DNA from: Sphaerolaimus hirsutus
Lineage: Eukaryota; Nematoda; Chromadorea; Monhysterida; Sphaerolaimidae
Length of the DNA: 64,000 nt
Reading direction: 5' to 3'
NCBI GenBank assembly: GCA_964036195.1
Contig: OZ038453.1
Location: 19,939,206 to 20,003,205, forward strand
Position 1 is the first letter of the stretch; each line of letters begins with the position of its first letter. Positions 1-64,000 of the stretch are shown here, in pieces. The notes beneath the pieces were generated by a model that saw nothing but the letters and a program-made list of their open reading frames with translations, searched no databases and had not been told where the DNA came from. Made by a program: the position numbers and the translations under genes.

Positions 1-187
1 TTTTTTTAAACTCAACCAATCAATCTGAAAATTGGAGTCAGGGTACTTTCCGACACGGGCTTTCCAACGGTTTTCTAATAGCTTAATTTCTAGAGTTATT
101 CAAGTTTTAATTTCCGAATTTCCGCATTTTGCTGTCTCTGACCATATTATGGGTGGGTCGCTTGCACAGTGAAAGGAAGCTCTTTGA

Positions 188-872
188 CAACTCACTTCCA
201 ACTAGCTGACAACAACTTGTTTACTGTTGGCAGCGAGTTGGAACATAGTTGTCAGCGAGTGGCAGCAAGTTCGAACACAGTTGTCAGCGAGTAGCAGGAA
301 GTTGGGGTGCATTTTTCCAGCAGCTGCACAGCTGGCAGCGAGTTGTCAGCAAGTTGAATGTAATTTGCACCACATGCACTTTATGGAAGTGTGTACAAAA
401 TTGTTTTCACCCAAAAAATGTATAATCAAGCATGAGTGCAGAAAATGAATGAATGTGGGACATAAAATCAATGCATCAAAATGTTGCTATTGGGTGGTGC
501 ACCTATTCCACTAAAACAAATGAGCTTAATCAAATGAGCTTTTACATAAATAAATGATCATTTTAAATAAATAAATTGAATGAATCATTTTTTGTTTTAT
601 CATTATGCATTTTATGTTTTCTCATTGCCTCAATTTTTACCAAGCTTTGCATTATATTGCATGTGTTTTACCATAATATTTCATCACCACCTTTTGAAAA
701 GTGTTTTGGGTCAAATGAACGCTGGAAATGTGTCTTTTGGCAGCGAGTTGTCAGCCAGCTACCACATGCACTAAGTAATATGTCAGCGAGTTGTGAACGA
801 GCCGCATTTCGCTTGTCAGTGAGCTGACCCTATTTTTAGCCTTTGGCAAGCGAGTTGTCACCGAGTTGTCAG
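188..872. repeat. Degenerate array of a GTTGTCAGCGAGTTG word
   Basis: Variants of GTTGTCAGCGAGTTG recur many times, in clusters at about 215-355 and 735-872, separated by AT-rich sequence. An inverted form (TTGACAACTCACTTCC) is at 191. The layout, with clustered words at both ends and a unique middle, resembles the terminal-array transposons elsewhere in the window. I could not find a clear target duplication. Short open frames here only translate the repeat. Confidence 0.5.
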
Positions 873-888
873 AAAGCTACATTTCAAT

Positions 889-1140
889 GTGTTGCGCCCT
901 CCCTCGGCAGCGAGGGATGGCGCTGGTGCGCCCACCCGATATACACGAATTGGTATCGCCTATTTGACGTCAGAAATGAACTCTACAAGCATTTGTCATC
1001 ATTTTAAAAGTGAAATTACTCAAATCGGCCCAGAAATAGTCCAGTTATTGATGTTCAAACTTTGTAATTTCTGAAACACACCATAAATTTCGATAATTAC
1101 CATCGTTTTATTGACCCACCCTATCTCCGGTCAGGGAGCT
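889..1140. repeat. Diverged copy of the long inverted-repeat arm found at 63340-63540
   Basis: The order of motifs (ATTTTAAAAGT, AAATCGG, CAGA(A/T)ATAGTC, then a run ending at a block like CCACCTTTTTATAGACCCCC followed by TATCTC) parallels the right arm of the large foldback near the end of the window. The similarity is visible but diverged. It is probably an old fragment of the same element. Confidence 0.4.
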
Positions 1141-2149
1141 CGTAGGAATATTTCGTCGAAATTGTGGGTAGCCCCAACCTGAAACCATATCATATCCAAA
1201 TTTCAACATTTGTCGCCAAGCGGTTCCCGAGTTATAAGCACGCGCCAGCAGGTTGACCCCCCCCTCAAAATGCTAACCCCAAAATCCCCTATGGTTGGGG
1301 GCCAATCAAATCCGTGCGCCTGACGTGGGCCACACAGTACTGTCAGGATGGAGTGCATATTTAAAATCATTGTAATTAGAAACCCACAAATGCATCATTT
1401 CGCAATTTCTATTTTTTTTGCCCCAGGAGCCCCACTTAAGGGTTGTGGTATTGTTATTGCCACTCCCATTAACTCAGCCCCTGGTTTAGCAAAGTCCCAT
1501 CAACTCAACTCCCATAAACTCAGTCTCTAATTTGTCAACTCGTGTCAACACAGCCCCTTTTTTAAACTTCTGTCAATTCAACCCTAATTTATAAACATAC
1601 ATGCGCAATTGATATTCTTGGAATAGCTGCTCTGCCATCTATAAACCCTGTTTGTCAAGATTGTATAGGATCCTGTGTGGAAAGGGCATTTTGTGCTAAT
1701 AAATAGTGACTGCATTGTGTGTAAAAACAGACAGGAATCTGGCAGAATGAAGCGGGCAGAATGAAGCGTGTGATTGTGCCTCCTATCTTTTATGTTAGGC
1801 ATACTTTGCACGCAATTCATTCACAAACATATATATTCAGAAAGTAAATCGATCGCATATCGCTTATAACTTAACGCACCACTTGACAGAATGTGGAATT
1901 GGCCACTGGAAAACAACTATGGGATAGGGGGAACAAATTTTAATTGCTGACATAATTGCGGATATATGTTATGAAGCTGAGAAATGAATATAAAAAATTA
2001 TTGAAGAGTCCGATAAAATGATCAACACTTTTACCCTGCGACCCAGTATAGTTCCAAAACAATTTGGAAGCCTGAAAAAGTTATCGAATTACAGTTTGTG
2101 CCGAGTACACCACCGAAATTTGGGAAAATTATGAATCCGTTTTGATTAT
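1141..2149. other. Unassigned sequence
   Basis: I see no gene, clear terminal repeats or tandem array here. Short open frames lack splice signals and protein character. Confidence 0.4.
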
Positions 2150-2503
2150 ATTTGAGTTTACCAGAATGAATTTATTTCCGATCAGATCACGTATGACAAT
2201 TGGCCCAGGTCCAAGTTATCGGTTGCGTATTGTACGAACGAAAGTAAAATCATTCAAAGTGCTCAAAATCGTCAAATTAGCTTCATTTTACCCATTTTTT
2301 ACCTCCATAATCGCTATTTACGTCTTTATACATAGTTTTATACCTATTTTTTATCCATTATTCTGTATCAGATAAATAGCGATTTCGAAATAATTTTTGG
2401 CCGGCTGTTTTTGGCCAGCTGCCAGTTTGTCATAAGGGGTATGCTGTGATTTCCGACTCAGTCAACATAAGTTGACAGTGTCCTCATTCTGGTAAACTCA
2501 AAT
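2150..2503. mobile_element. Foldback MITE, about 354 bp
   Basis: The ends are inverted copies: ATTTGAGTTTACCAGAATGA at the left and its complement TCATTCTGGTAAACTCAAAT at the right. The interior is non-coding and AT-rich. It lies just upstream of the elongin A start. The target duplication is not clear. Confidence 0.6.
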
Positions 2504-2704
2504 GTCGTACATCGCCAATGTGCGCAGCGCCTTTCGAATCGATGCAACTCCCCCGCGCGTGTTTTTCGCCAATTTCTCGAAATGCGTATAGATTCACGAT
2601 TGCAGTAAGTTATTTCAAAAATAAAAATTCCCTGTCATTGTTTTCGATTTTACACTTTTGCATCGTTTTCGATCACTTTTCAATTTCTGAGGCGCCATTA
2701 ACAG

Positions 2705-2779
2705 ATGTCCGGCGATAACACAAAGTCAAAGGATGCACACAAATATGAACAAATGCTGGAACTGCCCGATCCCGAGAAG
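2705..2779 (+). CDS. ELOA: ELOA exon 1 (start)
   Basis: It encodes residues 1-25, starting MSGDNTKSKD. The ATG directly follows TTAACAG, an acceptor-like site. The donor is AAG|GTTTGT, phase 0. Intron 1 is only 81 bp, which shows how small introns are here when free of insertions. Confidence 0.85.
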
Positions 2780-5700
2780 GTTTGTCCCTTGTATTTAATT
2801 ACAAATTGGCACTGTGCCAAAACTGCATAAAATATTCTTTATTATCTCGTCGTTTTTTAGGTGCGATACGGGATCAAGAAGCTGATCGAACTCGTCAGGA
2901 AAACGCCATTTGCTAATAATTCTCTACTAGAAAAAGCGAAACGTCACAGAAATTGCAAGAGAAATGGGGAATTGGCCACTTATTTGTGCCGGTGCGTTTT
3001 CATTTTCTGTCATGATTTAAAGTCATGGATTTGCGAAAGTAATTTCAAATAGTGTCATTTCTCTTCGGTGGATTTACACATGTGTGTTACATTACAATTA
3101 ATTACAATGCACGGTGTTTTTAACACATGCAAATGTGTGGGACGGAGTAGGGTGGCAGACGGTACGGCCTCGAGGTAAATTGTACGGTACGGTAAATTTT
3201 CAATTTTGCGGTAAACGGTACGGTAAAGTAAATTTTTCTAAAATTGCGGTAGGTTACAGAAAATTCTGCCACACCAGGAAGGAGTAAGGTCAACTGGGGA
3301 GTTTCATTCTAATATCCAAGTTTTTCGATTTTTCAAAATCGCATTTTAAAGTTTGACGCTGGCCCGACGACGCTATGTCTGGGGGACGACGCTTGCCCCA
3401 CACTTTTCAGATAGATCTGACATTTCTCTACAATTTTTGTAATCACAAATTTTGTTAGCCGGGAAATATTTAATTAGTTATGTGAGATTTTGTAAGTCAC
3501 CCAAAATTGGGAACAAATCTGAGCATTTGAAATTAAATGGTTAATAACGTCTTAACGGTGCATCGTAGGATAAAACGAATAACATCACTGCAGAGCCTGT
3601 GTCTAAAAGTACCTCTACCTAAATTTTCAGATCAATATATGCACGCATATTTGATTTATAGTGCAAAATAGATTTGGAAATTCACGTATGCATTTTTGGA
3701 AATGAAACTTTTTTTGTATGGGAATTCCGGCCAGCTCTTCGCGGCTGCGCCGAAGCACGCGTGCATTTTTGGAAATGGCACCTGGACGGTCGGTCTGGAA
3801 GGCTAGACGGCGGCCTGCCAGCACCGACGTGTGTAATCATCGGTGCTGAGGGAGGAGAGTGGCACGGGGAACGAGAGAAGTGGCCCTGGGAGAAAACCCA
3901 GGACCTCTCAGGCCCCGGGAACAAACCCAGGACCTCTCGCGTGGGAAGCGCGAGCTCACGCACTGCGCCACAGCTCAGTTAACAAACTTGCTGTTAACTG
4001 GGCTTAAGTATAAAAACTGCACGCGTGCAGTTCCACTTTAGCAGTCACGCCACGTGCAGTTTGATTCCGTACAAACGTATGAAAAGTTCCCTTGATATTC
4101 ATGCAATTCCGTACAAACGTATGAAAAGTTCCCTTGATATTCATGCACTGTTCCTTCATAAAGATGTAACAATCATACCATTGATATTAATGAATATTTA
4201 TGATGTCATGAGGGTAGCTGTAAAAGCGACAGTCTGCTGGCATCAGCGACACTGGCGTCGTCGTAGGCAAATTCGCCCCCCTTAGCCGTACATTCCCCGG
4301 ATTCTATACCTTTTTGAAACTCAGCAACCCCTGGCGTCGTCGTACAGTACAGTACATACAGTATGAAAATTCTGTCAATCTCCGGAGTTTCGGTACAAGC
4401 TACATATTAACTGTCCCTGAATCCAAAAAAGGAATTAACAACGGGAATTTTGCCCTGGCATACCTAGGGTTCAAACGGGATTGACTTTTCGGGATCGGGA
4501 TCGGGATTCACTTTTTGAGATTTCGGGATCGGGATCGGGATTGGGGTTTCGGGATCGGGATCGGGATTGGTTTTTTGAGATTTCGGGATCGGGATTGGCC
4601 GGGATTGGGGTCACGGGATCGGGATTGGGATAGGCATTTTTCCGGGATCGGGATTGGGTTCTAGGGATAGAGATTTTGGCCATTTTTCTGGCATTCACAG
4701 TTCTTCATAAAGGTCTCAAAACACTGTTGGATGCCAGAAAAGTGGCATAAAATTGACGCTGGGGGTTTGCATCCACTTTTTTGCATGCAAAAACGTCATT
4801 ATTTCACTTTCTATAATTCCCACTAATTTTTCCGGGATCGGGATCCCGGACTTGGGAGTTTCTCGGGATCGGGATCGGGATTTGAAAACTTTCGGGATCG
4901 GGATCGGGATTGGTATTTTTGAGATTTCGGGATCGGGATCGGGATTGGGGTTTCGGGATCGGGACTGGTAAATCCCGGAATTTCACGGGATCCGGGATCG
5001 GGATCGGGATCCCGTTTGAACCCTAGGCATACCCAGATCTGCAGGTACGCGCCGTCTGTTAGCCCATATGAAACTATTTTTTGGATATGTGCTCTTATGA
5101 AATGAAACTCCGGTGGTCCGAGATGGATATGTGCACTTACGAAATGAAGGTCCTGTTTTTCATAGGGGATCTGAGATGGATATGTGCACTTTCGATGTGA
5201 AAATTGTGATTTTTCTGAAAAACGGTACCACTGTATCTCGGGAACAAAATGGACTATAACGCTGATTTTTTTTTTAAATGTGAAAAACTATACGTGGAGG
5301 TCAAATCCACGCTTAACTCGATTTTTCTGTATTTGGCGCTTGTGAACTTTTAGAATGGAACTCCCCAACTGTTCAAATGTCAATTTATCATCATGTTTTA
5401 TCAGGGACGTATCCAGGATTGTTGAGCGGGGGTGGCTGTTTGTTTACGGAGCCTCGCGAACGGGGCTCAGCCCTCCCCCCTAAAATTTCACCTATAAAGT
5501 GACGGAATGGCGCCATCGTGCTGGCGCCACGCCATGGCGCCATTGGCGTTGGCGCCAGCGCCATGAAATGCTGTATATAACAGGGTTCAAACGGGACCAG
5601 TTTTTCGGACCGGGACCGGGACCAGAAATGTTCTAATGTCGGGACCGGGACTGGGGGGTCGGACCGGGACCGGGACTGTTTTTTTCAATTGTCGGGACCG

Positions 5701-8700
5701 GGACTGGGATTTGCCGAACCATATACCAGGACCGCGGTCTCGTTGTAACCGTATTGTTACGTAATATCCAGCCAATGTTGTTCCACACACCTCCACTGTG
5801 TGAAGGAACACTCAATGTATGAGCCTTTTCTTATAACATTCTTCAAGCATTATTCCATTAAGTCGTTTATATTTCATGAAAAGCAATGTATTTATGTAAC
5901 AAGTTAGACATAAGACTTGTAACAACACCTTAAATAGATTTTTTTGGCAGAAATCACCACTTATAATACTACAACATGGCTCCACAGCCATTATATTGCT
6001 ATATAAATAAATGACATCATAAAATACTGCTATTAGTATGACATATTTACGTGTATATGTTGACCACATTGTAACTATATTTGGGAGCCTTTGAAAAAAA
6101 TATTTTATTAAAAACAACAATTTTTTAAACCCAGGTCATTGAAAAATAAGTTTTTCTGCATGCCTTGTCGGGACCGCTATAAAATTCCAGGACTGGGACT
6201 GGGGGTTCGGACCGGGACCGGGACCGGGACTGGCTTTTTTTAATTGTCGGGACCGGGACCGCCCCAGTCCCGACTTTTTGCCGAACCATGTACCGGGACC
6301 GCGGTCCCGTTTGAACCCTAGTATATAAATGCAAATATACATACAAATACAGCCAAAAACACGCCGTCGAGTGTAGGGTTCAAACGATATATCGTATCGA
6401 ATATCGGATATCGACCATTTTTTAATTTCGAATATCGAATATCGATATCGAAAATTTTGAAAAAATATCGAATATCGAATAGCAATCAGGTTATCAGTAT
6501 GAACTGTAATATCTACCAATTGTTATTTGTCTGATACACTTTGATTCATCATGTTTTTCTTCTATTTTCTACCACTGAGTGATGTAAAGCTTGTTAAAAT
6601 CACTTGCACCATTCAAATTTCAGTAAAGAGATGATTAACCATGCGTGCAACCACATGAAAATACAATATGCCACTTGACCTTTCAGACTATACCAAAAGC
6701 AAGTTGCAATATCGAATATCGAAATATCGAATATCGACCATTTTTCAATATTGAATATCGAATATCGATATCGAGGTTCCATATCGTATCGATATCGAAT
6801 ATCGAGTTTCAAAAAAAAATATCGAATATCGATATCGAAAATTTTGAAAAAATATCGAATATCGATATCGAAAAGTCATATCGTTTGAACCCTAGTCGAG
6901 CGTATTTAAATGGATTTGCGCCTAAAATCAAGCAATATGTTGATATTCCTCATGTCGGGTTGGAAAATGCGCGCTTGCGCGTAAAATTTCTGCGTAACAC
7001 CTTGCAAAAAGGTACCGAAATTTTCCCGTGTTTTTCAGGTCTCACCCCGGTAAGGGGGTGGGGCTGCAGCCCCCCCCCCCCTCGATACGGCCCTGTGTGT
7101 TATTAAAGTGTACAACAAGGGATTGAAAAGCGTCGTTTTTTAAAATGGTGTTTTTTAATTACGTCTTCAGTTACGGTTATGAGTGAATGAGTGAACACAC
7201 GTATCCTATGTGACACTTTTCAGAAAATTGAAGACCGCCGCGTCTGACCTAGAATATGTGCCGACATCGATTCCCAAATCGACTCCTGTCGATAACAAGA
7301 CCAGAAAAGAGTCGCCAGAAAAAGAGAAAGAGTGTCCACAGCCCGAATTGCCACTAGAGGCAAATGTGGAAGTGAATGAGGAAATTGATGATCAGAAATG
7401 TGATCAGGATTTAGAAATCGATTTCGAGGCACAACGAGAAGGTGATCTAGAAGAAAAGGAATCGGGTTTGTATTTCATTTTTATGTACCGTATTTCCTCG
7501 AAATACCCCTGGGGGGTTTATTGTTTCAGAGTGAGAATTTTGAGGGGGTTTAAACGAGGGGGGGGTTTATTATTTCGCCAGAAATTTTTTGAAAACCAAG
7601 TACTAAATTGTCGTCTGAAACATACGCAGACGTCGAAATTGCAACAAAAATCGCCATTTATAAGACTCTAAAGACTTGTATAAGTGTGAAGACTTATAAT
7701 CACTGTTCTCACATAACAGAGTCATCGTTTTTAACGTGTGTTTTGCATTACCCAGATGACAAACCGCAGCCTTTGTCATTTACGTTCTCTATACACTAAA
7801 TTTGGGGGGGGGGTATTTCGAGGGGGGGGGGTTTATAAGTTCATAGTGTCCATTTTGAGGGGGGTATTTCGAGGAAATACTGTATTTACAATTTACCAAG
7901 TTTGTAATCCCGCCTAGGGATGGCCGGGGTTGTTTTTCAAAGGTTTTTTAAATAAAAGTTTTATAAAAAAACTGACAATCGAAACCGTTTTTTTAACAAC
8001 CTTGGCCAAAAAATGTTGTACTTAGCACTAGGGATGGCCAAGGTTTTTTCAAAGGTTTTTTAAAATAAAAAACCCAACGTCGCGGCGAACCCTTATAGGG
8101 TGGGTCGCCCTAAGTGCCAAAATTTTTATTGGCTTTTTTGGTGTCCCACACAGGTCCGGCCCCTACTGATTTCTGAGCTATGGGAGGGTATAAATCTAAA
8201 ATTTTGGGGATGTGTTACCAACACCCCTCCTCTACTATACACTATTAAAAAAACACCACCCCCAATAAATGGATGACAAAAGAATTCACGTTTTAGAACT
8301 TTTTTGTTATACACTTAAAGAGCTGGTTTAGGATACTTTAAAGGGAAGGGTTGGATGTTTAAAGTTATGTAAACAACCATACCTCTAAAATGCCTGCATT
8401 GCAAAATTTACTTGGGGGAATTTTATGACATCATAATGACGTCATTGCAGGAACAAAAATTTACAAAATTTACACTTTGAAATTCCAACGAAATTTCCAA
8501 CGAACTCTTTGAAATTGAAACGTGAATATTTTTGTCATCCATTCATTGGAGGTGGTGTTTTTTTAAAGAAAAAGTGAAATTTTAAGAAATTTTTCACAAT
8601 AATCTGACATTTTTGAATAGTGTATAGTAGGGGAGGGGTGTTGGTAAGGCGCTGAGCCGGTGCCCAAGTATGCCTGGTGCCCAAGTAAAGGGCACTGGGC

Positions 8701-11700
8701 GGCTCTTTACTTGGGCACCGGGCGGATGTTTACTTGGGCACCGGGCAGGTGCAAAAGCCCTGCCTGGTGCACAAGTATGGGAGCGATTGGGGGGCGATAG
8801 CGCATGGTAGCGATGGGAGCAGTGCAGATCACATACCTGCCCAGCATTGCTATTCTCATACAACATACCCCGAAACTTACTTTAAAAATTGCTGTGTGTG
8901 GAGCGCCATTTGGATGTCATGAATTAAGTATACTCGGCGGACATTACACTTAGTATGGAAACCTACCATAACTAGGGTGTCAAAAAAATTTTTTTATGGA
9001 AAACGGAAAGGTGAAAATTTTTAACTTTATGGAAAACGAAAAGGTAAAAAAAATTATTGGCCGGAAAACGGAAAGGTTAAAAAGTTTCCCTCAGCGGAAA
9101 ACGGAAAGGTAAAAAAAAATTATCGGCCGGAAAACGGAAAGGTTAAAAAGTTTCCCTCAGCGGAAAACGGAAAGGTAAAAAAAATTATTGACCAGAAAAT
9201 GGAAAAATGAAATGTCGGAAAACAGAAAGCGAAATTTTCACGGAAACGGAAAAAAAAGTGAAATTTGCATGGAAGTGAACAAATTTGCAGGAGGAAAACC
9301 TGCATGCAAGTTTGCCTGTTTGGCTTTGATTGTGGTAGCTAGCTGTACATTCTGCAACTATAAATCATGCCAGTAACTTCACTTCGCTTAACTGTACCAA
9401 CAAAAAGCATCAAAAGGTAGCAAAAGTGCACTACAACAACAATAAGAATTTAGCAAAAGTGAACTTTGATGTATCTGAACAGTAAAAAGTATACTCAGCA
9501 GACTGCAAAGGATGTGTCCAAAATTACTTTCTGTTTTTTACAGATTTGGATACAGATAAAAATTATGAACAACACAAGAACCTGGTAGTTAGAAACACCA
9601 TAGTGAAAAAATATAAATACAGATTGGAAAAATAATGGAAAAATGCCAGAAAACTGAAAATCGAGCCAGAAAATGGAAAAAATGGCCTTGAAAATGGAAA
9701 CGGAAAGGTAAAAAATTTTCAGCTGGAAAACAGCAAAATGGGCTGGAAAAACGGAGACGGAAAAGTAACAAATTTTCGGCTGCCGGAAAACGGAAAGGTA
9801 AAAAATTTTCCTGCGGAAACAGAAACGGAAATTTGACACCCTAACCATAACACATCTGAATAATGAATCAAAATTGATAGTTTTTCATTATAATATTTCG
9901 TTTTTGCTATGGAATAATTGATTATGAAATTAATTACAAAATTTTATTCATCAAATTATGGTCCGCCGAGAATACACACAACAAAATGCCACAAAATAAA
10001 TACACAAATGTAACTAAAATATGCCTGTGCACTAAAGTTCAAGTTCAACTAATGCACCAGTGTTGCCCAAGTTTTGCCCAGGTAAACAGCTGCCCGGTGC
10101 ACAAGTAAAGTGCACAAGTACGGGCACTTTACTTGGGCACCGGGCGTACTTGGGCAACGGTCTTTATACTTTGGCACCGGGCGTACTTGGGCACCGACCC
10201 ACGCCCATTGGTAACACATCCCCAAAATTTTAGATTTATACCCCTCCCACAGCTCAGAAATCAGTGGGGGCCGGACCTGTGTCGGACACCAAAAAAGCCA
10301 ATAAAAATTTTGGCACTAAGGGCGACCCACACTGTAAGGGAAGCGAATTCATGCGAAGTAGAGCGGGGTTGCGCCCATATCTCCCCCACGTTTCAGCTTT
10401 TGGCGCGCCCTAGAACTGAAGATTGGACATCAGAAAAAAAATCAAAAATGGGGGGCCAGACTTGATCGGGAAGGTGTTTACATAATAAGTTGACATAAAA
10501 ATGGATATTTTTGACAGAAATCAACACTTATATTGCTATCCCATGACTAGGGTTGGCACTTGATTTTTTAACTGATTTTTTTTAATCACAGGGTGGAAAC
10601 TGATCTTTATCAAAACAAATCAAAATAAAAAATTTATGGTAGACTTGCACTAGGTATTTTGCAATTTTTTTGCGTGCAAGCGCGCAATTTCCAATACACA
10701 TCATCATTGGTGGTGTTCATAAGTTTTGGGGCATTTTTAGTGTAAAAGATTGCATTTATTCATGGTACGGTGTAATAATAAGTCGTGACAGGGGTCTCCT
10801 AGGGGGGGGGGGGGGCTGCGGGGCTGCCCCCCCCCAAATCCGCCAGCTATCTATCTATCCCCGAGGCCGCTCAGCTATCTATCTATCTGGAGTGGTTTTT
10901 GAGATATTTTGCCTAGGGTTGGCCGATGTTTTTTTTTAAACGTTTTTTTAATAAAAAAAACGTTTTTTTTAAAAAAAACATGACGTCCGAAATGTTTTTT
11001 TTTAAAAAAAAAACATCGGCCAAAATTTTTAGTACTAAGCACTAGGTATTTTGCAAAATTTTTGCGCGCAAGCGCGCAATTTCACACACAAATTGACATT
11101 GGTGGTTGTTTTCATTGGTTTTGTTGCATTTTTAGTATCAAAACATCCATTTCTATGTGCTACCATGGGTGAATAAGCCGACATATGTTGCTGTAATATA
11201 GAATATTGAGGTAATAAGCTTCCATGTACCTCCACAGTGTGTATCTTCACTCCCAAAGTAACAACCTCCTTTTATAACCTTGTTTGATCACCATTCCGTG
11301 CCAAACTTTACCTGAAGTCACAAACATTCGACTATAAGGCGATATACGAACGATATGTCTACGAAAAATGGATATTTTTAACACAAATCACCACTTATAA
11401 TGCTATCCCATGGCTCCACAGCTATTATATGGTCATATTTAACATCACAGAGTATTGCCAGTGTCTGATATACCTATATATGTTGACACTAGGTCATATC
11501 TGGGAGCTTTTAAAAAAAACGTTTTTAAAAAAACAACAACATTGAGTTAAAAAAAAACGTTTTTTTTCCAACCCTAATTTTGCCCCAATTTTCACTAAAA
11601 ATCACCAATTTTCGCACCTTTTTTATAGTTTTTCACCTTCAAAATCATGCTCTCTGGCTATATGCATGGTTATATGCCTGTTTTGAATCATTTTAAAACT

Positions 11701-14700
11701 ACTTTTGGCCACTTTTAACCAATTAAAAGCGATTTTTTTCCCCTTTCGGCCTTCTATGCACTGAAAAAGCCTATATATTTTGTCCCCGTGAGCCCCCCCC
11801 CCAAGCCCCCCCAGTAAATTTATTCAGCTATCTATCCCTCCAGAGGAGCGATTTGCTATCTATTGAGCCCACGCGAGGGCCAAAATTTTGGAGACCCCTG
11901 AGTCATGATATGCTAGTGTAGTATATAATATCCAGCCAGTGGCGCCATGGCGTGGCACCTACAAATGGCACCAGCGCCATGGCGCCATTCCCCTACCAAA
12001 GGGGTAAAATTTTAGGGGGGGGGGGGCCCGTTCGCCCGGCTCCTATACAATCCGTCCCCCCGCTCAAAAATCCTGGCTACGTCCCTGGCCATTCCCTTAC
12101 CACAGGGGTCAAATTATAGGGGGGGGGCGCCCCCCCCGTTCGCTGAGCTCCGTATACAATCCGCCCCCGTGCTCAAAAGGCCTGGCTGATCCCTGATCAC
12201 TGGCAATGTATTAGCCTTCTCTAACAACCTTATTTAAGCACTATTCCATGCTGAACTTCACTTGAAGTCACGAACATTCGACAAAAGGCAATATACATAA
12301 TAAGCAAGGACGTATCCAGGGGGCAGGGGGCTATGTAAATATACGTACATTCACAGCGAAATGTACATTATTGGGTGCATTTTCTGGTATATGTGTACAT
12401 GGAGACCGATATGCTGAAAATACCATGTGTTTAGGGAGTAAATGCGCGCAAAATTTTTGTATACACCATCGAAAATTTGTACTAAAAGTTGCATTTTCAG
12501 TAGGGTTGGGACGATATATCGTATCGAATATCGGATATCGACCATTTTTTCATATCGAATATCGATATCAAAAATTTTGAAACAATATCGAATATCATCC
12601 ATTTTTTCGATATTTTTCGATATTCTGAAAATCGTTTTGACCTGTTTTTGATCCCATAAAAATGGGCGAAGCCAACAAAAAGTGGACGCTGCAGCCATAA
12701 CATGTGTATGCTTTTGAATGCACAAAGTAATATCTCATCATATAAATAGCATGCCATTATTACATTGAGCTACCAACAGTAGGATATGAAGGGTAATGTA
12801 TACACACCCTTAAAATACACGCTATTAATAAAGGAAACTGCATCACACAGAAACAATTTCAAGAAACAAGAAATTTTCGCAGTCTTTTTAAATAAAATGC
12901 AAAAAGCCAGCCACCCCTAGTTACAAGTATGAAATGTAAATGTCTGCTGAATAATTTATCACCTGATTTAATTAGATTCATCCTGTCCTTATTTCATCCT
13001 CTCATTTTGACTGTTGTGAGACTCATTTAAAAAGATGATCAACCATGTTTGTGACCAAACGGAGATACAATATGCCCCATTGCATGAAAATATCGAAATA
13101 TCGAAAATATCGAAATATTGATATCGAATATTGAGCATATTTTCATATCGAATATCGATATCGAATATCGAAATATTGATATCAAATATCGAGCATATTT
13201 TCATATCGAATATCGAGGGTCCATATCGTATCGATATCGAATATCGAGTTTCAGAAAAAAATATCGAATATCGATATCGAAAAGTCATATCGTCCCACCC
13301 CTAATTTTCAGGGGGGTTTCATGTCTCACCCCGGGAAGGGGGGGGCTGCAGCCCCCCCCCCGCCCCCCTGGATACATCCTTGTTGGAAATGAATACATTT
13401 TTGTGACTTTCGCTGTATATGTATGCATATTTACATACATATAAAGCGGTTCCTGGCGCTGGCGCCAACACCGATAGCCCCATGGCGTGGTGCCTTTGTA
13501 TGGCGCTAGCGCCAGGAGCCGTTTTATATGTATGTAAACATGCATACATATGCAGCGAAATTCGCAATAATGTGTTAATTTCCGAGGATATTGGTTCGCA
13601 GGGGCCGATCCGTTGAAAATACAATGCATGGGGAAGAAATTGCGCGCTTGCGCGCAAATTTTTTAAGAAACATCGGAAAATATATAGGAAAATATGCATT
13701 TTCCGGGACTTTTTGGGTCTCACCCCGGGAAGGGGGGGGGCTGCAGCCCCCCCCCGCCCCCCCCTTGGATACGTCCTTGCTTAGCGGTATTCTTAAAAAC
13801 CTACTCCGCTTAAATACACCCTTCCCAAAAATGAGATATTGAGGGGTGAAATCTTAAAAAGTTAGTAGATTTCGTCCAGGGAAGGAAATTAGTAGTAAGT
13901 AAAATTTAGCAATGTTTTTTAAATTTTGCCCCTCAAATTCTCATGTTTGGGTGGGTGAATTTAAGCGGTGTAGGTTTTAAAAATACCGCCAAAGATTTCT
14001 CTTTCTGGTGGAAGCATTTTCTGTGTTAATAGATGTAAGATGAGGAGATAAAATGATCACAATCACAGCTGATCGTGATCCGCAGTACAAAACAGTGCAA
14101 ATTGAAAATATCCTAATCTTATTTCTGCCTGTAAATAAGCCATTGAAATGGCATTTGGCACTAAGCCAGGACTCTGTTCTATGTTTCGGCCAAATTCTGG
14201 CCTTGAAAAACAGACTATATAAGATTTGGAGCTACCATCCGGACCGAGGTAAACACTGCATTTTGGTATAAAATTGCGTGGCCCGCTTACACGGCCCACG
14301 CGGCGTTATATTGGGGGGCGATCCGTACATCATGTAGACAACTCTTTGGGCAATTTTTTGAGTCGGGTCAATTTTCCCGAAAACTTTACAGGGGGGCGTG
14401 AACGAAACGTTTAAAAAAAATTCACAACCATCCGGATCGAGGTAAACAAGGGTTTATCTGGGAACTTTTGAAGAAGAAGAAAACGGTTTTATCTTTTAAA
14501 TAAAATCCTGTTTTTGAAAACCTTGTCGTTGAAAAAAAACTTTTTCGGATATCCCTAATTCCGCCACGTGAAATTTTTTACCTTTACATTTTTCGGCGCC
14601 AAAAATTGACCGCGATTTAAACGCTGTTTTAAAACGCTCTTAATCCCTATTTATGTAAGCCTGTTCATCACTCTAGTGTAAATTTTGTAAAAAATTAAAA

Positions 14701-17700
14701 ATACTTTTTTTGCAGGCACCCCCGTCCAGGAATATGACCCGGAAGATTACTGTATCAAAAAATCCGGACAGTCGAGTAAAATTCCGATTCCAACATTTAG
14801 CAGTGGCTCAAATTCAGAATCAGAAGTCTCCAAAATGGAGAGGGACATAACTCCCGAGAAAAAAGTCGCAAAAAATTCTGAAAAGTCTGAAAATAAAAAG
14901 GAAAGTAAAAAAGACAAACCGAAAACTGAGTCAAAGACTGAGTCAAAATCAAAATCAAAAACTGAGAACAAAATTGAAAAGCCAAAACACACAGAAAAAA
15001 GTGCCAAATCAGAAACAAGCGTGAAATGTGACAAAACTGCAGAATCAAAATCTAAACCAGAACCGAAAAAGCGGGTTATTTGTGACGCTGATGTTTTTAA
15101 CGATCCTTTTACTAGCGCTTTAGCTGAGGCTGAGAGTTCAGTGAAACCCAAGAAAAATAAAAAGAAACGAAAACATGATGATAAAGAGATGGATCGCGAT
15201 TTGAAGACTCCTTCGATGGGTGAGATTTTGGGAATGTGATTCAAATAGCTGGAATTCGTAACTTGACTCCATTAACAAATGCATGGAAACACTTGTCCGG
15301 CTGGCACTCACGCAAGTCAAGTGTCAAATGTCATGCAAAACATTTTACATGATATTTAGCAAATACAATATTTAACATTTACTGACATTTCACATGGCAC
15401 ATTGATATTTGACTTTGCACTCTACAGGGTGCGGGAATGAAGAATGTGCAGCCCGGCCTCCCCAAGTCATGCAAAATGTATTTATATACTGTATCTCCTT
15501 GAATAAGACCTCCCTCTTGAATAACACCGACTTGAATAACTCCCCCTGTTGGCCAGGCGAGGAAAAAATATTCCCCCCTTGAACAACTCCTCGCTTTGTG
15601 TATTCTGAATATGGTTCGAACGATATGACTTTTCGATATCGATATTCGTTATTTTTTCTGAAACTCGATATTCGATATGGAACCTCGATATCGATATTCA
15701 ATGTTAAAAAATGGTCGATATTCAAAATTTTGATATTTTCGATATTCGATATTGCAATTTGCTTTTGGTACAGCGAGGCAAATTTCATATGGCATATGTA
15801 TTTTCATGTGGTTGTACACATCATCTCTTTACTGAAATGTGAATGGAACAAGTGATTTTAAAAAGGTTTACATCAGTCAAAAGTAGAAAATAGAAGAGAA
15901 ACATGATGAATGAAGTGTATCTGTCAAACAACAATTGGTAGATATTACAGTTTTTATACTTATATCCAAATTGCTTAATTCATGTTGCAAAAAATAGCAT
16001 ATCAGCAAGTTCAGGCTTCAAATTGAGCACTCCAACAAAATTACATTATAAATACTGTACTTTTACTCATCAAATAAAATACTATAAGTAAATCAGATCA
16101 ATCGCAAATATCTCAAAATGAAGATAACTTTAATTAGGGACACAATACAGGTTCGATATATTGAAAAAATGGTCGATATTCGATACTGATATTCGATATT
16201 TTTTCAAAATTTTTGATATCGATATTTGATATTTTTTCTTAAATTTTCTTTATGGATATTCGATATTGAAAAATGGTCGATATCCGATATTCGATACGAT
16301 ATATCGTTTGAACCCTAATTTTGAATGTATCCACAAATTCGTTCTAAAATAATGCGTTTAAAAGAGCAGGTCACATTTAGCAAACTGAGCGAATTTCATT
16401 CAAAAAAGTTCCAAATTTCTCCGCATCAATCAATAAAACAAAATTTAAAACTTACAGACCTGGACGATTCGCTTGGCACGCTGCCAAAATTGCCAAAAAT
16501 TGAGGCTCCAAAATTGGACTGGGGAAGTGTGCTTGACACCCCCGAGGTCAATTACAAACATGTACCTCAGAGGAACCTTCGTTAGTGCTTTTTTATTTTT
16601 TATTTCAATATCTCAATTCAATTAAATGATTTCAATAATACGGCAAGTTGTGATTTTTTTGATTGGCAAAAGCTCTGGGCACCCTCCAAACAACCGTTGT
16701 AAATATTCATTTGCCATTTTACAGGGCATTTTACTTGAGTTTGACACTTTTCATGACATATTCCAGGGCATTTTACATGACATTTGACACATTGAATTTC
16801 ATTTGACATTTTACAGGGTCTGGTTTTGTCCCCTGAATGCCTAATAAAAACCTAATCCAAGTTTCTGAATCCACCATTTCACATTTTAACTAATTTATTA
16901 CAAATTTTCCAGCCGGCCCATCTTCAAGTGCGAGCGCAAAAGCAAAAGCGCAACAATGCAATGACACTTCATATTTGGCCGAAGCGCTGAGCATGCGGAA
17001 ATTCCAGTCCGGAAAACAAACCGTCTACAGTGGCAAAAGAAAGGGAGTTTTGCACCAATCTGGCGAGGTGCCAAGTTTGAAAGAATTGAGCTTGGCGGTT
17101 ATTGGGACCAATTTGGATGGTTCGTTTCGAGTTTCCGTCGGAAATTTTGTAAAATATCAATATCGGCAATTTTTTCGATATGTATTGTGGCATGAAATTG
17201 AAAGTTCATGTTTGACCTTTTTGCTATTCACCTATTTTTACCTATTTACTATTTACCTATTTGGGGAGTTTCATTCCAAAAACGCGTATATCCACAATTT
17301 TCAATTTTTCAAAATCAATTTAAAGTTTGACAATGGCCCGACGGCGCTATGTTTAGGCGACAAAGCTTGCCTTGCACTTTTCAAATAGATCCGACATTTC
17401 TCTACAATTTTTGTAACAACAAATTTTGTTGGCCGGGAAATATTCAGGGAGTTATGTGAGATTTTGTAAATCACCCAAAATTGGGAACAAACAGTGGCGT
17501 AGCCTGGGGGGGCGGGGGGGGGGGCGGCCGCACCGGGTGGGGGAATGTACGGCCACGTACGGTGTGTTTTCGTGCCACGATTTTGGGGTCAATTTTCAAA
17601 AATTTTGCGAGCAAGCGCGCATTTGTGCTTCACATTACAGGCATTTTTATATCACAGGTCACGATTGGCCCAAGCTGGGTGAAAATGCACTCAATTCTAT

Positions 17701-20700
17701 CCATGTCGATATATACGTATTTGTAAAATACATACATTTACAGCGGTCTGTGGCGCTAATGGCGCCCTGGCGCGGCGCCTACGAATGGCGCCAACACCAT
17801 GGCGTGGCGCTTACGAGTGGCGCCAGCGCCATGGCGCAAGTTCCCTACTACAGGGGTCAAATTTTAGGGGGGGGGGGCGCCGCCCCCCCCCCCTTCGCCG
17901 GGCTCCGTAAACAATCCGCCCCCCCCGCTCAAAAATCCTGGCTACGCCACTGGGAACAAATATGAACATTTGAAATTAAATGTTAAATAACTTCTTAGCG
18001 GTGCATCATAGGCAAAAACGAATTACACGACTGCAAAGCCCGTGTCTAAAAGTACATCTACCTAAATTTTCAGATCAATATGTACACGCATATTTGATTT
18101 ATAGTGCAAAATAGATTTGGAAATTCACGTATGCATTTTTGGAAATGAAACTTTATTTTGTATGGGAATTCCGACCAGCTCTTCGCGACCGCTCCTAAGC
18201 ACGCGTGCATTTTTGGAAATGAAACTATTTTTTTGGATATGTGCATTTTCGATATGAATCTCCGGCGGTCTGAGATGGATTTATGCATTTTCGATGTGAA
18301 AGTCCTGTTTTTCATAGGGGACTGGTCATGGATATGAGAACTTTCGATGTGAAAATTGCGATTTTTTTGAAAATCGGTACCACTGTATCTCGCGAACGAA
18401 ATGGACTATAACGCTGATTTTTTTTCTAAAATGTGAAAAACTATACGTGGAGGGCAAATCGGCGGTGCACTTGTACGCACAAATGCCTGGTATGCACAAA
18501 CGCCCAATACGTAGGGTTCAAACGGGACCAGTTTTTCGGACCGGGACCGGGACCAGAAATTTTTCTTATCGGGACCGGGACCGGGACCGGGACTAGGTGG
18601 TCGGGACCGGGACCGGGACCGGGACTGGCATTTTTCAATTGTCGGGACCGGGTCCGGGACCGGGACTGGAGCATCCGGACCGGGACCAGGATTTGCCGAA
18701 CCAGGTACCAGGACCACAGCCCCCTTTTGAGCCCTATCGGGACCGATAACCATTTGAATGCATATTTTCAGAAGTTTCATACAATTTTCACACTTCATTC
18801 AATCAAAATTGTCATCAAAAATATAATAAAAGTCACAAAATTCAATTGAGTCACAAAAAAAGACATAATGCACGAAAATTATGACAGTGAGTATTGATAC
18901 ATAAGCTGGCGCAGTGCTTTCTGAAGGAAAATAAATTTTTCAGCCTTCTCTGATGTCAAACATGAATGAGAATGTTTGGAACTCACCAAAAAAAACGTCA
19001 AAAATTCGTCGACGGAATGAGAATGCGCCGACTGGCGCGAATGTTTTCGAATTTTACAAGTATTTAAAAGGCAAAATTTGGATCCAGTCCAGTCAATTTT
19101 TCTTATCGGGACCGCTGAAAAATTCCGGGTCCGGGACCGGGACCGGGACTGGGTGGTCGGGACCGGGACCGGGACCGGGACTGGCCTTTTTCGATTGTCG
19201 GGACCGGGACTGAGGTGTCGGGACCGGGACCGGGACCGGGACCGCCCTAGTCCCGACTTTTTGCCGAACCATGTACCGGGACCGCGGTCCCGTTTGAACC
19301 CTACCGGTACGCACAAAATTGTGCCCGTCACGCACATCTGCCCGGTACGAAATGACATTACATTACATTTTGACTGTATTTTTCGCTTCACACTTGTGAG
19401 TGAAGTGAAAAAAAGTTGCACAATGACATTAGTTAACTTTTTGTCGCTTCACACATATTTCAACATCACTTGAAAAAGTGTCAAGTGAAAAAACGGTGGA
19501 TAATGGCTATTTTTGACCGTTTTTTTCACTTGACACTTTTTCAAGTGATTTTCAGATATCAGTGAAGTGAAAAAAGCTGTGCAATAACATTAGTGACCAT
19601 CTTGTCCGGTACGCAAAGATCATCAGCCATGTAAGTACCGGGCAGATGTGCGTGGCGGGCACAATTTTGTGCGTAACAGGCATTTGTGCGTAGGAGGCCT
19701 GGCCCGTCAAATCCACGTTTAACTCGATTTTTCTGGATTTTGCGCTTGTGAACTTTTGGAATGGAACACCCCACTTTGACCTATTTGCTATTTACCTATT
19801 TTGACCTATTTGCTATTTACCTATTTTGGCCTATTTGAAATTACCGTACCGCGTACCGCAATTTTCAGTATTACCGTACGGTACCGTTTACTGCAAAATT
19901 GAAGATTTACCGTACCGTTTACTGAAAAATAGAGAAGTTACTGCAACCGTTGCCACCCTATCGATCTGTACAAACATTCACCAGACAAATAAATTATAAA
20001 ATTTTTACATAAATATTTTCCTCGCAGAACTGGAAGACACGGGTGATATTCCATTCGACATTCTCTCATCCGCATTAGAAAAGGCAACCCCAACCCAGCT
20101 GTACACGATAGAGCAGAAAAATCCGGTCAGTTTTTTGGCACAGGTCCAGCGAGTATTCATTCAGATGTGATGTCGATGTTAAGTTATGTTGATTTCATTG
20201 TTAAGAATACATAAGGCGACTATAAATAGTTTTTCAGAGCGTATATAGCACGAAAAACAGTTGTTGTTTTTTTGAATAAACTCTAGCAATCCACAATACA
20301 TTGCGCCTGCCGTGTTCGATTTTTACAGTTTCGAATTTTTTGCACTTTTTTTCATTTTAGACATTGTGGGTGGACGGCGACAGTGAGGATTTGTGGTCGA
20401 AACACGTGAAACGCGATTTTCCAAAAGCCGACGAGCCGGATGAATCGGAATTGTGGCGCGATTTTTATCAGGTTTGGTTTTGGTTGAAATATCGGGTTCG
20501 GGATTTTCGTGTCGGTGATCGGTATCACTGAGCTAGGCAATAAAATACAACCTGAACATAACGTAAATTTTTAATCACATAAATAACCAAAATTTCGTTG
20601 AATTTAGTTGACTCGAATTTTGATGTCAACTAGTGTTTGTTGACCATTTCAACCCAATTCTTTGAACCCATCCTCCAAAAAACCCACAGCGCCTTCTCCG

Positions 20701-22447
20701 AGAACGGGAGCAGAAATTCGAACGGCTCAAACACAAACTGGTGTCCAAAGTTCACGAACCGGTAGAAACGGTTCGCACTGCGAAACTTTCGGAACCGGTG
20801 GCCCCGGCGCATATTAGACGCAAGCAGCAGAAGTATGGTGAGTTACAGTTGACATTTTGCGTTTGCAAATTGGGTTCAAATGGTATTCCGAACCCGAATT
20901 CCGAGTATTTTCAGGATGTTTTGGTCCCAATCCATTTCAGCCGTGTGAATGTGAATTGAGTTTAGGGAACCGACTATTATTCTCACCGTTTGTTATCAGC
21001 CGCTTTTAAAGAGAGCTGTAATTTTTTCCTATCATTCTTAGTTCATGCCAGGGGTTCAGTATGGTTGGAGGGGGGGGGGGGGGGGTTACCCCCAAACGCT
21101 CCAGCTATCTATCTATCACCGGGGCCGCTCAGCTATCTATCTATCCCGAGGCAATTTTTTTGGCTACTATCCCTCGAACCCCCAACCCCCCTACTATCCC
21201 CAACCCCCCTACTATCCCCAACCCCCCGCCGCCCAATTTTTTTGCTATATCTATCCCTCCGGATGGGCGATTTACTATCTATCTGAACCCCCGGAGAGGT
21301 CCAAATCCACTAAACCCCTGGTTCCTGCCATGTCCAGGATATTTACCCAAAACAAAACCCGTGTATCCTCAATAAATCTTGCTTCAATCTCAAACACAAC
21401 TCAAAAACATAAAAAAAACTTTTCTCAGGCACCAATGTCGTCCGCACGACCAGTAAATCCGCATCGAATGCCGCGGAAATTTCTCGCCTGCGCCGGCAAA
21501 TGGAACAAAGGAATGCTTCGCCCGGAACGAGTGATGGGTCCAGGGCCGATGAGAAGCCGGCCGCTATTAAGGCACTGGTCGGTTTTTGGTTTTGGCCCAA
21601 AATTATTTTGTGTTATCTTTTTTGGTATACTCCGCTGACCCAGGGGTCTCGAAACCGCCCAGCTATCTATCTATCCCGGAGGCAATACCCCAATTTTCGC
21701 TCCAAATCGCTATTTTCATACCTTTTTATAGATTTTCACCTCCACAATACTAGTTTTTGTCCCTATTTACCTCTTTTTAATACTATATGCTCTTGTATAC
21801 CCATTTTGAGCTGATTTACACCTGCCTTTAGCCCTTTTCTTCCTTCTACACCCTGAGCCAATAGCCTATATATCAAACCACCACAACCCCCCCCCCCCAA
21901 ACCCACCCAACCCCCCAAAATTTTCTTTCCAGCTATCTATCTATCCCAAAGCCGCTCAGCTATCTATCCAACCACTCGGAGGGTCAAAATTCAAGATACC
22001 CCTGCGCTGACCGCACCCTATGCATTGTTCTGAAAGAAACAGTCAATCGTGACGTCATCGTCAAGTAAGTAATTCATCGTACGTATCCTGCTGGCGCGTT
22101 ATCGAGTAAGACATAAGTGATTTTGGACGCATACTTTGCGGTCCGCCGAGTATAGCCCGTTCGTTCTGTGACTGAAATTTTGGGCTACCCGAGTCGTTGC
22201 GATTTGGCGACTTGCCAGCAGGGGTCTCGTAGTTTTCCACCCCGTTCTGAGGGCGTCCAGTTCTTAGTGCTATGTAGCCAATATATACCGTGTATGCAAA
22301 TTTTAAACTGTCCCATTTTCGCAGCTTTTGGCAACACGCCAATCGGAATCAGTATCCAGGGCACAGAAAAAGCCCATGTCGCACAGGGCGCCCATGATGC
22401 AGAAAAGCATGCGCATGTTTAAAATGACCAAAATTAATCATCGATAA
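2705..22447 (+). CDS. ELOA: Elongin A (RNA polymerase II elongation factor SIII subunit A), 11 coding exons
   Basis: Elongin A suppresses pausing of RNA polymerase II. With elongins B and C it also forms the substrate module of a CUL5 ubiquitin ligase; it acts in the nucleus. I joined exons 2705-2779, 2861-2991, 7224-7465, 14716-15219, 16458-16580, 16913-17119, 20028-20125, 20361-20471, 20690-20837, 21429-21577 and 22325-22447. All have AG/GT borders and every split codon closes in phase, giving 636 residues. Residues about 12-75 resemble the TFIIS N-terminal (LW) domain. Residues about 100-320 are charged, with a basic KPKKNKKKRKH stretch at 293-303. Residues about 397-497 form the elongin A core: YSGKRKG, the BC-box position SLKELSLAV (413-421), then GDIPFDILSSALEKATPTQL and LWSKHVKRDF. 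The C-terminal APMMQK...MFK motif is typical of the family. The BC-box cysteine is serine here. An AG directly before the ATG would fit a spliced leader or a 5'-UTR intron. No canonical AATAAA is obvious just downstream. Confidence 0.92.
2861..2991 (+). CDS. ELOA: ELOA exon 2 (TFIIS N-terminal-like domain)
   Basis: The acceptor is TTTTTTAG and the donor is CCG|GTGCGT. It encodes residues 26-68 (VRYGIKKLIELVRKTPF...), helical and Leu/Lys-rich as in the elongin A and TFIIS N-terminal bundle. It ends with two bases (CG) completed by A of exon 3 to give Arg69. Confidence 0.85.
3148..3276. mobile_element. 129-bp element with a GTACGGTAAA word (family Z)
   Basis: The ends are TAGGGTGGCAGA and TCTGCCACACCA. 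The flanking duplication is GGACGGAG on the left and GGAAGGAG on the right (7 of 8). The interior repeats GTACGGTAAA. It lies in ELOA intron 2. A related fragment is at 19840-19960. Confidence 0.7.
3911..3984 (-). tRNA. tRNA-Gly(TCC)-like sequence, probably a tRNA-derived SINE head or pseudogene
   Basis: Read on the minus strand, there is an A-box-like TGGCGCAGTGCGTGAGC. It is followed by a perfect 5-bp anticodon stem TCGCG/CGCGA around the loop CTTCCCA (anticodon TCC, glycine). Then come a variable stretch and a T-arm-like CCTGG GTTTGTT CCCGG with one mismatch. The D-stem and acceptor stem are poor and the T loop is not TTCGA. A second copy of the B-box part (ACCCAGGACCTCTC on the plus strand) lies beside it at 3897-3910. 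This suits a SINE or decayed gene better than a working tRNA. Confidence 0.45.
4064..4147 (+). repeat. Exact 42-bp tandem duplication
   Basis: The unit begins ATTCCGTACAAACGTATG and occurs twice without change (4064-4105 and 4106-4147). This is a recent local duplication inside intron 2. Being a multiple of three, it keeps a short frame open, but I see no evidence of coding. Confidence 0.85.
4465..5025. mobile_element. hAT-like MITE with GGGATC arrays (family B variant)
   Basis: The terminal inverted repeats are TAGGGTTCAAACGGGAT and its complement. There is a perfect 8-bp target duplication, GGCATACC, at 4457-4464 and 5026-5033. Both ends are arrays of CGGGATCGGGAT. It is in ELOA intron 2. 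The short frames are translations of the array. Confidence 0.9.
5581..6320. mobile_element. hAT-like MITE with GGGACC ends and a family A-type interior
   Basis: The ends are CAGGGTTCAAACGGGACC and GGTCCCGTTTGAACCCTA. The 8-bp duplication GTATATAA is perfect (5573-5580, 6321-6328). The arrays are (GGGACC)n. The middle (about 5750-6125) matches the interior of family A: the CACCTCCACTGTGTG block, AATCACCACTTATAAT, CATGGCTCCACAGCCATTATAT and TATATGTTGAC. It therefore links two families with different end arrays. Confidence 0.88.
6374..6894. mobile_element. hAT-like MITE with ATATCGA arrays (family C)
   Basis: The ends are TAGGGTTCAAACGATATATC and its complement. The duplication is GTCGAGTG/GTCGAGCG (7 of 8). 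Both ends are arrays of ATATCGA around a short unique middle (about 6480-6710). It is nested in the family S element. Confidence 0.87.
7224..7465 (+). CDS. ELOA: ELOA exon 3
   Basis: The acceptor is ACTTTTCAG and the donor is TCGG|GTTTGT. It encodes residues 70-149: the end of the TFIIS-like domain (KLKTAASDLEYVP), then a Glu/Asp/Lys-rich linker. It ends with one base (G), completed by GC of exon 4 to give Gly150. Confidence 0.85.
7486..7884. mobile_element. TA-flanked MITE, family Q (CTCGAAATACCCCC words)
   Basis: It starts TACCGTATTTCCTCGAAATAC and ends with the inverted form GAGGAAATACTGTA. The copy at 32086-32487 is nearly identical, including an interior stretch with ACGCAGACGTCG. It lies only about 20 bp after the exon 3 donor. 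Confidence 0.8.
7915..8090. mobile_element. Left end of a family I element (TAGGGATGGCC, AAGGTTTTTT words)
   Basis: TAGGGATGGCC is followed by CAAAGGTTTTTTAAA words, and the motif recurs at 8031. A possible right end, GGATATCCCTA at 14557, has flank ATTCCGCC against ATCCCGCC on the left (7 of 8). If right, a 6.6-kb composite fills most of intron 3. The match could be chance. Confidence 0.4.
8929..9974. mobile_element. Family U element (TATACTCGGCGGAC ends) split by a D element
   Basis: The left end is TATACTCGGCGGAC and the right end is GTCCGCCGAGAATA. The family D insertion at 8973-9843 lies inside. Other U copies are at 21626, 46173, 55975 and 58271. Confidence 0.6.
8973..9843. mobile_element. 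hAT-like MITE with GGAAAACGGAAA arrays (family D)
   Basis: The ends are TAGGGTGTCAAA and TTTGACACCCTA. The 8-bp duplication ACCATAAC is perfect (8965-8972, 9844-9851). Long arrays of GGAAAACGGAAAGG lie at both ends. Confidence 0.9.
10558..10788. mobile_element. Partial family G element (TAGGGTTGGCAC), family A-like interior
   Basis: TAGGGTTGGCACTTG is followed by GATTTTTTAACTGATTTTT words. From 10640 on there is a diverged family A interior (GTGCAAGCGCGCAATTT, TGGTGGTGTTCATAAG). It is cut at 10788 by a P element. Related pieces lie at 10480-10557 and 11909-12300. Confidence 0.5.
10789..11900. mobile_element. Family P element (CTATCTATC words) with a nested family A copy
   Basis: The ends are CAGGGGTCTCC and GGAGACCCCTG. 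The duplication is AGTCGTGA/AGTCATGA (7 of 8). Beside the ends are G-runs, GCTATCTATCTATC words and a CAAAATC..TTTTTATAG block shared by all P copies. A family A element sits at 10914-11576. It is in ELOA intron 3. Confidence 0.85.
10914..11576 (+). mobile_element. hAT-like MITE, family A (TTTTAAACG ends)
   Basis: The ends are TAGGGTTGGCCGATG and its complementary type CCAACCCTA. The duplication ATTTTGCC is perfect (10906-10913, 11577-11584). The interior carries TTTTTGCGCGCAAGCGCGCA and, on the minus strand, a 73-codon frame also kept in the copies at 38730, 45277 and 58516. Confidence 0.92.
11909..12304. repeat. Diverged family A-like interior and GGCGCCA-rich debris
   Basis: TATATAATATCCAGCC, CTAACAACCTTATTTAAGCAC and GAAGTCACGAACATTCGAC match the family A interior. 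They are broken by two G/C-run segments with CTCAAAAATCCTGGCTACGTCC, which is family S-type. Confidence 0.55.
12305..13779. mobile_element. Family S composite with a nested family C copy
   Basis: It starts CAAGGACGTATCCAGG. GGATACATCCTTG at 13382 and GGATACGTCCTTG at 13779 suggest two S elements side by side. The S hallmarks CATACATAT, GCGCGCTTGCGCGCAAA and TCTCACCCCGGGAAGG are present. The C element at 12501-13303 splits the first. No clear duplication was found for the composite. Confidence 0.6.
12501..13303. mobile_element. Family C MITE (ATATCGA arrays)
   Basis: The ends are TAGGGTTGGGACGATATATC and GATATGACTTTTC...CCCACCCCTA type. The duplication ATTTTCAG is perfect (12493-12500, 13304-13311). 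ATATCGA arrays flank a unique core at about 12610-13085. Confidence 0.9.
13780..14715. other. Rest of ELOA intron 3
   Basis: It contains a short inverted pair built on AAACCTACTCCGCTTAAATACACC (13799) and TTTAAGCGGTGTAGGTTTT (13960). Around 14440-14557 is an AAGAAGAAAACGG stretch that may be the right end of the family I element. No gene is seen. Confidence 0.4.
14716..15219 (+). CDS. ELOA: ELOA exon 4 (lysine-rich central region)
   Basis: The acceptor is TTTTTTTGCAG. I chose the donor ATGG|GTGAGA because it closes in phase with exon 5, whereas reading on hits a stop at 15237. It encodes residues 151-317: an S/E/K-rich low-complexity stretch with KTESKTESKSKSK, ending in KPKKNKKKRKH, a likely nuclear localisation signal. 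The VFNDPFTSALAEAE patch resembles a short conserved segment. Confidence 0.82.
15489..15609. mobile_element. Left part of a family Q variant (CTTGAATAAGACC words)
   Basis: TACTGTATCTCCTTGAATAAG begins a TA-type element with CTTGAATAAC words. A family C insertion follows at once (15610), and I did not find the other end. Confidence 0.45.
15610..16317. mobile_element. Family C MITE (ATATCGA arrays)
   Basis: The left end is TATGGTTCGAACGATAT and the right end is ATATCGTTTGAACCCTA. The duplication is ATTCTGAA/ATTTTGAA (7 of 8). It lies in ELOA intron 4 and its right end is 140 bp before exon 5. Confidence 0.82.
16458..16580 (+). CDS. ELOA: ELOA exon 5
   Basis: The acceptor is AACTTACAG and the donor is CTTC|GTTAGT. 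It encodes residues 319-358 (LDDSLGTLPKLPKIEAPKLD...). Asp318 is split with exon 4 and Pro359 with exon 6. The frame stays open upstream of the acceptor, so an earlier acceptor near 16379 cannot be ruled out. Confidence 0.75.
16618..16850. repeat. Repeat with CATTTTACAGGGCA and TGACATTT words
   Basis: CATTTTACAGGGCATTTTAC and TTTGACAC/TTTGACATT recur here. The same words flank other sites (45240-45276 with 45939-45980; 43222-43410). It fills intron 5. Confidence 0.5.
16913..17119 (+). CDS. ELOA: ELOA exon 6 (elongin BC-box region)
   Basis: The acceptor is AATTTTCCAG and the donor is GATG|GTTCGT. It encodes residues 360-427: a Ser/Ala/Lys linker, then SGKQTVYSGKRKG and VPSLKELSLAVIGTNLD. In known elongin A proteins the TLxxLCxxVL motif here is the BC box that binds elongin C. 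The cysteine position is Ser418 in this gene. Confidence 0.88.
17492..17952. mobile_element. Family S element
   Basis: The ends are CAGTGGCGTAGCC and GGCTACGCCACTG. The duplication GGAACAAA is perfect (17484-17491, 17953-17960). The homologous T copy at about 3521 has the empty site. It contains GCGAGCAAGCGCGC, CATACATTTACAGCG and GGCGCCA words. Confidence 0.9.
18512..19303. mobile_element. Family B MITE (GGGACC arrays), full length
   Basis: The ends are TAGGGTTCAAACGGGACC and GGTCCCGTTTGAACCCTA. The flanks CCAATACG/CCGGTACG match at 6 of 8. GGGACC arrays lie at both ends. The core (about 18740-19105) includes CATTCAATCAAAATTGTCATC and GAATGAGAATG. The same element lies inverted at 46406-47222. 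Confidence 0.85.
19465..19549. repeat. Near-perfect hairpin, about 37-bp arms
   Basis: ATCACTTGAAAAAGTGTCAA...CCG is followed after about 15 bp by its inverse ending TTTTTCAAGTGAT. It sits inside the L element in a region of CACTTGA words. Confidence 0.85.
19840..19960. mobile_element. Family Z fragment (ACCGTACCGTTTACTG words)
   Basis: TTACCGTACGGTACCG and TTTACCGTACCGTTTACTG words end in TTGCCACCCTA, the inverted Z terminus. The other end is unclear. It is about 65 bp upstream of ELOA exon 7. Confidence 0.55.
20028..20125 (+). CDS. ELOA: ELOA exon 7 (elongin A core)
   Basis: The acceptor is TTCCTCGCAG and the donor is CCG|GTCAGT. It encodes residues 429-460, LEDTGDIPFDILSSALEKAT then PTQLYTIEQKNP. 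This is the F-box-like core: G-x-(V/I)-P-(F/Y) followed by a helix and a C/A-T-P-x-Q-L motif. Confidence 0.92.
20361..20471 (+). CDS. ELOA: ELOA exon 8 (elongin A core)
   Basis: The acceptor is TTCATTTTAG and the donor is CAG|GTTTGG, phase 0 at both ends. It encodes residues 461-497 (TLWVDGDSEDLWSKHVKRDF...). The LW-x3-H-x-KRDF and W-RD-YQ pattern is the second half of the Pfam elongin A domain. Confidence 0.92.
20690..20837 (+). CDS. ELOA: ELOA exon 9
   Basis: The acceptor is AAACCCACAG and the donor is TATG|GTGAGT. It encodes residues 498-546 (RLLREREQKFERLKHKLV...), the basic coiled stretch after the elongin A domain, ending RRKQQKY. Confidence 0.9.
21049..21320. mobile_element. Short family P element (272 bp)
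   Basis: The ends are CAGGGGTTCAG and CTAAACCCCTG. The duplication is GTTCATGC/GTTCCTGC (7 of 8). It is mostly G-runs, GCTATCTATCTATC words and three CTACTATCCCCAACCCCC units. It is in ELOA intron 9. Confidence 0.83.
21429..21577 (+). CDS. ELOA: ELOA exon 10
   Basis: The acceptor is CTTTTCTCAG and the donor is CTG|GTCGGT. It encodes residues 548-596, including EISRLRRQMEQRNASPGT; low-complexity, as in this part of other elongin A proteins. Confidence 0.85.
21626..22154. mobile_element. Family U element split by a P element
   Basis: The left end TATACTCCGCTGACC continues after the P insertion as GCACCCTATGCATTG. The right end is TTTGCGGTCCGCCGAGTATA. TGACGTCA lies near the middle. It is in ELOA intron 10, ending about 170 bp before the last exon. 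Confidence 0.75.
21641..22004. mobile_element. Family P element (364 bp) inside U
   Basis: The ends are CAGGGGTCTC and GATACCCCTG. The duplication CGCTGACC is perfect (21633-21640, 22005-22012). It contains GCTATCTATCTATCCC words and the TTTTTATAGATTTTCACCTCC block. Confidence 0.92.
22325..22447 (+). CDS. ELOA: ELOA exon 11 (C terminus and stop)
   Basis: The acceptor is ATTTTCGCAG. It encodes residues 597-636 and ends at TAA 22445-22447. MSHRAPMMQKSMRMFKM corresponds to the conserved APMM-x-K...F end of elongin A. Confidence 0.9.
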   Translation, partial: LLATRQSESVSRAQKKPMSHRAPMMQKSMRMFKMTKINHR

Positions 22448-24029
22448 TTATTGTTTTTATCTATCCCATGTATAAAATTTGATGCCTGGACAAGCAGGCG
22501 CACGAAAATAATTGTGGGCACGTAAATAGGGAAAAATAGATACAGAAAAATATCATGAATTTAGGCAAACGTGTTTGGAGCATTCATTCCATTTTATAAT
22601 GGATCTTCGATATCATATCGTCGTACTGGAAAATGTCAAATATAATTCAGTTTAATTATCAAATTAATTATATGTATTTATATATATATATATATATATT
22701 CTATATTTAATTATGTTAACCTAATATCCTAAATATACTGCGGCTTGTCTAGGCAGCAAATTAGTCAGGCACCACAGAAGTGTCGATTTCAATCTTTTCG
22801 TCGTATATATTTTATTTTCATATACAGATTTTATAAATCTTTAAATTTATAACAAAATAATAATTCTAAAATTATATATTATTTACAATTATGGTGATAA
22901 GTTTATTTTACAATTATTACACTCGTTTGGACATTTACTTGCTGCTGCAAATATAATGGAGACAATTATCGATATTATCGATTATTTTATGTCAAAATTA
23001 TGTATATTTTTGGTGGAAATTGGGGCAATTTCGCACCTGGTCATGCGATAAGTGAGGTGATCAGAAGTAAATATAAAAGGCACCAGGCACCCAGGGTAAA
23101 AAATGCCACCGCACCGCCACCGGTACCGGTGCCATGTTCCCAAAGGCGGCGCCGGTGCTATTACCGACAGGTGATTTTTTTCACGTTTACTTCTTACTTG
23201 ACAAGTTTACATCACTTATCATTTTACTTATCGCGTGTAAAGATACGGCTTGCCTGACTAACTGTTGTTGGTGGATTTCGAATTAACGTAATTTATGTTT
23301 GACATCACGCTATCCCAGAATACTTATTTGAACTTGACTTAATGATAAATATTTACATGCTTAAAGTAGATTTCACCAGAAATACATTTTACATATAAAA
23401 AAATGATTTAAACTTAAAATCTGGTGCCAAGCTTTCTTTAAGTGTTTTTCGACAGGCACCATTCCCGCGCCTCCTTAAGTGACAAAAATAAAAAAATAAG
23501 GAAATAAATTATATGAAATGTTGCAATATTCTAGTATTTTGTGATATTCGAGTATTCTTTTCATCAGGATACCCTCTCATTCTGGTTTGACCCAGCATTG
23601 GTTAACACTTAACAACGTTAATCGTCACTTTATTTAATTGTTGTCACTTTACCAGGTGCAGAACTGACAACTGACACCAGTTTTTTTCGCGATATATTTA
23701 CATATTTAATGATAAAAGTAAATATTTATGTGAGCAGCTTTTTTACTTGTTCATTATTAGTAAAAAAATTCATGTAATATTTACGTGAATTATTTATGTA
23801 TTTTGTAAATATTATTATACAATATGTTTTTTATTATAAATACTATTAGTCTTTCATTGTACTCGTTTGAAATGGATTGCTGTGATGTTTTACAATCAGT
23901 TTTGGCGATATGATTTTTATTTCCATACTACCTATATGCTTAAGATTGTTTTGAATTAGTCCTTATAGGACTTTGTGGTGTGGGTAAACTTCCAAAATCT
24001 GCATATTTTATGCAAAATTCATTCATTAT

Positions 24030-24105
24030 CAGGGTCGTATCCAGGATCTTTGAGCGGGGGGGGGGGGGTCTTTGATCTCCCCCCCCCTTCCTGGATACGT
24101 TCTTG
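24030..24105. mobile_element. Mini family S element (76 bp)
   Basis: CAGGGTCGTATCCAGGATC is followed by G- and C-runs and then CCTGGATACGTTCTTG. Only the termini and homopolymer runs remain. The target duplication is unclear. Confidence 0.65.
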
Positions 24106-24539
24106 CATTGATATGTTTTCCATAAGTGAGATCATTTACCATATTCTATGAATTTATTAGTTTCCGCTTGTGTTAATGTTGCATTGACGTCGATAATTTG
24201 TATTGATTTCACGAAATTGGCATTTGACAACCATTTATCTAGGTATCTATCGCATTGAACTATCTATTTTCTGTACACTTGGATAAATATACTTGTTATT
24301 TTTACGCATAAATGTTACAATATTATAAATGAATTGGACCAGAAACATATATTTTTTATCTGTGGTTTTCACCAGTTTTGTTATTCAATCCTCTGGCATA
24401 CCTGAGTCGAGGTTACAAATATTGTTTATTGTTGATATAGTGGAACGATATGAGTTTTCAATATCGAAATTCGATATTTTTGAACATTTTCTATATTTTT
24501 GATAGGAGCACTCGGTATATGCCGAGTGTCATATAAACA

Positions 24540-24987
24540 GATTTGTTAAAGGTACTGAACTTTTTTTAAAGTAAACGTAAACGTAAAGTATTTATTTTTG
24601 ACTTTTATTTTGTAAATTACTTTCGCCCTAGAAAACGTAAAAGTGGGTATTTTTGAGAAGTTTTGCCCCAATATTCGTTCAAAATCACTAATTTTCGAAC
24701 TTTTTCACGATCAAATTCACTAGTTAATGTATTTTTGCTTATTCTTATGCTATTTTGGATATTTTGATTGTATTTTTAACTTTTCTCTACTTTTGTTTCC
24801 TGGATGCCATGGAAAAGCCTATGAAAAAGCCTGTTTGAAATACGTTTTCTGTACTCAGTTACTTTCAAAAAGTATGCGAGTAAATGAGTACCGGTATTTT
24901 TTTCGGGAGGAAACGTAAACGTATTTACGCAGTACTCGAGTATCCGTATTTATTGAGTAAACGTAAATATGTTTTAACAACTACGCA
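24540..24987. repeat. Family J repeat (GTAAACGTAAA words)
   Basis: GTTAAAGGTACTGAAC is followed by AAGTAAACGTAAACGTAAAG. At the right end are GAGTAAACGTAAATATG and TTTTAACAACTACG. Similar ends (TTTTAACAACTCTG) are at 43640, 46015, 51655 and 56275. It looks like another terminal-word family. Confidence 0.5.
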
Positions 24988-25132
24988 TATATACAGCAAT
25001 TAATGAAAAAAATTCATGTCTAACAATTTTGGCTTCATCGACAGACCAATATGATCCCAACAACCCCCCCCCCACAGACCCCCCCTCCCCCACCTAAAAC
25101 AAGCTCACCCCACACTCGTTCCCCCCTCAACC

Positions 25133-25288
25133 ATGTTCCGGAACCAGTACGACAGCGACGTGACCGTCTGGTCGCCCCAGGGCCGTCTGCACCAGGTCGA
25201 GTATGCTACTGAAGCGGTGAAACAGGGGAGTGCTACGGTCGCTGTGAAGGGGGGCGGTGGGAAGATTGCGGTTGCTGTGGCGTTGAAG
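25133..25288 (+). CDS. PSMA1: PSMA1 exon 1 (start)
   Basis: It begins [20 protein letters not shown], which fixes the start. The donor is AAG|GTTGGG, phase 0. Residues 40-43 are glycines from a GGGGGCGGTGGG run (25250-25261), unlike the family, and the exon is about two codons long. A short upstream ATG frame begins at 25051. Confidence 0.96.
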
Positions 25289-28200
25289 GTTGGGGGGTTG
25301 CTTTTGAGGTTGATTCTTTGCAAATTGCACTTTTAAGATTCTACTCTGCCAGGTCCCAGTCCAAGCCCTGTTAAGTGTGAAGTAGAGTGGAGAATGTCAG
25401 ACAAATTTGTTAATTGTCATGCACATTTTCAATTGCCATGCAAACTTCAGTAATAACATCCTTTTCATTCGGATGACATTTTGCATGACGTTCTACCCCG
25501 ACATCGATACATGGTTCCTATTATTTGTTGATTTGGATATGAATAGATGTCTTTTAATTTATCGTTTAACTTTACACTTTACATGGCTCGGATTTGCCCC
25601 CTGGTGATTGGGGTTCAAACGGGACCGCGGTCCCGGTACATGGTTCGGCAAAAAGTCGGGACTGTGGCGGTCCCGGTCCCGACGCCCCAGTCCCGGTCCC
25701 GATCCCGGTCCCGACAATCGAAAAAGCCAGTCCCTGTCCCGACCACCCAGTCCCGGTCCCGGAATTTTTTAGTGGTCCCGAAAAGGGATGGATAAAATGT
25801 ACTTTTTTCCATCCCTTCTACAAAATTTTTCCCACACACCTAAATATAATCTCGAGTCAACAAATACAGGTATGTGAGACAAGCGGCAGTACTTTTTGAT
25901 GCTATAGATAGCATTATAAGTATGGATAGCATTCTGCCGAGAAATCCATTTCTGACAACCCATTCCCAGTCCCGGTCCCGACAATCAAAAATTCATGGCC
26001 CCGGTCCCGACCACCCAGTCCCGTTTGAACCTACTGGTGATTAGGGTGCAAACGGGACCGCGGTCCCGGTAGATGGTACGGCAAAAAGTCGGGACTGGGG
26101 CGGTCCCGGTCCCGGTCCCGACACACCAGTCCCAGTCCCGGTCCCGACAATAAAAAAAGCCAGTCCTGGCCCCGACAATTGAAAAAAGCCAATCCCGGTC
26201 CGGACCTCCCAGTCCCGGTCCCGACATAAGAAAATTTATGATCCCGGTCCGAAAAAGTAGTCCCGTTCGAACCCTACTGGTGATGTGTGTTGAATAGATG
26301 TGGTTACTGTGAAGTCCTAAACCTATTTTATCTAGTGGCAAATATTCTGCCCCTGCCTCAACATAGGCTGTCCATAAAATCTCAATTGAAAATGTGTGGA
26401 ATGTCTCGCCACTGTCCAGTAGGGTTGGGGAACCAAACCGGACCGAACCGAACCGAACCGAACCGAGAACCGAGCACAATTTTGGAACCGAGAACCGGAA
26501 CCGAAAAAAATACCCGAACCGGAACCGAGAACCGGCACTTAGACCCGGAACCGAACTAAAGAACCGAAAGAACCGAAATTTTATACAATAATCAGCGGCC
26601 ACCCCCCCCCCCTTTTCGGGTGAGAGTAGGAAATGTAACTTCCGGCATCAATTTTTAGGCTGATTTGTAAAAATTTTGCGCGCAAGCGCGCAATTCTTGC
26701 TTCACGCGACCGGACCGGTCGCGCAGCCTCATGTGTTCACGATTAGGGTTGAAAAAAAACGTTTTTTTTTAACTCGATGTTTTTTTATAAAAAAAAACGT
26801 TTTTTTTTAAAAGCTCCCAGATATGACCTTGTGTCAACATATATAGGTATATCAGACAGTGGCAATACTCTGTGATGTTATATATGACCATATAATGTCT
26901 GTGGAGCCATGGGATAGCATTATAAGTGGTGATTTGTGTCAAAAATATCCATTTTTCGTCGACATATCGTTCGTATTACGCATTATAGTCGAATGTTCGT
27001 GACTTCAGGTAAAGTTTGGCACCGAATAGTGATCAAACAAGGTGATAAAAGGAGGTTGTTACTTTGGGAGTGAAGTTACACACTGTGGAGGTACATGGAA
27101 GCACATTACCTCAATATTATATACTACAGCAACATATGACGGCTTTTAACCCATGGTAGCACATATAAATGGATATTTTGATACTAAAAATGCCACAAAA
27201 CCAATGAAAACAACCACCAATGTCAATTTGTGTGTGAAATTGCGCGCTTGCGTGAAAAGATTTTGCAAAATACCTAGTGCTTAGTACTAAAAATTTCGGC
27301 CGATGTTTTTTTTAAAAAAAAAAACATTTCGGACGTCATGTTTTTTTTTTTAAAAAGTTTTTTTTATTATAAAAAAACGTTTAAAAAAAACATCGGCCAA
27401 CCCTATTCACGATCCTGCCTAAAATGTGTATATGTATGTAAAATACATATACACATTCCCAGGGTGAGACCAGAAAAGTCCAGGAAAATAACACTTTCAC
27501 TACAATATTCCTACGTTTTGTAAAAATTTTGCGCGCAAGCACGCAATTTCCCACCACCCACAAGGCATTTTCTCTAGATACTTCCCGTAAATGCAAATCA
27601 ATATCAAAACCTCAATTTTTTGCCTGTCACTGTGTATTGTATGTTTATTTACCTACAAATATGTCAGTTTTTGGCGCTAGCGCCAACGCCAATGGCGCCA
27701 TGGTGTGGCGCCTACAAATGGCGCTAGCGCCTGGCGCCATTTCTTCACTCAGTATGGAAAAATTTTAGGGGGGGGGTTAGCCCCCCCGTTCACAAGGCTC
27801 CGTAAACAAACAGCCCCCCCCCACTCCAAAATCCTGGATACGTCCCTGCCCTCCCGTACACCGGGCTCAGTAAACAAACAGACACCATGCTCGAAAATCC
27901 TGGATATGTACCTGGCCCCCGAAACAAGGGGTCTACATGTGCACTGGGTTTACATGCGCACTGAGTTTTGGCTGTCTGGGGCACCTACACCAACGCCAAT
28001 GGTGCCATGGCGTGGCACCTATGAATGGCGCGAGCGCCATGACTAGGGTGTCAACAAAAACTTTTTGGCGGAAAACGGAAACGGAAACGGAAAAAAATTC
28101 ACACTTGCCGGAAAACGGAAACGGAAACGGAAAAAAATTTGCACCTGCCGGAAAACGGAAAAATGAAAAACTGGAAAACGGAAACGGAAACGGAAAAATT

Positions 28201-31200
28201 TGCTGAAATTATGCCGGAAACGGAAAAAATTTGCTGAAATTTTGCTGGAAATGGAAAAAAAATTGCAGAAATTTATCCAGAAATCAAAAAATTTGCAGAA
28301 ATCTTGCTAGAAATAGAAACAATTCACATAATTGAGAACCTGCATGCATGTTTACCAGTTTGGCTGAAACAGAAAACAGTGAATTGAGTCAGAAAATGGA
28401 ATAAAGTTGGAACAACAGACAATTGAGCCGGAAAACGGAAAAAAGGCGGAAAAACTGAAATTTTAGCCGGAAAACGGAAAATGAGCCGGAAAAACGGAAA
28501 CGGAAACGGAAAAAAAATTTAGCAGCCGGAAAACGGAAACGGAAACGGAAAAAAATTTGCCTGCGGAAAGCGGAAAGAGGAAACGGAAAACGGAAAGTTG
28601 ACACCCTAGCCATGACACCATTCCGCCACTACAGGGGCAAAATTTTAGGGGGCTTGTTTTATGTTGTTTTTCCTTTGTTCAGCTTATTATTTTCTTGATC
28701 CCGATTTTTTCATTACCCGATACCCGACTTTTTCATTACCCGGAACCGAAATTTTTGACAATTTGGGACCGAAAGAACCGAACCGGAACCGAACTTAAGC
28801 ACCGAACCGAGAACCGGAACCGAAAATTTTGAGGAACCGAGAACCGAGAACCGAACCGAAATTTTTTAGAACCGAGAACCGGAACCGAAAATTTTGAAAT
28901 TCCCTACCCTACTGTCCAGCAAGAAGTCATTAAGCCCAGAAAAATTGACTTATCAACTTTATGACACTTTTGTTAATGACACATAATGACACCGATAGCT
29001 GTACTTTCGATATCTTATTGGAGACACCCCACACATTTCCTACTTAGATTTTATGGACACACTGTTTCTCCCAAATATCATTAGACCAGGACAGAAAACC
29101 CTTTTTGGCACTTCTCCAAAATTCAAAACAACAAAATCCACAAAAAAAATTTCAGCGCGCCGCCTCCGATCTATGTTGGCACCAAAAGAAAATTTTCGCA
29201 TTGGACACTCACTGCGGCGTTTCCATAGCCGGTTTGTTGGCGGACGGCAGAATTTTGGCCAGGTATGAAATCTAATAGCCCGACACATTTTTTGGTGTGA
29301 CCGATTTATTTTAATTGAGATTATGGACTGTCCATACTGTAGTAAATTAGTGATAGTGAATTAAAGTGAGTCAGGGGTAGGAAAGGGGAGTTGTGAGGGG
29401 GTAACCCCCAAACCGCCCAGCTATCTGTCTATCCCGGAAGCCGCTCAGCTATCTGTCTATGCCGGAGGCAAAATTTTTGCCTACTACACATTTAACCACC
29501 CCCCCCCCCAAAATCGTCCAGCTACACTCCTGGAAAAATGTCTTTGTCCTCCTGATCAGGAACAAAAAAAATCAATGTATCCCCTGCTGAGGCGCTCCAC
29601 ACGCTGGAATGTCAACTGGTTTCAGTGTCGACTCAATTTTAGCTCAATTTTGGTTGCATGACAATTTCAAGTGCACACAGGGACGTATCCAGGATTTTTG
29701 AGCGGGGGGGCTGCTTGTTTACGGAGCCCGGCGAACGGGGGGGGCTCAGCCCCCCCCCTAAAATTTTTCCCTATATAGGGACGGAAAGGCGTTTTGGCGC
29801 TAGCGCCATACAAAGGCGCCACACCATGGCGTTATTGGCGTTGGCGCCAGCGCCAGGAACCGCTTTATATGTATGTAAATATGCATACATATACAGCGAA
29901 AGTCGCAAAAATATGCTCATTTCCGAGGATCTTTGTTTACAGGGACCGATCCGCTGAAAATACAATGCATGGGGAAGACATTGCGCGCTTGCGCGCAAAA
30001 TTTTTGAGAAACAGAAAAATATACATGAAAAGTTGCATTTTCCGGGACTTTTTAGGTCTCACCCCGGGAAGGGGGGGGGGGCTGCAGCCCCCCCGCCCTC
30101 CCCCCCCTGGATACGTCCTTGAGTGCACATGCGGCAATGTCGAAACGGAATCAATATTGCCATGTGCATTTGAACATTGGTTCGCAACCCATAAACTGAA
30201 ATCTTGATGAAAACAAGTTGGTGCAGTTGACATCAGTTGACATCCCAATGTCAACTGGTCGAATTGTTTTCATCAAGATTTTCGTTTATGGGTCGCGAAA
30301 CCATGTTCAAATGCACATGGCAATATTGATTTCTTTTCGACATTGCCACATATGCACTTGAAAATAATCCTACTACCTAAATACAGCTAAAATGAGTTGA
30401 CTCCAAACCAGTTGACATTCCAGCGTGTGGAGCGCCTAACATGTGACCTGTGTTGGGATATGCATGGGATCAATTTTTGTAGAGTAAGGTGCCTTTATGC
30501 CACATGTCGATTTTTAGCTTTCTGCAGGGCCGTATCCAGGGGTGGGGCGGGGGGGGGGGCTGCAGCCCCCCCCCTTCCCGGGGTGAGACCTGAAAAACAC
30601 GGAAAAATACATTTTCGGTACCATTTTGCAAGGTGTAATTCAAAAAATTTGCGCGCAAGCGCGCATTTTTCTACCAGACGCAAGGAATATCACCAGATTG
30701 TTCCCTTTCGCCACAACTCCTTTGAAATTCACTCAACGGTCTGTTTTTCGCTGTATTTGTATGTATATTTACATACATATACAGCGTTTCATGGCGCTAG
30801 CGCACAGATACCGCACAGATAATCCGCTTGTGCTGTAACATGTGACCATCATTTGTGGCAGGGACGTAGCCAGGATTTTTGAGCGGGGGGGCGGATTGTA
30901 TACGGAGCCCGGCGAACGGGGGGGGGGGGGCGGCGCCCCCCCCCCCCCCTAAATTTTGACTCCAGCGGTAAAGGAATGGCGCCTTGGCGCCAGCACCATT
31001 CGTAGGCGCCACGCCATGGCGCCATTGGCGTTGGCATTGGCGCCAAATACTGCTATACACATAGGTATTTTACATACTTATACTGCGACGGGGACAGATT
31101 TTTAGTGTTTTTTTTGTCCCGAACTATAGGTATGAACTATTTAAATATACTCAGCGGCGACGAAATGCGCGCTCGCGCGCAAAATTTTTGCGTACGATCG

Positions 31201-34200
31201 ACAAAATCGCTTTACGGAGTGCCATTTCTGGCATATTTTTCTGTTCGACCCGGGAAGGGGGGGGGGCGGCCGCCCCCCCCCCGCCCCCCCCTGGCTACGT
31301 CCTTGATTTGTGGTGTATGCACGTGTCACAAATTCACCTGAAGATGAAAAAATTCATTTTGCAAATATGTTAACATATAACATGATACCTAACAGCATTG
31401 TTCTTCAAATTTTTATGTAAATCGAATGTGTTAAATATCATTGGCATGCTTCCTGTACCTCATGCTCACTGTTATTCTGCATCGTGTTCACAATCGTCTG
31501 CTGTCGGTTGGCAGACAAATATCGAGCCGGCATGGTGCTAATTTTTGAATTAATGAACAAAACGAAATATTGGCACCGTGCCAGCGCATGGCTGCACGTA
31601 CTAATCGAAATGTAATAGAAACCAAAAAAAAATCGCGGAAGGCGCTCCGTTCAAGGTTCACAAAATAATGACTATATACACAGGATGGAGGCCATATTTC
31701 TACTGTGGGGGGTTGACACAATGAACCTCTCTATGTATGAGTTTCACCCCTATGTGCCACATATTTAATGTTTGGTTCGCCATTGAACCAAAAAAAATCT
31801 GAGGGACAAAGACAATTTTCCAGGAGTGTATCTATATATCTAGTGCGATTTTTTAAAGAAAAATTTACCTCATTCCAACCCCCTGGGTTTCAAAATCTCG
31901 CCTACCTCTGAAGTGAGTGAAAGGTAAACGTAAATATGTCAAGAGATGATAACTGGGGTCAGAACAACAACATCACTTTTCGACATCAATTGTTATATAT
32001 TTTCAATTTCAAAATCCGATATTTGTCAAAAATCAACACACATTCACCTGACTTACCATGTGTCAGCTTTTTACCTTTTGCTGTATACCGTATTTCCTCG
32101 AAATACCCCCGGGGGGTTTATTTTTTCAGAGTGAGAATTTTGAGGGGGGGTTAAACGAGGGGGGGGTATTTCGAGGGGGGTTTATTTTTTCGCCAGAAAT
32201 TTTTTGAAAACCAAGTACTAAATTGTCGTCTGAAACGTACGCAGACGTCGAAAATGCAACAAAAATCGTCATTTATAAGACTCTAAAGACTTGTATAAGT
32301 GTGTAGACGTATAATCACTGTTCTCACATAACAGAGTCATCGTTTTTACGTGTGTTTTGCATTACCCAGATGCCTTTGTCATTTACGTTCTCTATACACT
32401 CAATTTGGGGGGGGGTATTTCGAGGGGGGGTTTATAAGTTCATAGTGTCCATTTTGAGGGGGGGGGGTATTTCGAGGAAATACGGTATTTAACATTGAAA
32501 CATTTTCATGTCAGGCGTCACTGTGCATCAGTTTATCTACCGCATTAAGTTGATCACCACTTCACCAAGCCCAGTATTTACTTTACCACTTATAACTTCA
32601 ATTGTCACTTTAATCCACTCTCGCCAAATGTCCACTGACATAATTGGTCCCTGTCAAATGTTCGACTTAATCTCCCCCGCAATTCCGAACCTGAATGGTA
32701 CACAACATAAATACCTAATTTTGAATACGATAAATCGGGTTGCCCGACAAAAACTGTCGGGCTATTTAAATTTCGCACCAGATTCATGCAAGCGGAGTGC
32801 GCCGCGTGGAAATGGGATCATGAAGAAGACATGCCGATTAAAGTTTTGAATGAAAGGATTTTGTTGAGTTGGTTCGGGGGGGGGGGGGGCTGGGGGGTAT
32901 ATAGTGGTGAATAAATGAACTGGTAATTTTGCCTTTGGTGTTGGCGCCATGGCGTTTTTTATCGCTTACGCGAATTTTATGTTAATTTTTATTTGACTAG
33001 TTGATCCAAAGTTTTGAAAAGGTTCTTATTTCCGTCAACACGAAGGCCTGTAATGTCTCATTTCAATCAAATAGAGTGGCAGTACCACGCTCTACATTTT
33101 CCTTGTATTAGAAAAGAACAATTTTTCAAGTCGACATTTAATAGCACTTTATGCGGTAAAAATTTTTCCAAAGTTATTTTGTACAGTAAAATCAGTGGGG
33201 GTTGAATGTCAAAATATTTTCAAAAAGATTGTTTTAACTTCGTTCCAACAATTTACAAAAACACAATTTTCTCCAAATACCCACCTCGTTTAACCCCCCT
33301 CCCCCGTGAAAATTTGCACTATGACACAAGAAACCAACGGGGGGGGGGGTATTTCGGGGAAATACGGTATTTATAACAATAGAAAGTATAAAAATTTGTC
33401 ACAAAATTTAACAGAGCTGCAAGCGAACACGCAATTCTACGGACGTCGTCCATTCGGAGTGGGCCTGCTCCTGATTGGCCACGACGTGAGTTCACCCAAA
33501 TCGGTCCACCCAGCCACCTTGCAGACCCACACACACACACACACACACTAGTTGACATGCAAATATATGTCAACTGGATGTCAACTAAAAATACGAAGGG
33601 AATTGAATGCTTCACACTTAACAGAAACAAACTATTTCGAAACTATCACATCGGAAAGTTGAAATCACACAATTAACCAAACTTCAGTTGACACGAATTT
33701 CGCCGTCAACTAGTACGCGTGGGCACACTCACCCCCTCTAACCCCCCCTCCCCCCCAGTCCCACGGGGCGCACGTGATCCGCACCGAGCCCTCAGCCGAA
33801 GTTGACGAATGCATAGCCATGGCCATTGGCGCTCGGGCCCAATCGGCACGGACCTATCTGGAAAAGAATTTGGACCAATTTGATGGGTCTGATTTGGGAC
33901 AACTCGTGACGCACGCGCTTTTGGCGCTCAGGGAGACATTGCCCGCAGAGGAGGAGCTCACTGTGAAGGTTTGTGGGTTTTTTATTAAATTTAAAAAAAT
34001 TCTATCAACCATTTTCTACCGCAGTTGCAAAGTATTTGCACGGTAGTTAGATACCGTATTTCTTCTAATAGAAGAGCGCCATTCTATTTTCTGTCAACTG
34101 TTTTACTTGAAGTTCTATTGGAGGTGCCGTTCAATTTGAGGCTGCCATTCTATTATTTTCGTCGGCGCAAAAACGTGCCAAAACCTGCCGTTATATTTGA

Positions 34201-35048
34201 GGTGCCGTTATATTAGAAGAAATACGGTAACTGTCAACGGTGGCTACCACAACGGATCCTCTAAATTTTGAAATTTTTTGTCATATACTCAACCTCTGTT
34301 GTCAAAGTGAGTCAGGGAGAGGGTTGCCCATATTTTGCTAAAAGTAAAGTGAACAAAGCTTAGCAAATTATTCACTAAATATATCCCAGAAACCCCTTTC
34401 CAAGTGTACCCCACACTTCGCCCCCCCCCCCAAATACCCCCCCCCCCCCAATCAGAACACCTCAATCGCCATGGTGGGTGCCAATCTGCCATTCGCCACC
34501 ATAGAAGACAAGGACACCGAGCCTTACCTGCAAAAGATCGTCGCCGTTCCTAGAGCTAGACAGGCGCCTGGCGCGCAGCAAGCCGAACCTGAGCAGGCTG
34601 GGGAACAGGTTGGATTTTTCTTCTTTTTTTTGGGGGGGGGGGTTTGTGGGTTTTGGGCGTTGGAATTTCGGTTAGAAGGTTTGAAGTTTCTCGGGGTGTC
34701 AAAGTTGACACTAGTTGACACACTATTTGTGGCACACACTAGTTGACATTAACATTAGTGTCAACTAAATGTTGGTTAGTTATGTGATTTCATTTTTACT
34801 ATGTGATAGAGCATAGTTTATTTTATATCGTCACACTTAATTATTATTGTTTCTGTGAAGTGTGATGCTTGAAAAAAATTTTTTTTTCTGTTACTTAGTT
34901 GACATTTTTTTGTGATGTCAACTAGTGTGTTGGCCCTTATGCTCATTTTGTCCCTTGTGGTTATTTCTATTCATTTTTCGAAATTTTTTTGTTTATTTTT
35001 TAGCCACCCGGCAGTGACGAGCGTATGGATGATGCCCCGCCGCAGTGA
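25133..35048 (+). CDS. PSMA1: 20S proteasome subunit alpha type-1, 7 coding exons
   Basis: PSMA1 (alpha-6; PAS-6 in worms) is a non-catalytic outer-ring subunit of the 20S proteasome, in cytosol and nucleus. Exons 25133-25288, 29156-29262, 32782-32867, 33415-33485, 33759-33968, 34456-34608 and 35004-35048 all have AG/GT borders. The two split codons (Arg88, Lys117) close in phase, giving 275 residues against about 260 for the family. The alpha-subunit signature is at residues 6-32 ([20 protein letters not shown] then TEAVKQG). [32 protein letters not shown] and [13 protein letters not shown] follow in order. The C-terminal tail is acidic and Pro/Ala/Gln-rich. Oddly, after GSATVAVK the usual S-x-TH segment is replaced by four glycines and KIA. 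AATAAA follows at 35242. Confidence 0.97.
25609..26033. mobile_element. Family B element 1 of a tandem pair (GGGACC arrays)
   Basis: The ends are TGGGGTTCAAACGGGACC and GGTCCCG...GTTTGAACCTA type. It is flanked by CTGGTGAT at 25601-25608 and 26034-26041. The core is a short unique stretch at about 25775-25965. It is in PSMA1 intron 1. Confidence 0.88.
26042..26276. mobile_element. Family B element 2 of a tandem pair
   Basis: The ends are TAGGGTGCAAACGGGACC and GTTCGAACCCTA. It is flanked by CTGGTGAT at 26034-26041 and 26277-26284, so two elements share three copies of one 8-bp target. It is mostly array with little core. Confidence 0.88.
26744..27405 (-). mobile_element. Family A MITE, inverted copy
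   Basis: It starts TAGGGTTGAAAAAAAACG and ends CATCGGCCAACCCTA. The duplication TTCACGAT is perfect (26736-26743, 27406-27413). It has the same interior as the other copies, read in reverse. Confidence 0.93.
28044..28608. mobile_element. Family D MITE (GGAAACGGAAAC arrays)
   Basis: The ends are TAGGGTGTCAAC and GTTGACACCCTA. The duplication GCCATGAC is perfect (28036-28043, 28609-28616). It inserted into a GGCGCCATGAC stretch of S-type sequence. Confidence 0.92.
29156..29262 (+). CDS. PSMA1: PSMA1 exon 2
   Basis: The acceptor is AAATTTCAG and the donor is CCAG|GTATGA. It encodes residues 53-87, [20 protein letters not shown] then [15 protein letters not shown]. It ends with two bases of Arg88. 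Confidence 0.95.
29591..30436. mobile_element. Foldback element (family X) split by an S element
   Basis: GGCGCTCCACACGCTGGAAT starts the left arm and its complement ends the right arm. The arms contain GTCAACTGGTTT and continue inward as nested inverted pairs (AATCTTGATGAAAACAA with its inverse). It is in PSMA1 intron 2. Confidence 0.82.
29678..30121. mobile_element. Family S element (444 bp)
   Basis: The ends are CAGGGACGTATCCAGG and CCTGGATACGTCCTTG. The duplication AGTGCACA is perfect (29670-29677, 30122-30129). It contains GGCGCCA words, ATATGTATGTAAATATGCAT, GCGCGCTTGCGCGC and TCTCACCCCGGGAAGG. Confidence 0.92.
30525..30840. mobile_element. Family S fragment
   Basis: It starts CAGGGCCGTATCCAGGGG. 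It has the S motifs GGGGTGAGACC, GCGCGCAAGCGCGC and CATACATATACAGCG. The right end is not identifiable. Confidence 0.55.
30859..31305. mobile_element. Family S element (447 bp)
   Basis: The ends are CAGGGACGTAGCCAGG and CCTGGCTACGTCCTTG. The duplication ATTTGTGG is perfect (30851-30858, 31306-31313). It contains GGCGCCACGCCATGGCGCC and GCGCGCTCGCGCGC. Confidence 0.92.
32086..32487. mobile_element. Family Q MITE (CTCGAAATACCCCC words)
   Basis: It starts TACCGTATTTCCTCGAAATA and ends GAGGAAATACGGTA. It is nearly identical to the copy at 7486-7884. It is in PSMA1 intron 2. Confidence 0.85.
32782..32867 (+). CDS. PSMA1: PSMA1 exon 3
   Basis: The acceptor is TTTCGCACCAG and the donor is TTGA|GTTGGT. 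It encodes residues 89-116, [16 protein letters not shown] then [12 protein letters not shown]. The first base completes Arg88 and the last starts Lys117. Without this exon the frame between exons 2 and 4 would not close. Confidence 0.92.
33258..33372. mobile_element. Family Q remnant
   Basis: CTCCAAATACCCACCTCG begins a damaged copy that ends GGGTATTTCGGGGAAATACG plus GTA. It ends 43 bp before exon 4, so it lies very close to a splice acceptor. Confidence 0.6.
33415..33485 (+). CDS. PSMA1: PSMA1 exon 4
   Basis: The acceptor is AATTTAACAG and the donor is GAC|GTGAGT. It encodes residues 118-140, [20 protein letters not shown] then GHD, the conserved YGRRP(F/Y)GVGLL block. Confidence 0.96.
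33527..33548. repeat. AC dinucleotide microsatellite
   Basis: About eleven AC units lie in PSMA1 intron 4, followed by a TAGTTGACATGC-type inverted repeat to about 33712. Confidence 0.9.
33759..33968 (+). CDS. PSMA1: PSMA1 exon 5
   Basis: The acceptor is CTCCCCCCCAG and the donor is AAG|GTTTGT. It encodes residues 141-210, including [19 protein letters not shown] and [15 protein letters not shown], both typical of alpha type-1. Confidence 0.96.
34052..34229. mobile_element. Family R MITE (TTCTAATAGAAG words), 178 bp
   Basis: It starts TACCGTATTTCTTCTAATAG and ends CTATTAGAAG-type ATTAGAAGAAATACGGTA, TA-flanked. GCGCCATTCTATT, GGTGCCGTT and GAGGCTGCC words lie inside. It is in PSMA1 intron 5. 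Confidence 0.82.
34456..34608 (+). CDS. PSMA1: PSMA1 exon 6
   Basis: The acceptor is CCCCAATCAG and the donor is CAG|GTTGGA. It encodes residues 211-261, [18 protein letters not shown] onward (family: N-x-SI-x-(I/V)VG), then a Pro/Ala/Gln/Glu tail. Confidence 0.95.
35004..35048 (+). CDS. PSMA1: PSMA1 exon 7 (C terminus and stop)
   Basis: The acceptor is TTATTTTTTAG. It encodes residues 262-275, [14 protein letters not shown], then TGA at 35046-35048. The acidic MDD near the end is usual for this subunit. Confidence 0.93.
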   Translation, partial: PPGSDERMDDAPPQ

Positions 35049-35241
35049 ATTTTGTTTGTTTGCTTTTTGTTGGTAATTTTTCGAGTTTGGTTGAAAAAGG
35101 AAGTGAAAATTCTTTTTCAATTTCGGGTGTTTTAAATTGAGCTGTCTTCGGAAATTCCGGTGAATTTGAATCTTATTAGTGACCTTCTTTAAAGATTAAT
35201 TGGGTATTGAGAAATTCAATGTATGTGTTGTTTTTATATCA

Positions 35242-35247
35242 AATAAA
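35242..35247 (+). promoter_or_regulatory. Polyadenylation signal AATAAA for PSMA1
   Basis: AATAAA lies 194 bp after the stop codon in an AT-rich 3' region, and no better copy lies nearer. Confidence 0.7.
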
Positions 35248-35534
35248 CGAATCGATCACTGATGATTGTTTTTAAATCATTGATGATTATTAATAAAAGA
35301 TAAATTTGATACCGTTCGATATCGATATTACTTGACTTGGTGTTTATTATGCATCGACTTCCAGTTTGTGATATACTCGGAAGATCGCAAAGTACCTATG
35401 TGCTCAAAAAAACTTATGTCCTTGTCGATATTTGATGGATGATGGAGTGTTCCGTTCAGAAAAATGCATGGTGCGCGGTCCGCGGGGTGAATTTTTGCTA
35501 ATGAATGAATGTGAATGCTTTGAATGTGAATAAG

Positions 35535-36077
35535 ATACCGTAAATGCTCTATTATTGCGACCCCCCCTCCAATACGACCCGTTAAAAAATGCAACCAATT
35601 TGGGCACGTTGTGTAAGTATAATGCGACCCTCAACCTCCAAAATCACTAATTCATGTATATAACTGCCTATTTTCAGCTATTTTTATTATGTACACATTT
35701 TCTCACCTACTTTTAGCGATTTTCCTCTCTTTTCTTCCTTCTACACCTTGAAAAAGATTTTACATTTGCATGCTCACACTTGAGGGACGTGGAGGATTTG
35801 AACAAAATAAAATGCTACCCTCCCTATTGGGCCCACACACGCTAGTTGACATCGATACCAAATGTCAACTGGTGCCGATCCCGATTCAAAGCTTGCTGAC
35901 GAGTAAAGGACGACGTTCCAACGCAATCTTTGAATTAGGAACGGAACCAGTTGACATTTGGTGTCGATGTCAACTAGCGTGTGTGGGGTAATTAATGCGA
36001 CCCCTTCAATAGTGTGACATCTAAAAATGTGCTGAAAACAATAATGCGACAGTCGCATTAATAGAGAATTTACGGTA
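35535..36077. mobile_element. TA-flanked element, TACCGTAAATGCTCTATT ends, with nested X
   Basis: It starts TACCGTAAATGCTCTATTAT and ends TTAATAGAGAATTTACGGTA. GCGACCC and AATGCGAC words occur near the ends. The foldback at 35832-35987 lies inside. It is a third TACCGTA-type family beside Q and R. Confidence 0.75.
35832..35987. mobile_element. Foldback, CCCACACACGCTAGTTGACA ends (family X)
   Basis: The arms of about 45 bp are near-perfect inverted copies, with GTTGACATCGA and AAATGTCAACTGGT inside. Similar CACTAGTTGACA pairs are at 33550, 34695 and 51786. Confidence 0.85.
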
Positions 36078-36094
36078 TCCCACATTTGAGGCGT

Positions 36095-36426
36095 CTACTT
36101 CTAAAAGTCGACAAGTGCACAAAATGTGATTTTGAGTAAATCGCATTTTAAGTTTCTGACCCAATTCCAGGCCCGTGGTGTGTGTCCAATTTGGCTCTCT
36201 CATGCTTTCCATTAAGTTCCATATGTTGACAATAACGTGTCAAATTTTCAGCCCCTGCTCTCAACCTTAATGTGAAAAATTGGGTGTCCATAAATTTCCA
36301 TTCGGTCAGAGCTGTTTTTTGGAGGGAATTGGACTTGTCGACTTCTTGCACTAACAAATATTTTTGTTCCCGGGGAAGCCGAGGCTGCCTTATGGGCAAT
36401 TTATGCACTTGTCGACTTTTAGAAGT
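36095..36426. mobile_element. Foldback MITE with TCTAAAAGTCGACAAGTGCA ends
   Basis: CTACTTCTAAAAGTCGACAA at the left returns inverted at the right. Related TTGTCGACTT(C/G)TTGCACTAA sequences lie at 36326 and 36490. The open frame on the minus strand across it shows no protein similarity that I recognise. Confidence 0.72.
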
Positions 36427-36806
36427 AGCTGTCGATAGTGGACATATCACATTTGCTATTTTTTTCCCATAAAAAAGGAAGCGGGGGAATGGACTTGTCG
36501 ACTTGTTGCACTAAACTAGGTGGACTTTTTGCTGGTTTTTATTTTGCACGAAATTATACAATTACACTGAAAACCTTAACGCCGCATTAATTCCGTTTAC
36601 ACTTGGTTGTTATTTTAAGGGGGACTTCAGTGTGCCGAAAAATTACAGTTGAAATGAAAAAATCGCTCTCGCTAATTTGCAAATGCGCAAGAACACTTGA
36701 GATATATCAATTTTAAAATTGACGTCTTTGAAAGCACCGACCGCGTCCACAAATCGTGATCAAACTTTATCTAAAAAGGTAATTCTCGAGATATGAATTT
36801 GTCAGA

Positions 36807-37209
36807 TACCGTATTACCTCGAAATACCCCCATGGGGGTTATTATTTCGCCAGCAAAATTTGAGGGGGGGGGGGGTTAATTCGAGGGGGGGTTTTGTTAT
36901 TTCGTCAGAAATTTTCGTAAGGATCGTAGTAAATAGTAGGCATTTGCATACCCAAAACAGGTAATAAATGTGTCCAAACAGGATATATTTGGACATAAAA
37001 ACGTAGATAGCTACACAAACTAGTCTGTGTAGCTGCAATGCAAATTAACCGTAATATACATCATGTACGTGACGTATTTATTATGTACATGACGGTCATC
37101 ATTCCGAAGGGGGGGGGGTATTTCGAGGGGGGTTTATTATTTCCCCAGCCCATTTTGAGGGGGGGGGGGTTAATTCAAGGGGGGGGGGATAATTCGAGGT
37201 AATACGGTA
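36807..37209. mobile_element. Family Q MITE (TACCGTATTACCTCGAAATA)
   Basis: The TA-flanked inverted ends are TACCGTATTACCTCG and CGAGGTAATACGGTA. G-run words lie at both ends and a core with ACATAAAAACGTAGATAGC between. The same core is in the copy at 50621-51034. Confidence 0.85.
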
Positions 37210-37329
37210 TGTCAGAATTTCACAATTTGTCGACATTGTTTTTCGTTGGATTTGCCATAATGCAATCTTGACGCAAAATCACATCTCGTGAACTACTGGA
37301 GCTTTTTGGATAGTTTCTGGACACGATAT

Positions 37330-37700
37330 ACCGTATATCCTCGAATAGGATCCCCTCAAATGAGTCGCCCCCCTTGCATAACTCCCCCCTGAAAAACTGA
37401 CGAAAAAATAACTCCCCCAGAATAACTTTCCACTCCGGGTGAAAAATATGCAACAAAATTTACAAAAATGATCAATGAGTGTCACTTCACTGGAATATAC
37501 GCCCTTCCAGCAGTTTTACTATATACCTTCTATTGGAGACGCCCTTCTATTAGAAGAAATACATTATGCCACATTTTATGTAAAAGTGTAAATTGGCACA
37601 AAACACACAATTTTGGCTTGAAAAGTGGCATACTTATAGCAAGTAAAGTGAACTACTTTGGATGAAAACTGGCACAGTAGAGTAGCAAGTAAAGTGTCAC
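37330..37700. repeat. Q-variant and R fragments
   Basis: TACCGTATATCCTCGAATAG (37330) begins a Q variant with AATAACTCCCCC words. TTCTATTGGAGACGCCC and TTCTATTAGAAGAAATAC (37528-37562) are R-type. Confidence 0.5.
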
Positions 37701-37844
37701 ACTTAGCTGGTAAAGTGACGCAGAATGGCATGAAAACCATGAGCATGTAAACCGTACGGGATGAAAAATGGAAATCGCTCGAATATACCTGGATTCCTTC
37801 ACTACAGGGTATAAATTTTAGGGGGACCCCCGCTCAAAAGGCTC

Positions 37845-38000
37845 CGCACCTGTACGCACAAACGCCCGGCGCGCACAAACGCCTGGCACGCACAAAATGA
37901 AAGTCCGGTACGCACAAACGCCCGGTATGCACAAAACTGTAGCTGTGTGCGTGCCAGTCGTTTGTGCGCGCCGGTCATATGTGCGGGCGGGGCTTGTATC
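37845..38000. repeat. Family L words (GTACGCACAAACGCCC)
   Basis: GCACCTGTACGCACAAACGC and GGTACGCACAAACGCCCGG alternate with the inverted TTTGTGCG forms, flanked by CTCAAAAGGCTCC debris of S type. Confidence 0.6.
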
Positions 38001-38099
38001 CTGGCTGTCTGGCTTGGCTCATTACCCCCCCCCCCAATCGCAGCACAACGTGGCGCTTTTTTCGAGTAATAAAATGAAAAGTCATGTGACAAACAAATA

Positions 38100-38260
38100 C
38101 TTTTGACTTGTCCTTGACTTTTGACTTGGAAATACTTGAGTAAAAAAGTTAAAAGTCATTTGACTTTTCAGTTTTTTTACCCGTAAAAAGCGTCAAATAA
38201 TTTTGACGAGTGAAATGTATTTACAGTTGTCACATGACTTTTCACTTTACTTGAAAACGT
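38100..38260. repeat. Array of TTGACTTTTGACTT words
   Basis: TTGACTTGTCCTTGACTTTT and AAAAGTCATTTGACTTTTC repeats lie in both orientations. It is another terminal-word type with unclear ends. Confidence 0.5.
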
Positions 38261-38437
38261 GCCAAATATTTTATATTATAATATAATAAAAATATCAAAC
38301 AGCACTCACGATCCAATAGCACTCAACACAGCCAAGACACGCATGTGTACTCTTGCCCATATATACGTGTACTCTTGTAATCCAGGTGCTCATGTATGGG
38401 GGGGGGCAAACACAAAGTGGGGGGGCGTGTGAAAATC

Positions 38438-38612
38438 CCCTGCCCGGTACGCACAAATGACTGGTACGCACAAATGCCCGGTACGCACAGAGCATCAGAT
38501 TTGTGCGTACCGGACATTTGTGCATGGCGGGCTGAATTTTGTGCGTGCCGGGCGTTTGTGCGCGCCGGGCGTTTGTGCGCGCCGGGCGTTTGTGCGTAGG
38601 AGCCCTGGCCCG
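38438..38612. mobile_element. Family L element, short form
   Basis: CCTGCCCGGTACGCACAAAT and inverted GTTTGTGCGTAGGAGCC ends enclose only word arrays (GTGCGCGCCGGGCGTTT at the right). It is set in S-type sequence; the target duplication is unclear. Confidence 0.6.
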
Positions 38613-38729
38613 CTCAAAAATCCTGGCTACGTCCCTGTCCGCAAAGGAATACATTTGTTTTAACGTACACATATATACAGCGTATTTATACATATTTTTT
38701 TAACCATAAAGTAGCGGGGTTATCGAGAG

Positions 38730-39413
38730 TAGGGTTGGCCGATGTTTTTTTTAAACGTTTTTTTTTTTAAAAAAAACGTTTTTTTTTTAAAAAAAACATG
38801 ACGCCCGAAATGTTTTTTTAAAAAAAAAAACATCGGCCAAAATTTTTAGTACTAAGCACTAGGTATTTTGCAAAATTTTTGCGCGCAAGCGCGCAATTTC
38901 ACACACAAATTGACATTGGTGGTTGTTTTCATTGGTTTTGTTGCATTCTTAGTATCAAAACATCCATTTCTATGTCCTACCATGGGTGAATAAGCCGACA
39001 TATGTTGCTGTAATATATAATATTGAGGTAATGTGCTTCCATGTACCTCCACAGTGTGTAACTTCACTCCCAAAGTAACAACCTCTTTTTATAACCTTGT
39101 TTGATCACCATTCCGTGCCAAACTTTACCTGAAGTCACGAACATTCGACTATAAGGCGATATACGAACGATATGTCGACGAAAAATGGATATTTTTGACA
39201 CAAATCACCACTTATAATGCTATCCCTTGGCTCCACAGCCATTATATGGTCATATTTAACATCACAGAGTATTGCCAGTGTCTGATATACCTATATATGT
39301 TGACACTAGGTCATATCTGGGAGCTTTTAAAAAAAAACGTTTTTTTTTATTAAAAAACGTGTTTTTTTTAAAAAAAACATCGAGTTAAAAAAAACGTTTT
39401 TTTTCCAACCCTA
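38730..39413 (+). mobile_element. Family A MITE
   Basis: The ends are TAGGGTTGGCCGATG and CCAACCCTA. The duplication ATCGAGAG is perfect (38722-38729, 39414-39421). The 73-codon minus-strand frame (38852-39073) is intact. Confidence 0.93.
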
Positions 39414-40226
39414 ATCGAGAGGGGTTCTTTTCCTCAGTCAGCTAACGGGGAGTTTTTCGTGGCTGGTCTTATTTGAGGGAGGGGGCTTATTCGAGAATAT
39501 ACGGTAAATATTTGTTACACTTAACTTTTGTACAACGATATTTACCTAGTTTCAGCGTAATCCAAAGCAATTTGAAATGAAAGCCGTCGCGTGCTCAAAA
39601 GCCACTACGCTTTGATAAATTTCCCAGATCCAGGCAGATATTTAAATAAGTCAAATTTTATCCCCCACACATTAGTTCGAATGTAGCCAAGGTCGTAAAT
39701 AAAAACTACGTGCCGCTGTATTTGGGATTACCTAGTAGTGAAAATGCGCCATGACGTCTGGCGCTGGCGCCATGCAAGGAAAATGGTGCCATGGCGATTT
39801 TGCACTGATGTTTATGGGATTTGGAATTGGCGAGGGGGTCATATTTATATGTTGATAGCAAATCGCTACTCAGGAGATGTAGGTAGCAGGAATTTCGTTA
39901 AGGGCCAAATATATACTCGAATAATTCCCTTTGGGAATTATTTTTTGTCAGTCTTTTTTAGGGAGGGTCTATTTGAGGGGGAAATATTCATGGGGAATAA
40001 TTGGTTTGTCAAAATTTTCAAGCATGTTTCTATCAACCCATTCCATGAAAAACGCTAGATTAACAACATAAGATGCCATTTTTGTTCAAATATAGCACAA
40101 CAAATTCATAATATACCCAAAGGGGAATTATTTGAGGGGGGTTGTTTCTTCGTTACTCGTCTAACTACTGAAAAATTATTCAAGGAAGGGGACCTTTTCG
40201 GATAAATACGCTATGTAGGTTTTTAC

Positions 40227-41174
40227 CAGGGGTCTCTTATGGGGGGGGGGGTTTACCTAACCCCAAACCGCCCAGCTATCTATCTATCCCGGAGGCCGCT
40301 CAGCTATCTATCTATCCTGGAGGCAAAATTTTGGGCTACAACACCCTAACCCCCCCCAAATCGCCCAGCTATCTACCTATCTGGAGCGATTTTTGTGAAA
40401 CTATACCCCAATTTTCGCTCAAAATCGCTATTTTTTATACCTTTTTTATAGATTTTCACTTCCAAAATCATAGTTATTGTTCCTATTTGCCTATTTTTAG
40501 TATTACCCTAAATCCTCGAATAAGACCCCAGGGGAGTTATTTTTTCGTCAGACGTTTTGGAGGGGGGAGTTATTCGAGGGGGGGAGTTATTATTCCCTCA
40601 GGAAACGTGGACTAGTTATTATTCCCTCAGGAAACGTGGACTTAATTCATTGTATGGATGCAGTATGTAAACTCGTTTAATTAAGGTATTTCACCGTCCA
40701 ATAACAACATAACAATGTGTATACACTGCATACACATTATGTATCCGCTGTCGCTGTCATAAGCTACTATTCTTTTATAGTTTTACATTGTATCCTTTTC
40801 ATCATAGGGAGGAGTTTTTGAGAGGGGGGAGTTATTCAAGGGGGGGAGTTATTTTTTCCTCACCCCGCCAGCAGGGGGGACTTATTCAAGGGGGGGAGTT
40901 ATTCGAGGGGGGTCTTATTCGAGGATTTGCGGTATATGCTCTTGTATACCCATTTTGAGCTATTTTACACCTACTTTTAGCGATTTTTCGCCCTTTTCTT
41001 TCTTCTACCACCCGAAAAAGCCCATATATCGAACCACCGCAACCCCCTCCCCAACCCCCCCCCCAACCCCCTCTCCCCAAAAAAATAATAAATTTTTTCA
41101 CCTATATATCCATCCGGAGCAGCGATTTGCTATCCATCCAACCACTCGGAGGGTCAAAATTCAAGATACCCCTG
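40227..41174. mobile_element. Family P element with a nested Q variant
   Basis: The ends are CAGGGGTCTC and GATACCCCTG. The duplication GTTTTTAC is perfect (40219-40226, 41175-41182). GCTATCTATCTATCCC words occur near the ends. Confidence 0.92.
40504..40934. mobile_element. Family Q variant (CCTCGAATAAGACCCC) inside P
   Basis: It starts TACCCTAAATCCTCGAATAA and ends CGAGGATTTGCGGTA. Comparison with the P copy at 21641 (TACTATATGCTCTTGTATAC) shows insertion at a TA dinucleotide. Confidence 0.82.
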
Positions 41175-41512
41175 GTTTTTACATAGTGAATATATTGAAA
41201 TTCATTTTTAAATATTTATATATCATCTCAGTATGTTAATTTTTGTTGTAAATGAGCCACCTAAATCTAGTTGGTTTGACCCCCCCCCCTCACTAGACGC
41301 ATCTGTCTTCAGATTAGGAAATGGATGGCACGCATGTGAACAATCATTTATCAGTGCCACATGGTATCTGGTAATGAATCATCAAATCGTTAAAGGTAGT
41401 TAAGCTTCTTTTTATGTGTGAAATTGTGTTATTTGTGTATTTTGTCACTTGTCAGTTTACTTTTTTAACATTTGGCATCTGGTTTGTATCCCCTGCTTTC
41501 TATCAACTTACC

Positions 41513-41590
41513 CAGGGCCGTATCCAGGGGGGGGCGGGGGGCCGTAAACAAGCAGCCCCCCCCCGCTCAAAAATCCTGGATACGTCCCTG
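41513..41590. mobile_element. 78-bp mini family S element
   Basis: CAGGGCCGTATCC and GGATACGTCCCTG ends surround G/C runs. The duplication AACTTACC is perfect (41505-41512, 41591-41598). It is among the smallest mobile copies with a full duplication here. Confidence 0.9.
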
Positions 41591-41645
41591 AACTTACCTA
41601 TCACTTGATTTGCTTTGAAAATGCTTTTATAGCTCGTATCCCAAC

Positions 41646-41792
41646 TGGGGTTCAAACGGGGCCAGTTTTTCGGACCGGGACCGGAACCAGAAATTTTCTA
41701 TTGTCGGGACCGCGACCGGGACTGGGTTTTTCGATTTGTCGGGGCCGGGACCGGGACCGCCCCAGTCCCAACTTCTTGCCGTTTGAACCCTA
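41646..41792. mobile_element. 147-bp family B element
   Basis: The ends are TGGGGTTCAAACGGGGCC and GCCGTTTGAACCCTA. The duplication ATCCCAAC is perfect (41638-41645, 41793-41800). It is GGGACC array only, with no core. Confidence 0.9.
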
Positions 41793-42252
41793 ATCCCAAC
41801 CCATGTCAACCCAATTGCCAGGGGTCTAGTGGGGGGGTTATTGCCTGAACCCCACCCCTCACCCATTCGGCCAGCTTTATGGCTATTTTTTGAGAAATGT
41901 TACACCAATTCGTTTCAGAATCACTCATTTTCATACTAGAGTGTTCCGCTTGTCATCCCTCACGGTTTAGATGCTCACGGTTTTCATTTAAAATACTCTG
42001 TTTAACTTGCTAAAACATGCGGTTTTCGAGCACCAGACATGTTTTTGCATGCCAAATTGACGTGACACTTTTCATCCGAGAGTATGACAGTTTACATCTG
42101 TATATCATTTTATTTGTGCTTTTTTATGGCGAAAGTCCCATAACTGGAGACACCCGTGCATGTGTGCGTGTGCAGAAGCGGTATTTATTCCTTTTGTGAC
42201 AAGTGTGTATGTGACTTGTTTTATGTGTGTTTTTCTGGACATGTGTCCAGGT

Positions 42253-42443
42253 GCCAGTTCCGCAAAATGAGAAGTGAGAAGTGAAATGGCAAGTGAATTG
42301 GCACGTGAAATGGTGAAAGCAACGATAAATTACTTTTTATTGTTACTTCGCTTTTGCCAATTCACTTGCCGTTTCACTTCGACTTTGCGCTTTTACTTCG
42401 CCTTTGCCATTTCACTTCTCGCTTCTCATTTTGCGGAACTGGC
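42253..42443. mobile_element. Foldback with AAGTGAAATGGC words
   Basis: GCCAGTTCCGCAAAATGAGA and its inverse end the element. The inner words AGTGAAATGGCAAGTGAA face each other. A similar structure (CCAATTCCGCAAATG) is at 42970-43215. Confidence 0.7.
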
Positions 42444-42530
42444 CCCTGTCATCCCCGTGTCAAGGTGTCTCTCTAGTCAAGTTTTATTGTGACAATTCAT
42501 AAACACCAACCGCCACAGAAATGCCAAATA

Positions 42531-42650
42531 AATACCGTATTCCTTCCTATAGAATGGTGCCCTTCCATTTTTTCCATTACTTTTTACCCCCCCCTTCTAT
42601 TGGAGACTGCCCTTCTATTTTTTGCCATTTTTCAAACATTTTTTCAAATT
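42531..42650. mobile_element. Family R fragment
   Basis: TACCGTATTCCTTCCTATAG and CTTCTATTGGAGACTGCCC words. The right end is not found. Confidence 0.5.
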
Positions 42651-43221
42651 CAGGTAACATTTTACAGGGTAAAGTGTTACACTTAGCGAGTAAAGTGAAA
42701 CTGAATAGCATGAACACCGTGAGCATGTAAACCGTACAGGATGAAAAATGGAAATAGCTTTTTCCATACCTTTCATATTTATTTTCATATTAAAAATCAC
42801 CAGTTCATGTGTCCCTATTTTTGTCCTTGTTTCTTTTATCCCTCTATAAACTTGCATAAAGTCGTATGCTTCACATGGAATTTTGTGATTCTGGAAGGAC
42901 ACAAGCAGGGTCCATGCAAAATTTATTAATTATGAGTTTGTGGATAATTATTCAGTGACCCTGGTCCCAATTCCGCAAATGAAGAAGTACAAAACCAACT
43001 TATAAGTGAGGAGTAACGGGTAAAAATAATAATTAATTCACAGGTGAAGTAAAAAGTCACGTAAGTAAATTTATAAGTGAAGTGGAAGGGCAAGTAAAAA
43101 AATCAAGAGACAAATAGCAAGTGTTTGCCATTTCACTTCTCACTTATGACTTCAATTTTCTTTTTACTTTCTGACTTTTACTATTTGCTTTTTTTCTCCA
43201 TTTGCAGAATTGACCCCAGGT

Positions 43222-43410
43222 GGCAGTCCCAAGCCCTGTAAAGTGTAAAGTAAAGTGTCAAATGTAGAGTCAAATGCAAAGTAAACTGTCAATTGTCATG
43301 CAAAGTTCAGTAATAAAATTTTTTCTTTTTTGTTTTGATTGACACTTTACTTTGCATTTGACTTTACATTTGACACTTTACTTTACACTTAACAGGGCTT
43401 GGGACTGCCC
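43222..43410. mobile_element. Foldback with AAAGTGTAAAGTAAAG words
   Basis: GGCAGTCCCAAGCCCTGTAA and its inverse TTAACAGGGCTTGGGACTGCC end it. The inner words AAAGTGTCAAATG face each other. Related termini occur at 25347, 16825 and 45960. Confidence 0.75.
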
Positions 43411-43499
43411 CCAGAATGCAAATGAATGCATATCTTTATTTAAACTCTAAGAACCCACTTCAATTATGAACCCTTTATGTTGCTGCCATGTTGGCTTTC

Positions 43500-43642
43500 A
43501 TTTAAGCGTTGTAAGTTTTGGTTTATTAAAAGAAAAACGTAAAAGTAAAAATGTTACTTTACGTTTTCTGTACTCAGGGTATGAGTAAAATCAATCACTT
43601 TACGTTTACTTTGAAAAAAAGTACAGTACTTTTAACAACTCT
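43500..43642. repeat. Family J repeat (AAAACGTAAAAGTAAA words)
   Basis: AAACGTAAAAGTAAAAATG and TTTACGTTTACTTTG words, ending TTTTAACAACTCTG. The left end is unclear. Confidence 0.45.
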
Positions 43643-43938
43643 GATGAATACCTGAATACTTTGCCATAGAATACAACCTAGGGTTTTTTGCTAATCGCAA
43701 ATTAAGCACGTGGTGTATCCATCATTAAAAAAACATTATTCACGTTGTATTCACGTGCAAATTTTCAAAGCGCATAACGATTAGTAAACAATATGACATG
43801 TGTTAGACTAAGCTTTAAGCTAACTTTCCGCAAGAAAAAGCATAATCTATCATCCTTTAGTCTTCTGTTTGTCACAGGTTTTTATATACTACTTTATTTG
43901 CGCTTAGATGGCTGGGCTTTTTCAAGTTTATATGTAAA

Positions 43939-44333
43939 TACCGTATTCCCTCGACATACCCCCCCCCAAAAAAAAGAGTGATTACTTTTTCACCAGCAAA
44001 ATTGTGAAGGCTGCATAAATCGTGGGGAGGAATTATTCTTTGGCAGGATTGTCATCAATACAAATTTAAAAATAACATTGCCCGCATCTGGTGTGGTGTA
44101 GTTCTCTAGCTGCCTGGAATTTCCGTATTTGGGTGTTTTTTTGTTGGTTTAATTAGTCTGTTGACAGCTTCCTTCACCCCGTTTTTAAAAAAATTCTAGG
44201 TTGTTACATTTGTATACGCCAGGTGGTGTATATTTAGTTTTCATTGTTCATATTTAAATATATTCATTGCACTCATTTTCGACTGCAGTTTAAGGGTTGG
44301 GGGGGGGGGGGGGTTATTCGAGAAAATGCTGTG
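43939..44333. mobile_element. Diverged family Q element
   Basis: TACCGTATTCCCTCGACATA starts it. The right side GGGGTTATTCGAGAAAATGC is decayed. Confidence 0.6.
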
Positions 44334-44519
44334 CTGTATGCATTTGTCATCTTAATAGTAATCATGTGTATGTTAAATTTTTTCCCCAAATTTGTTTTTT
44401 TTGTCTTGTTTTGGCTGAAAGTTTATCGTTTTATCAGATAAATATTATTATTTTTTTGAGTGTTGCCCAGTGGCGATTTGAGTCACTTTTTATCTCACGT
44501 GGTTTCTAATGATTATGTG

Positions 44520-44782
44520 TAGTGATGTGAAAAGCGCCATGGAGATTTTCCACCCCCTAGCGCCAAGCGCCAATGGCACCAGAGCAAAATGGCGCCAAGC
44601 GCCAGCGCCGGGCATTTTGTTCCTGATGCCGGGCGAAAATAGCGCGAAGCGCCAAAAGCGCTGTGGCGCTTTTCAAGGGCATGGCAAGCGCCAATAGCGC
44701 CACAGCATAATGGCGCCACGCGCAAAAAGTGCCATGGCGCTTTTTACTTTGGCGCTAGCGTCATGGCGCTTTTACACCACTA
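44520..44782. mobile_element. Family K MITE (GGCGCCA-type arrays), 263 bp
   Basis: The ends are TAGTGATGTGAAAAGCGCCA and GCGCTTTTACACCACTA. The duplication ATTATGTG is perfect (44512-44519, 44783-44790). The rest is AAGCGCCAATGGCGCCA-type words. Confidence 0.92.
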
Positions 44783-44892
44783 ATTATGTGTGTTCACTGA
44801 TTTCCAATTTTAGGGGATTTCGGACGTGTTCAGTGAGCTATTTCGCTGTTTGAATGTGTTTATATATTCCAGTTACTTTACACCCTGCACGC

Positions 44893-45075
44893 ATGGTTCC
44901 CGCTGGAAGCGTGCCAACGATTTTTTACGCATGCGATTTTCATAAAAAGTTTTAAAAAAGTAATCGTTGTTATAATGCTAAACGTTAACTCATTCACAAC
45001 AATGATTTTTCACCTTTTATTCAAAAATCGCATGCTTTTTTCATCATTGGCACAATTCCAACGTGAGACGTAAAT
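44893..45075. mobile_element. Foldback, TTACGCATGCGATTTT arms
   Basis: GGAAGCGTGCCAACGATTTT and ACGCATGCGATTTT face AAAAATCGCATGC and TCATCATTGGCACAATTCC. It has no coding content. Confidence 0.55.
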
Positions 45076-45276
45076 AAGTGCGAGGGCAGAGTATCATGTC
45101 CGCCGAGTATATTAGAAGTACATAAACTTGAATGTCTGGGATATCCATGTAAATATTTCCAGCAAAAAAAGCTCATGTCAATTTTATGTTTTTATGTACT
45201 CCGCGCACTGCATGCATTCACAATCGAGTTGCCATTTTGTAGGGCATTTTACATAATTTTTGACACTTTGCATGAC

Positions 45277-45938
45277 TAGGGTTGGTCGATGTTTTTTTTA
45301 AACGTTTTTTATATTAAAAAAAACGTTTTTTTATATAAAAAACATGACGTCCGAAATGTTTTTTTTTTTTTTAAACATCGGCTGGAATTTTTAGTACTAA
45401 GCACTAGGTATCTTGCAAAATTTTTGCGCGCAAGCGCGCAATTTCACACACAAATTGACATTGGTGGTTGTTTTCATTGGTTTTGTTGCATTTTTAGTAT
45501 CAAAACATTCATTTCTATGTGCTACCATGGGTGAATAAGCCGACATATGTTGCTGTAATATATAATATTGAGGTAATGTGCTTCCATGTACCTCCACAAT
45601 GTGTAACTTCACTCCCAAAGTAACAACCTCCTTTTATAACATTGTTTGATCACCATTCCGTGCCAAACTTTACCTGAAGTCACAAACATTCGACTATAAG
45701 GCAATATACGAACGATATGTCGACGAAAAATGGATATTTTTGACACAAATCACCACTTATAATGCTATCCCATGGCTCCACAGCCATTATATGGTCATAT
45801 TTAACATCACAGAGTAATGCCAGCGTCTGATATACCTATATATGTTGACACTAGGTCATATCTGGGAGCTTTTAAAAAAAACGTTTTTTTTATCAAAAAA
45901 ACATCGAGTTAAAAAAAAACGTTTTTTTTCCAACCCTA
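45277..45938 (+). mobile_element. Family A MITE
   Basis: The ends are TAGGGTTGGTCGATG and CCAACCCTA. The duplication TGCATGAC is perfect (45269-45276, 45939-45946). It inserted into a TTTTGACACTTTGCATGAC repeat of the AAAGTGTC type. Confidence 0.93.
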
Positions 45939-46172
45939 TGCATGACATTTGACATTTTACAGGGTCTGGGACTGCCCCCAGTAAACTACCTGAAAATGCG
46001 TCACCTTTAACAACTCTGTGGCTTTCCTGTAGAATCCATAAATTTTCGTTGGCTGTGGCTGCAAATCACAGATGGGTTGTGAAATGACGCAATTTAATGG
46101 CTATGAAAATACAAAAAAAAAACATTAGATGAACTGTATGGCTAAGCAAATAACTATCTAATGTAATTTTTG

Positions 46173-46399
46173 TATACTCGGTGGACCGCAGTGTATGCGG
46201 TCGAAATTACTTATATCTTAGTCTATAATGCGCATGCAGAATTTCACAGGAATTTCAAGGGTGTGGTACAACTGACGTATATTTCGTGTCTGAAATCATT
46301 TTTTCTGTTTTTGGAACAATGTTTATTTTATTAATGTTGACATCATGATGGAGTGTTTCATCCAGAAAAAAAGCATAGCGTGCGGTCCACGGAGTATAT
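46173..46399. mobile_element. Family U MITE
   Basis: The ends are TATACTCGGTGGACCGCA and TGCGGTCCACGGAGTATA. The ATCATGATGGAGTG block is shared with other U copies. A family B element sits directly at its right edge. Confidence 0.75.
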
Positions 46400-46405
46400 A
46401 ACATT

Positions 46406-47222
46406 TAGGGTTCAAACGGGACCGCGGTCCCGGTACATGGTTCGGCAAAAAGTCGGGACTGGGGCGGTCCCGGTCCCGGTCCCGGTCCCGGTCCCGACAC
46501 CCCAGTCCCGGTCCCGGTCCCGGTCCCGACAATTGAAAAAGGCCAGTCCCGGTCCCGGTCCCGACCACCCAGTCCCGGTCCCGGTCCCGGAATTTTTCAG
46601 CGGTCCCGATAAGAAAAATTTACCGGACTGGATCCAAATTTTGCTTTTTAAATACTTGTAAAATTTGAAAAAATTCGCGCCAGTCGGCGCATTCTCATTC
46701 CGTCAAACGAATTTTTGACGTTTTTTTAGTGAGTTCCAAACATTCTCATTCATGTTCGACATCAGAGAAGGCTGAAAAATTTATTTTCCTTCAGAAAGCA
46801 CTGCACCAGCTTATGTATCAATACTCACTGTCATAATTTTCGTGCATTATCTTGCAGTGCAGTGTCTTTTTTTGTGACTCAATTGAATTTTGTGACTTAT
46901 ATAATATTTTTGATGACAATTTTGATTGAATGAAGTGTGAAAATCGTATGAAACTTCTGAAAATATGCATTCAAATGGTTATCGGTCCCGATAGGGCTCA
47001 AAATAGGGCTGTGGTCCTGGTACCTGGTTCGGCAAATCCTGGTCCCGGTCCGGATGCCCCAGTCCCGGTCCCGGTCCCGGTCCCGACAATTGAAAAATGC
47101 CAGTCCCGGTCCCGGTCCCGGTCCCGACCACCTAGTCCCGGTCCCGGTCCCGGTCCCGATAAGAAAAATTTCTGATCCCGGTCCCGGTCCCGGTCCGAAA
47201 AACTGGTCCCGTTTGAACCCTA
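46406..47222. mobile_element. Full-length family B MITE, inverted relative to 18512
   Basis: The ends are TAGGGTTCAAACGGGACC and its complement. The duplication ATAACATT is perfect (46398-46405, 47223-47230). Large GGTCCC arrays flank a core shared with 18740-19105. Confidence 0.94.
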
Positions 47223-47245
47223 ATAACATTCAACATAAACATATG

Positions 47246-47517
47246 TACCGTATTTCCTCGAAATACCCCCCCCCCCCCTCGAAATACACCCCCCTCAAAA
47301 TGGGCACTTTTTATGTATTTGTGGTCCGGGAAATGCATGACAGGCGTTCAAAACACTTACTGTGTTACTTTAGAACATCGTTTATACCATCTACATCCTT
47401 ATATAAGGCTGTAAAAACTTATAAATGGTGGTTATTGTTGCATTTTTCACGTTTTTCTCTCAACATTTCCACTCTGAAAAAAGAAACCCCCTGGGGGTAT
47501 TTCGAGGAAATACGGTA
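47246..47517. mobile_element. Family Q MITE
   Basis: TACCGTATTTCCTCGAAATA and GAGGAAATACGGTA inverted ends. CTCGAAATACACCCCCC words at the left and GGGGGTATTTCG at the right. Confidence 0.82.
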
Positions 47518-48092
47518 TATACGTTCAAGCATTTGTAGCAGACCTTTCGTGCGATTATTTTTTTATAGTGGACATTTTTCATAAAAAGGTTTAAAAATTG
47601 TGAATGTCGTTGACCTATAATGGTTTTTGTTCAATATTATATTTTTCGGTATAATATTGGTTTTGAATTACTTATTCATAGCGATGTTAGTAAGCATTTA
47701 CACACTTCCCTTGGTTTCTGATGTACATACTTAAAATATACATGGTGATTCCACGATTTCTTAAAATATTCATAATTCAAATTCCAAAATTTTAAGTCTA
47801 AAGGATTTATGTGTGCCTTAGCAGAGCAAGTTTCCAAGTTTTCCAGATAAAGCCCCGTCGTTTCCAATAAACATTTTAATCAAAAATGTAAAAGATAAAA
47901 CCGAGTTAAAAAAAGTTTTCAAATTGCATTTTCTGCATTAAATTTTCAAGTACACATCTTGGGCAAGGGCAATTTCTGAATCCATTATCTAGCTAAGTGC
48001 TGTATGACTTCCTGTGCGCACTTTATTGGGATTGTGTGAGTACATAAAACATACACCACATCTGTGCATTCAAATGCAATGTGCCATGCATG
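47518..48092. other. Unique AT-rich sequence
   Basis: I see no clear repeat or gene. A 63-codon minus-strand frame (47676-47867) exists but has no recognisable features. AATAAA occurs at 47864 on the plus strand. Confidence 0.4.
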
Positions 48093-48118
48093 TATGGGTT
48101 GGGAACCCGTCCCGACCC

Positions 48119-48749
48119 TAGGGTGTCAAAAAAAATTTTTTACGGAAAACGGAAACGGAAACGGAAAAAAAATTTCAGCCGCCGGAAAACGGAACGGAAA
48201 ACGGAAAAAAATTTGCACTTGGCGGAAAACGGAAACGGAAACGGAAAAATTTTTTCAGTGGTCGGAAAACGGAAAAAGGGGCCGGAAAAACGGAAACGGA
48301 AAAATGGAATTTGCATGGAAATGGAAAAATTTGCTGAAATTTTGCCATAAAACACGATAAAATTCACTGAAATTTTGCTGGAAACAGTATTTTTTTTACA
48401 TAATTGACAATCTGCACGATTGTTTACCAGTTTGGCTGGACCAGAAACCAGAAAGTTGAGCCAGAAAAGGGTAAAAAAAGGCGGAAAGCAGAAAATTGAG
48501 GCGGAAAACGGAAAAAAGGCGGACAAACTGAAAATTGAGCCGGAAAACGGAAACAAGGCGGAAAAACTGAAAATTTAACCGGAAAACGGAAAATGAGCCG
48601 GAAAAACGGAAACGGAAAAAAAGGTGGCCGGAAAACGGAACGGAAAATGGAAAAAAATTTTCAGCGGCCGGAAAACGGAACGGAAAACGGGAAAAATTTG
48701 CCTGCGGAAAACGGAAACGGAAAACGGAAAACGGAAATTTGACACCCTA
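48119..48749. mobile_element. Family D MITE (GGAAACGGAAAC arrays)
   Basis: The ends are TAGGGTGTCAAAA and TTTGACACCCTA. The duplication CCCGACCC is perfect (48111-48118, 48750-48757), itself one F word. Confidence 0.92.
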
Positions 48750-48887
48750 CCCGACCCGAACCCGATACCCGCACACTTTTTGGAACCGAAAATTTATACC
48801 CGAACCCGATACCGAAAATTTTGCTACTACCCGAACCCGATACCCGACCTCTATACCCGAACCCGATACTCGCGAAATTTTTGGAAC

Positions 48888-50070
48888 CAGGGGTCTCCAA
48901 GATTTTGGACCTCGCGGGGGCTGGATAAATAGCAAATCGCTCCTCCCGAGGGATAGATGGTTGTAAAAATTTTCTGGGGGGGGCTCGCGGGGGCAAAATA
49001 TATAGGCTTTTTCAGTGCATAGAAGGCTGAAATGGGAAAAAATCGCTAGTAATCGGTTAAAAGTGGCTAAAAGTAGGTTTAAAATGGCTAAAAATAGGTA
49101 TATAACAATTTATATAGCCGGAAAGCACGATTTTGAAGGTGAAAAACTATAAAAAGGTGCGAAAATTATTGATTTTGAGCGAAAATTCGGGCAAAATTTC
49201 TCAAAAACGACTCCAGATAGATAGATAGCTGAGCGATTTGGGGGGGGGGTCTTTGGGGGTAGTAGCTAGGGTTGGCCGATGTTTTTTTTTAAACGTTTTT
49301 TTTTTTAACGTTTTTTTATTTTAAAACATGCCGTCCGAAATGTTTTTTTTTAAAAAAAACATCGGCCGAAATTTTTAGTACTAAGCACTGGGTATTTTGC
49401 AAAATTTTTGCGCGCAAGCGCGCAATTTCACACACAAATTGACATTGGTGGTTGTTTTCATTGGTTTTGTGGCATTTTTAGTATCAAAGTATCCATTTAT
49501 ATATGCTACCATGGGTTAATAAGCCGTCATATGTTGCTGTAGTATATACTATTGAGGTAATGTGCTTCCATGTACCTCCACAGTGTGTAACTTCACTCCC
49601 AAAGTAACAACCTCCTTTTATTACAATGTTTGATCACTATTCCGTGCCAAACTTTACCTGAAGTCACAAACATTCGACTATAAGGCGATATACGAACGAT
49701 ATGTCGACGAAAAATGGATATTTTTGACACAAATCACCACTTATAATTCCCATGGCTCCACAGCCATTATATGGTCATATATAACATCACAGAGTATTGT
49801 CACTCTCTGATATACCTATATATGTTGACACAAGGTCATATCTGGGAACTTTTAAAAAAAACGTTTTTTTTTAAAAAAACGTTGTTTTTTTTAAAAAAAC
49901 GTTTTTTTTTTTTAAAACATCGAGTTAAAAAAAAAACGTTTTTTTTTCAACCCTAGTAGTAGCCAAAAATTTTGCCTCGGGATATATAGATATTTAGCTG
50001 AGCGGCCTCCGGGATAGATAGATAGCTGGCGGATTTGGGGGGGCAGCCCCCCCCCCCTAGGAGACCCCTG
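48888..50070. mobile_element. Family P element, inverted, with nested A
   Basis: The ends are CAGGGGTCTCC and GGAGACCCCTG. The duplication TTTGGAAC is perfect (48880-48887, 50071-50078). GATAGATAGCTGAGCG words show the orientation is opposite to the copy at 40227. Confidence 0.92.
49267..49955 (+). mobile_element. Family A MITE inside P inside F
   Basis: The ends are TAGGGTTGGCCGATG and CAACCCTA. The duplication GTAGTAGC is perfect (49259-49266, 49956-49963). Confidence 0.93.
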
Positions 50071-50159
50071 TTTGGAACCGATACCCGATACACGACCCAA
50101 AATTTTTAGGACCCGATTCCCGATACCCGAACCCGAAAAGTTTGAAATTCCCAACCCTA

Positions 50160-50620
50160 GTGTGTAGTGCAATGCTGCATAGCACTACATTCTCGTTAAT
50201 GTTTACCGTTACCGTGTTTCGTTGAATTTACTCCGCGGGAGAATCGCGCACGCTGTCAAAAGTGACAAATTTCAGACAATGACGTAGGATTAGCTTTACT
50301 GTAAAGTACCGATTTAAGTTTCAAATGTGCTTGCAAGTTTCAGAAAGAATGGTGAAAATGTCGCTATAAAATTGATAATGTTCTAGCTTATGCTTCTCGT
50401 TCCGCAGGCGTCAATGTAGATTGATCTCCACGGGGGTTCAGATGAATAAATAGTAAATCGGTCCTCTGGAGGTGCAAATAGCAACTTAGATTTTTAAGCG
50501 ATTTTGATTGAAAATCGAGACAAATTTACTCAAAATTTGTTCCTTCCACTGAGCTGAGCAATTTTTTGGGTAGTGTTTTTGATACCCAAAAATGTCCACC
50601 CCGTCCCTGGGATCTAAATA
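50160..50620. other. Mixed unassigned sequence
   Basis: 50160-50405 shows no recognised repeat. 50430-50600 resembles the ends of P-type sequence (GGGGGTTCAGATGAATAAATAG). No gene is seen. Confidence 0.4.
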
Positions 50621-51034
50621 TACCGTATTACCTCGAATTATCCCCACTCGAATTAACCCCCCCCCCCCCCTCAAAATGGGCTGGGGAAACAATACCCCCC
50701 CCCTCGAAATACCCGCCTTCAGAATGATGTACGTCATGTACGTAATAAATACGTCATGTAAAAATGCAATGTACATGATGATGTATGTTACTGCTAATTT
50801 GCATTGCAGCTACACATAGACTAGTTTGTGCAGCTATCTACGCTTTTATGTCCAAATATACCCCGTTTGGACACATTTATTACCTGTTTTTGGTACGCAA
50901 ATGCCTACTTTTTCCTACGATCCTTTCGAAAATTCCTGACGAATCAATAACCCCCCCCCGCTTGAATAAACCCCCCTCAAATTTTGCTGGCGAAATAATA
51001 AACTGCTATGGGGGTATTTCGAGGTAATACGGTA
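50621..51034. mobile_element. Family Q MITE (TACCGTATTACCTCGAATTA)
   Basis: TA-flanked inverted ends. It shares its core with 36807-37209 but in the opposite orientation. Confidence 0.85.
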
Positions 51035-51297
51035 GGTAGATTTTTTAGCTGGGGCGTTTGATAGCCCCCCCCCCCTGATCCATGTCGCTTTCACAACATT
51101 TACCTAGTAAACATAAATATAATACATTTCTCCTTTAATCGATATTTTCTTAATTAAAACTGATTGCTTCACGCTTGTGAAAATTGTCTTGTCACGTTAG
51201 ATCAATAGGTAATCTCCTCTCAACTGTAAATAGATAATGAATAATTGATAATCATTTCTAAAGTTACATTTACTCTCACGCTGCCTGCAATTAAGAC

Positions 51298-51660
51298 AGA
51301 GTTGTTAAAACTTTTTACAATTTTTTTCAAAAGCATTATCTTTCTCTTTTACTTCCTCAAGGTCAAACAAAGAACGAAAACGTGACTTGTTTATCGTATT
51401 TCAAATTTTGGGTATAAAAAATACTTATTTTTATTTTTCAGGTTACATTTTTTTGAATTCTTTTCGAAAACCTGAAAGTGTCTCTTCTGGACTCGTACTA
51501 TTTTTATGTTAACCAGAGCATACAACTGGAAAATAACATTTTCTTTAATTTTTCTGGATCATAAGTACAGTTACATTTTACTCAGTAAGATTTTTTACTT
51601 CAGCAAATTCGAAAACCTTACATTCACGTTTGGAATAGAACCGCGCTTTTAACAACTCTG
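51298..51660. repeat. Family J element (CAGAGTTGTTAAAA ends)
   Basis: CAGAGTTGTTAAAAC at the left and TTTTAACAACTCTG at the right, with TTTTTACTTC and ACGTGACTT-like words. A matching duplication is not seen. Confidence 0.55.
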
Positions 51661-52330
51661 CTGTATAATATTTTACCTAAATATTTATTCATGATTTGGG
51701 CTTTACTTTATCGCGGCTCGTCAAAGCACAAATATCTGACAAACTTTCAAATTTCCATAAACTTTTATATTTCCATTGGCGGCCCACACACTAGTTGACA
51801 TTTGCGTGTCAACTGGTCTCTGTCAACTGCAAATTTCAGCACAGAAAGCTTTTTAAAAGAACCTTGACACACAAAGCTTTTTAAATAGTCTTTAAAAAGT
51901 CGTCTAAGGATGCCATGTCTAATCGGATGGAAAGTTTTAGATGCCCTCCAACAATTTTTCCGATTGTCACTTCAAACAGCTGCCTTTTTATGCAAAATGT
52001 TTTGAATTATTTTAGCAGTGCTCTATTTTAGCTCCGTATTTCAATACCGAAGTACAGGTGTATGGATAAATATTGACTTTTTTTCAAATGATTATTTGAA
52101 TGTATCTTGTTTGCAAAATTTTTATTCTTCATTACATTGTTCTCCCACTATATTCTTCTTGCATGTTTTTTCATTGAAATTTTTTTTTGTAAAAAATTAC
52201 TTCTAATTAAGCATGAAATGGGACACACCTGTATTATACCTGATGTGAATGCTTGTTACCTATTTATTAAGTGAGAAATGGCTATAAAGATTTGAAGATC
52301 ATCTTGAAGTGTTGTCTCTCTGTGTGTTGA
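51661..52330. other. Mostly unassigned, with a possible small MITE
   Basis: 51786-51832 has CACACTAGTTGACA and GTGTCAACTGG, which are X-type. TACAGGTGTATGGATA (52054) and TGGGACACACCTGTA (52235) could be ends of a small MITE. AAAGCTTTTTAAA repeats lie at 51848 and 51880. Confidence 0.4.
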
Positions 52331-52332
52331 TC

Positions 52333-52740
52333 TACCGTATAACCTCGACTAACTCCCACCTTTGAATAAGACCCCCATCTCAAGTTGGAAGTATTTTTCC
52401 GCCCAGAGATGAAAATTCAGTGTGAAGTATGCAAATTAATAAATATTTACAATGTGTTAGTTTACCTTGAACTTGGAAAATTGTAGGTAGGTATTTTGTG
52501 ATAAAATAGTTTTCAACAGAATTATATAGTCTACAGAAATATTTCAACAAAAATATATTATGGTCTACTGTTGATAAGCCAGTCTATATTTACCATCTAT
52601 GTTTAGAATTACTAATAAATGAATTTATTTATGATGAGTTTTTGCGTAAATTGTGAAGTCTAATACTCACGCTTGAATACTTCCCCAGTCATAGCGTAGG
52701 TACTCCCCCGGGGTGATTTTGAGGTGAAAAATATATTGGC
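52333..52740. mobile_element. Family Q variant (TACCGTATAACCTCGACTAA)
   Basis: The TA-type left end has AACTCCCACC and AATAAGACCCC words. The right side GTACTCCCCCGGGG is decayed. Confidence 0.45.
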
Positions 52741-52850
52741 GGGTTAAGTCAAAGTGGACAGAGCAAAACAAATACTAGCTCAAATACAAATAAAAAGACA
52801 TATCAGATGCGTAAAATGTCTGTTCAAATCCCTTTCTTTTCTGACCTAGT

Positions 52851-53960
52851 TAGTGATGGAAAAGCGCCAGGAAAAATGGCGCCATGGCGCCATTCAAAAG
52901 ATTGGCGCCGGGCGCCAGAGAAAATGGCGCCAGGCGCCTATGGCGCCATGGCGCCATCTGAAAAAATGGCGCCGGGCGCCAGTAACAATATGGCGCCAAG
53001 AATAATATTCCTTATTGCAGCCTGTATATAACCATGGAAGCATTTATACTAGAGCAATATGCTATACAACTTTTCTGATGGTGACTCAAGCAATAAAACT
53101 CATCTTATCATTAATATTATTTACCATAGTTCCTTGGAATACACCCAGGGGGGTTATGATTCCGGCAGCAAATTTTAAGGGGGTTAATTCAAGGGGGCTT
53201 TTATTTATGAGGGGGTCTAGTATTTCGCCAGAACTGGTCTATTATTTCAACATTACTTACTTGTAAACATACTCATATTATACCGTCAGATGCAGATAAA
53301 TTCAACAATAACATAGATGCATAAGTGTCTATAAGACATATTTTATTTGCTTGAGCAATCGCCCCCCCTTGAATAGTTCCCGCTTAAAGAGGTCTACCGT
53401 ATGTTTTCGGATAAAACCACCTCAAACTACCCCCTGGTTTGAGCGAGCTGGAGAAATAATAAACCCCCGCCCCTGAAGGTATTTCGAGGAAATACGGTGC
53501 ATTGTAATTAGGTAATCAATGATGTAAGGGCGAGGATAAAATTCTTTTAGATGGACATTTTTCTAATTGTTGGTCATATTTGAAGATTCGCAATTTATGT
53601 GGTATAAAACCATCAACAAGAACACAAACTTGTACTGCTTGAAATACTTGCAATATTGCAATACAAAGGTGAATGTGTTAAATACAGCATAAATGGTATC
53701 ACTTAGCAGATTAATAATGGAATATGGAAAATATGACCGTTCATCCCGGCAACTTGGCGCCATTTCCGGGGCCATCCAAAACAATGGCGCCGGGCGCCAA
53801 ATTGGCGCCAGCAAAAATGGCGCCAAGCGCCATGGGCGCCATGGCGCCATTCGAAATAATGGCGCCAGGCGCCAGATGGCGCCACAGAAAAGGGTGCCAA
53901 GCGTCAATGGCGCGATGGCGCCATGAAGGGCGCCAGCGCCATGGCGCCATTCCATCACTA
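52851..53960. mobile_element. Family K element (GGCGCCA arrays), 1.1 kb
   Basis: The ends are TAGTGATGGAAAAGCGCCA and TGGCGCCATTCCATCACTA. The duplication GACCTAGT is perfect (52843-52850, 53961-53968). AATGGCGCCGGGCGCCA words occur at both ends. The core (53020-53700) holds Q-type debris (TACCGTATGTTTTCGG, AAATACGGTG). Confidence 0.9.
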
Positions 53961-54163
53961 GACCTAGTACGTTTGTTTATCCGGTTTCCGGTTTATTTGC
54001 GAGTGTGCTTTATCTGTTTTTATCTGATATTGGTCTGTCTTTTTTCTTTCATTATTTTCACTTTAAGAATCGGAATAACAGAAAAAAATGGGTGTGTGGA
54101 TGCGCGATTGACGTCATCTAGTGACTTCACGTTGACACTTCACGATGCTACTTCACCAAACAT

Positions 54164-55085
54164 CAGGGGGCTCCAGGATTTTGGCCCTCGCGGGGGCTGG
54201 ATAGATAGCAAATCGCTCCTCCGGAGGGATAGATAGCTGGAAAAATTTTCTGGGGGGGGCTGGCGGGGGCACAATACCGTATTTCCTCGAAATACCCCCC
54301 GGGGGGTGATTGTTTCATAGTGGTCCCGAGAGGGGGGGGGGGGTTAAACGAGGGGGGGTATTTCGAGGGGGGGGGGGGGGTTATTATTTCACAAGAAAAA
54401 TTTTGAAAACCAAGTACGAAATTGTCGTCTGAAACGTACGCAGACGTCGAAAAATGCAACAAAAACCGCCATTTATAAGGTTCTGTAGACTAATATTAGT
54501 ATGTAGGTGGTATGTACACTGTTCTAACGTGACACCGACATCGTTTTAACGTGTGTTCTGCAGTACACAGAACACAAACTACAGTTATTGTCATGTACGT
54601 TCCCTTTACACTCAATTTGGGGGGGGTATTTCGAGGGGGGGGGGGTGATTGTTTCATAGTGGTCTCGAGAGGGGGGGGGGGGGGGGTCAAACGAGGGGGG
54701 GGGTATTTCAAGGAAATACGGTATATAGGCTTTTCAAGGTTAAGAAGGCAGAAAGGGGAAAAAATCGCTAATAATCAGTTAAAAGTAGCCAAAAGTAGGT
54801 ATAAAATGGGCTAAAAATAGGTATATAACCATGTATATAGCCGGAAAGCACGATTTTGAAGGTGAAAAACTATAAAAAGGTGCGAACATTAGTGATTTTG
54901 CACAAAAATTGGGGCAAAAATTTCTCAAAAACTACTCCAGATAGATAGATAGCTGAGCGATTTGGGGGGGGGGTCTGTTGGGGTAGTAGCCAAAAATTTT
55001 GCCTCGGATAGATAGATAGCTGGCCGATTTGGGGGGGGGGGGCAGCCCCCCCCCCCAGCCACCCCCCCCCCCTAGGAGACCCCTG
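54164..55085. mobile_element. Family P element, inverted, with nested Q
   Basis: The ends are CAGGGGGCTCC and GGAGACCCCTG. The duplication CCAAACAT is perfect (54156-54163, 55086-55093). Confidence 0.92.
54275..54723. mobile_element. Family Q MITE inside P
   Basis: TACCGTATTTCCTCGAAATA and AAGGAAATACGGTA ends. The P copy at 48888 shows the uninterrupted site as CAAAATATATAGGC, so insertion was at TA. Confidence 0.88.
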
Positions 55086-55204
55086 CCAAACATGCTAGCA
55101 CTTCAACACGCATCACTGAATTTCATGCAATTGCAAATGCGAGCAAATGTTGGTGATAGAAGCAGAGGAGTTAGAATAACGGAACTTTTTTTAAAACTAT
55201 TTGT

Positions 55205-55584
55205 AACAATCACCCCCCCCCCCCTCGAAATACCCCCCCAAATTGAGTGTAAAGAGAACGTACATGAGAAATACTGCAGTTTGTGTTCTGCGAAGTGCAG
55301 AACACACGTTAAAACAATGTTGGAATCACGTTTAGAACAGTGTTTATGCCATCTACGTACTAATATTAGTATACAGGAGTTGATACATGTCAGTTATTGA
55401 TGCATTTTTCTACCCCAGCGCACATCACAAAAACACGATTTTGTACTAGAATTTTCAAAAAATTTCCTGTGAAATAATAACCCCCCCTCGAAATACCCCC
55501 CCCCCCCTCGTTTAACACCCCCCCCCCCTCTCGGGAGCACTATGAAACAATCACCCCCCGGGGGTATTTAGAGGAAATACGGTA
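55205..55584. mobile_element. Family Q element, left end missing
   Basis: CCCCTCGAAATACCCCC words start without the TACCGTA end. The right end GAGGAAATACGGTA is present. Confidence 0.65.
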
Positions 55585-56281
55585 TTTATTTTACTCACCA
55601 AAAAGTATAGAAAATGTCAAGTACTTTTTTTACTGGCACTCATGTGTAAATGTGAGTAAAATACTTTTTTTTCCCAGGAAAATCTAAAAGCGAGTACTTT
55701 TCCCCTGGAGAACGTAAAAGCTACTACTTTTCACATGTGAGAGTGAGTTTTACACTGGAAGACATGATGGATGTCGTTTTTTCAGTGATTATTTAGTCGT
55801 TTTAGAATAATTTATGATTTCTTCAAAATTTTCTTACTTTAGCAACTGAAAATTGTGATTTAAGCAACAAAAATACATTTTCTCTGTACGCGCGTACTCT
55901 TAAAATGTACGCGTAAAAGTGAGTACATTACTTTTTTGAAAAGTATATGTAAATGTATTTACTGCGTACTCACGTATACTCGGCGGGCCGCATGCTATGC
56001 ATTTTTCTGAAGGAAACACTCCATCATGACGTCATCATTAACAAAATAAAAATAATTCCAGCAAAAAATAGAAAGAAACATTTCAGGAAAAAACATTCCT
56101 CATTTGCACGCGATTCCGCCTTTTTTCTTTTTAAAATTTTTTTTCTTTTGTGAAAGTGCATACATAAGTATCCAGCTCGCGCGTTATTGACCAAGACAAA
56201 AATAATTTTGGGCGCTTACTTTACGGTCCGTCGAGTATACGCGTATTTTTCGAGTAAATGTACGTACATTTTAACAACTGT
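55585..56281. repeat. Family J-type sequence with a nested U element
   Basis: GAGTACTTTT and ACGTAAAAGC words continue on both sides of a U insertion and end in TTTTAACAACTGTGG. Confidence 0.5.
55975..56239. mobile_element. Family U MITE (265 bp)
   Basis: The ends are TATACTCGGCGGGCCGCA and TTACGGTCCGTCGAGTATA. CATCATGACGTCATCATT (TGACGTCA at 56027) and GCGCGTTATTGACCAAGAC match the other U copies. Confidence 0.8.
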
Positions 56282-56318
56282 GGATAGAAGCACCACTGTC
56301 GTGATGTGTCTTCATCAG

Positions 56319-56425
56319 TTTTGGGGGAGCATGTGAAGCTAGGTGAAGCGTGGGGAATCACGCTGTTTCACGCGCAATCCAGCTCACTTCCCGAAGCATC
56401 ACACGCCCTTTTTCTGCGGATATTG
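56319..56425 (+). CDS. Candidate exon of an unidentified gene
   Basis: The acceptor is TCTTCATCAG and the donor is TTG|GTAATT. One frame is open: LGEHVKLGEAWGITLFHAQS then SSLPEASHALFLRIL, with a protein-like mix. It begins with two bases of a split codon and ends in phase 0. The next exon would lie in or near the 200-N gap. I do not recognise the protein, and it could be spurious. Confidence 0.35.
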
Positions 56426-56540
56426 GTAATTACGGAAGAACAGTATTTACGATGTGCTGAACTGAATTGCAAATACCGTATTTCTTTTAATATAATGACA
56501 TAAATACCTCCAATAGAACGGCACCTCCAATAGCATGGCA

Positions 56541-56740
56541 NNNNNNNNNNNNNNNNNNNNNNNNNNNNNNNNNNNNNNNNNNNNNNNNNNNNNNNNNNNN
56601 NNNNNNNNNNNNNNNNNNNNNNNNNNNNNNNNNNNNNNNNNNNNNNNNNNNNNNNNNNNNNNNNNNNNNNNNNNNNNNNNNNNNNNNNNNNNNNNNNNNN
56701 NNNNNNNNNNNNNNNNNNNNNNNNNNNNNNNNNNNNNNNN
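56541..56740. other. Assembly gap of exactly 200 N
   Basis: The round length suggests a scaffold gap of unknown true size. It interrupts an R-type repeat (AATACCTCCAATAGAACGGCACC on its left) and probably an intron or exon of the candidate gene. Confidence 0.95.
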
Positions 56741-56819
56741 ATTTGCCATCTTGTAGAGCATCCAGTTGCCATTTTGCAGTGAATTTTAAATGAATTTTGA
56801 CACTTGTGTTGACATTGGT

Positions 56820-57060
56820 TTATCTGCCAATTTTCAGCTATTTTTGGTTTTATGAGTGCTTGTATAGCTCTTTTCCACCTATTTTTTCAACGATTTCCCG
56901 CCTCCTTTTCTGTTTTTCAAACCTTGGAAAGCCTATAAATTTGAACCCCCGCAACCCACCCCCTCTCAACACAATTTCTTTCAGCTATCTATCCCTCCTG
57001 AGGAGCGTTTTGCTATCAATCCAGCTTCCGGGAGTGTCAAAATCTGGGATACCCCCCATC
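56820..57060. mobile_element. Right part of a family P element
   Basis: TTTTCAGCTATTTTTGG, AGCTATCTATCCCTCCTGAG and GTGTCAAAATCTGGGATACCCCC are P-type, without the left end. Confidence 0.5.
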
Positions 57061-57137
57061 GCGGTGATCGATTTCCACAGGCACCTTGCGTAGCGACTAA
57101 GTTCTGCGCGTTCCAAAATATTTGCACCACTTTTCAG

Positions 57138-57189
57138 ATCGTGTTCCAGCAGTACGTGTCCTAATCGCATACTTCTTCAACAGTACCTG
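57138..57189 (+). CDS. Candidate exon of an unidentified gene
   Basis: The acceptor is CACTTTTCAG and the donor is CTG|GTGCGA. In the frame that joins the next two exons it reads (x)SCSSSTCPNRILLQQYL, ending in phase 0. A second frame (RVPAVRVLIAYFFNST) is also open, so the call rests on phase alone. Confidence 0.4.
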
Positions 57190-57242
57190 GTGCGAGATTT
57201 AATTTGCCCTACGCGTTTTTTGTCGGGCAGATACCGTACAGT

Positions 57243-57360
57243 GCCGTATTTTGTCTAATTGAATGGCAGGTCATCGATAGAAGGGCGTGTACAATAGAAG
57301 GGCAGGTAAACTAGTAGACAAAAAAATAGAAGGTCGCCTTCTATTAGAAGAAATACTGTA
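57243..57360. mobile_element. Family R MITE
   Basis: GCCGTATTTTGTCTAATTG and TTCTATTAGAAGAAATACTGTA ends. AATAGAAGGGC words lie between. It lies in the proposed intron. Confidence 0.65.
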
Positions 57361-57528
57361 TATTCCCCCTGAACAATCCTCCTTCAAAGGGGGAATATTC
57401 AAGCAAATACGTAAAAAAATTGGGCTGCCCGACAAAAACTTGTCGGACAAATTAAACCTCCCCCCTGGTCCTTCACGGGCCGCACAGTAGACCCGGCAGC
57501 ACCTGGACCCTGAGCGCTGTGGGACCAG

Positions 57529-57621
57529 TTTTGGCACAGTGCCAAAAGCAGATTTGGTCCGGCAGAGGGAAGTTGGAGTCCCAAAAGAGTGATCCCTATG
57601 GACGGGCTGGTGGAAAGACTG
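57529..57621 (+). CDS. Candidate exon of an unidentified gene
   Basis: The acceptor is GTGGGACCAG and the donor is CTG|GTAGAG. Phase 0 to phase 0, it reads FWHSAKSRFGPAEGSWSPKR then VIPMDGLVERL (31 residues), compact and protein-like. An alternative acceptor at 57486 in another frame is possible but leads to a less protein-like tail. Confidence 0.45.
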
Positions 57622-57654
57622 GTAGAGGTTTGTTACGTTTTTGGGGTTTGTTGA

Positions 57655-57805
57655 GGGGGTGATGTTGGGTTCCCCCCCCCCCAAATAGAGAAAATTACGC
57701 GACCCGACCGGAACCCGAGTCCTGTATGTTTTTGAACCGAAACGGGATACACGAACCGGAAAACCGCAATTTTTTGCAACAGATACCCGAATCCGAAATT
57801 CTAAC
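57655..57805. mobile_element. E/F-type fragment (ACCCGA and GAACCG words)
   Basis: GACCCGACCGGAACCCGAG, TGAACCGAAACGGGATACACG and ATACCCGAATCCGAAATTC follow GTTGGGTTCCCC. It mixes the words of families E and F. Confidence 0.5.
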
Positions 57806-57845
57806 GTTTTAATCCTTTTGCGCTTTTCCCCGTTTCGTGTAGCGT

Positions 57846-58073
57846 TATGCCGCTCCACACACATCGATTTTCAAAATAAGTTCGAACGTTGTTTGGCAAA
57901 GTATCAATACCGTATTTCTCCTAATAGAAGAGCGCCGTTCGTCTTTTTTCGTCAACCTCCAACAGAACGACAGGTAAATAAGTTGACGAAAAAAATAGAA
58001 CGGCGCCCTTCTCCCTAAATACTTTGCTAAAAAACGTTCGAACTTGCTTTTAAAATCGCTGTGTGTGGAGCCG
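57846..58073. mobile_element. Foldback with a nested family R copy
   Basis: GCCGCTCCACACACATCGAT and GTTCGAACG face GCGAACG-type CGTTCGAACTTGC and TCGCTGTGTGTGGAGCCGC. The R-type TACCGTATTTCTCCTAATAG lies inside (57908). Confidence 0.75.
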
Positions 58074-58127
58074 CTATACGTTGTACGTTCTAACCGCGTA
58101 AATTAACCAGCATTCAAAATATTCCAG

Positions 58128-58202
58128 AATCTCAAAAACGTGAGTGCAGTGCTGATCCAAGTCGGGAACCAATCCTCGATCGAGAAGTGGAACACGTGTT
58201 AG
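58128..58202 (+). CDS. Candidate last exon of an unidentified gene
   Basis: The acceptor is AATATTCCAG. In phase 0 it reads NLKNVSAVLIQVGNQSSIEK then WNTC and TAG (58200-58202). The variant poly(A) signal ATTAAA is at 58224. With the two exons before it this makes a 72-residue C-terminal piece. The product is unknown. Confidence 0.45.
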   Translation, partial: NLKNVSAVLIQVGNQSSIEKWNTC

Positions 58203-58270
58203 TGTTTTAAAATATTGAAAGTTATTAAAATATTTTATATTGAGTTATTTAAAAAAAGTTTATGTATGTG

Positions 58271-59180
58271 TATACTCGGCAGACCGCAAAGTATGCGCCC
58301 AAAGTTATTTATGTCTTGGTGGATAACGCGCTAACTGGATACTTATGTGTATGCACTTTCACAAAAAGAAAAATATTTAAAAAAGAAAGAGGCGGAGTCG
58401 CGTACAAATGAGGAATGTTTTTCCCTGCATGTTTTTTTTTCGTTCGAATTATTTTAATTTTATTAATGATGACGTCATGATGGAGTGTTTCCTTCAGAAA
58501 AATGCATAGCATGATTAGGGTTGGCCGATGTTTTTTTTTAAACGTTTTTTTTTTTTTAAAAACATGACGTCCGAAATGTTTTTTTTTTAAAAAAAACATC
58601 GGCCGAAATTTTTAGTACTAAGCACTAGGTATTTTGCAAAATTTTTGCGCGCAAGCGCGCAATTTCACACACAAATTGACATTGGTGGTTGTTTTCATTG
58701 GTTTTGTTGCATTTTTAGTATCAAAACATCCATTTCTATGTGCTACCATGGGTGAATAAGCCGACATATGTTGCTGTAATATATAATATTGAGGTAATGT
58801 GCTTCCATGTACCTCCACAGTGTGTAACTTCACTCCCAAAGTAACAACCTCCTTTTATAACCTTGTTTGATCACCATTCCGTGCCAAACTACCTGAAGTC
58901 ACAAACATTCGACTATAAGGCGATATACAAACGATATGTCGACAAAAAATGGATATTTTTGACACAAATCACCACTTATAATGCTATCCCATGGCTCCAC
59001 AGCCATTATATGGTCATATTTAACATCACAGAGTATTGCCAGTGTCTGATATACCTATATATGTTGACACTAGGTCATATCTGGGAGCTTTTAAAAAAAA
59101 ACGTTTTTTTTAAAAAAAAACATCGAGTTAAAAAAAAACGTTTTTTTTCCAACCCTAAGCATGATGCGGTCCGCCGAGTG
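58271..59180. mobile_element. Family U element split by a family A element
   Basis: The left end TATACTCGGCAGACCGCA and the right end GCGGTCCGCCGAGTG are separated by the A insertion. It contains ATTAATGATGACGTCATGATGG. Confidence 0.82.
58516..59157 (+). mobile_element. Family A MITE inside U
   Basis: The ends are TAGGGTTGGCCGATG and CCAACCCTA. The duplication AGCATGAT is perfect (58508-58515, 59158-59165). The 73-codon minus-strand frame is intact. Confidence 0.94.
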
Positions 59181-59721
59181 CACATGTCACAATATTTTGA
59201 CCGTTATCTATTCCAACGGTGAAATTTTTAACACGAATAATTGCATGTGATAAATTCTCATAAATTAGAAAATTTCAAATGCGCTTCATGTGGTTGCGTT
59301 ATCTTGTTATCCACCCAAACACACGCAGACGCAGCGCATTCCAGATATTGTTTACATTTTGGACATTTATTGTTTCAACAATGACATGAGTTTCATGTAG
59401 TGACCAGACTTGGTTTTGTTAAAATTATTTTTACAAAAAAATGTATATAAATTGATAAAAATTGTATTTTATTTTTTGTTTCATTTGATTTTATTGTATT
59501 CATTTTCATTTTATTTTGCCGAAAATGTAATAAATAAGATAAAAAGACACCAACTTTACAAATAATTGAAAAATTACTTAAGTTCACGAAAATTGTCCAA
59601 AAATTCGAACTTTCATGTATTTTTTAGTTTGAATTTTTTCATTTTATTTTACTTTATTCTTCAACTTTCCATTTATTTTTAGTTTTTTTCTGACATTCTG
59701 CCAGCCCTGGCAGTGACACAT
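59181..59721. other. AT-rich unassigned sequence
   Basis: Many ATTTTATTTT runs lie at 59460-59690. No terminal repeats or gene are evident. Confidence 0.4.
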
Positions 59722-60018
59722 GTGCATTCTAGTGATGGAATGGCGCCATGGCGCTGGCGCCCTTTAATGGCGCCAAAGGGCGCCAGCGCCATGGCGCCAT
59801 TGGCGCTTGGCGCCCTTTTCTCTGGCGCCATCTGGCGCTTGGCGCCATTATTTCGAATGGCGCCATGGCGCCCTTGGCGCTTGGCGCCATTTTCGCTGGC
59901 GCCCGGCGCCATTGTTTTGGATAGCGCCAGAAATGGCGCCAAAATTCCGACAATAAATGTGACCAAATAGGACATTTTTGGACATTTTATCATAGTTTGT
60001 CACACAAAGCAGTCAATG

Positions 60019-61369
60019 TACCATATTTCCTTGAAATGGCCCCCTCGAAATACCCCCAGGTTTTTTCGAGCTGAGTAAAAAATGACCCCCCTCGAAATAT
60101 CCTCGTCTGGAATAAGGTACCTCATTTACAAATGTACATGATGTATTAATCGATGCCAATATGCAGCAAAACCACACATAGACTACGTAGCCATCTACGT
60201 TGATACGGGCGTGGGTCGTTGCCCAAGTAAAACCGGTGCCCAAGTACGCCCGGTGCTCAAGTATAAAGACCGGTGCCCAAGTGCGCCCGGTGCCCAAGTA
60301 AAGTGCCCGTACTTGTGCACTTTACTTGTGCACCGGGCGGCTGTTTACTTGGGCAACACTTGGGCAACACTTGTGCATTACCCGTTACACGCCGCGTCTC
60401 TGCAACTGGCGACGCCTGCATCTGCGTGCTTTGGGGTATATTGTATGAGAATAGCAATGCTGGGCGGGTATGTGATCTGCACCAAAGTTGGCAAAATTTC
60501 AGAAAGTAATATATATAAAAAAATAGAAAACTGGAAGAAAAAAAATAAAATGGAAAATTTCAAAATAAAAATTGTACAAAATTTTTGTAAAATGGTCCCA
60601 TTTTATTATATTATTTTTTTGGAATAAAATAAAATAAAAACAAATGAGAATAAGATTAAAATAAAATACATTTTTATACAATTTGTATACAAGTGATTTT
60701 TATAAAACCAACCCTGATCTGCACCGCTCCAATCGCTCCCATATGCTATCGCTCCCATACTTGTGCACCGGGCAGGGCGCTTGCACCTGCCCGGTGCCCA
60801 AGTAAACATCCGCCCGGTGCCCAAGTAAAGAGCTGCCCGGTGCCCAAGTACAGACACTTTACTTGGGCACCGGGCGTACTTGGGCACCGGAAATTATACT
60901 TGGGCACCGGGCGTACTTGGGCACCGGTTTTACTTGCGCACCGGCTCAGCGCCGTTGATACATCTAAAAATATCCTGTTTTGTCCCTTTCATTACCAGTT
61001 TTGGGGATGTAAAAGCCGATCTTCACTGCGATCTGTACAAAATTTCAGGGGAAGTTATACAACCACCCCTCGAATGAACCCCACCCCCTCGAATAAACCC
61101 CACCCCCTCGAAATGCCCCCCTCTAACTGTGACATAACTTTGCACTCTATCAAAAATAAACCCCCTATGGGTATTTCAAGGAAAGGTAAGGCAAGGTATA
61201 GTTGCGATGTAAATTGACAGCCGTTAAAACATCATGTTCATTGCAAACATGATGTACCTTTTTACAGATGGGGGGGTGTGGAGTGGGGGGTATTTTTTCC
61301 CCAGCTCGCTCAGACCTTGGGGTATTTCGAAGGGGCTTTATTCAAAGGGTATTTGGAGGAAATACGGTA
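60019..61369. mobile_element. Family Q element with a nested M element
   Basis: The left end is TACCATATTTCCTTGAAATG and the right end is GAGGAAATACGGTA. CCCTCGAAATACCCCC words occur at both ends. The M element interrupts it at 60207. Confidence 0.78.
60207..60953. mobile_element. Family M element (GGTGCCCAAGTA arrays), inverted relative to 8648
   Basis: It starts GGGCGTGGGTCGTTGCCC and ends GGCTCAGCGCC. The duplication GTTGATAC is perfect (60199-60206, 60954-60961). The core has TATTGTATGAGAATAGCAAT, shared with the first copy, and an AAAATAAAA-rich stretch. Confidence 0.9.
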
Positions 61370-62016
61370 ACATATTGCTCTTCTAAAAAAGCTTCTGTTA
61401 TGATATACATGCTAAAATAGTGACTTTTACCGTTGGCGCCATTTTGGCGCCCGGCGCCATTTTTCCTGGCGCCCTTTGGCGCCCGGCGCCATTTTTTCAG
61501 ATGGCGCCATTGGCGCTTGGCGCCATTTTCTCTGGCGCCCTTTGGCGCCTGGCGCCATTTTTCCTGGCGCTTTTCCATCACTAGTGCAGTCTCATCATAA
61601 ATGGTGAAAATATTTTTTTAAATATCTTTTTGTGTTGGGAGTATTTACGCAATAGGCACTATCACCATTGTGGCGCCATATTGCGCTACACCATGGCGCA
61701 AATTTATCACTTTTTTGTAAATTTGTGTAAATAAACTACAATGCGGAACTTTCGATAAAAAAGTTACTGTTGTCATCAGAAATGCAGGTGGCCGTCAAAC
61801 AAAAATAAATTCGCGTAAAGGTCAAAAGAACTTTTTTTAAAGTGATTACCGTATTTCTTCCAATAGAATACCGCCGTTAACTTTTTACGTGCCGTTCTAT
61901 TGAAGGTGTCGTCTTATTAGAGGGTGCCGATCTTTTTTACCAATATTTTTCACACATTTTTTATTTGAACATCGTTTTATTTTTGTATGAACCTGTAAGC
62001 ATGTTTCACCATACAT

Positions 62017-62488
62017 CAGGGGGAGGAAAGCGGGGTTGGTGGGGGAGGTTCCCCCCCCCCCAAAATCGCACAGCTATCTATCTATCCCAGAGGCAACATT
62101 TTGTGCTACTATCCCCTAAATATCCCCCCAAATCAGTCAGCTATCGACGTATCTGAAGCGATTTTTAAGAAACTATACCCCAATTTTCGCTCAAAATCGC
62201 TATTTTTCATACCTTTTTTATAGATTTTTTTACCTCCAAAATCACTAGTTCATGTGTCTAACTGCCTATTTGCAGTTATTTGTAGTACTATATGTGCTTA
62301 TATACCCATTTTGAGCCATTTAACACCTACTTCTAGCAATTTTTTGCCCTTTTCTTCCTTTACACCTCGAAAAAGCCTATCTATCGAACCCCCGCAACCC
62401 CGCCCCAAATTTTTTTTTTCAGCTGTCTATCTATCTCGGAGGCTATCCATCCAACCCCGCCGGAGGGTCAAAATTTAGCATACTCCTG
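62017..62488. mobile_element. Family P element
   Basis: The ends are CAGGGGGAGG and CATACTCCTG. The duplication CCATACAT is perfect (62009-62016, 62489-62496). GCTATCTATCTATCCC words are present. Confidence 0.9.
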
Positions 62489-62618
62489 CCATACATTTAC
62501 TTTAGTTCTGTTTTTTGGCACTCTTCCAACGTAATTTCTACCTGACGCTCTATTGTTTTCGTGAGCGCAAAAGGTGCCAAAACCTACCTTTCTATTGCAG
62601 CTATGCCATTCAAATATG

Positions 62619-63681
62619 GTGTAAACTAAGTTTCTTACATTTTTTTGCGATCTCATAGAAATGCACATTCCTGCATCCCATTATGTTGTACATAATCCGA
62701 CTTTGATGCCGTTTGAGTATGTTGGGGTTTGGGGTCTGGGCTATCACGAATTGTTGTGGTTTGCTCGAATAATCCCCCAGTCCTGAAGTAAGTGGGGTCT
62801 ATAAAAAGGTGGTCATTTGCGAAATTTTTGGGTGCCGCTCAGAAAACGCTAACTTTGCACATCAATAACTCGGCTATTTGTGAACCGATTTTAGTCATTC
62901 AAGTTTTATAATGATCACAAATGTTTGGAGAATCCATTTCTGTTGTCAAATCGGTGATATACAATTATGTATATATCGATTTGGCCCATTTTCTGAATGC
63001 AAAATTTCTCGAGAATTTTGTTTTGTGAACATGCTATCTTATACTCCTGATCGAAAAATATAAAAATACAATCTCCAGGTCATTCTGATCATTTTAAGCA
63101 TTCATTGGCGAAAATCGGTTAAGAAATGGTCGAAATATGCAGTTTTCAATTTGCATGCATCATTGTTCATGCAGTTAATCGTATGGTTGGGAGGCGGCAT
63201 TTGAAGTGCTATAACTTTTGATTGGAAAGATATTTCGATCTTATTTTCTGATTTGTGAGTTTCCTTCGATCAGGAGAATAAGATAGCATGTTCACAAAAA
63301 AATTATCGAGAAATTTAGCATTCAGAAAATGGGTCAAGTCGATATATACACAATTCACCGACTTGACAACAGAAATGGATTCTCCAAACATTTGTGATCA
63401 TTTTAAAAGTTAAATGACTAAAATCGGTTCACAGATAGTCGAGTTATTTATGTGCAAAGTTAGCGTTTTCTGAGCGACACCCAAGAATTTCGCAAATGAC
63501 CACCTTTTTATAGACCCCCCTTATCTCAGGACTGGGGGATTATTCGAGCAAACCAAAACAATTCGTCATGGCCCAGACACCAAAGCCCAACATACTCAAA
63601 CGGCATCAGAATCGGCCAATGTACAACAGAATGGGACGCAAAAATGTGATCGCAAAAAATGTAAGAAACGTAGTTTACACC
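62619..63681. repeat. Long inverted repeat, arms about 450 bp
   Basis: The left arm begins GGTGTAAACTAAGTTTC and the right arm ends with its inverse. Matching blocks in order are GATGCCGTTTGAGTATG, CTCGAATAATCCCCCAGTCC, ATAAAAAGGTGGTCATTTGC, AACGCTAACTTTGCAC and GAACATGCTATCTTAT. The spacer is about 180 bp. No transposase frame survives. Confidence 0.85.
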
Positions 63682-63701
63682 CTAATAGAATAAATACGGT
63701 A

Positions 63702-64000
63702 ATCGAAAATATGAAAACAAACAAGGAGGTGACATATTTTTTGCGTTATCTGATAAGTGTATACAAAGTTCATTTTTGGAAAAATATTGCAATGAATATG
63801 AACGTTAATTTCATGATACCTAAGTACCAATTTCTTCTAAAGACAACGATAAATTGGCAAATGTTTTCTCTATCGACAAATCTCAGTTAAAATGAGTTTA
63901 ACACCGTATCTGGCCAGGTGATAAATTTAATTAGCCCTAATATTTTCTGAGTAGCCCGATTTGTTCTATCTGAAAATTAAAACCCTGTAAAGTGTTAAGT
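63702..64000. other. Unassigned AT-rich sequence to the window end
   Basis: I see no feature. The last bases (AACCCTGTAAAGTGTTAAGT) resemble the start of an AAAGTGTAAAG foldback running out of the window. Confidence 0.4.

Follow-up and report, generated by a model that had tools for sequence, protein, structure and literature searches.

Arrays of CpG-bearing words inside the tips of small, very probably hAT transposon families in a 64,000-nt window

hAT transposases read subterminal repeats of their elements, and this is known mostly from single elements. For example, the transposase of maize Ac reads AAACGG repeats, and Ac/Ds has 8-bp target site duplications (TSDs), short TIRs, a CpG-bearing hexamer repeated inside both ends and internal-deletion derivatives (PMC3260210, excerpts). 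In Hermes of the house fly, the BED fingers of a multimeric transposase act on subterminal repeats, each finger reading AAG(T/C); STR2-7 lie antisense on the left and STR1-5 sense on the right, and according to the authors the asymmetry of the ends matters. A symmetrised Hermes element was not rescued when its first three repeats were made asymmetric again, and about 70% of the activity was left when inner repeats were mutated (PMC10368747, excerpts). In Herves from Anopheles the motif C(G/A)ATTCAT recurs in both ends and is read by the transposase, which also bound CGATTCAT when this was present as four direct repeats (PMC3143072, excerpts). Short, non-coding hAT derivatives such as mar of Drosophila are described as MITEs (PMC3517528, excerpts).

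The DNA analysed here is a window of 64,000 nt, densely filled with small non-coding transposons, mostly hAT, whose families are carried by a eukaryotic genome of 348 Mb, probably that of an animal. Each family combines short inverted tips with arrays directly inside them, built from a single CpG-bearing word of 5–7 bp and clustered over about 100–250 bp. We consider it highly probable that these are non-autonomous transposon families of the hAT superfamily, comprising MITEs and longer derivatives formed by deletion, and that the words most likely are subterminal transposase sites, because of the TSDs, the hAT dimerisation domains that sort by word and a MITE that arose by internal deletion.

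Like Ac/Ds, the families have 8-bp TSDs, short TIRs, CpG-bearing words repeated within both ends and internal-deletion derivatives. They differ in that the words are packed in dense arrays, which in most families keep one direction from end to end, and in the coexistence of several words within one genome. Unlike these words, the repeats of Hermes are 4-bp, scattered and CpG-free, and whether its layout matches the one-way layout depends on how its right end was written; the Herves motif occurs "several times" with variants, and in the excerpts at hand neither long arrays for Herves nor word arrays for mar are described. One-way words between inverted tips give the two ends distinct identities, in agreement with the asymmetry stressed in the Hermes work. 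Two words are the same as sites known from relatives: Ac's AAACGG is present 20–24 times in each of 20 C copies, all on one strand, and TATCGATA, the DREF site, 3–6 times per B copy. By analogy with hAT relatives the words would be bound by transposase.

Elements, tips and target site duplications

The elements of the window are listed in Table 1. In the initial annotation they had been described as hAT-like MITEs, more than twenty of them with 8-bp duplications, and both statements are largely borne out. Candidate end pairs within the window were defined as a TAGGG, TAGTG, CAGGG or CAGTG end and its inverse 150–3000 bp away; the exact flank match among 505 such pairs was 8 in 21, 7 in 1, 6 in 2, 5 in 3 and more than 8 in 0, and 30 Markov-4 simulations gave on average 0.03 pairs, at most 1, at length 8. 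The six intervals quoted with perfect duplications all have them (6/6). Sampled genome copies have perfect 8-bp TSDs in A (28/28, window copy included), C (20/20), G (10/10), B (15/20) and E (9/12, and one more with one mismatch), the B and E rows having been chosen for reaching both ends or nearly so. For A2 and D the TSD is that of one window copy each, and that of D', not intact in the window copy, is intact in L130. Missing 8-bp duplications, which would speak against the annotation, were looked for in sampled copies of A, B, C, E and G and were not obtained, nor were arrays free of tips in a genome-wide test of A.

Table 1. Elements of the window, with strand, ends and TSDs (by eye, ends set by eye)
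Position	Family (word)	Strand	Ends	TSD	Remarks
4465..5025	A2 (CGGGATC)	+	TIR TAGGGTTCAAACGGGA	GGCATACC, perfect	GGGATC 22 forward, 2 reverse
5581..6320	A (CGGGACC)	+		GTATATAA, perfect
6374..6894	B (ATATCGA)	+	TIR TAGGGTTCAAACGATAT	GTCGAGTG/GTCGAGCG
8648..10206	F (CCCAAGTA)	.	GGCGC/GGGCG, by eye	7/8	split by C element
8973..9843	C (CGGAAA)	+	TIR TAGGGTGTCAAA	ACCATAAC, perfect	words 18 forward, 0 reverse
10914..11576	G (AACGTT in T/A runs)	.		ATTTTGCC, perfect	within CAGGGGTCTCC element 10789-11900
12501..13303	B	+	TIR TAGGGTTGGGACGATAT	ATTTTCAG, perfect
15610..16317	B	-	left end by eye	ATTCTGAA/ATTTTGAA
18512..19303	A	+		2 mismatches	words 25 forward, 1 reverse
25609..26033	A	-	by eye	CTGGTGAT, common with 26042..26276	8-mer three times
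26042..26276	A, minimal form	-		CTGGTGAT	235 bp
26420..28911	D (GAACCG)	+		CTGTCCAG, perfect	words 28 forward, 0 reverse; contains two separately duplicated insertions (G 26744-27405, C 28044-28608), 1249 bp minus both
26744..27405	G, nested in D	.		TTCACGAT, perfect
28044..28608	C, nested in D	+		GCCATGAC, perfect	words 32 forward, 0 reverse
38730..39413	G	.		ATCGAGAG, perfect
41646..41792	A, minimal form	+	left TGGGGTTCAAACGG, right TTTGAACCCTA; by eye	8-mer ATCCCAAC both sides	147 bp
44520..44782	E, minimal form (GGCGCC)	.	TAGTG	ATTATGTG, perfect
45277..45938	G	.		TGCATGAC, perfect
46406..47222	A	-		ATAACATT, perfect	on + strand GGTCCC 28 times, GGGACC once
48093..50159	D' (ACCCGA)	+	left end degenerate; by eye	not intact	interrupted by C 48119-48749 and by CAGGGGTCTCC element 48888-50070 holding G 49267-49955
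48119..48749	C	+		CCCGACCC, perfect	words 36 forward, 0 reverse
49267..49955	G	.		GTAGTAGC, perfect
52851..53960	E	.		GACCTAGT, perfect
58516..59157	G	.		AGCATGAT, perfect
59730..61583	E	.		GTGCATTC/GTGCAGTC	split by F 60207-60953
60207..60953	F (CCCAAGTA)	.	GGGCG/GGCGC	GTTGATAC, perfect	inverted arms

Among the 81 TSDs pooled from A, B, C, E and G, 60% carry T as the second base and 64% carry A as the seventh (33 carry both), in agreement with the hAT pattern nTnnnnAn. Tips of hAT elements have the form T/CA(A/G)NG. Tips of this form (TAGGG or TAGTG) are present in A, A2, B, C, D, D', E and G, with an altered tip in some single copies (e.g., L081, L089, L091, L105, L107, L141, L144 and, on the left, the window D' copy). 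Ends of the TAGGG/TAGTG type, to which the annotation had pointed, are not confirmed for all families: two further families end with CAGGG/CAGTG, and the CCCAAGTA family F, taken for TAGGG-ended, ends with GGGCG/GGCGC. F lacks T/CA(A/G)NG tips and is not filed as hAT; in 10/10 sampled copies one end is GGGCGTGG and the opposite end GGCGCTGAG, and 9/10 have a perfect duplication of at least 8 bp.

With at most one mismatch the A tip is found at 7,784 sites of the genome (reversed-pattern control, 0), and A tip pairs lie 130–1,550 bp apart, so that both the size and the thousands of sites are those of a MITE. A search of viral contigs with the A tip gave 25 stretches, which are regarded as unrelated: none has a partner less than 1.5 kb away, and 400 bp contain no more than one array word.

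Orientation and conservation of the words

Scanned for 6-mer arrays, the window has 56 clusters, not all of them belonging to the families described, vs 0, 0, 0, 0, 0 (Markov-2) and 0, 0, 1, 0, 4 (Markov-4) in ten simulated sequences. The arrays had been annotated as inverted, which has to be corrected: direct alignment of the arms beats inverted alignment in all 11 window elements that made up the test (from A, A2, B, C, D and E), and the A words over 28 copies count 672:0 in the same direction. One-way orientation is found in A, A2, B, C, D, D' and E (word counts in D and E with nested inserts set aside), and in most families tested the tips are mirror images while the arrays are co-directional at both ends. 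In the one F element tested the arms are inverted, and for three G elements no sense was called.

Even in E, where the word is palindromic, the spacers are mostly co-directional in both arms (10 elements with recognised ends, of 12 read), the single opposed spacer being that of L146. Conservation of word columns over array spacers is clear only in E (0/418 circular shifts reach the observed value; alignment without L141, L143 and L144) and is weak in A (85/443), B (33/347) and C (23/422), L111 having been dropped here and in the CpG counts for having the same TSD as L110. Word positions vary from copy to copy. A common spacing of word clusters by three helical turns is not claimed, the autocorrelation peaks being scattered (about 18–42 bp and longer).

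One word per family, as had been proposed, does not apply to GCGCCA, which is common to E and a CAG-ended family. Of its 182 occurrences 101 fall within E elements; the other 81 include 8 clusters of at least 4, half of them (4/8) within elements ending with CAG(G/T)G(A/G)CGTA. A word is therefore not always the marker of one tip kind.

Dimerisation domains and the origin of the arrays

The hAT dimerisation domain (PF05699) is found at 28 places in the genome. Nine of these lie inside C elements that have tips and a TSD, which is perfect in 8 and has one mismatch in 1. One further place is inside a B element, whose TSD has one mismatch, and another inside a D' element, whose TSD is perfect; all are fragments. 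In a tree a clade with support 0.92 unites the domains near B arrays, and a split with support 0.77 separates those near C arrays from the rest. C words near L048 and L052 and B words near L041–L043 occur without a tip pair that has a TSD. An unlabelled domain is up to 88% identical to that of D'; L040 is its tree neighbour, yet a reading of 5.3 kb around L040 showed no ACCCGA array. The placement of the one E domain is one-sided: a single right tip lies some 430 bp away, no left end was found, and there are only two GGCGCC on that side. Within about 1.5 kb of the 28 places no A, A2, D or G word arrays were seen bracketing a domain. Of the suggestion that each word has its own transposase there stands a distinct lineage for each of the three words with a placed domain (C, B and ACCCGA); none is placed for A.

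The C MITE (565 bp) aligns with the two flanks of domain-bearing C elements but lacks their middle and arose from such an element by internal deletion; C is the only family in which descent from a coding relative is demonstrated. No BED finger (PF02892; 10 places in the genome) lies near a PF05699 place, and neither a complete transposase gene nor an autonomous copy of these families was found in the genome searched; the word-reading protein is therefore missing. We propose that the words would be read by an N-terminal BED-type finger of the matching hAT transposase, that their many copies would form a cooperative landing platform for the multimeric enzyme, and that the tips would be cut and the element pasted with an 8-bp staggered duplication, the copies presumably moving in trans. 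Against this proposal speak the missing protein and, in Hermes, the unrescued symmetrised element and the activity left after mutation of inner repeats.

It should be considered whether the arrays could be mutational by-products, in that a seed word by the tip grows via slippage or gap repair and one arm is copied onto the other, the tips sufficing for movement. This would accommodate the GCGCCA arrays with two tip kinds, the varying word positions, the weak conservation in A, B and C and the co-directional spacers of E, which a need for word orientation in binding would not explain. As the annotation had claimed, however, A arrays accompany tips, 25 of 26 clusters lying beside one or two exact ones, and characterised hAT elements need or bind subterminal repeats (PMC3260210, PMC10368747 and PMC3143072, each in excerpts); we consider such an origin unlikely. 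It is extremely improbable that the arrays represent common microsatellite or satellite DNA with unrelated short inverted repeats in or beside them: although they are tandem and short-period, and 38 of 100 listed exact A tips lie outside any exact convergent pair of less than 2 kb, the TSDs spike at 8 bp, inward-facing exact tip pairs bracket 19 of the 26 A clusters (6 have one exact tip, 1 has none), and exact A tips less than 2 kb apart form 31 convergent and 0 divergent pairs. The longest of 33 clusters on one contig, among the first 100 exact matches of one word, is 1,152 bp, which also speaks against the seeding of satellites that had been suggested.

Some or all elements might instead come from a different superfamily that makes 8-bp duplications, such as P or Merlin. 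Indeed, F with its GGGCG ends and inverted arms may well do so, and A, A2, D and G are without a placed transposase, but the domains found within C, B and D' elements, together with the TAG(G/T)G tips and the nTnnnnAn pattern, make this very improbable for the set. If the words are hAT transposase sites, the arrays are a possible catalogue of recognition words. Several dense word-array families are found here in one genome, with the transposase lineage identifiable for three, so that a word-to-finger code of BED fingers could be sought from sequence.

CpG change and methylation

The words of nine families every one contain a CpG. One-way CpG arrays might act as a strand-specific methylation switch that would move exactly one sister element after replication, which we regard as decidedly unlikely. 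Element copies would be CpG-methylated in the germ line, replication would leave each daughter element hemimethylated on one strand, and co-directional words would render both ends permissive on one daughter and both non-permissive on the other; a strand-discriminating transposase, like that of Ac, would move one sister and could gain a copy each time, and several families would have converged on the same layout with different words. The one-way layout makes the hypothesis of replication-timed, methylation-read transposition testable outside plants.

CpGs in the interiors of A and G change 18–21 times more often than other C/G. In A, 50/322 interior CpGs are changed vs 38/1,034 in the arms; 47 of these 50 lie in columns where the change affects more than two copies; common descent thus contributes. 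The low change in the A arms could be due to protection of the arrays or to repeat alignment masking changes. With a gap filter the left A arm has almost no excess (10/474 CpGs changed, about 1.1% per base vs 0.78% at other C/G), and an excess is found in the right A arm (28/560 vs 0.30% at other C/G) and in both C arms (22/367 and 17/331 vs 0.33% and 0.13%). The excess is 1.5-fold in the more diverged B, and there is none in E, which, like the left A arm, may count against the switch.

Bulk CpG is not depleted; the background observed/expected ratio of 0.96–1.01 first weakened the methylation reading, which the CpG change in young copies then revived. Family E is one-way despite its palindromic word, an arrangement that the switch does not require and that may count against it as well.

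Insertions and their 8-bp duplications

The insertions in the window are genuine. The six quoted in the initial annotation all have exactly the 8-bp duplications ascribed to them, and the same length stands out in a test independent of these examples, in which exact flank-match lengths were determined for 505 TAGGG/TAGTG/CAGGG/CAGTG end pairs at a spacing of 150–3000 bp. Match lengths of 0 to 7 were found in 325, 103, 38, 8, 4, 3, 2, and 1 pairs, respectively, a length of 8 in 21 pairs, and longer matches in none; simulated sequences (n = 30) gave 0.03 end pairs at length 8. Among 81 target site duplications (TSDs) of A, B, C, E, and G, 60% have T as the second base and 64% have A as the seventh, with both together in 33. 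A stretch near 33.7 kb of the window resembles, by eye, a proteasome alpha subunit exon, so that the source is eukaryotic and probably an animal.

The genome holding the window (at C4:19939206-20003205) comprises 348 Mb in 762 contigs. Candidate copies in a first look numbered 1,628 (family A), 3,527 (C), 3,363 (B), 3,564 (E), 3,078 (G), and 1,966 (F), which are rough counts because only 40 places per family were scored. The copies read were the top-ranked ones or, for B, E, and F, matches reaching (nearly) both ends, a choice that favours intact copies. Perfect TSDs were present in 28 of 28 copies of A (the window's own included; two copies have one TSD in common, maybe from one duplicated insertion), 20 of 20 of C, 15 of 20 of B, 10 of 10 of G, and 9 of 12 of E, where one further copy has one mismatch, two lack a recognised end pair, and two have a common TSD. 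The 8-bp duplication is thus consistent genome-wide in the sampled copies of A, B, C, E, and G. For F, of which the ends of 10 copies were read, 9 have perfect TSDs of at least 8 bp.

Families were defined by computed end pairs, word counts, and an array scan, plus reading of the sequence. In the window, 8-bp duplications were also found in the CAGGGGTCTCC family and in the CAG(G/T)G(A/G)CGTA(T/G)CCAGG family. Elements are deeply nested in one another. D contains C and G; D' contains C as well as a CAGGGGTCTCC element that itself holds G; E contains F; and F contains C.

Element families and further features (coordinates are those of the window unless a locus is named)
Family or feature	Coordinates	Word	Tips (short inverted ends)	Observations
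A		CGGGACC	TAGGGTTCAAACG	
A2		CGGGATC	TAGGGTTCAAACG	tip common to A and part of B
B		ATATCGA	TAGGGTTCAAACG in one part, TAGGGTTGGGACG in another part	
C		CGGAAA	TAGGGTGTCAA	
D		GAACCG	left TAGGGTTGGGGAACC, right TAGGGTAGGGAATTT	
D'		ACCCGA	TAGGGTTGGGAA	
E		GGCGCC	TAGTGATGGAA	
G		AACGTT amid T and A runs	TAGGGTTGG	
F	60207-60953, 8648-10206	CCCAAGTA	GGGCG/GGCGC	8-bp duplications; ~150-bp inverted arms of ~84% identity
CAGGGGTCTCC-type	10789-11900, 21641-22004, 40227-41174, 48888-50070, 54164-55085			8-bp duplications, with a single mismatch in one copy; CTATCTATC repeats; G-runs beside one end in several copies
CAG(G/T)G(A/G)CGTA(T/G)CC-ended	17492-17952, 29678-30121, 30859-31305, 5402-7095			8-bp duplications, one mismatch at 5402-7095
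Further small A element	41646-41792			flanked on both sides by ATCCCAAC
Tandem A pair	25601-26284			two A elements of like orientation and three CTGGTGAT copies, in the order 8-mer/element/8-mer/element/8-mer, as if one had inserted into the other's duplication or a unit had been duplicated
Further pair of short-word arrays	37852-38597	GTACGCACAAACGCC		
Genome locus L062	1239-8908			3.8-kb tandem duplication of 99.8% identity, both copies carrying part of a hAT dimerisation domain that belongs to a different lineage
Genome locus L064	1118-8209			a pair of long open frames of 1131 and 922 codons; C-word arrays at ~4280-4540 and ~5220-5480 round the junction

Direction of the arrays and their place in the elements

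The word arrays just inside the tips, here called arms, had been described as inverted. In A, A2, B, C, D, and E they instead run the same way. Arm-to-arm alignment was better in direct than in inverted orientation in all 11 window elements of these families tested; F (one tested) was inverted, and G (three tested) undecided. With tips excluded, GGGACC was counted 324:0 (forward:reverse) and 348:0 in the two arms of the 28 A copies, and CGGAAA 350:0 and 295:0 in those of the 20 C copies. The word of D in the window gave 28:0, and ACCCGA in a D' copy outside it (L130) 22:1. Family B is less clean and mostly one-way, with 109:35 and 168:2 for AATATCG, 153:66 and 254:71 for ATATCGA, and 99:34 and 154:0 for TATCGAA, 2 of the 20 elements being of mixed majority. 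The word of E is palindromic; in each of the 10 elements with recognised ends (of 12 read), its A- or T-rich spacers largely agree in direction between the two arms, with one opposed spacer among them. The 100 exact A arrays listed first for contig C1 fall into 33 clusters, and in each of the 23 clusters with sites more than 300 bp apart all sites are on the same strand. If arm direction is treated as a coin toss, five independent families would all be direct with a chance of ~3%, and the shared direction is therefore suggestive of a function rather than proof of one.

Most words in the window lie inside elements of their own family, for example 85 of 90 CGGGACC, 24 of 31 CGGGATC, 70 of 87 ATATCGA, 86 of 119 CGGAAA, 28 of 43 GAACCG, and 18 of 19 CCCAAGTA; ACCCGA (14 of 31) and GCGCCA (101 of 182, in E) are more dispersed. 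Clusters of at least four words outside their own elements were formed by two words only, once by that of A, where the cluster is the further small A element, and eight times by GCGCCA. Four of these eight lie within CAG(G/T)G(A/G)CGTA-tipped elements, and copies with CAG(G/T)G(A/G)CGTA(T/G)CC ends hold 6–10 GCGCCA words, although GCGCCA is otherwise associated with E and its TAGTG ends. GCGCCA is therefore not exclusive to E, and the proposal that each family has a word of its own fails here.

The A arrays are part of the elements, since tips stand beside nearly all sampled clusters. In the stretch of contig C1 covered by both the first 100 exact arrays and the first 100 exact tips listed, 19 of 26 array clusters lie between two exact tips that face inward, 6 are accompanied by a single exact tip, and 1 lacks any; arrays in this sample thus accompany tips. 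Tip pairs less than 2 kb apart were convergent in 31 cases and divergent in none, 38 of the 100 listed tips being in no such pair. Five tip pairs are spaced only 130–257 bp, and short copies in the window (A, 147 and 235 bp; E, 263 bp) are almost wholly array. The arrays had also been proposed as possible seeds of satellites, of which there was no sign among the first 100 A arrays listed on contig C1, where the longest cluster is 1,152 bp.

Word sites and CpG content

On the model of the known elements Ac, Herves, and Hermes, the words would most likely be bound in a cooperative manner by a finger of the transposase, whose catalytic part would cut the tips. The DREF site TATCGATA (PMC6179265) is contained in the B word, 3–6 times per copy, and the Ac site AAACGG (PMC3260210) in the C word, 20–24 times per copy and all on one strand. 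A CpG is present in every word (A, A2, B, C, D, D', E, and G) and in the F unit, whose greater length (~17 bp) raises the chance of one; in random background tandem 6- or 7-mers ~20–23% are expected to have it. Kinship between some of the families leaves perhaps six or seven independent cases. The AGATAG hexamer from CAGGGGTCTCC elements has no CpG. Among the published sites compared, CpG-bearing ones of BED-type or hAT proteins are those of DREF, ZBED1, BEAF (CGATA), Ac, and one form of Herves, whereas the sites of Hermes, Tol2, and Tag1 have none. One-way word arrays in hAT MITEs are not described in the open-literature titles or abstract openings searched, and four strings had no match in the paper texts covered.

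The background is not depleted in CpG (observed/expected 0.96–1.01). Between copies, CpG transitions amount to 7.7% per site in A interiors versus 0.36% at other C/G (21-fold), and to 5.0% versus 0.27% in G interiors (18-fold). The CpG excess is 3- to 5-fold in A arms, the left arm nearly losing it after gap filtering, 5-fold in C over the whole element, and little or none in the more diverged B and E.

hAT domains within word-bearing elements

The hAT dimerisation domain (PF05699) was matched at 28 places genome-wide. It is enclosed by C-array elements with tips and TSD in nine cases (eight perfect TSDs, one with one mismatch), by one B element whose TSD has one mismatch, and by one D' element of 2,832 bp with the perfect TSD GCAGAGGG. 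Two further C and three further B labels come from arrays nearby without a tip pair, and twelve places have no word label. In the domain tree the sequences sort by the nearby word, four B together (0.92) and eleven C apart from the rest (0.77); B and C domains are ~50% identical, and that of D' is ~30% identical to either. Because the C copies are amplified relatives, the word-to-lineage links total three, not sixteen. Near the domains neither a BED finger, the N-terminal DNA-binding domain of hAT transposases, nor a complete transposase gene was found. At another place (L036), ~430 bp separate the domain from an E-type right tip, and this interval holds two GGCGCC; the left end was not found. 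A 565-bp C MITE aligns to positions 1–319 and 997 onward of locus L034, and this match to both flanks without the middle indicates an origin by internal deletion.
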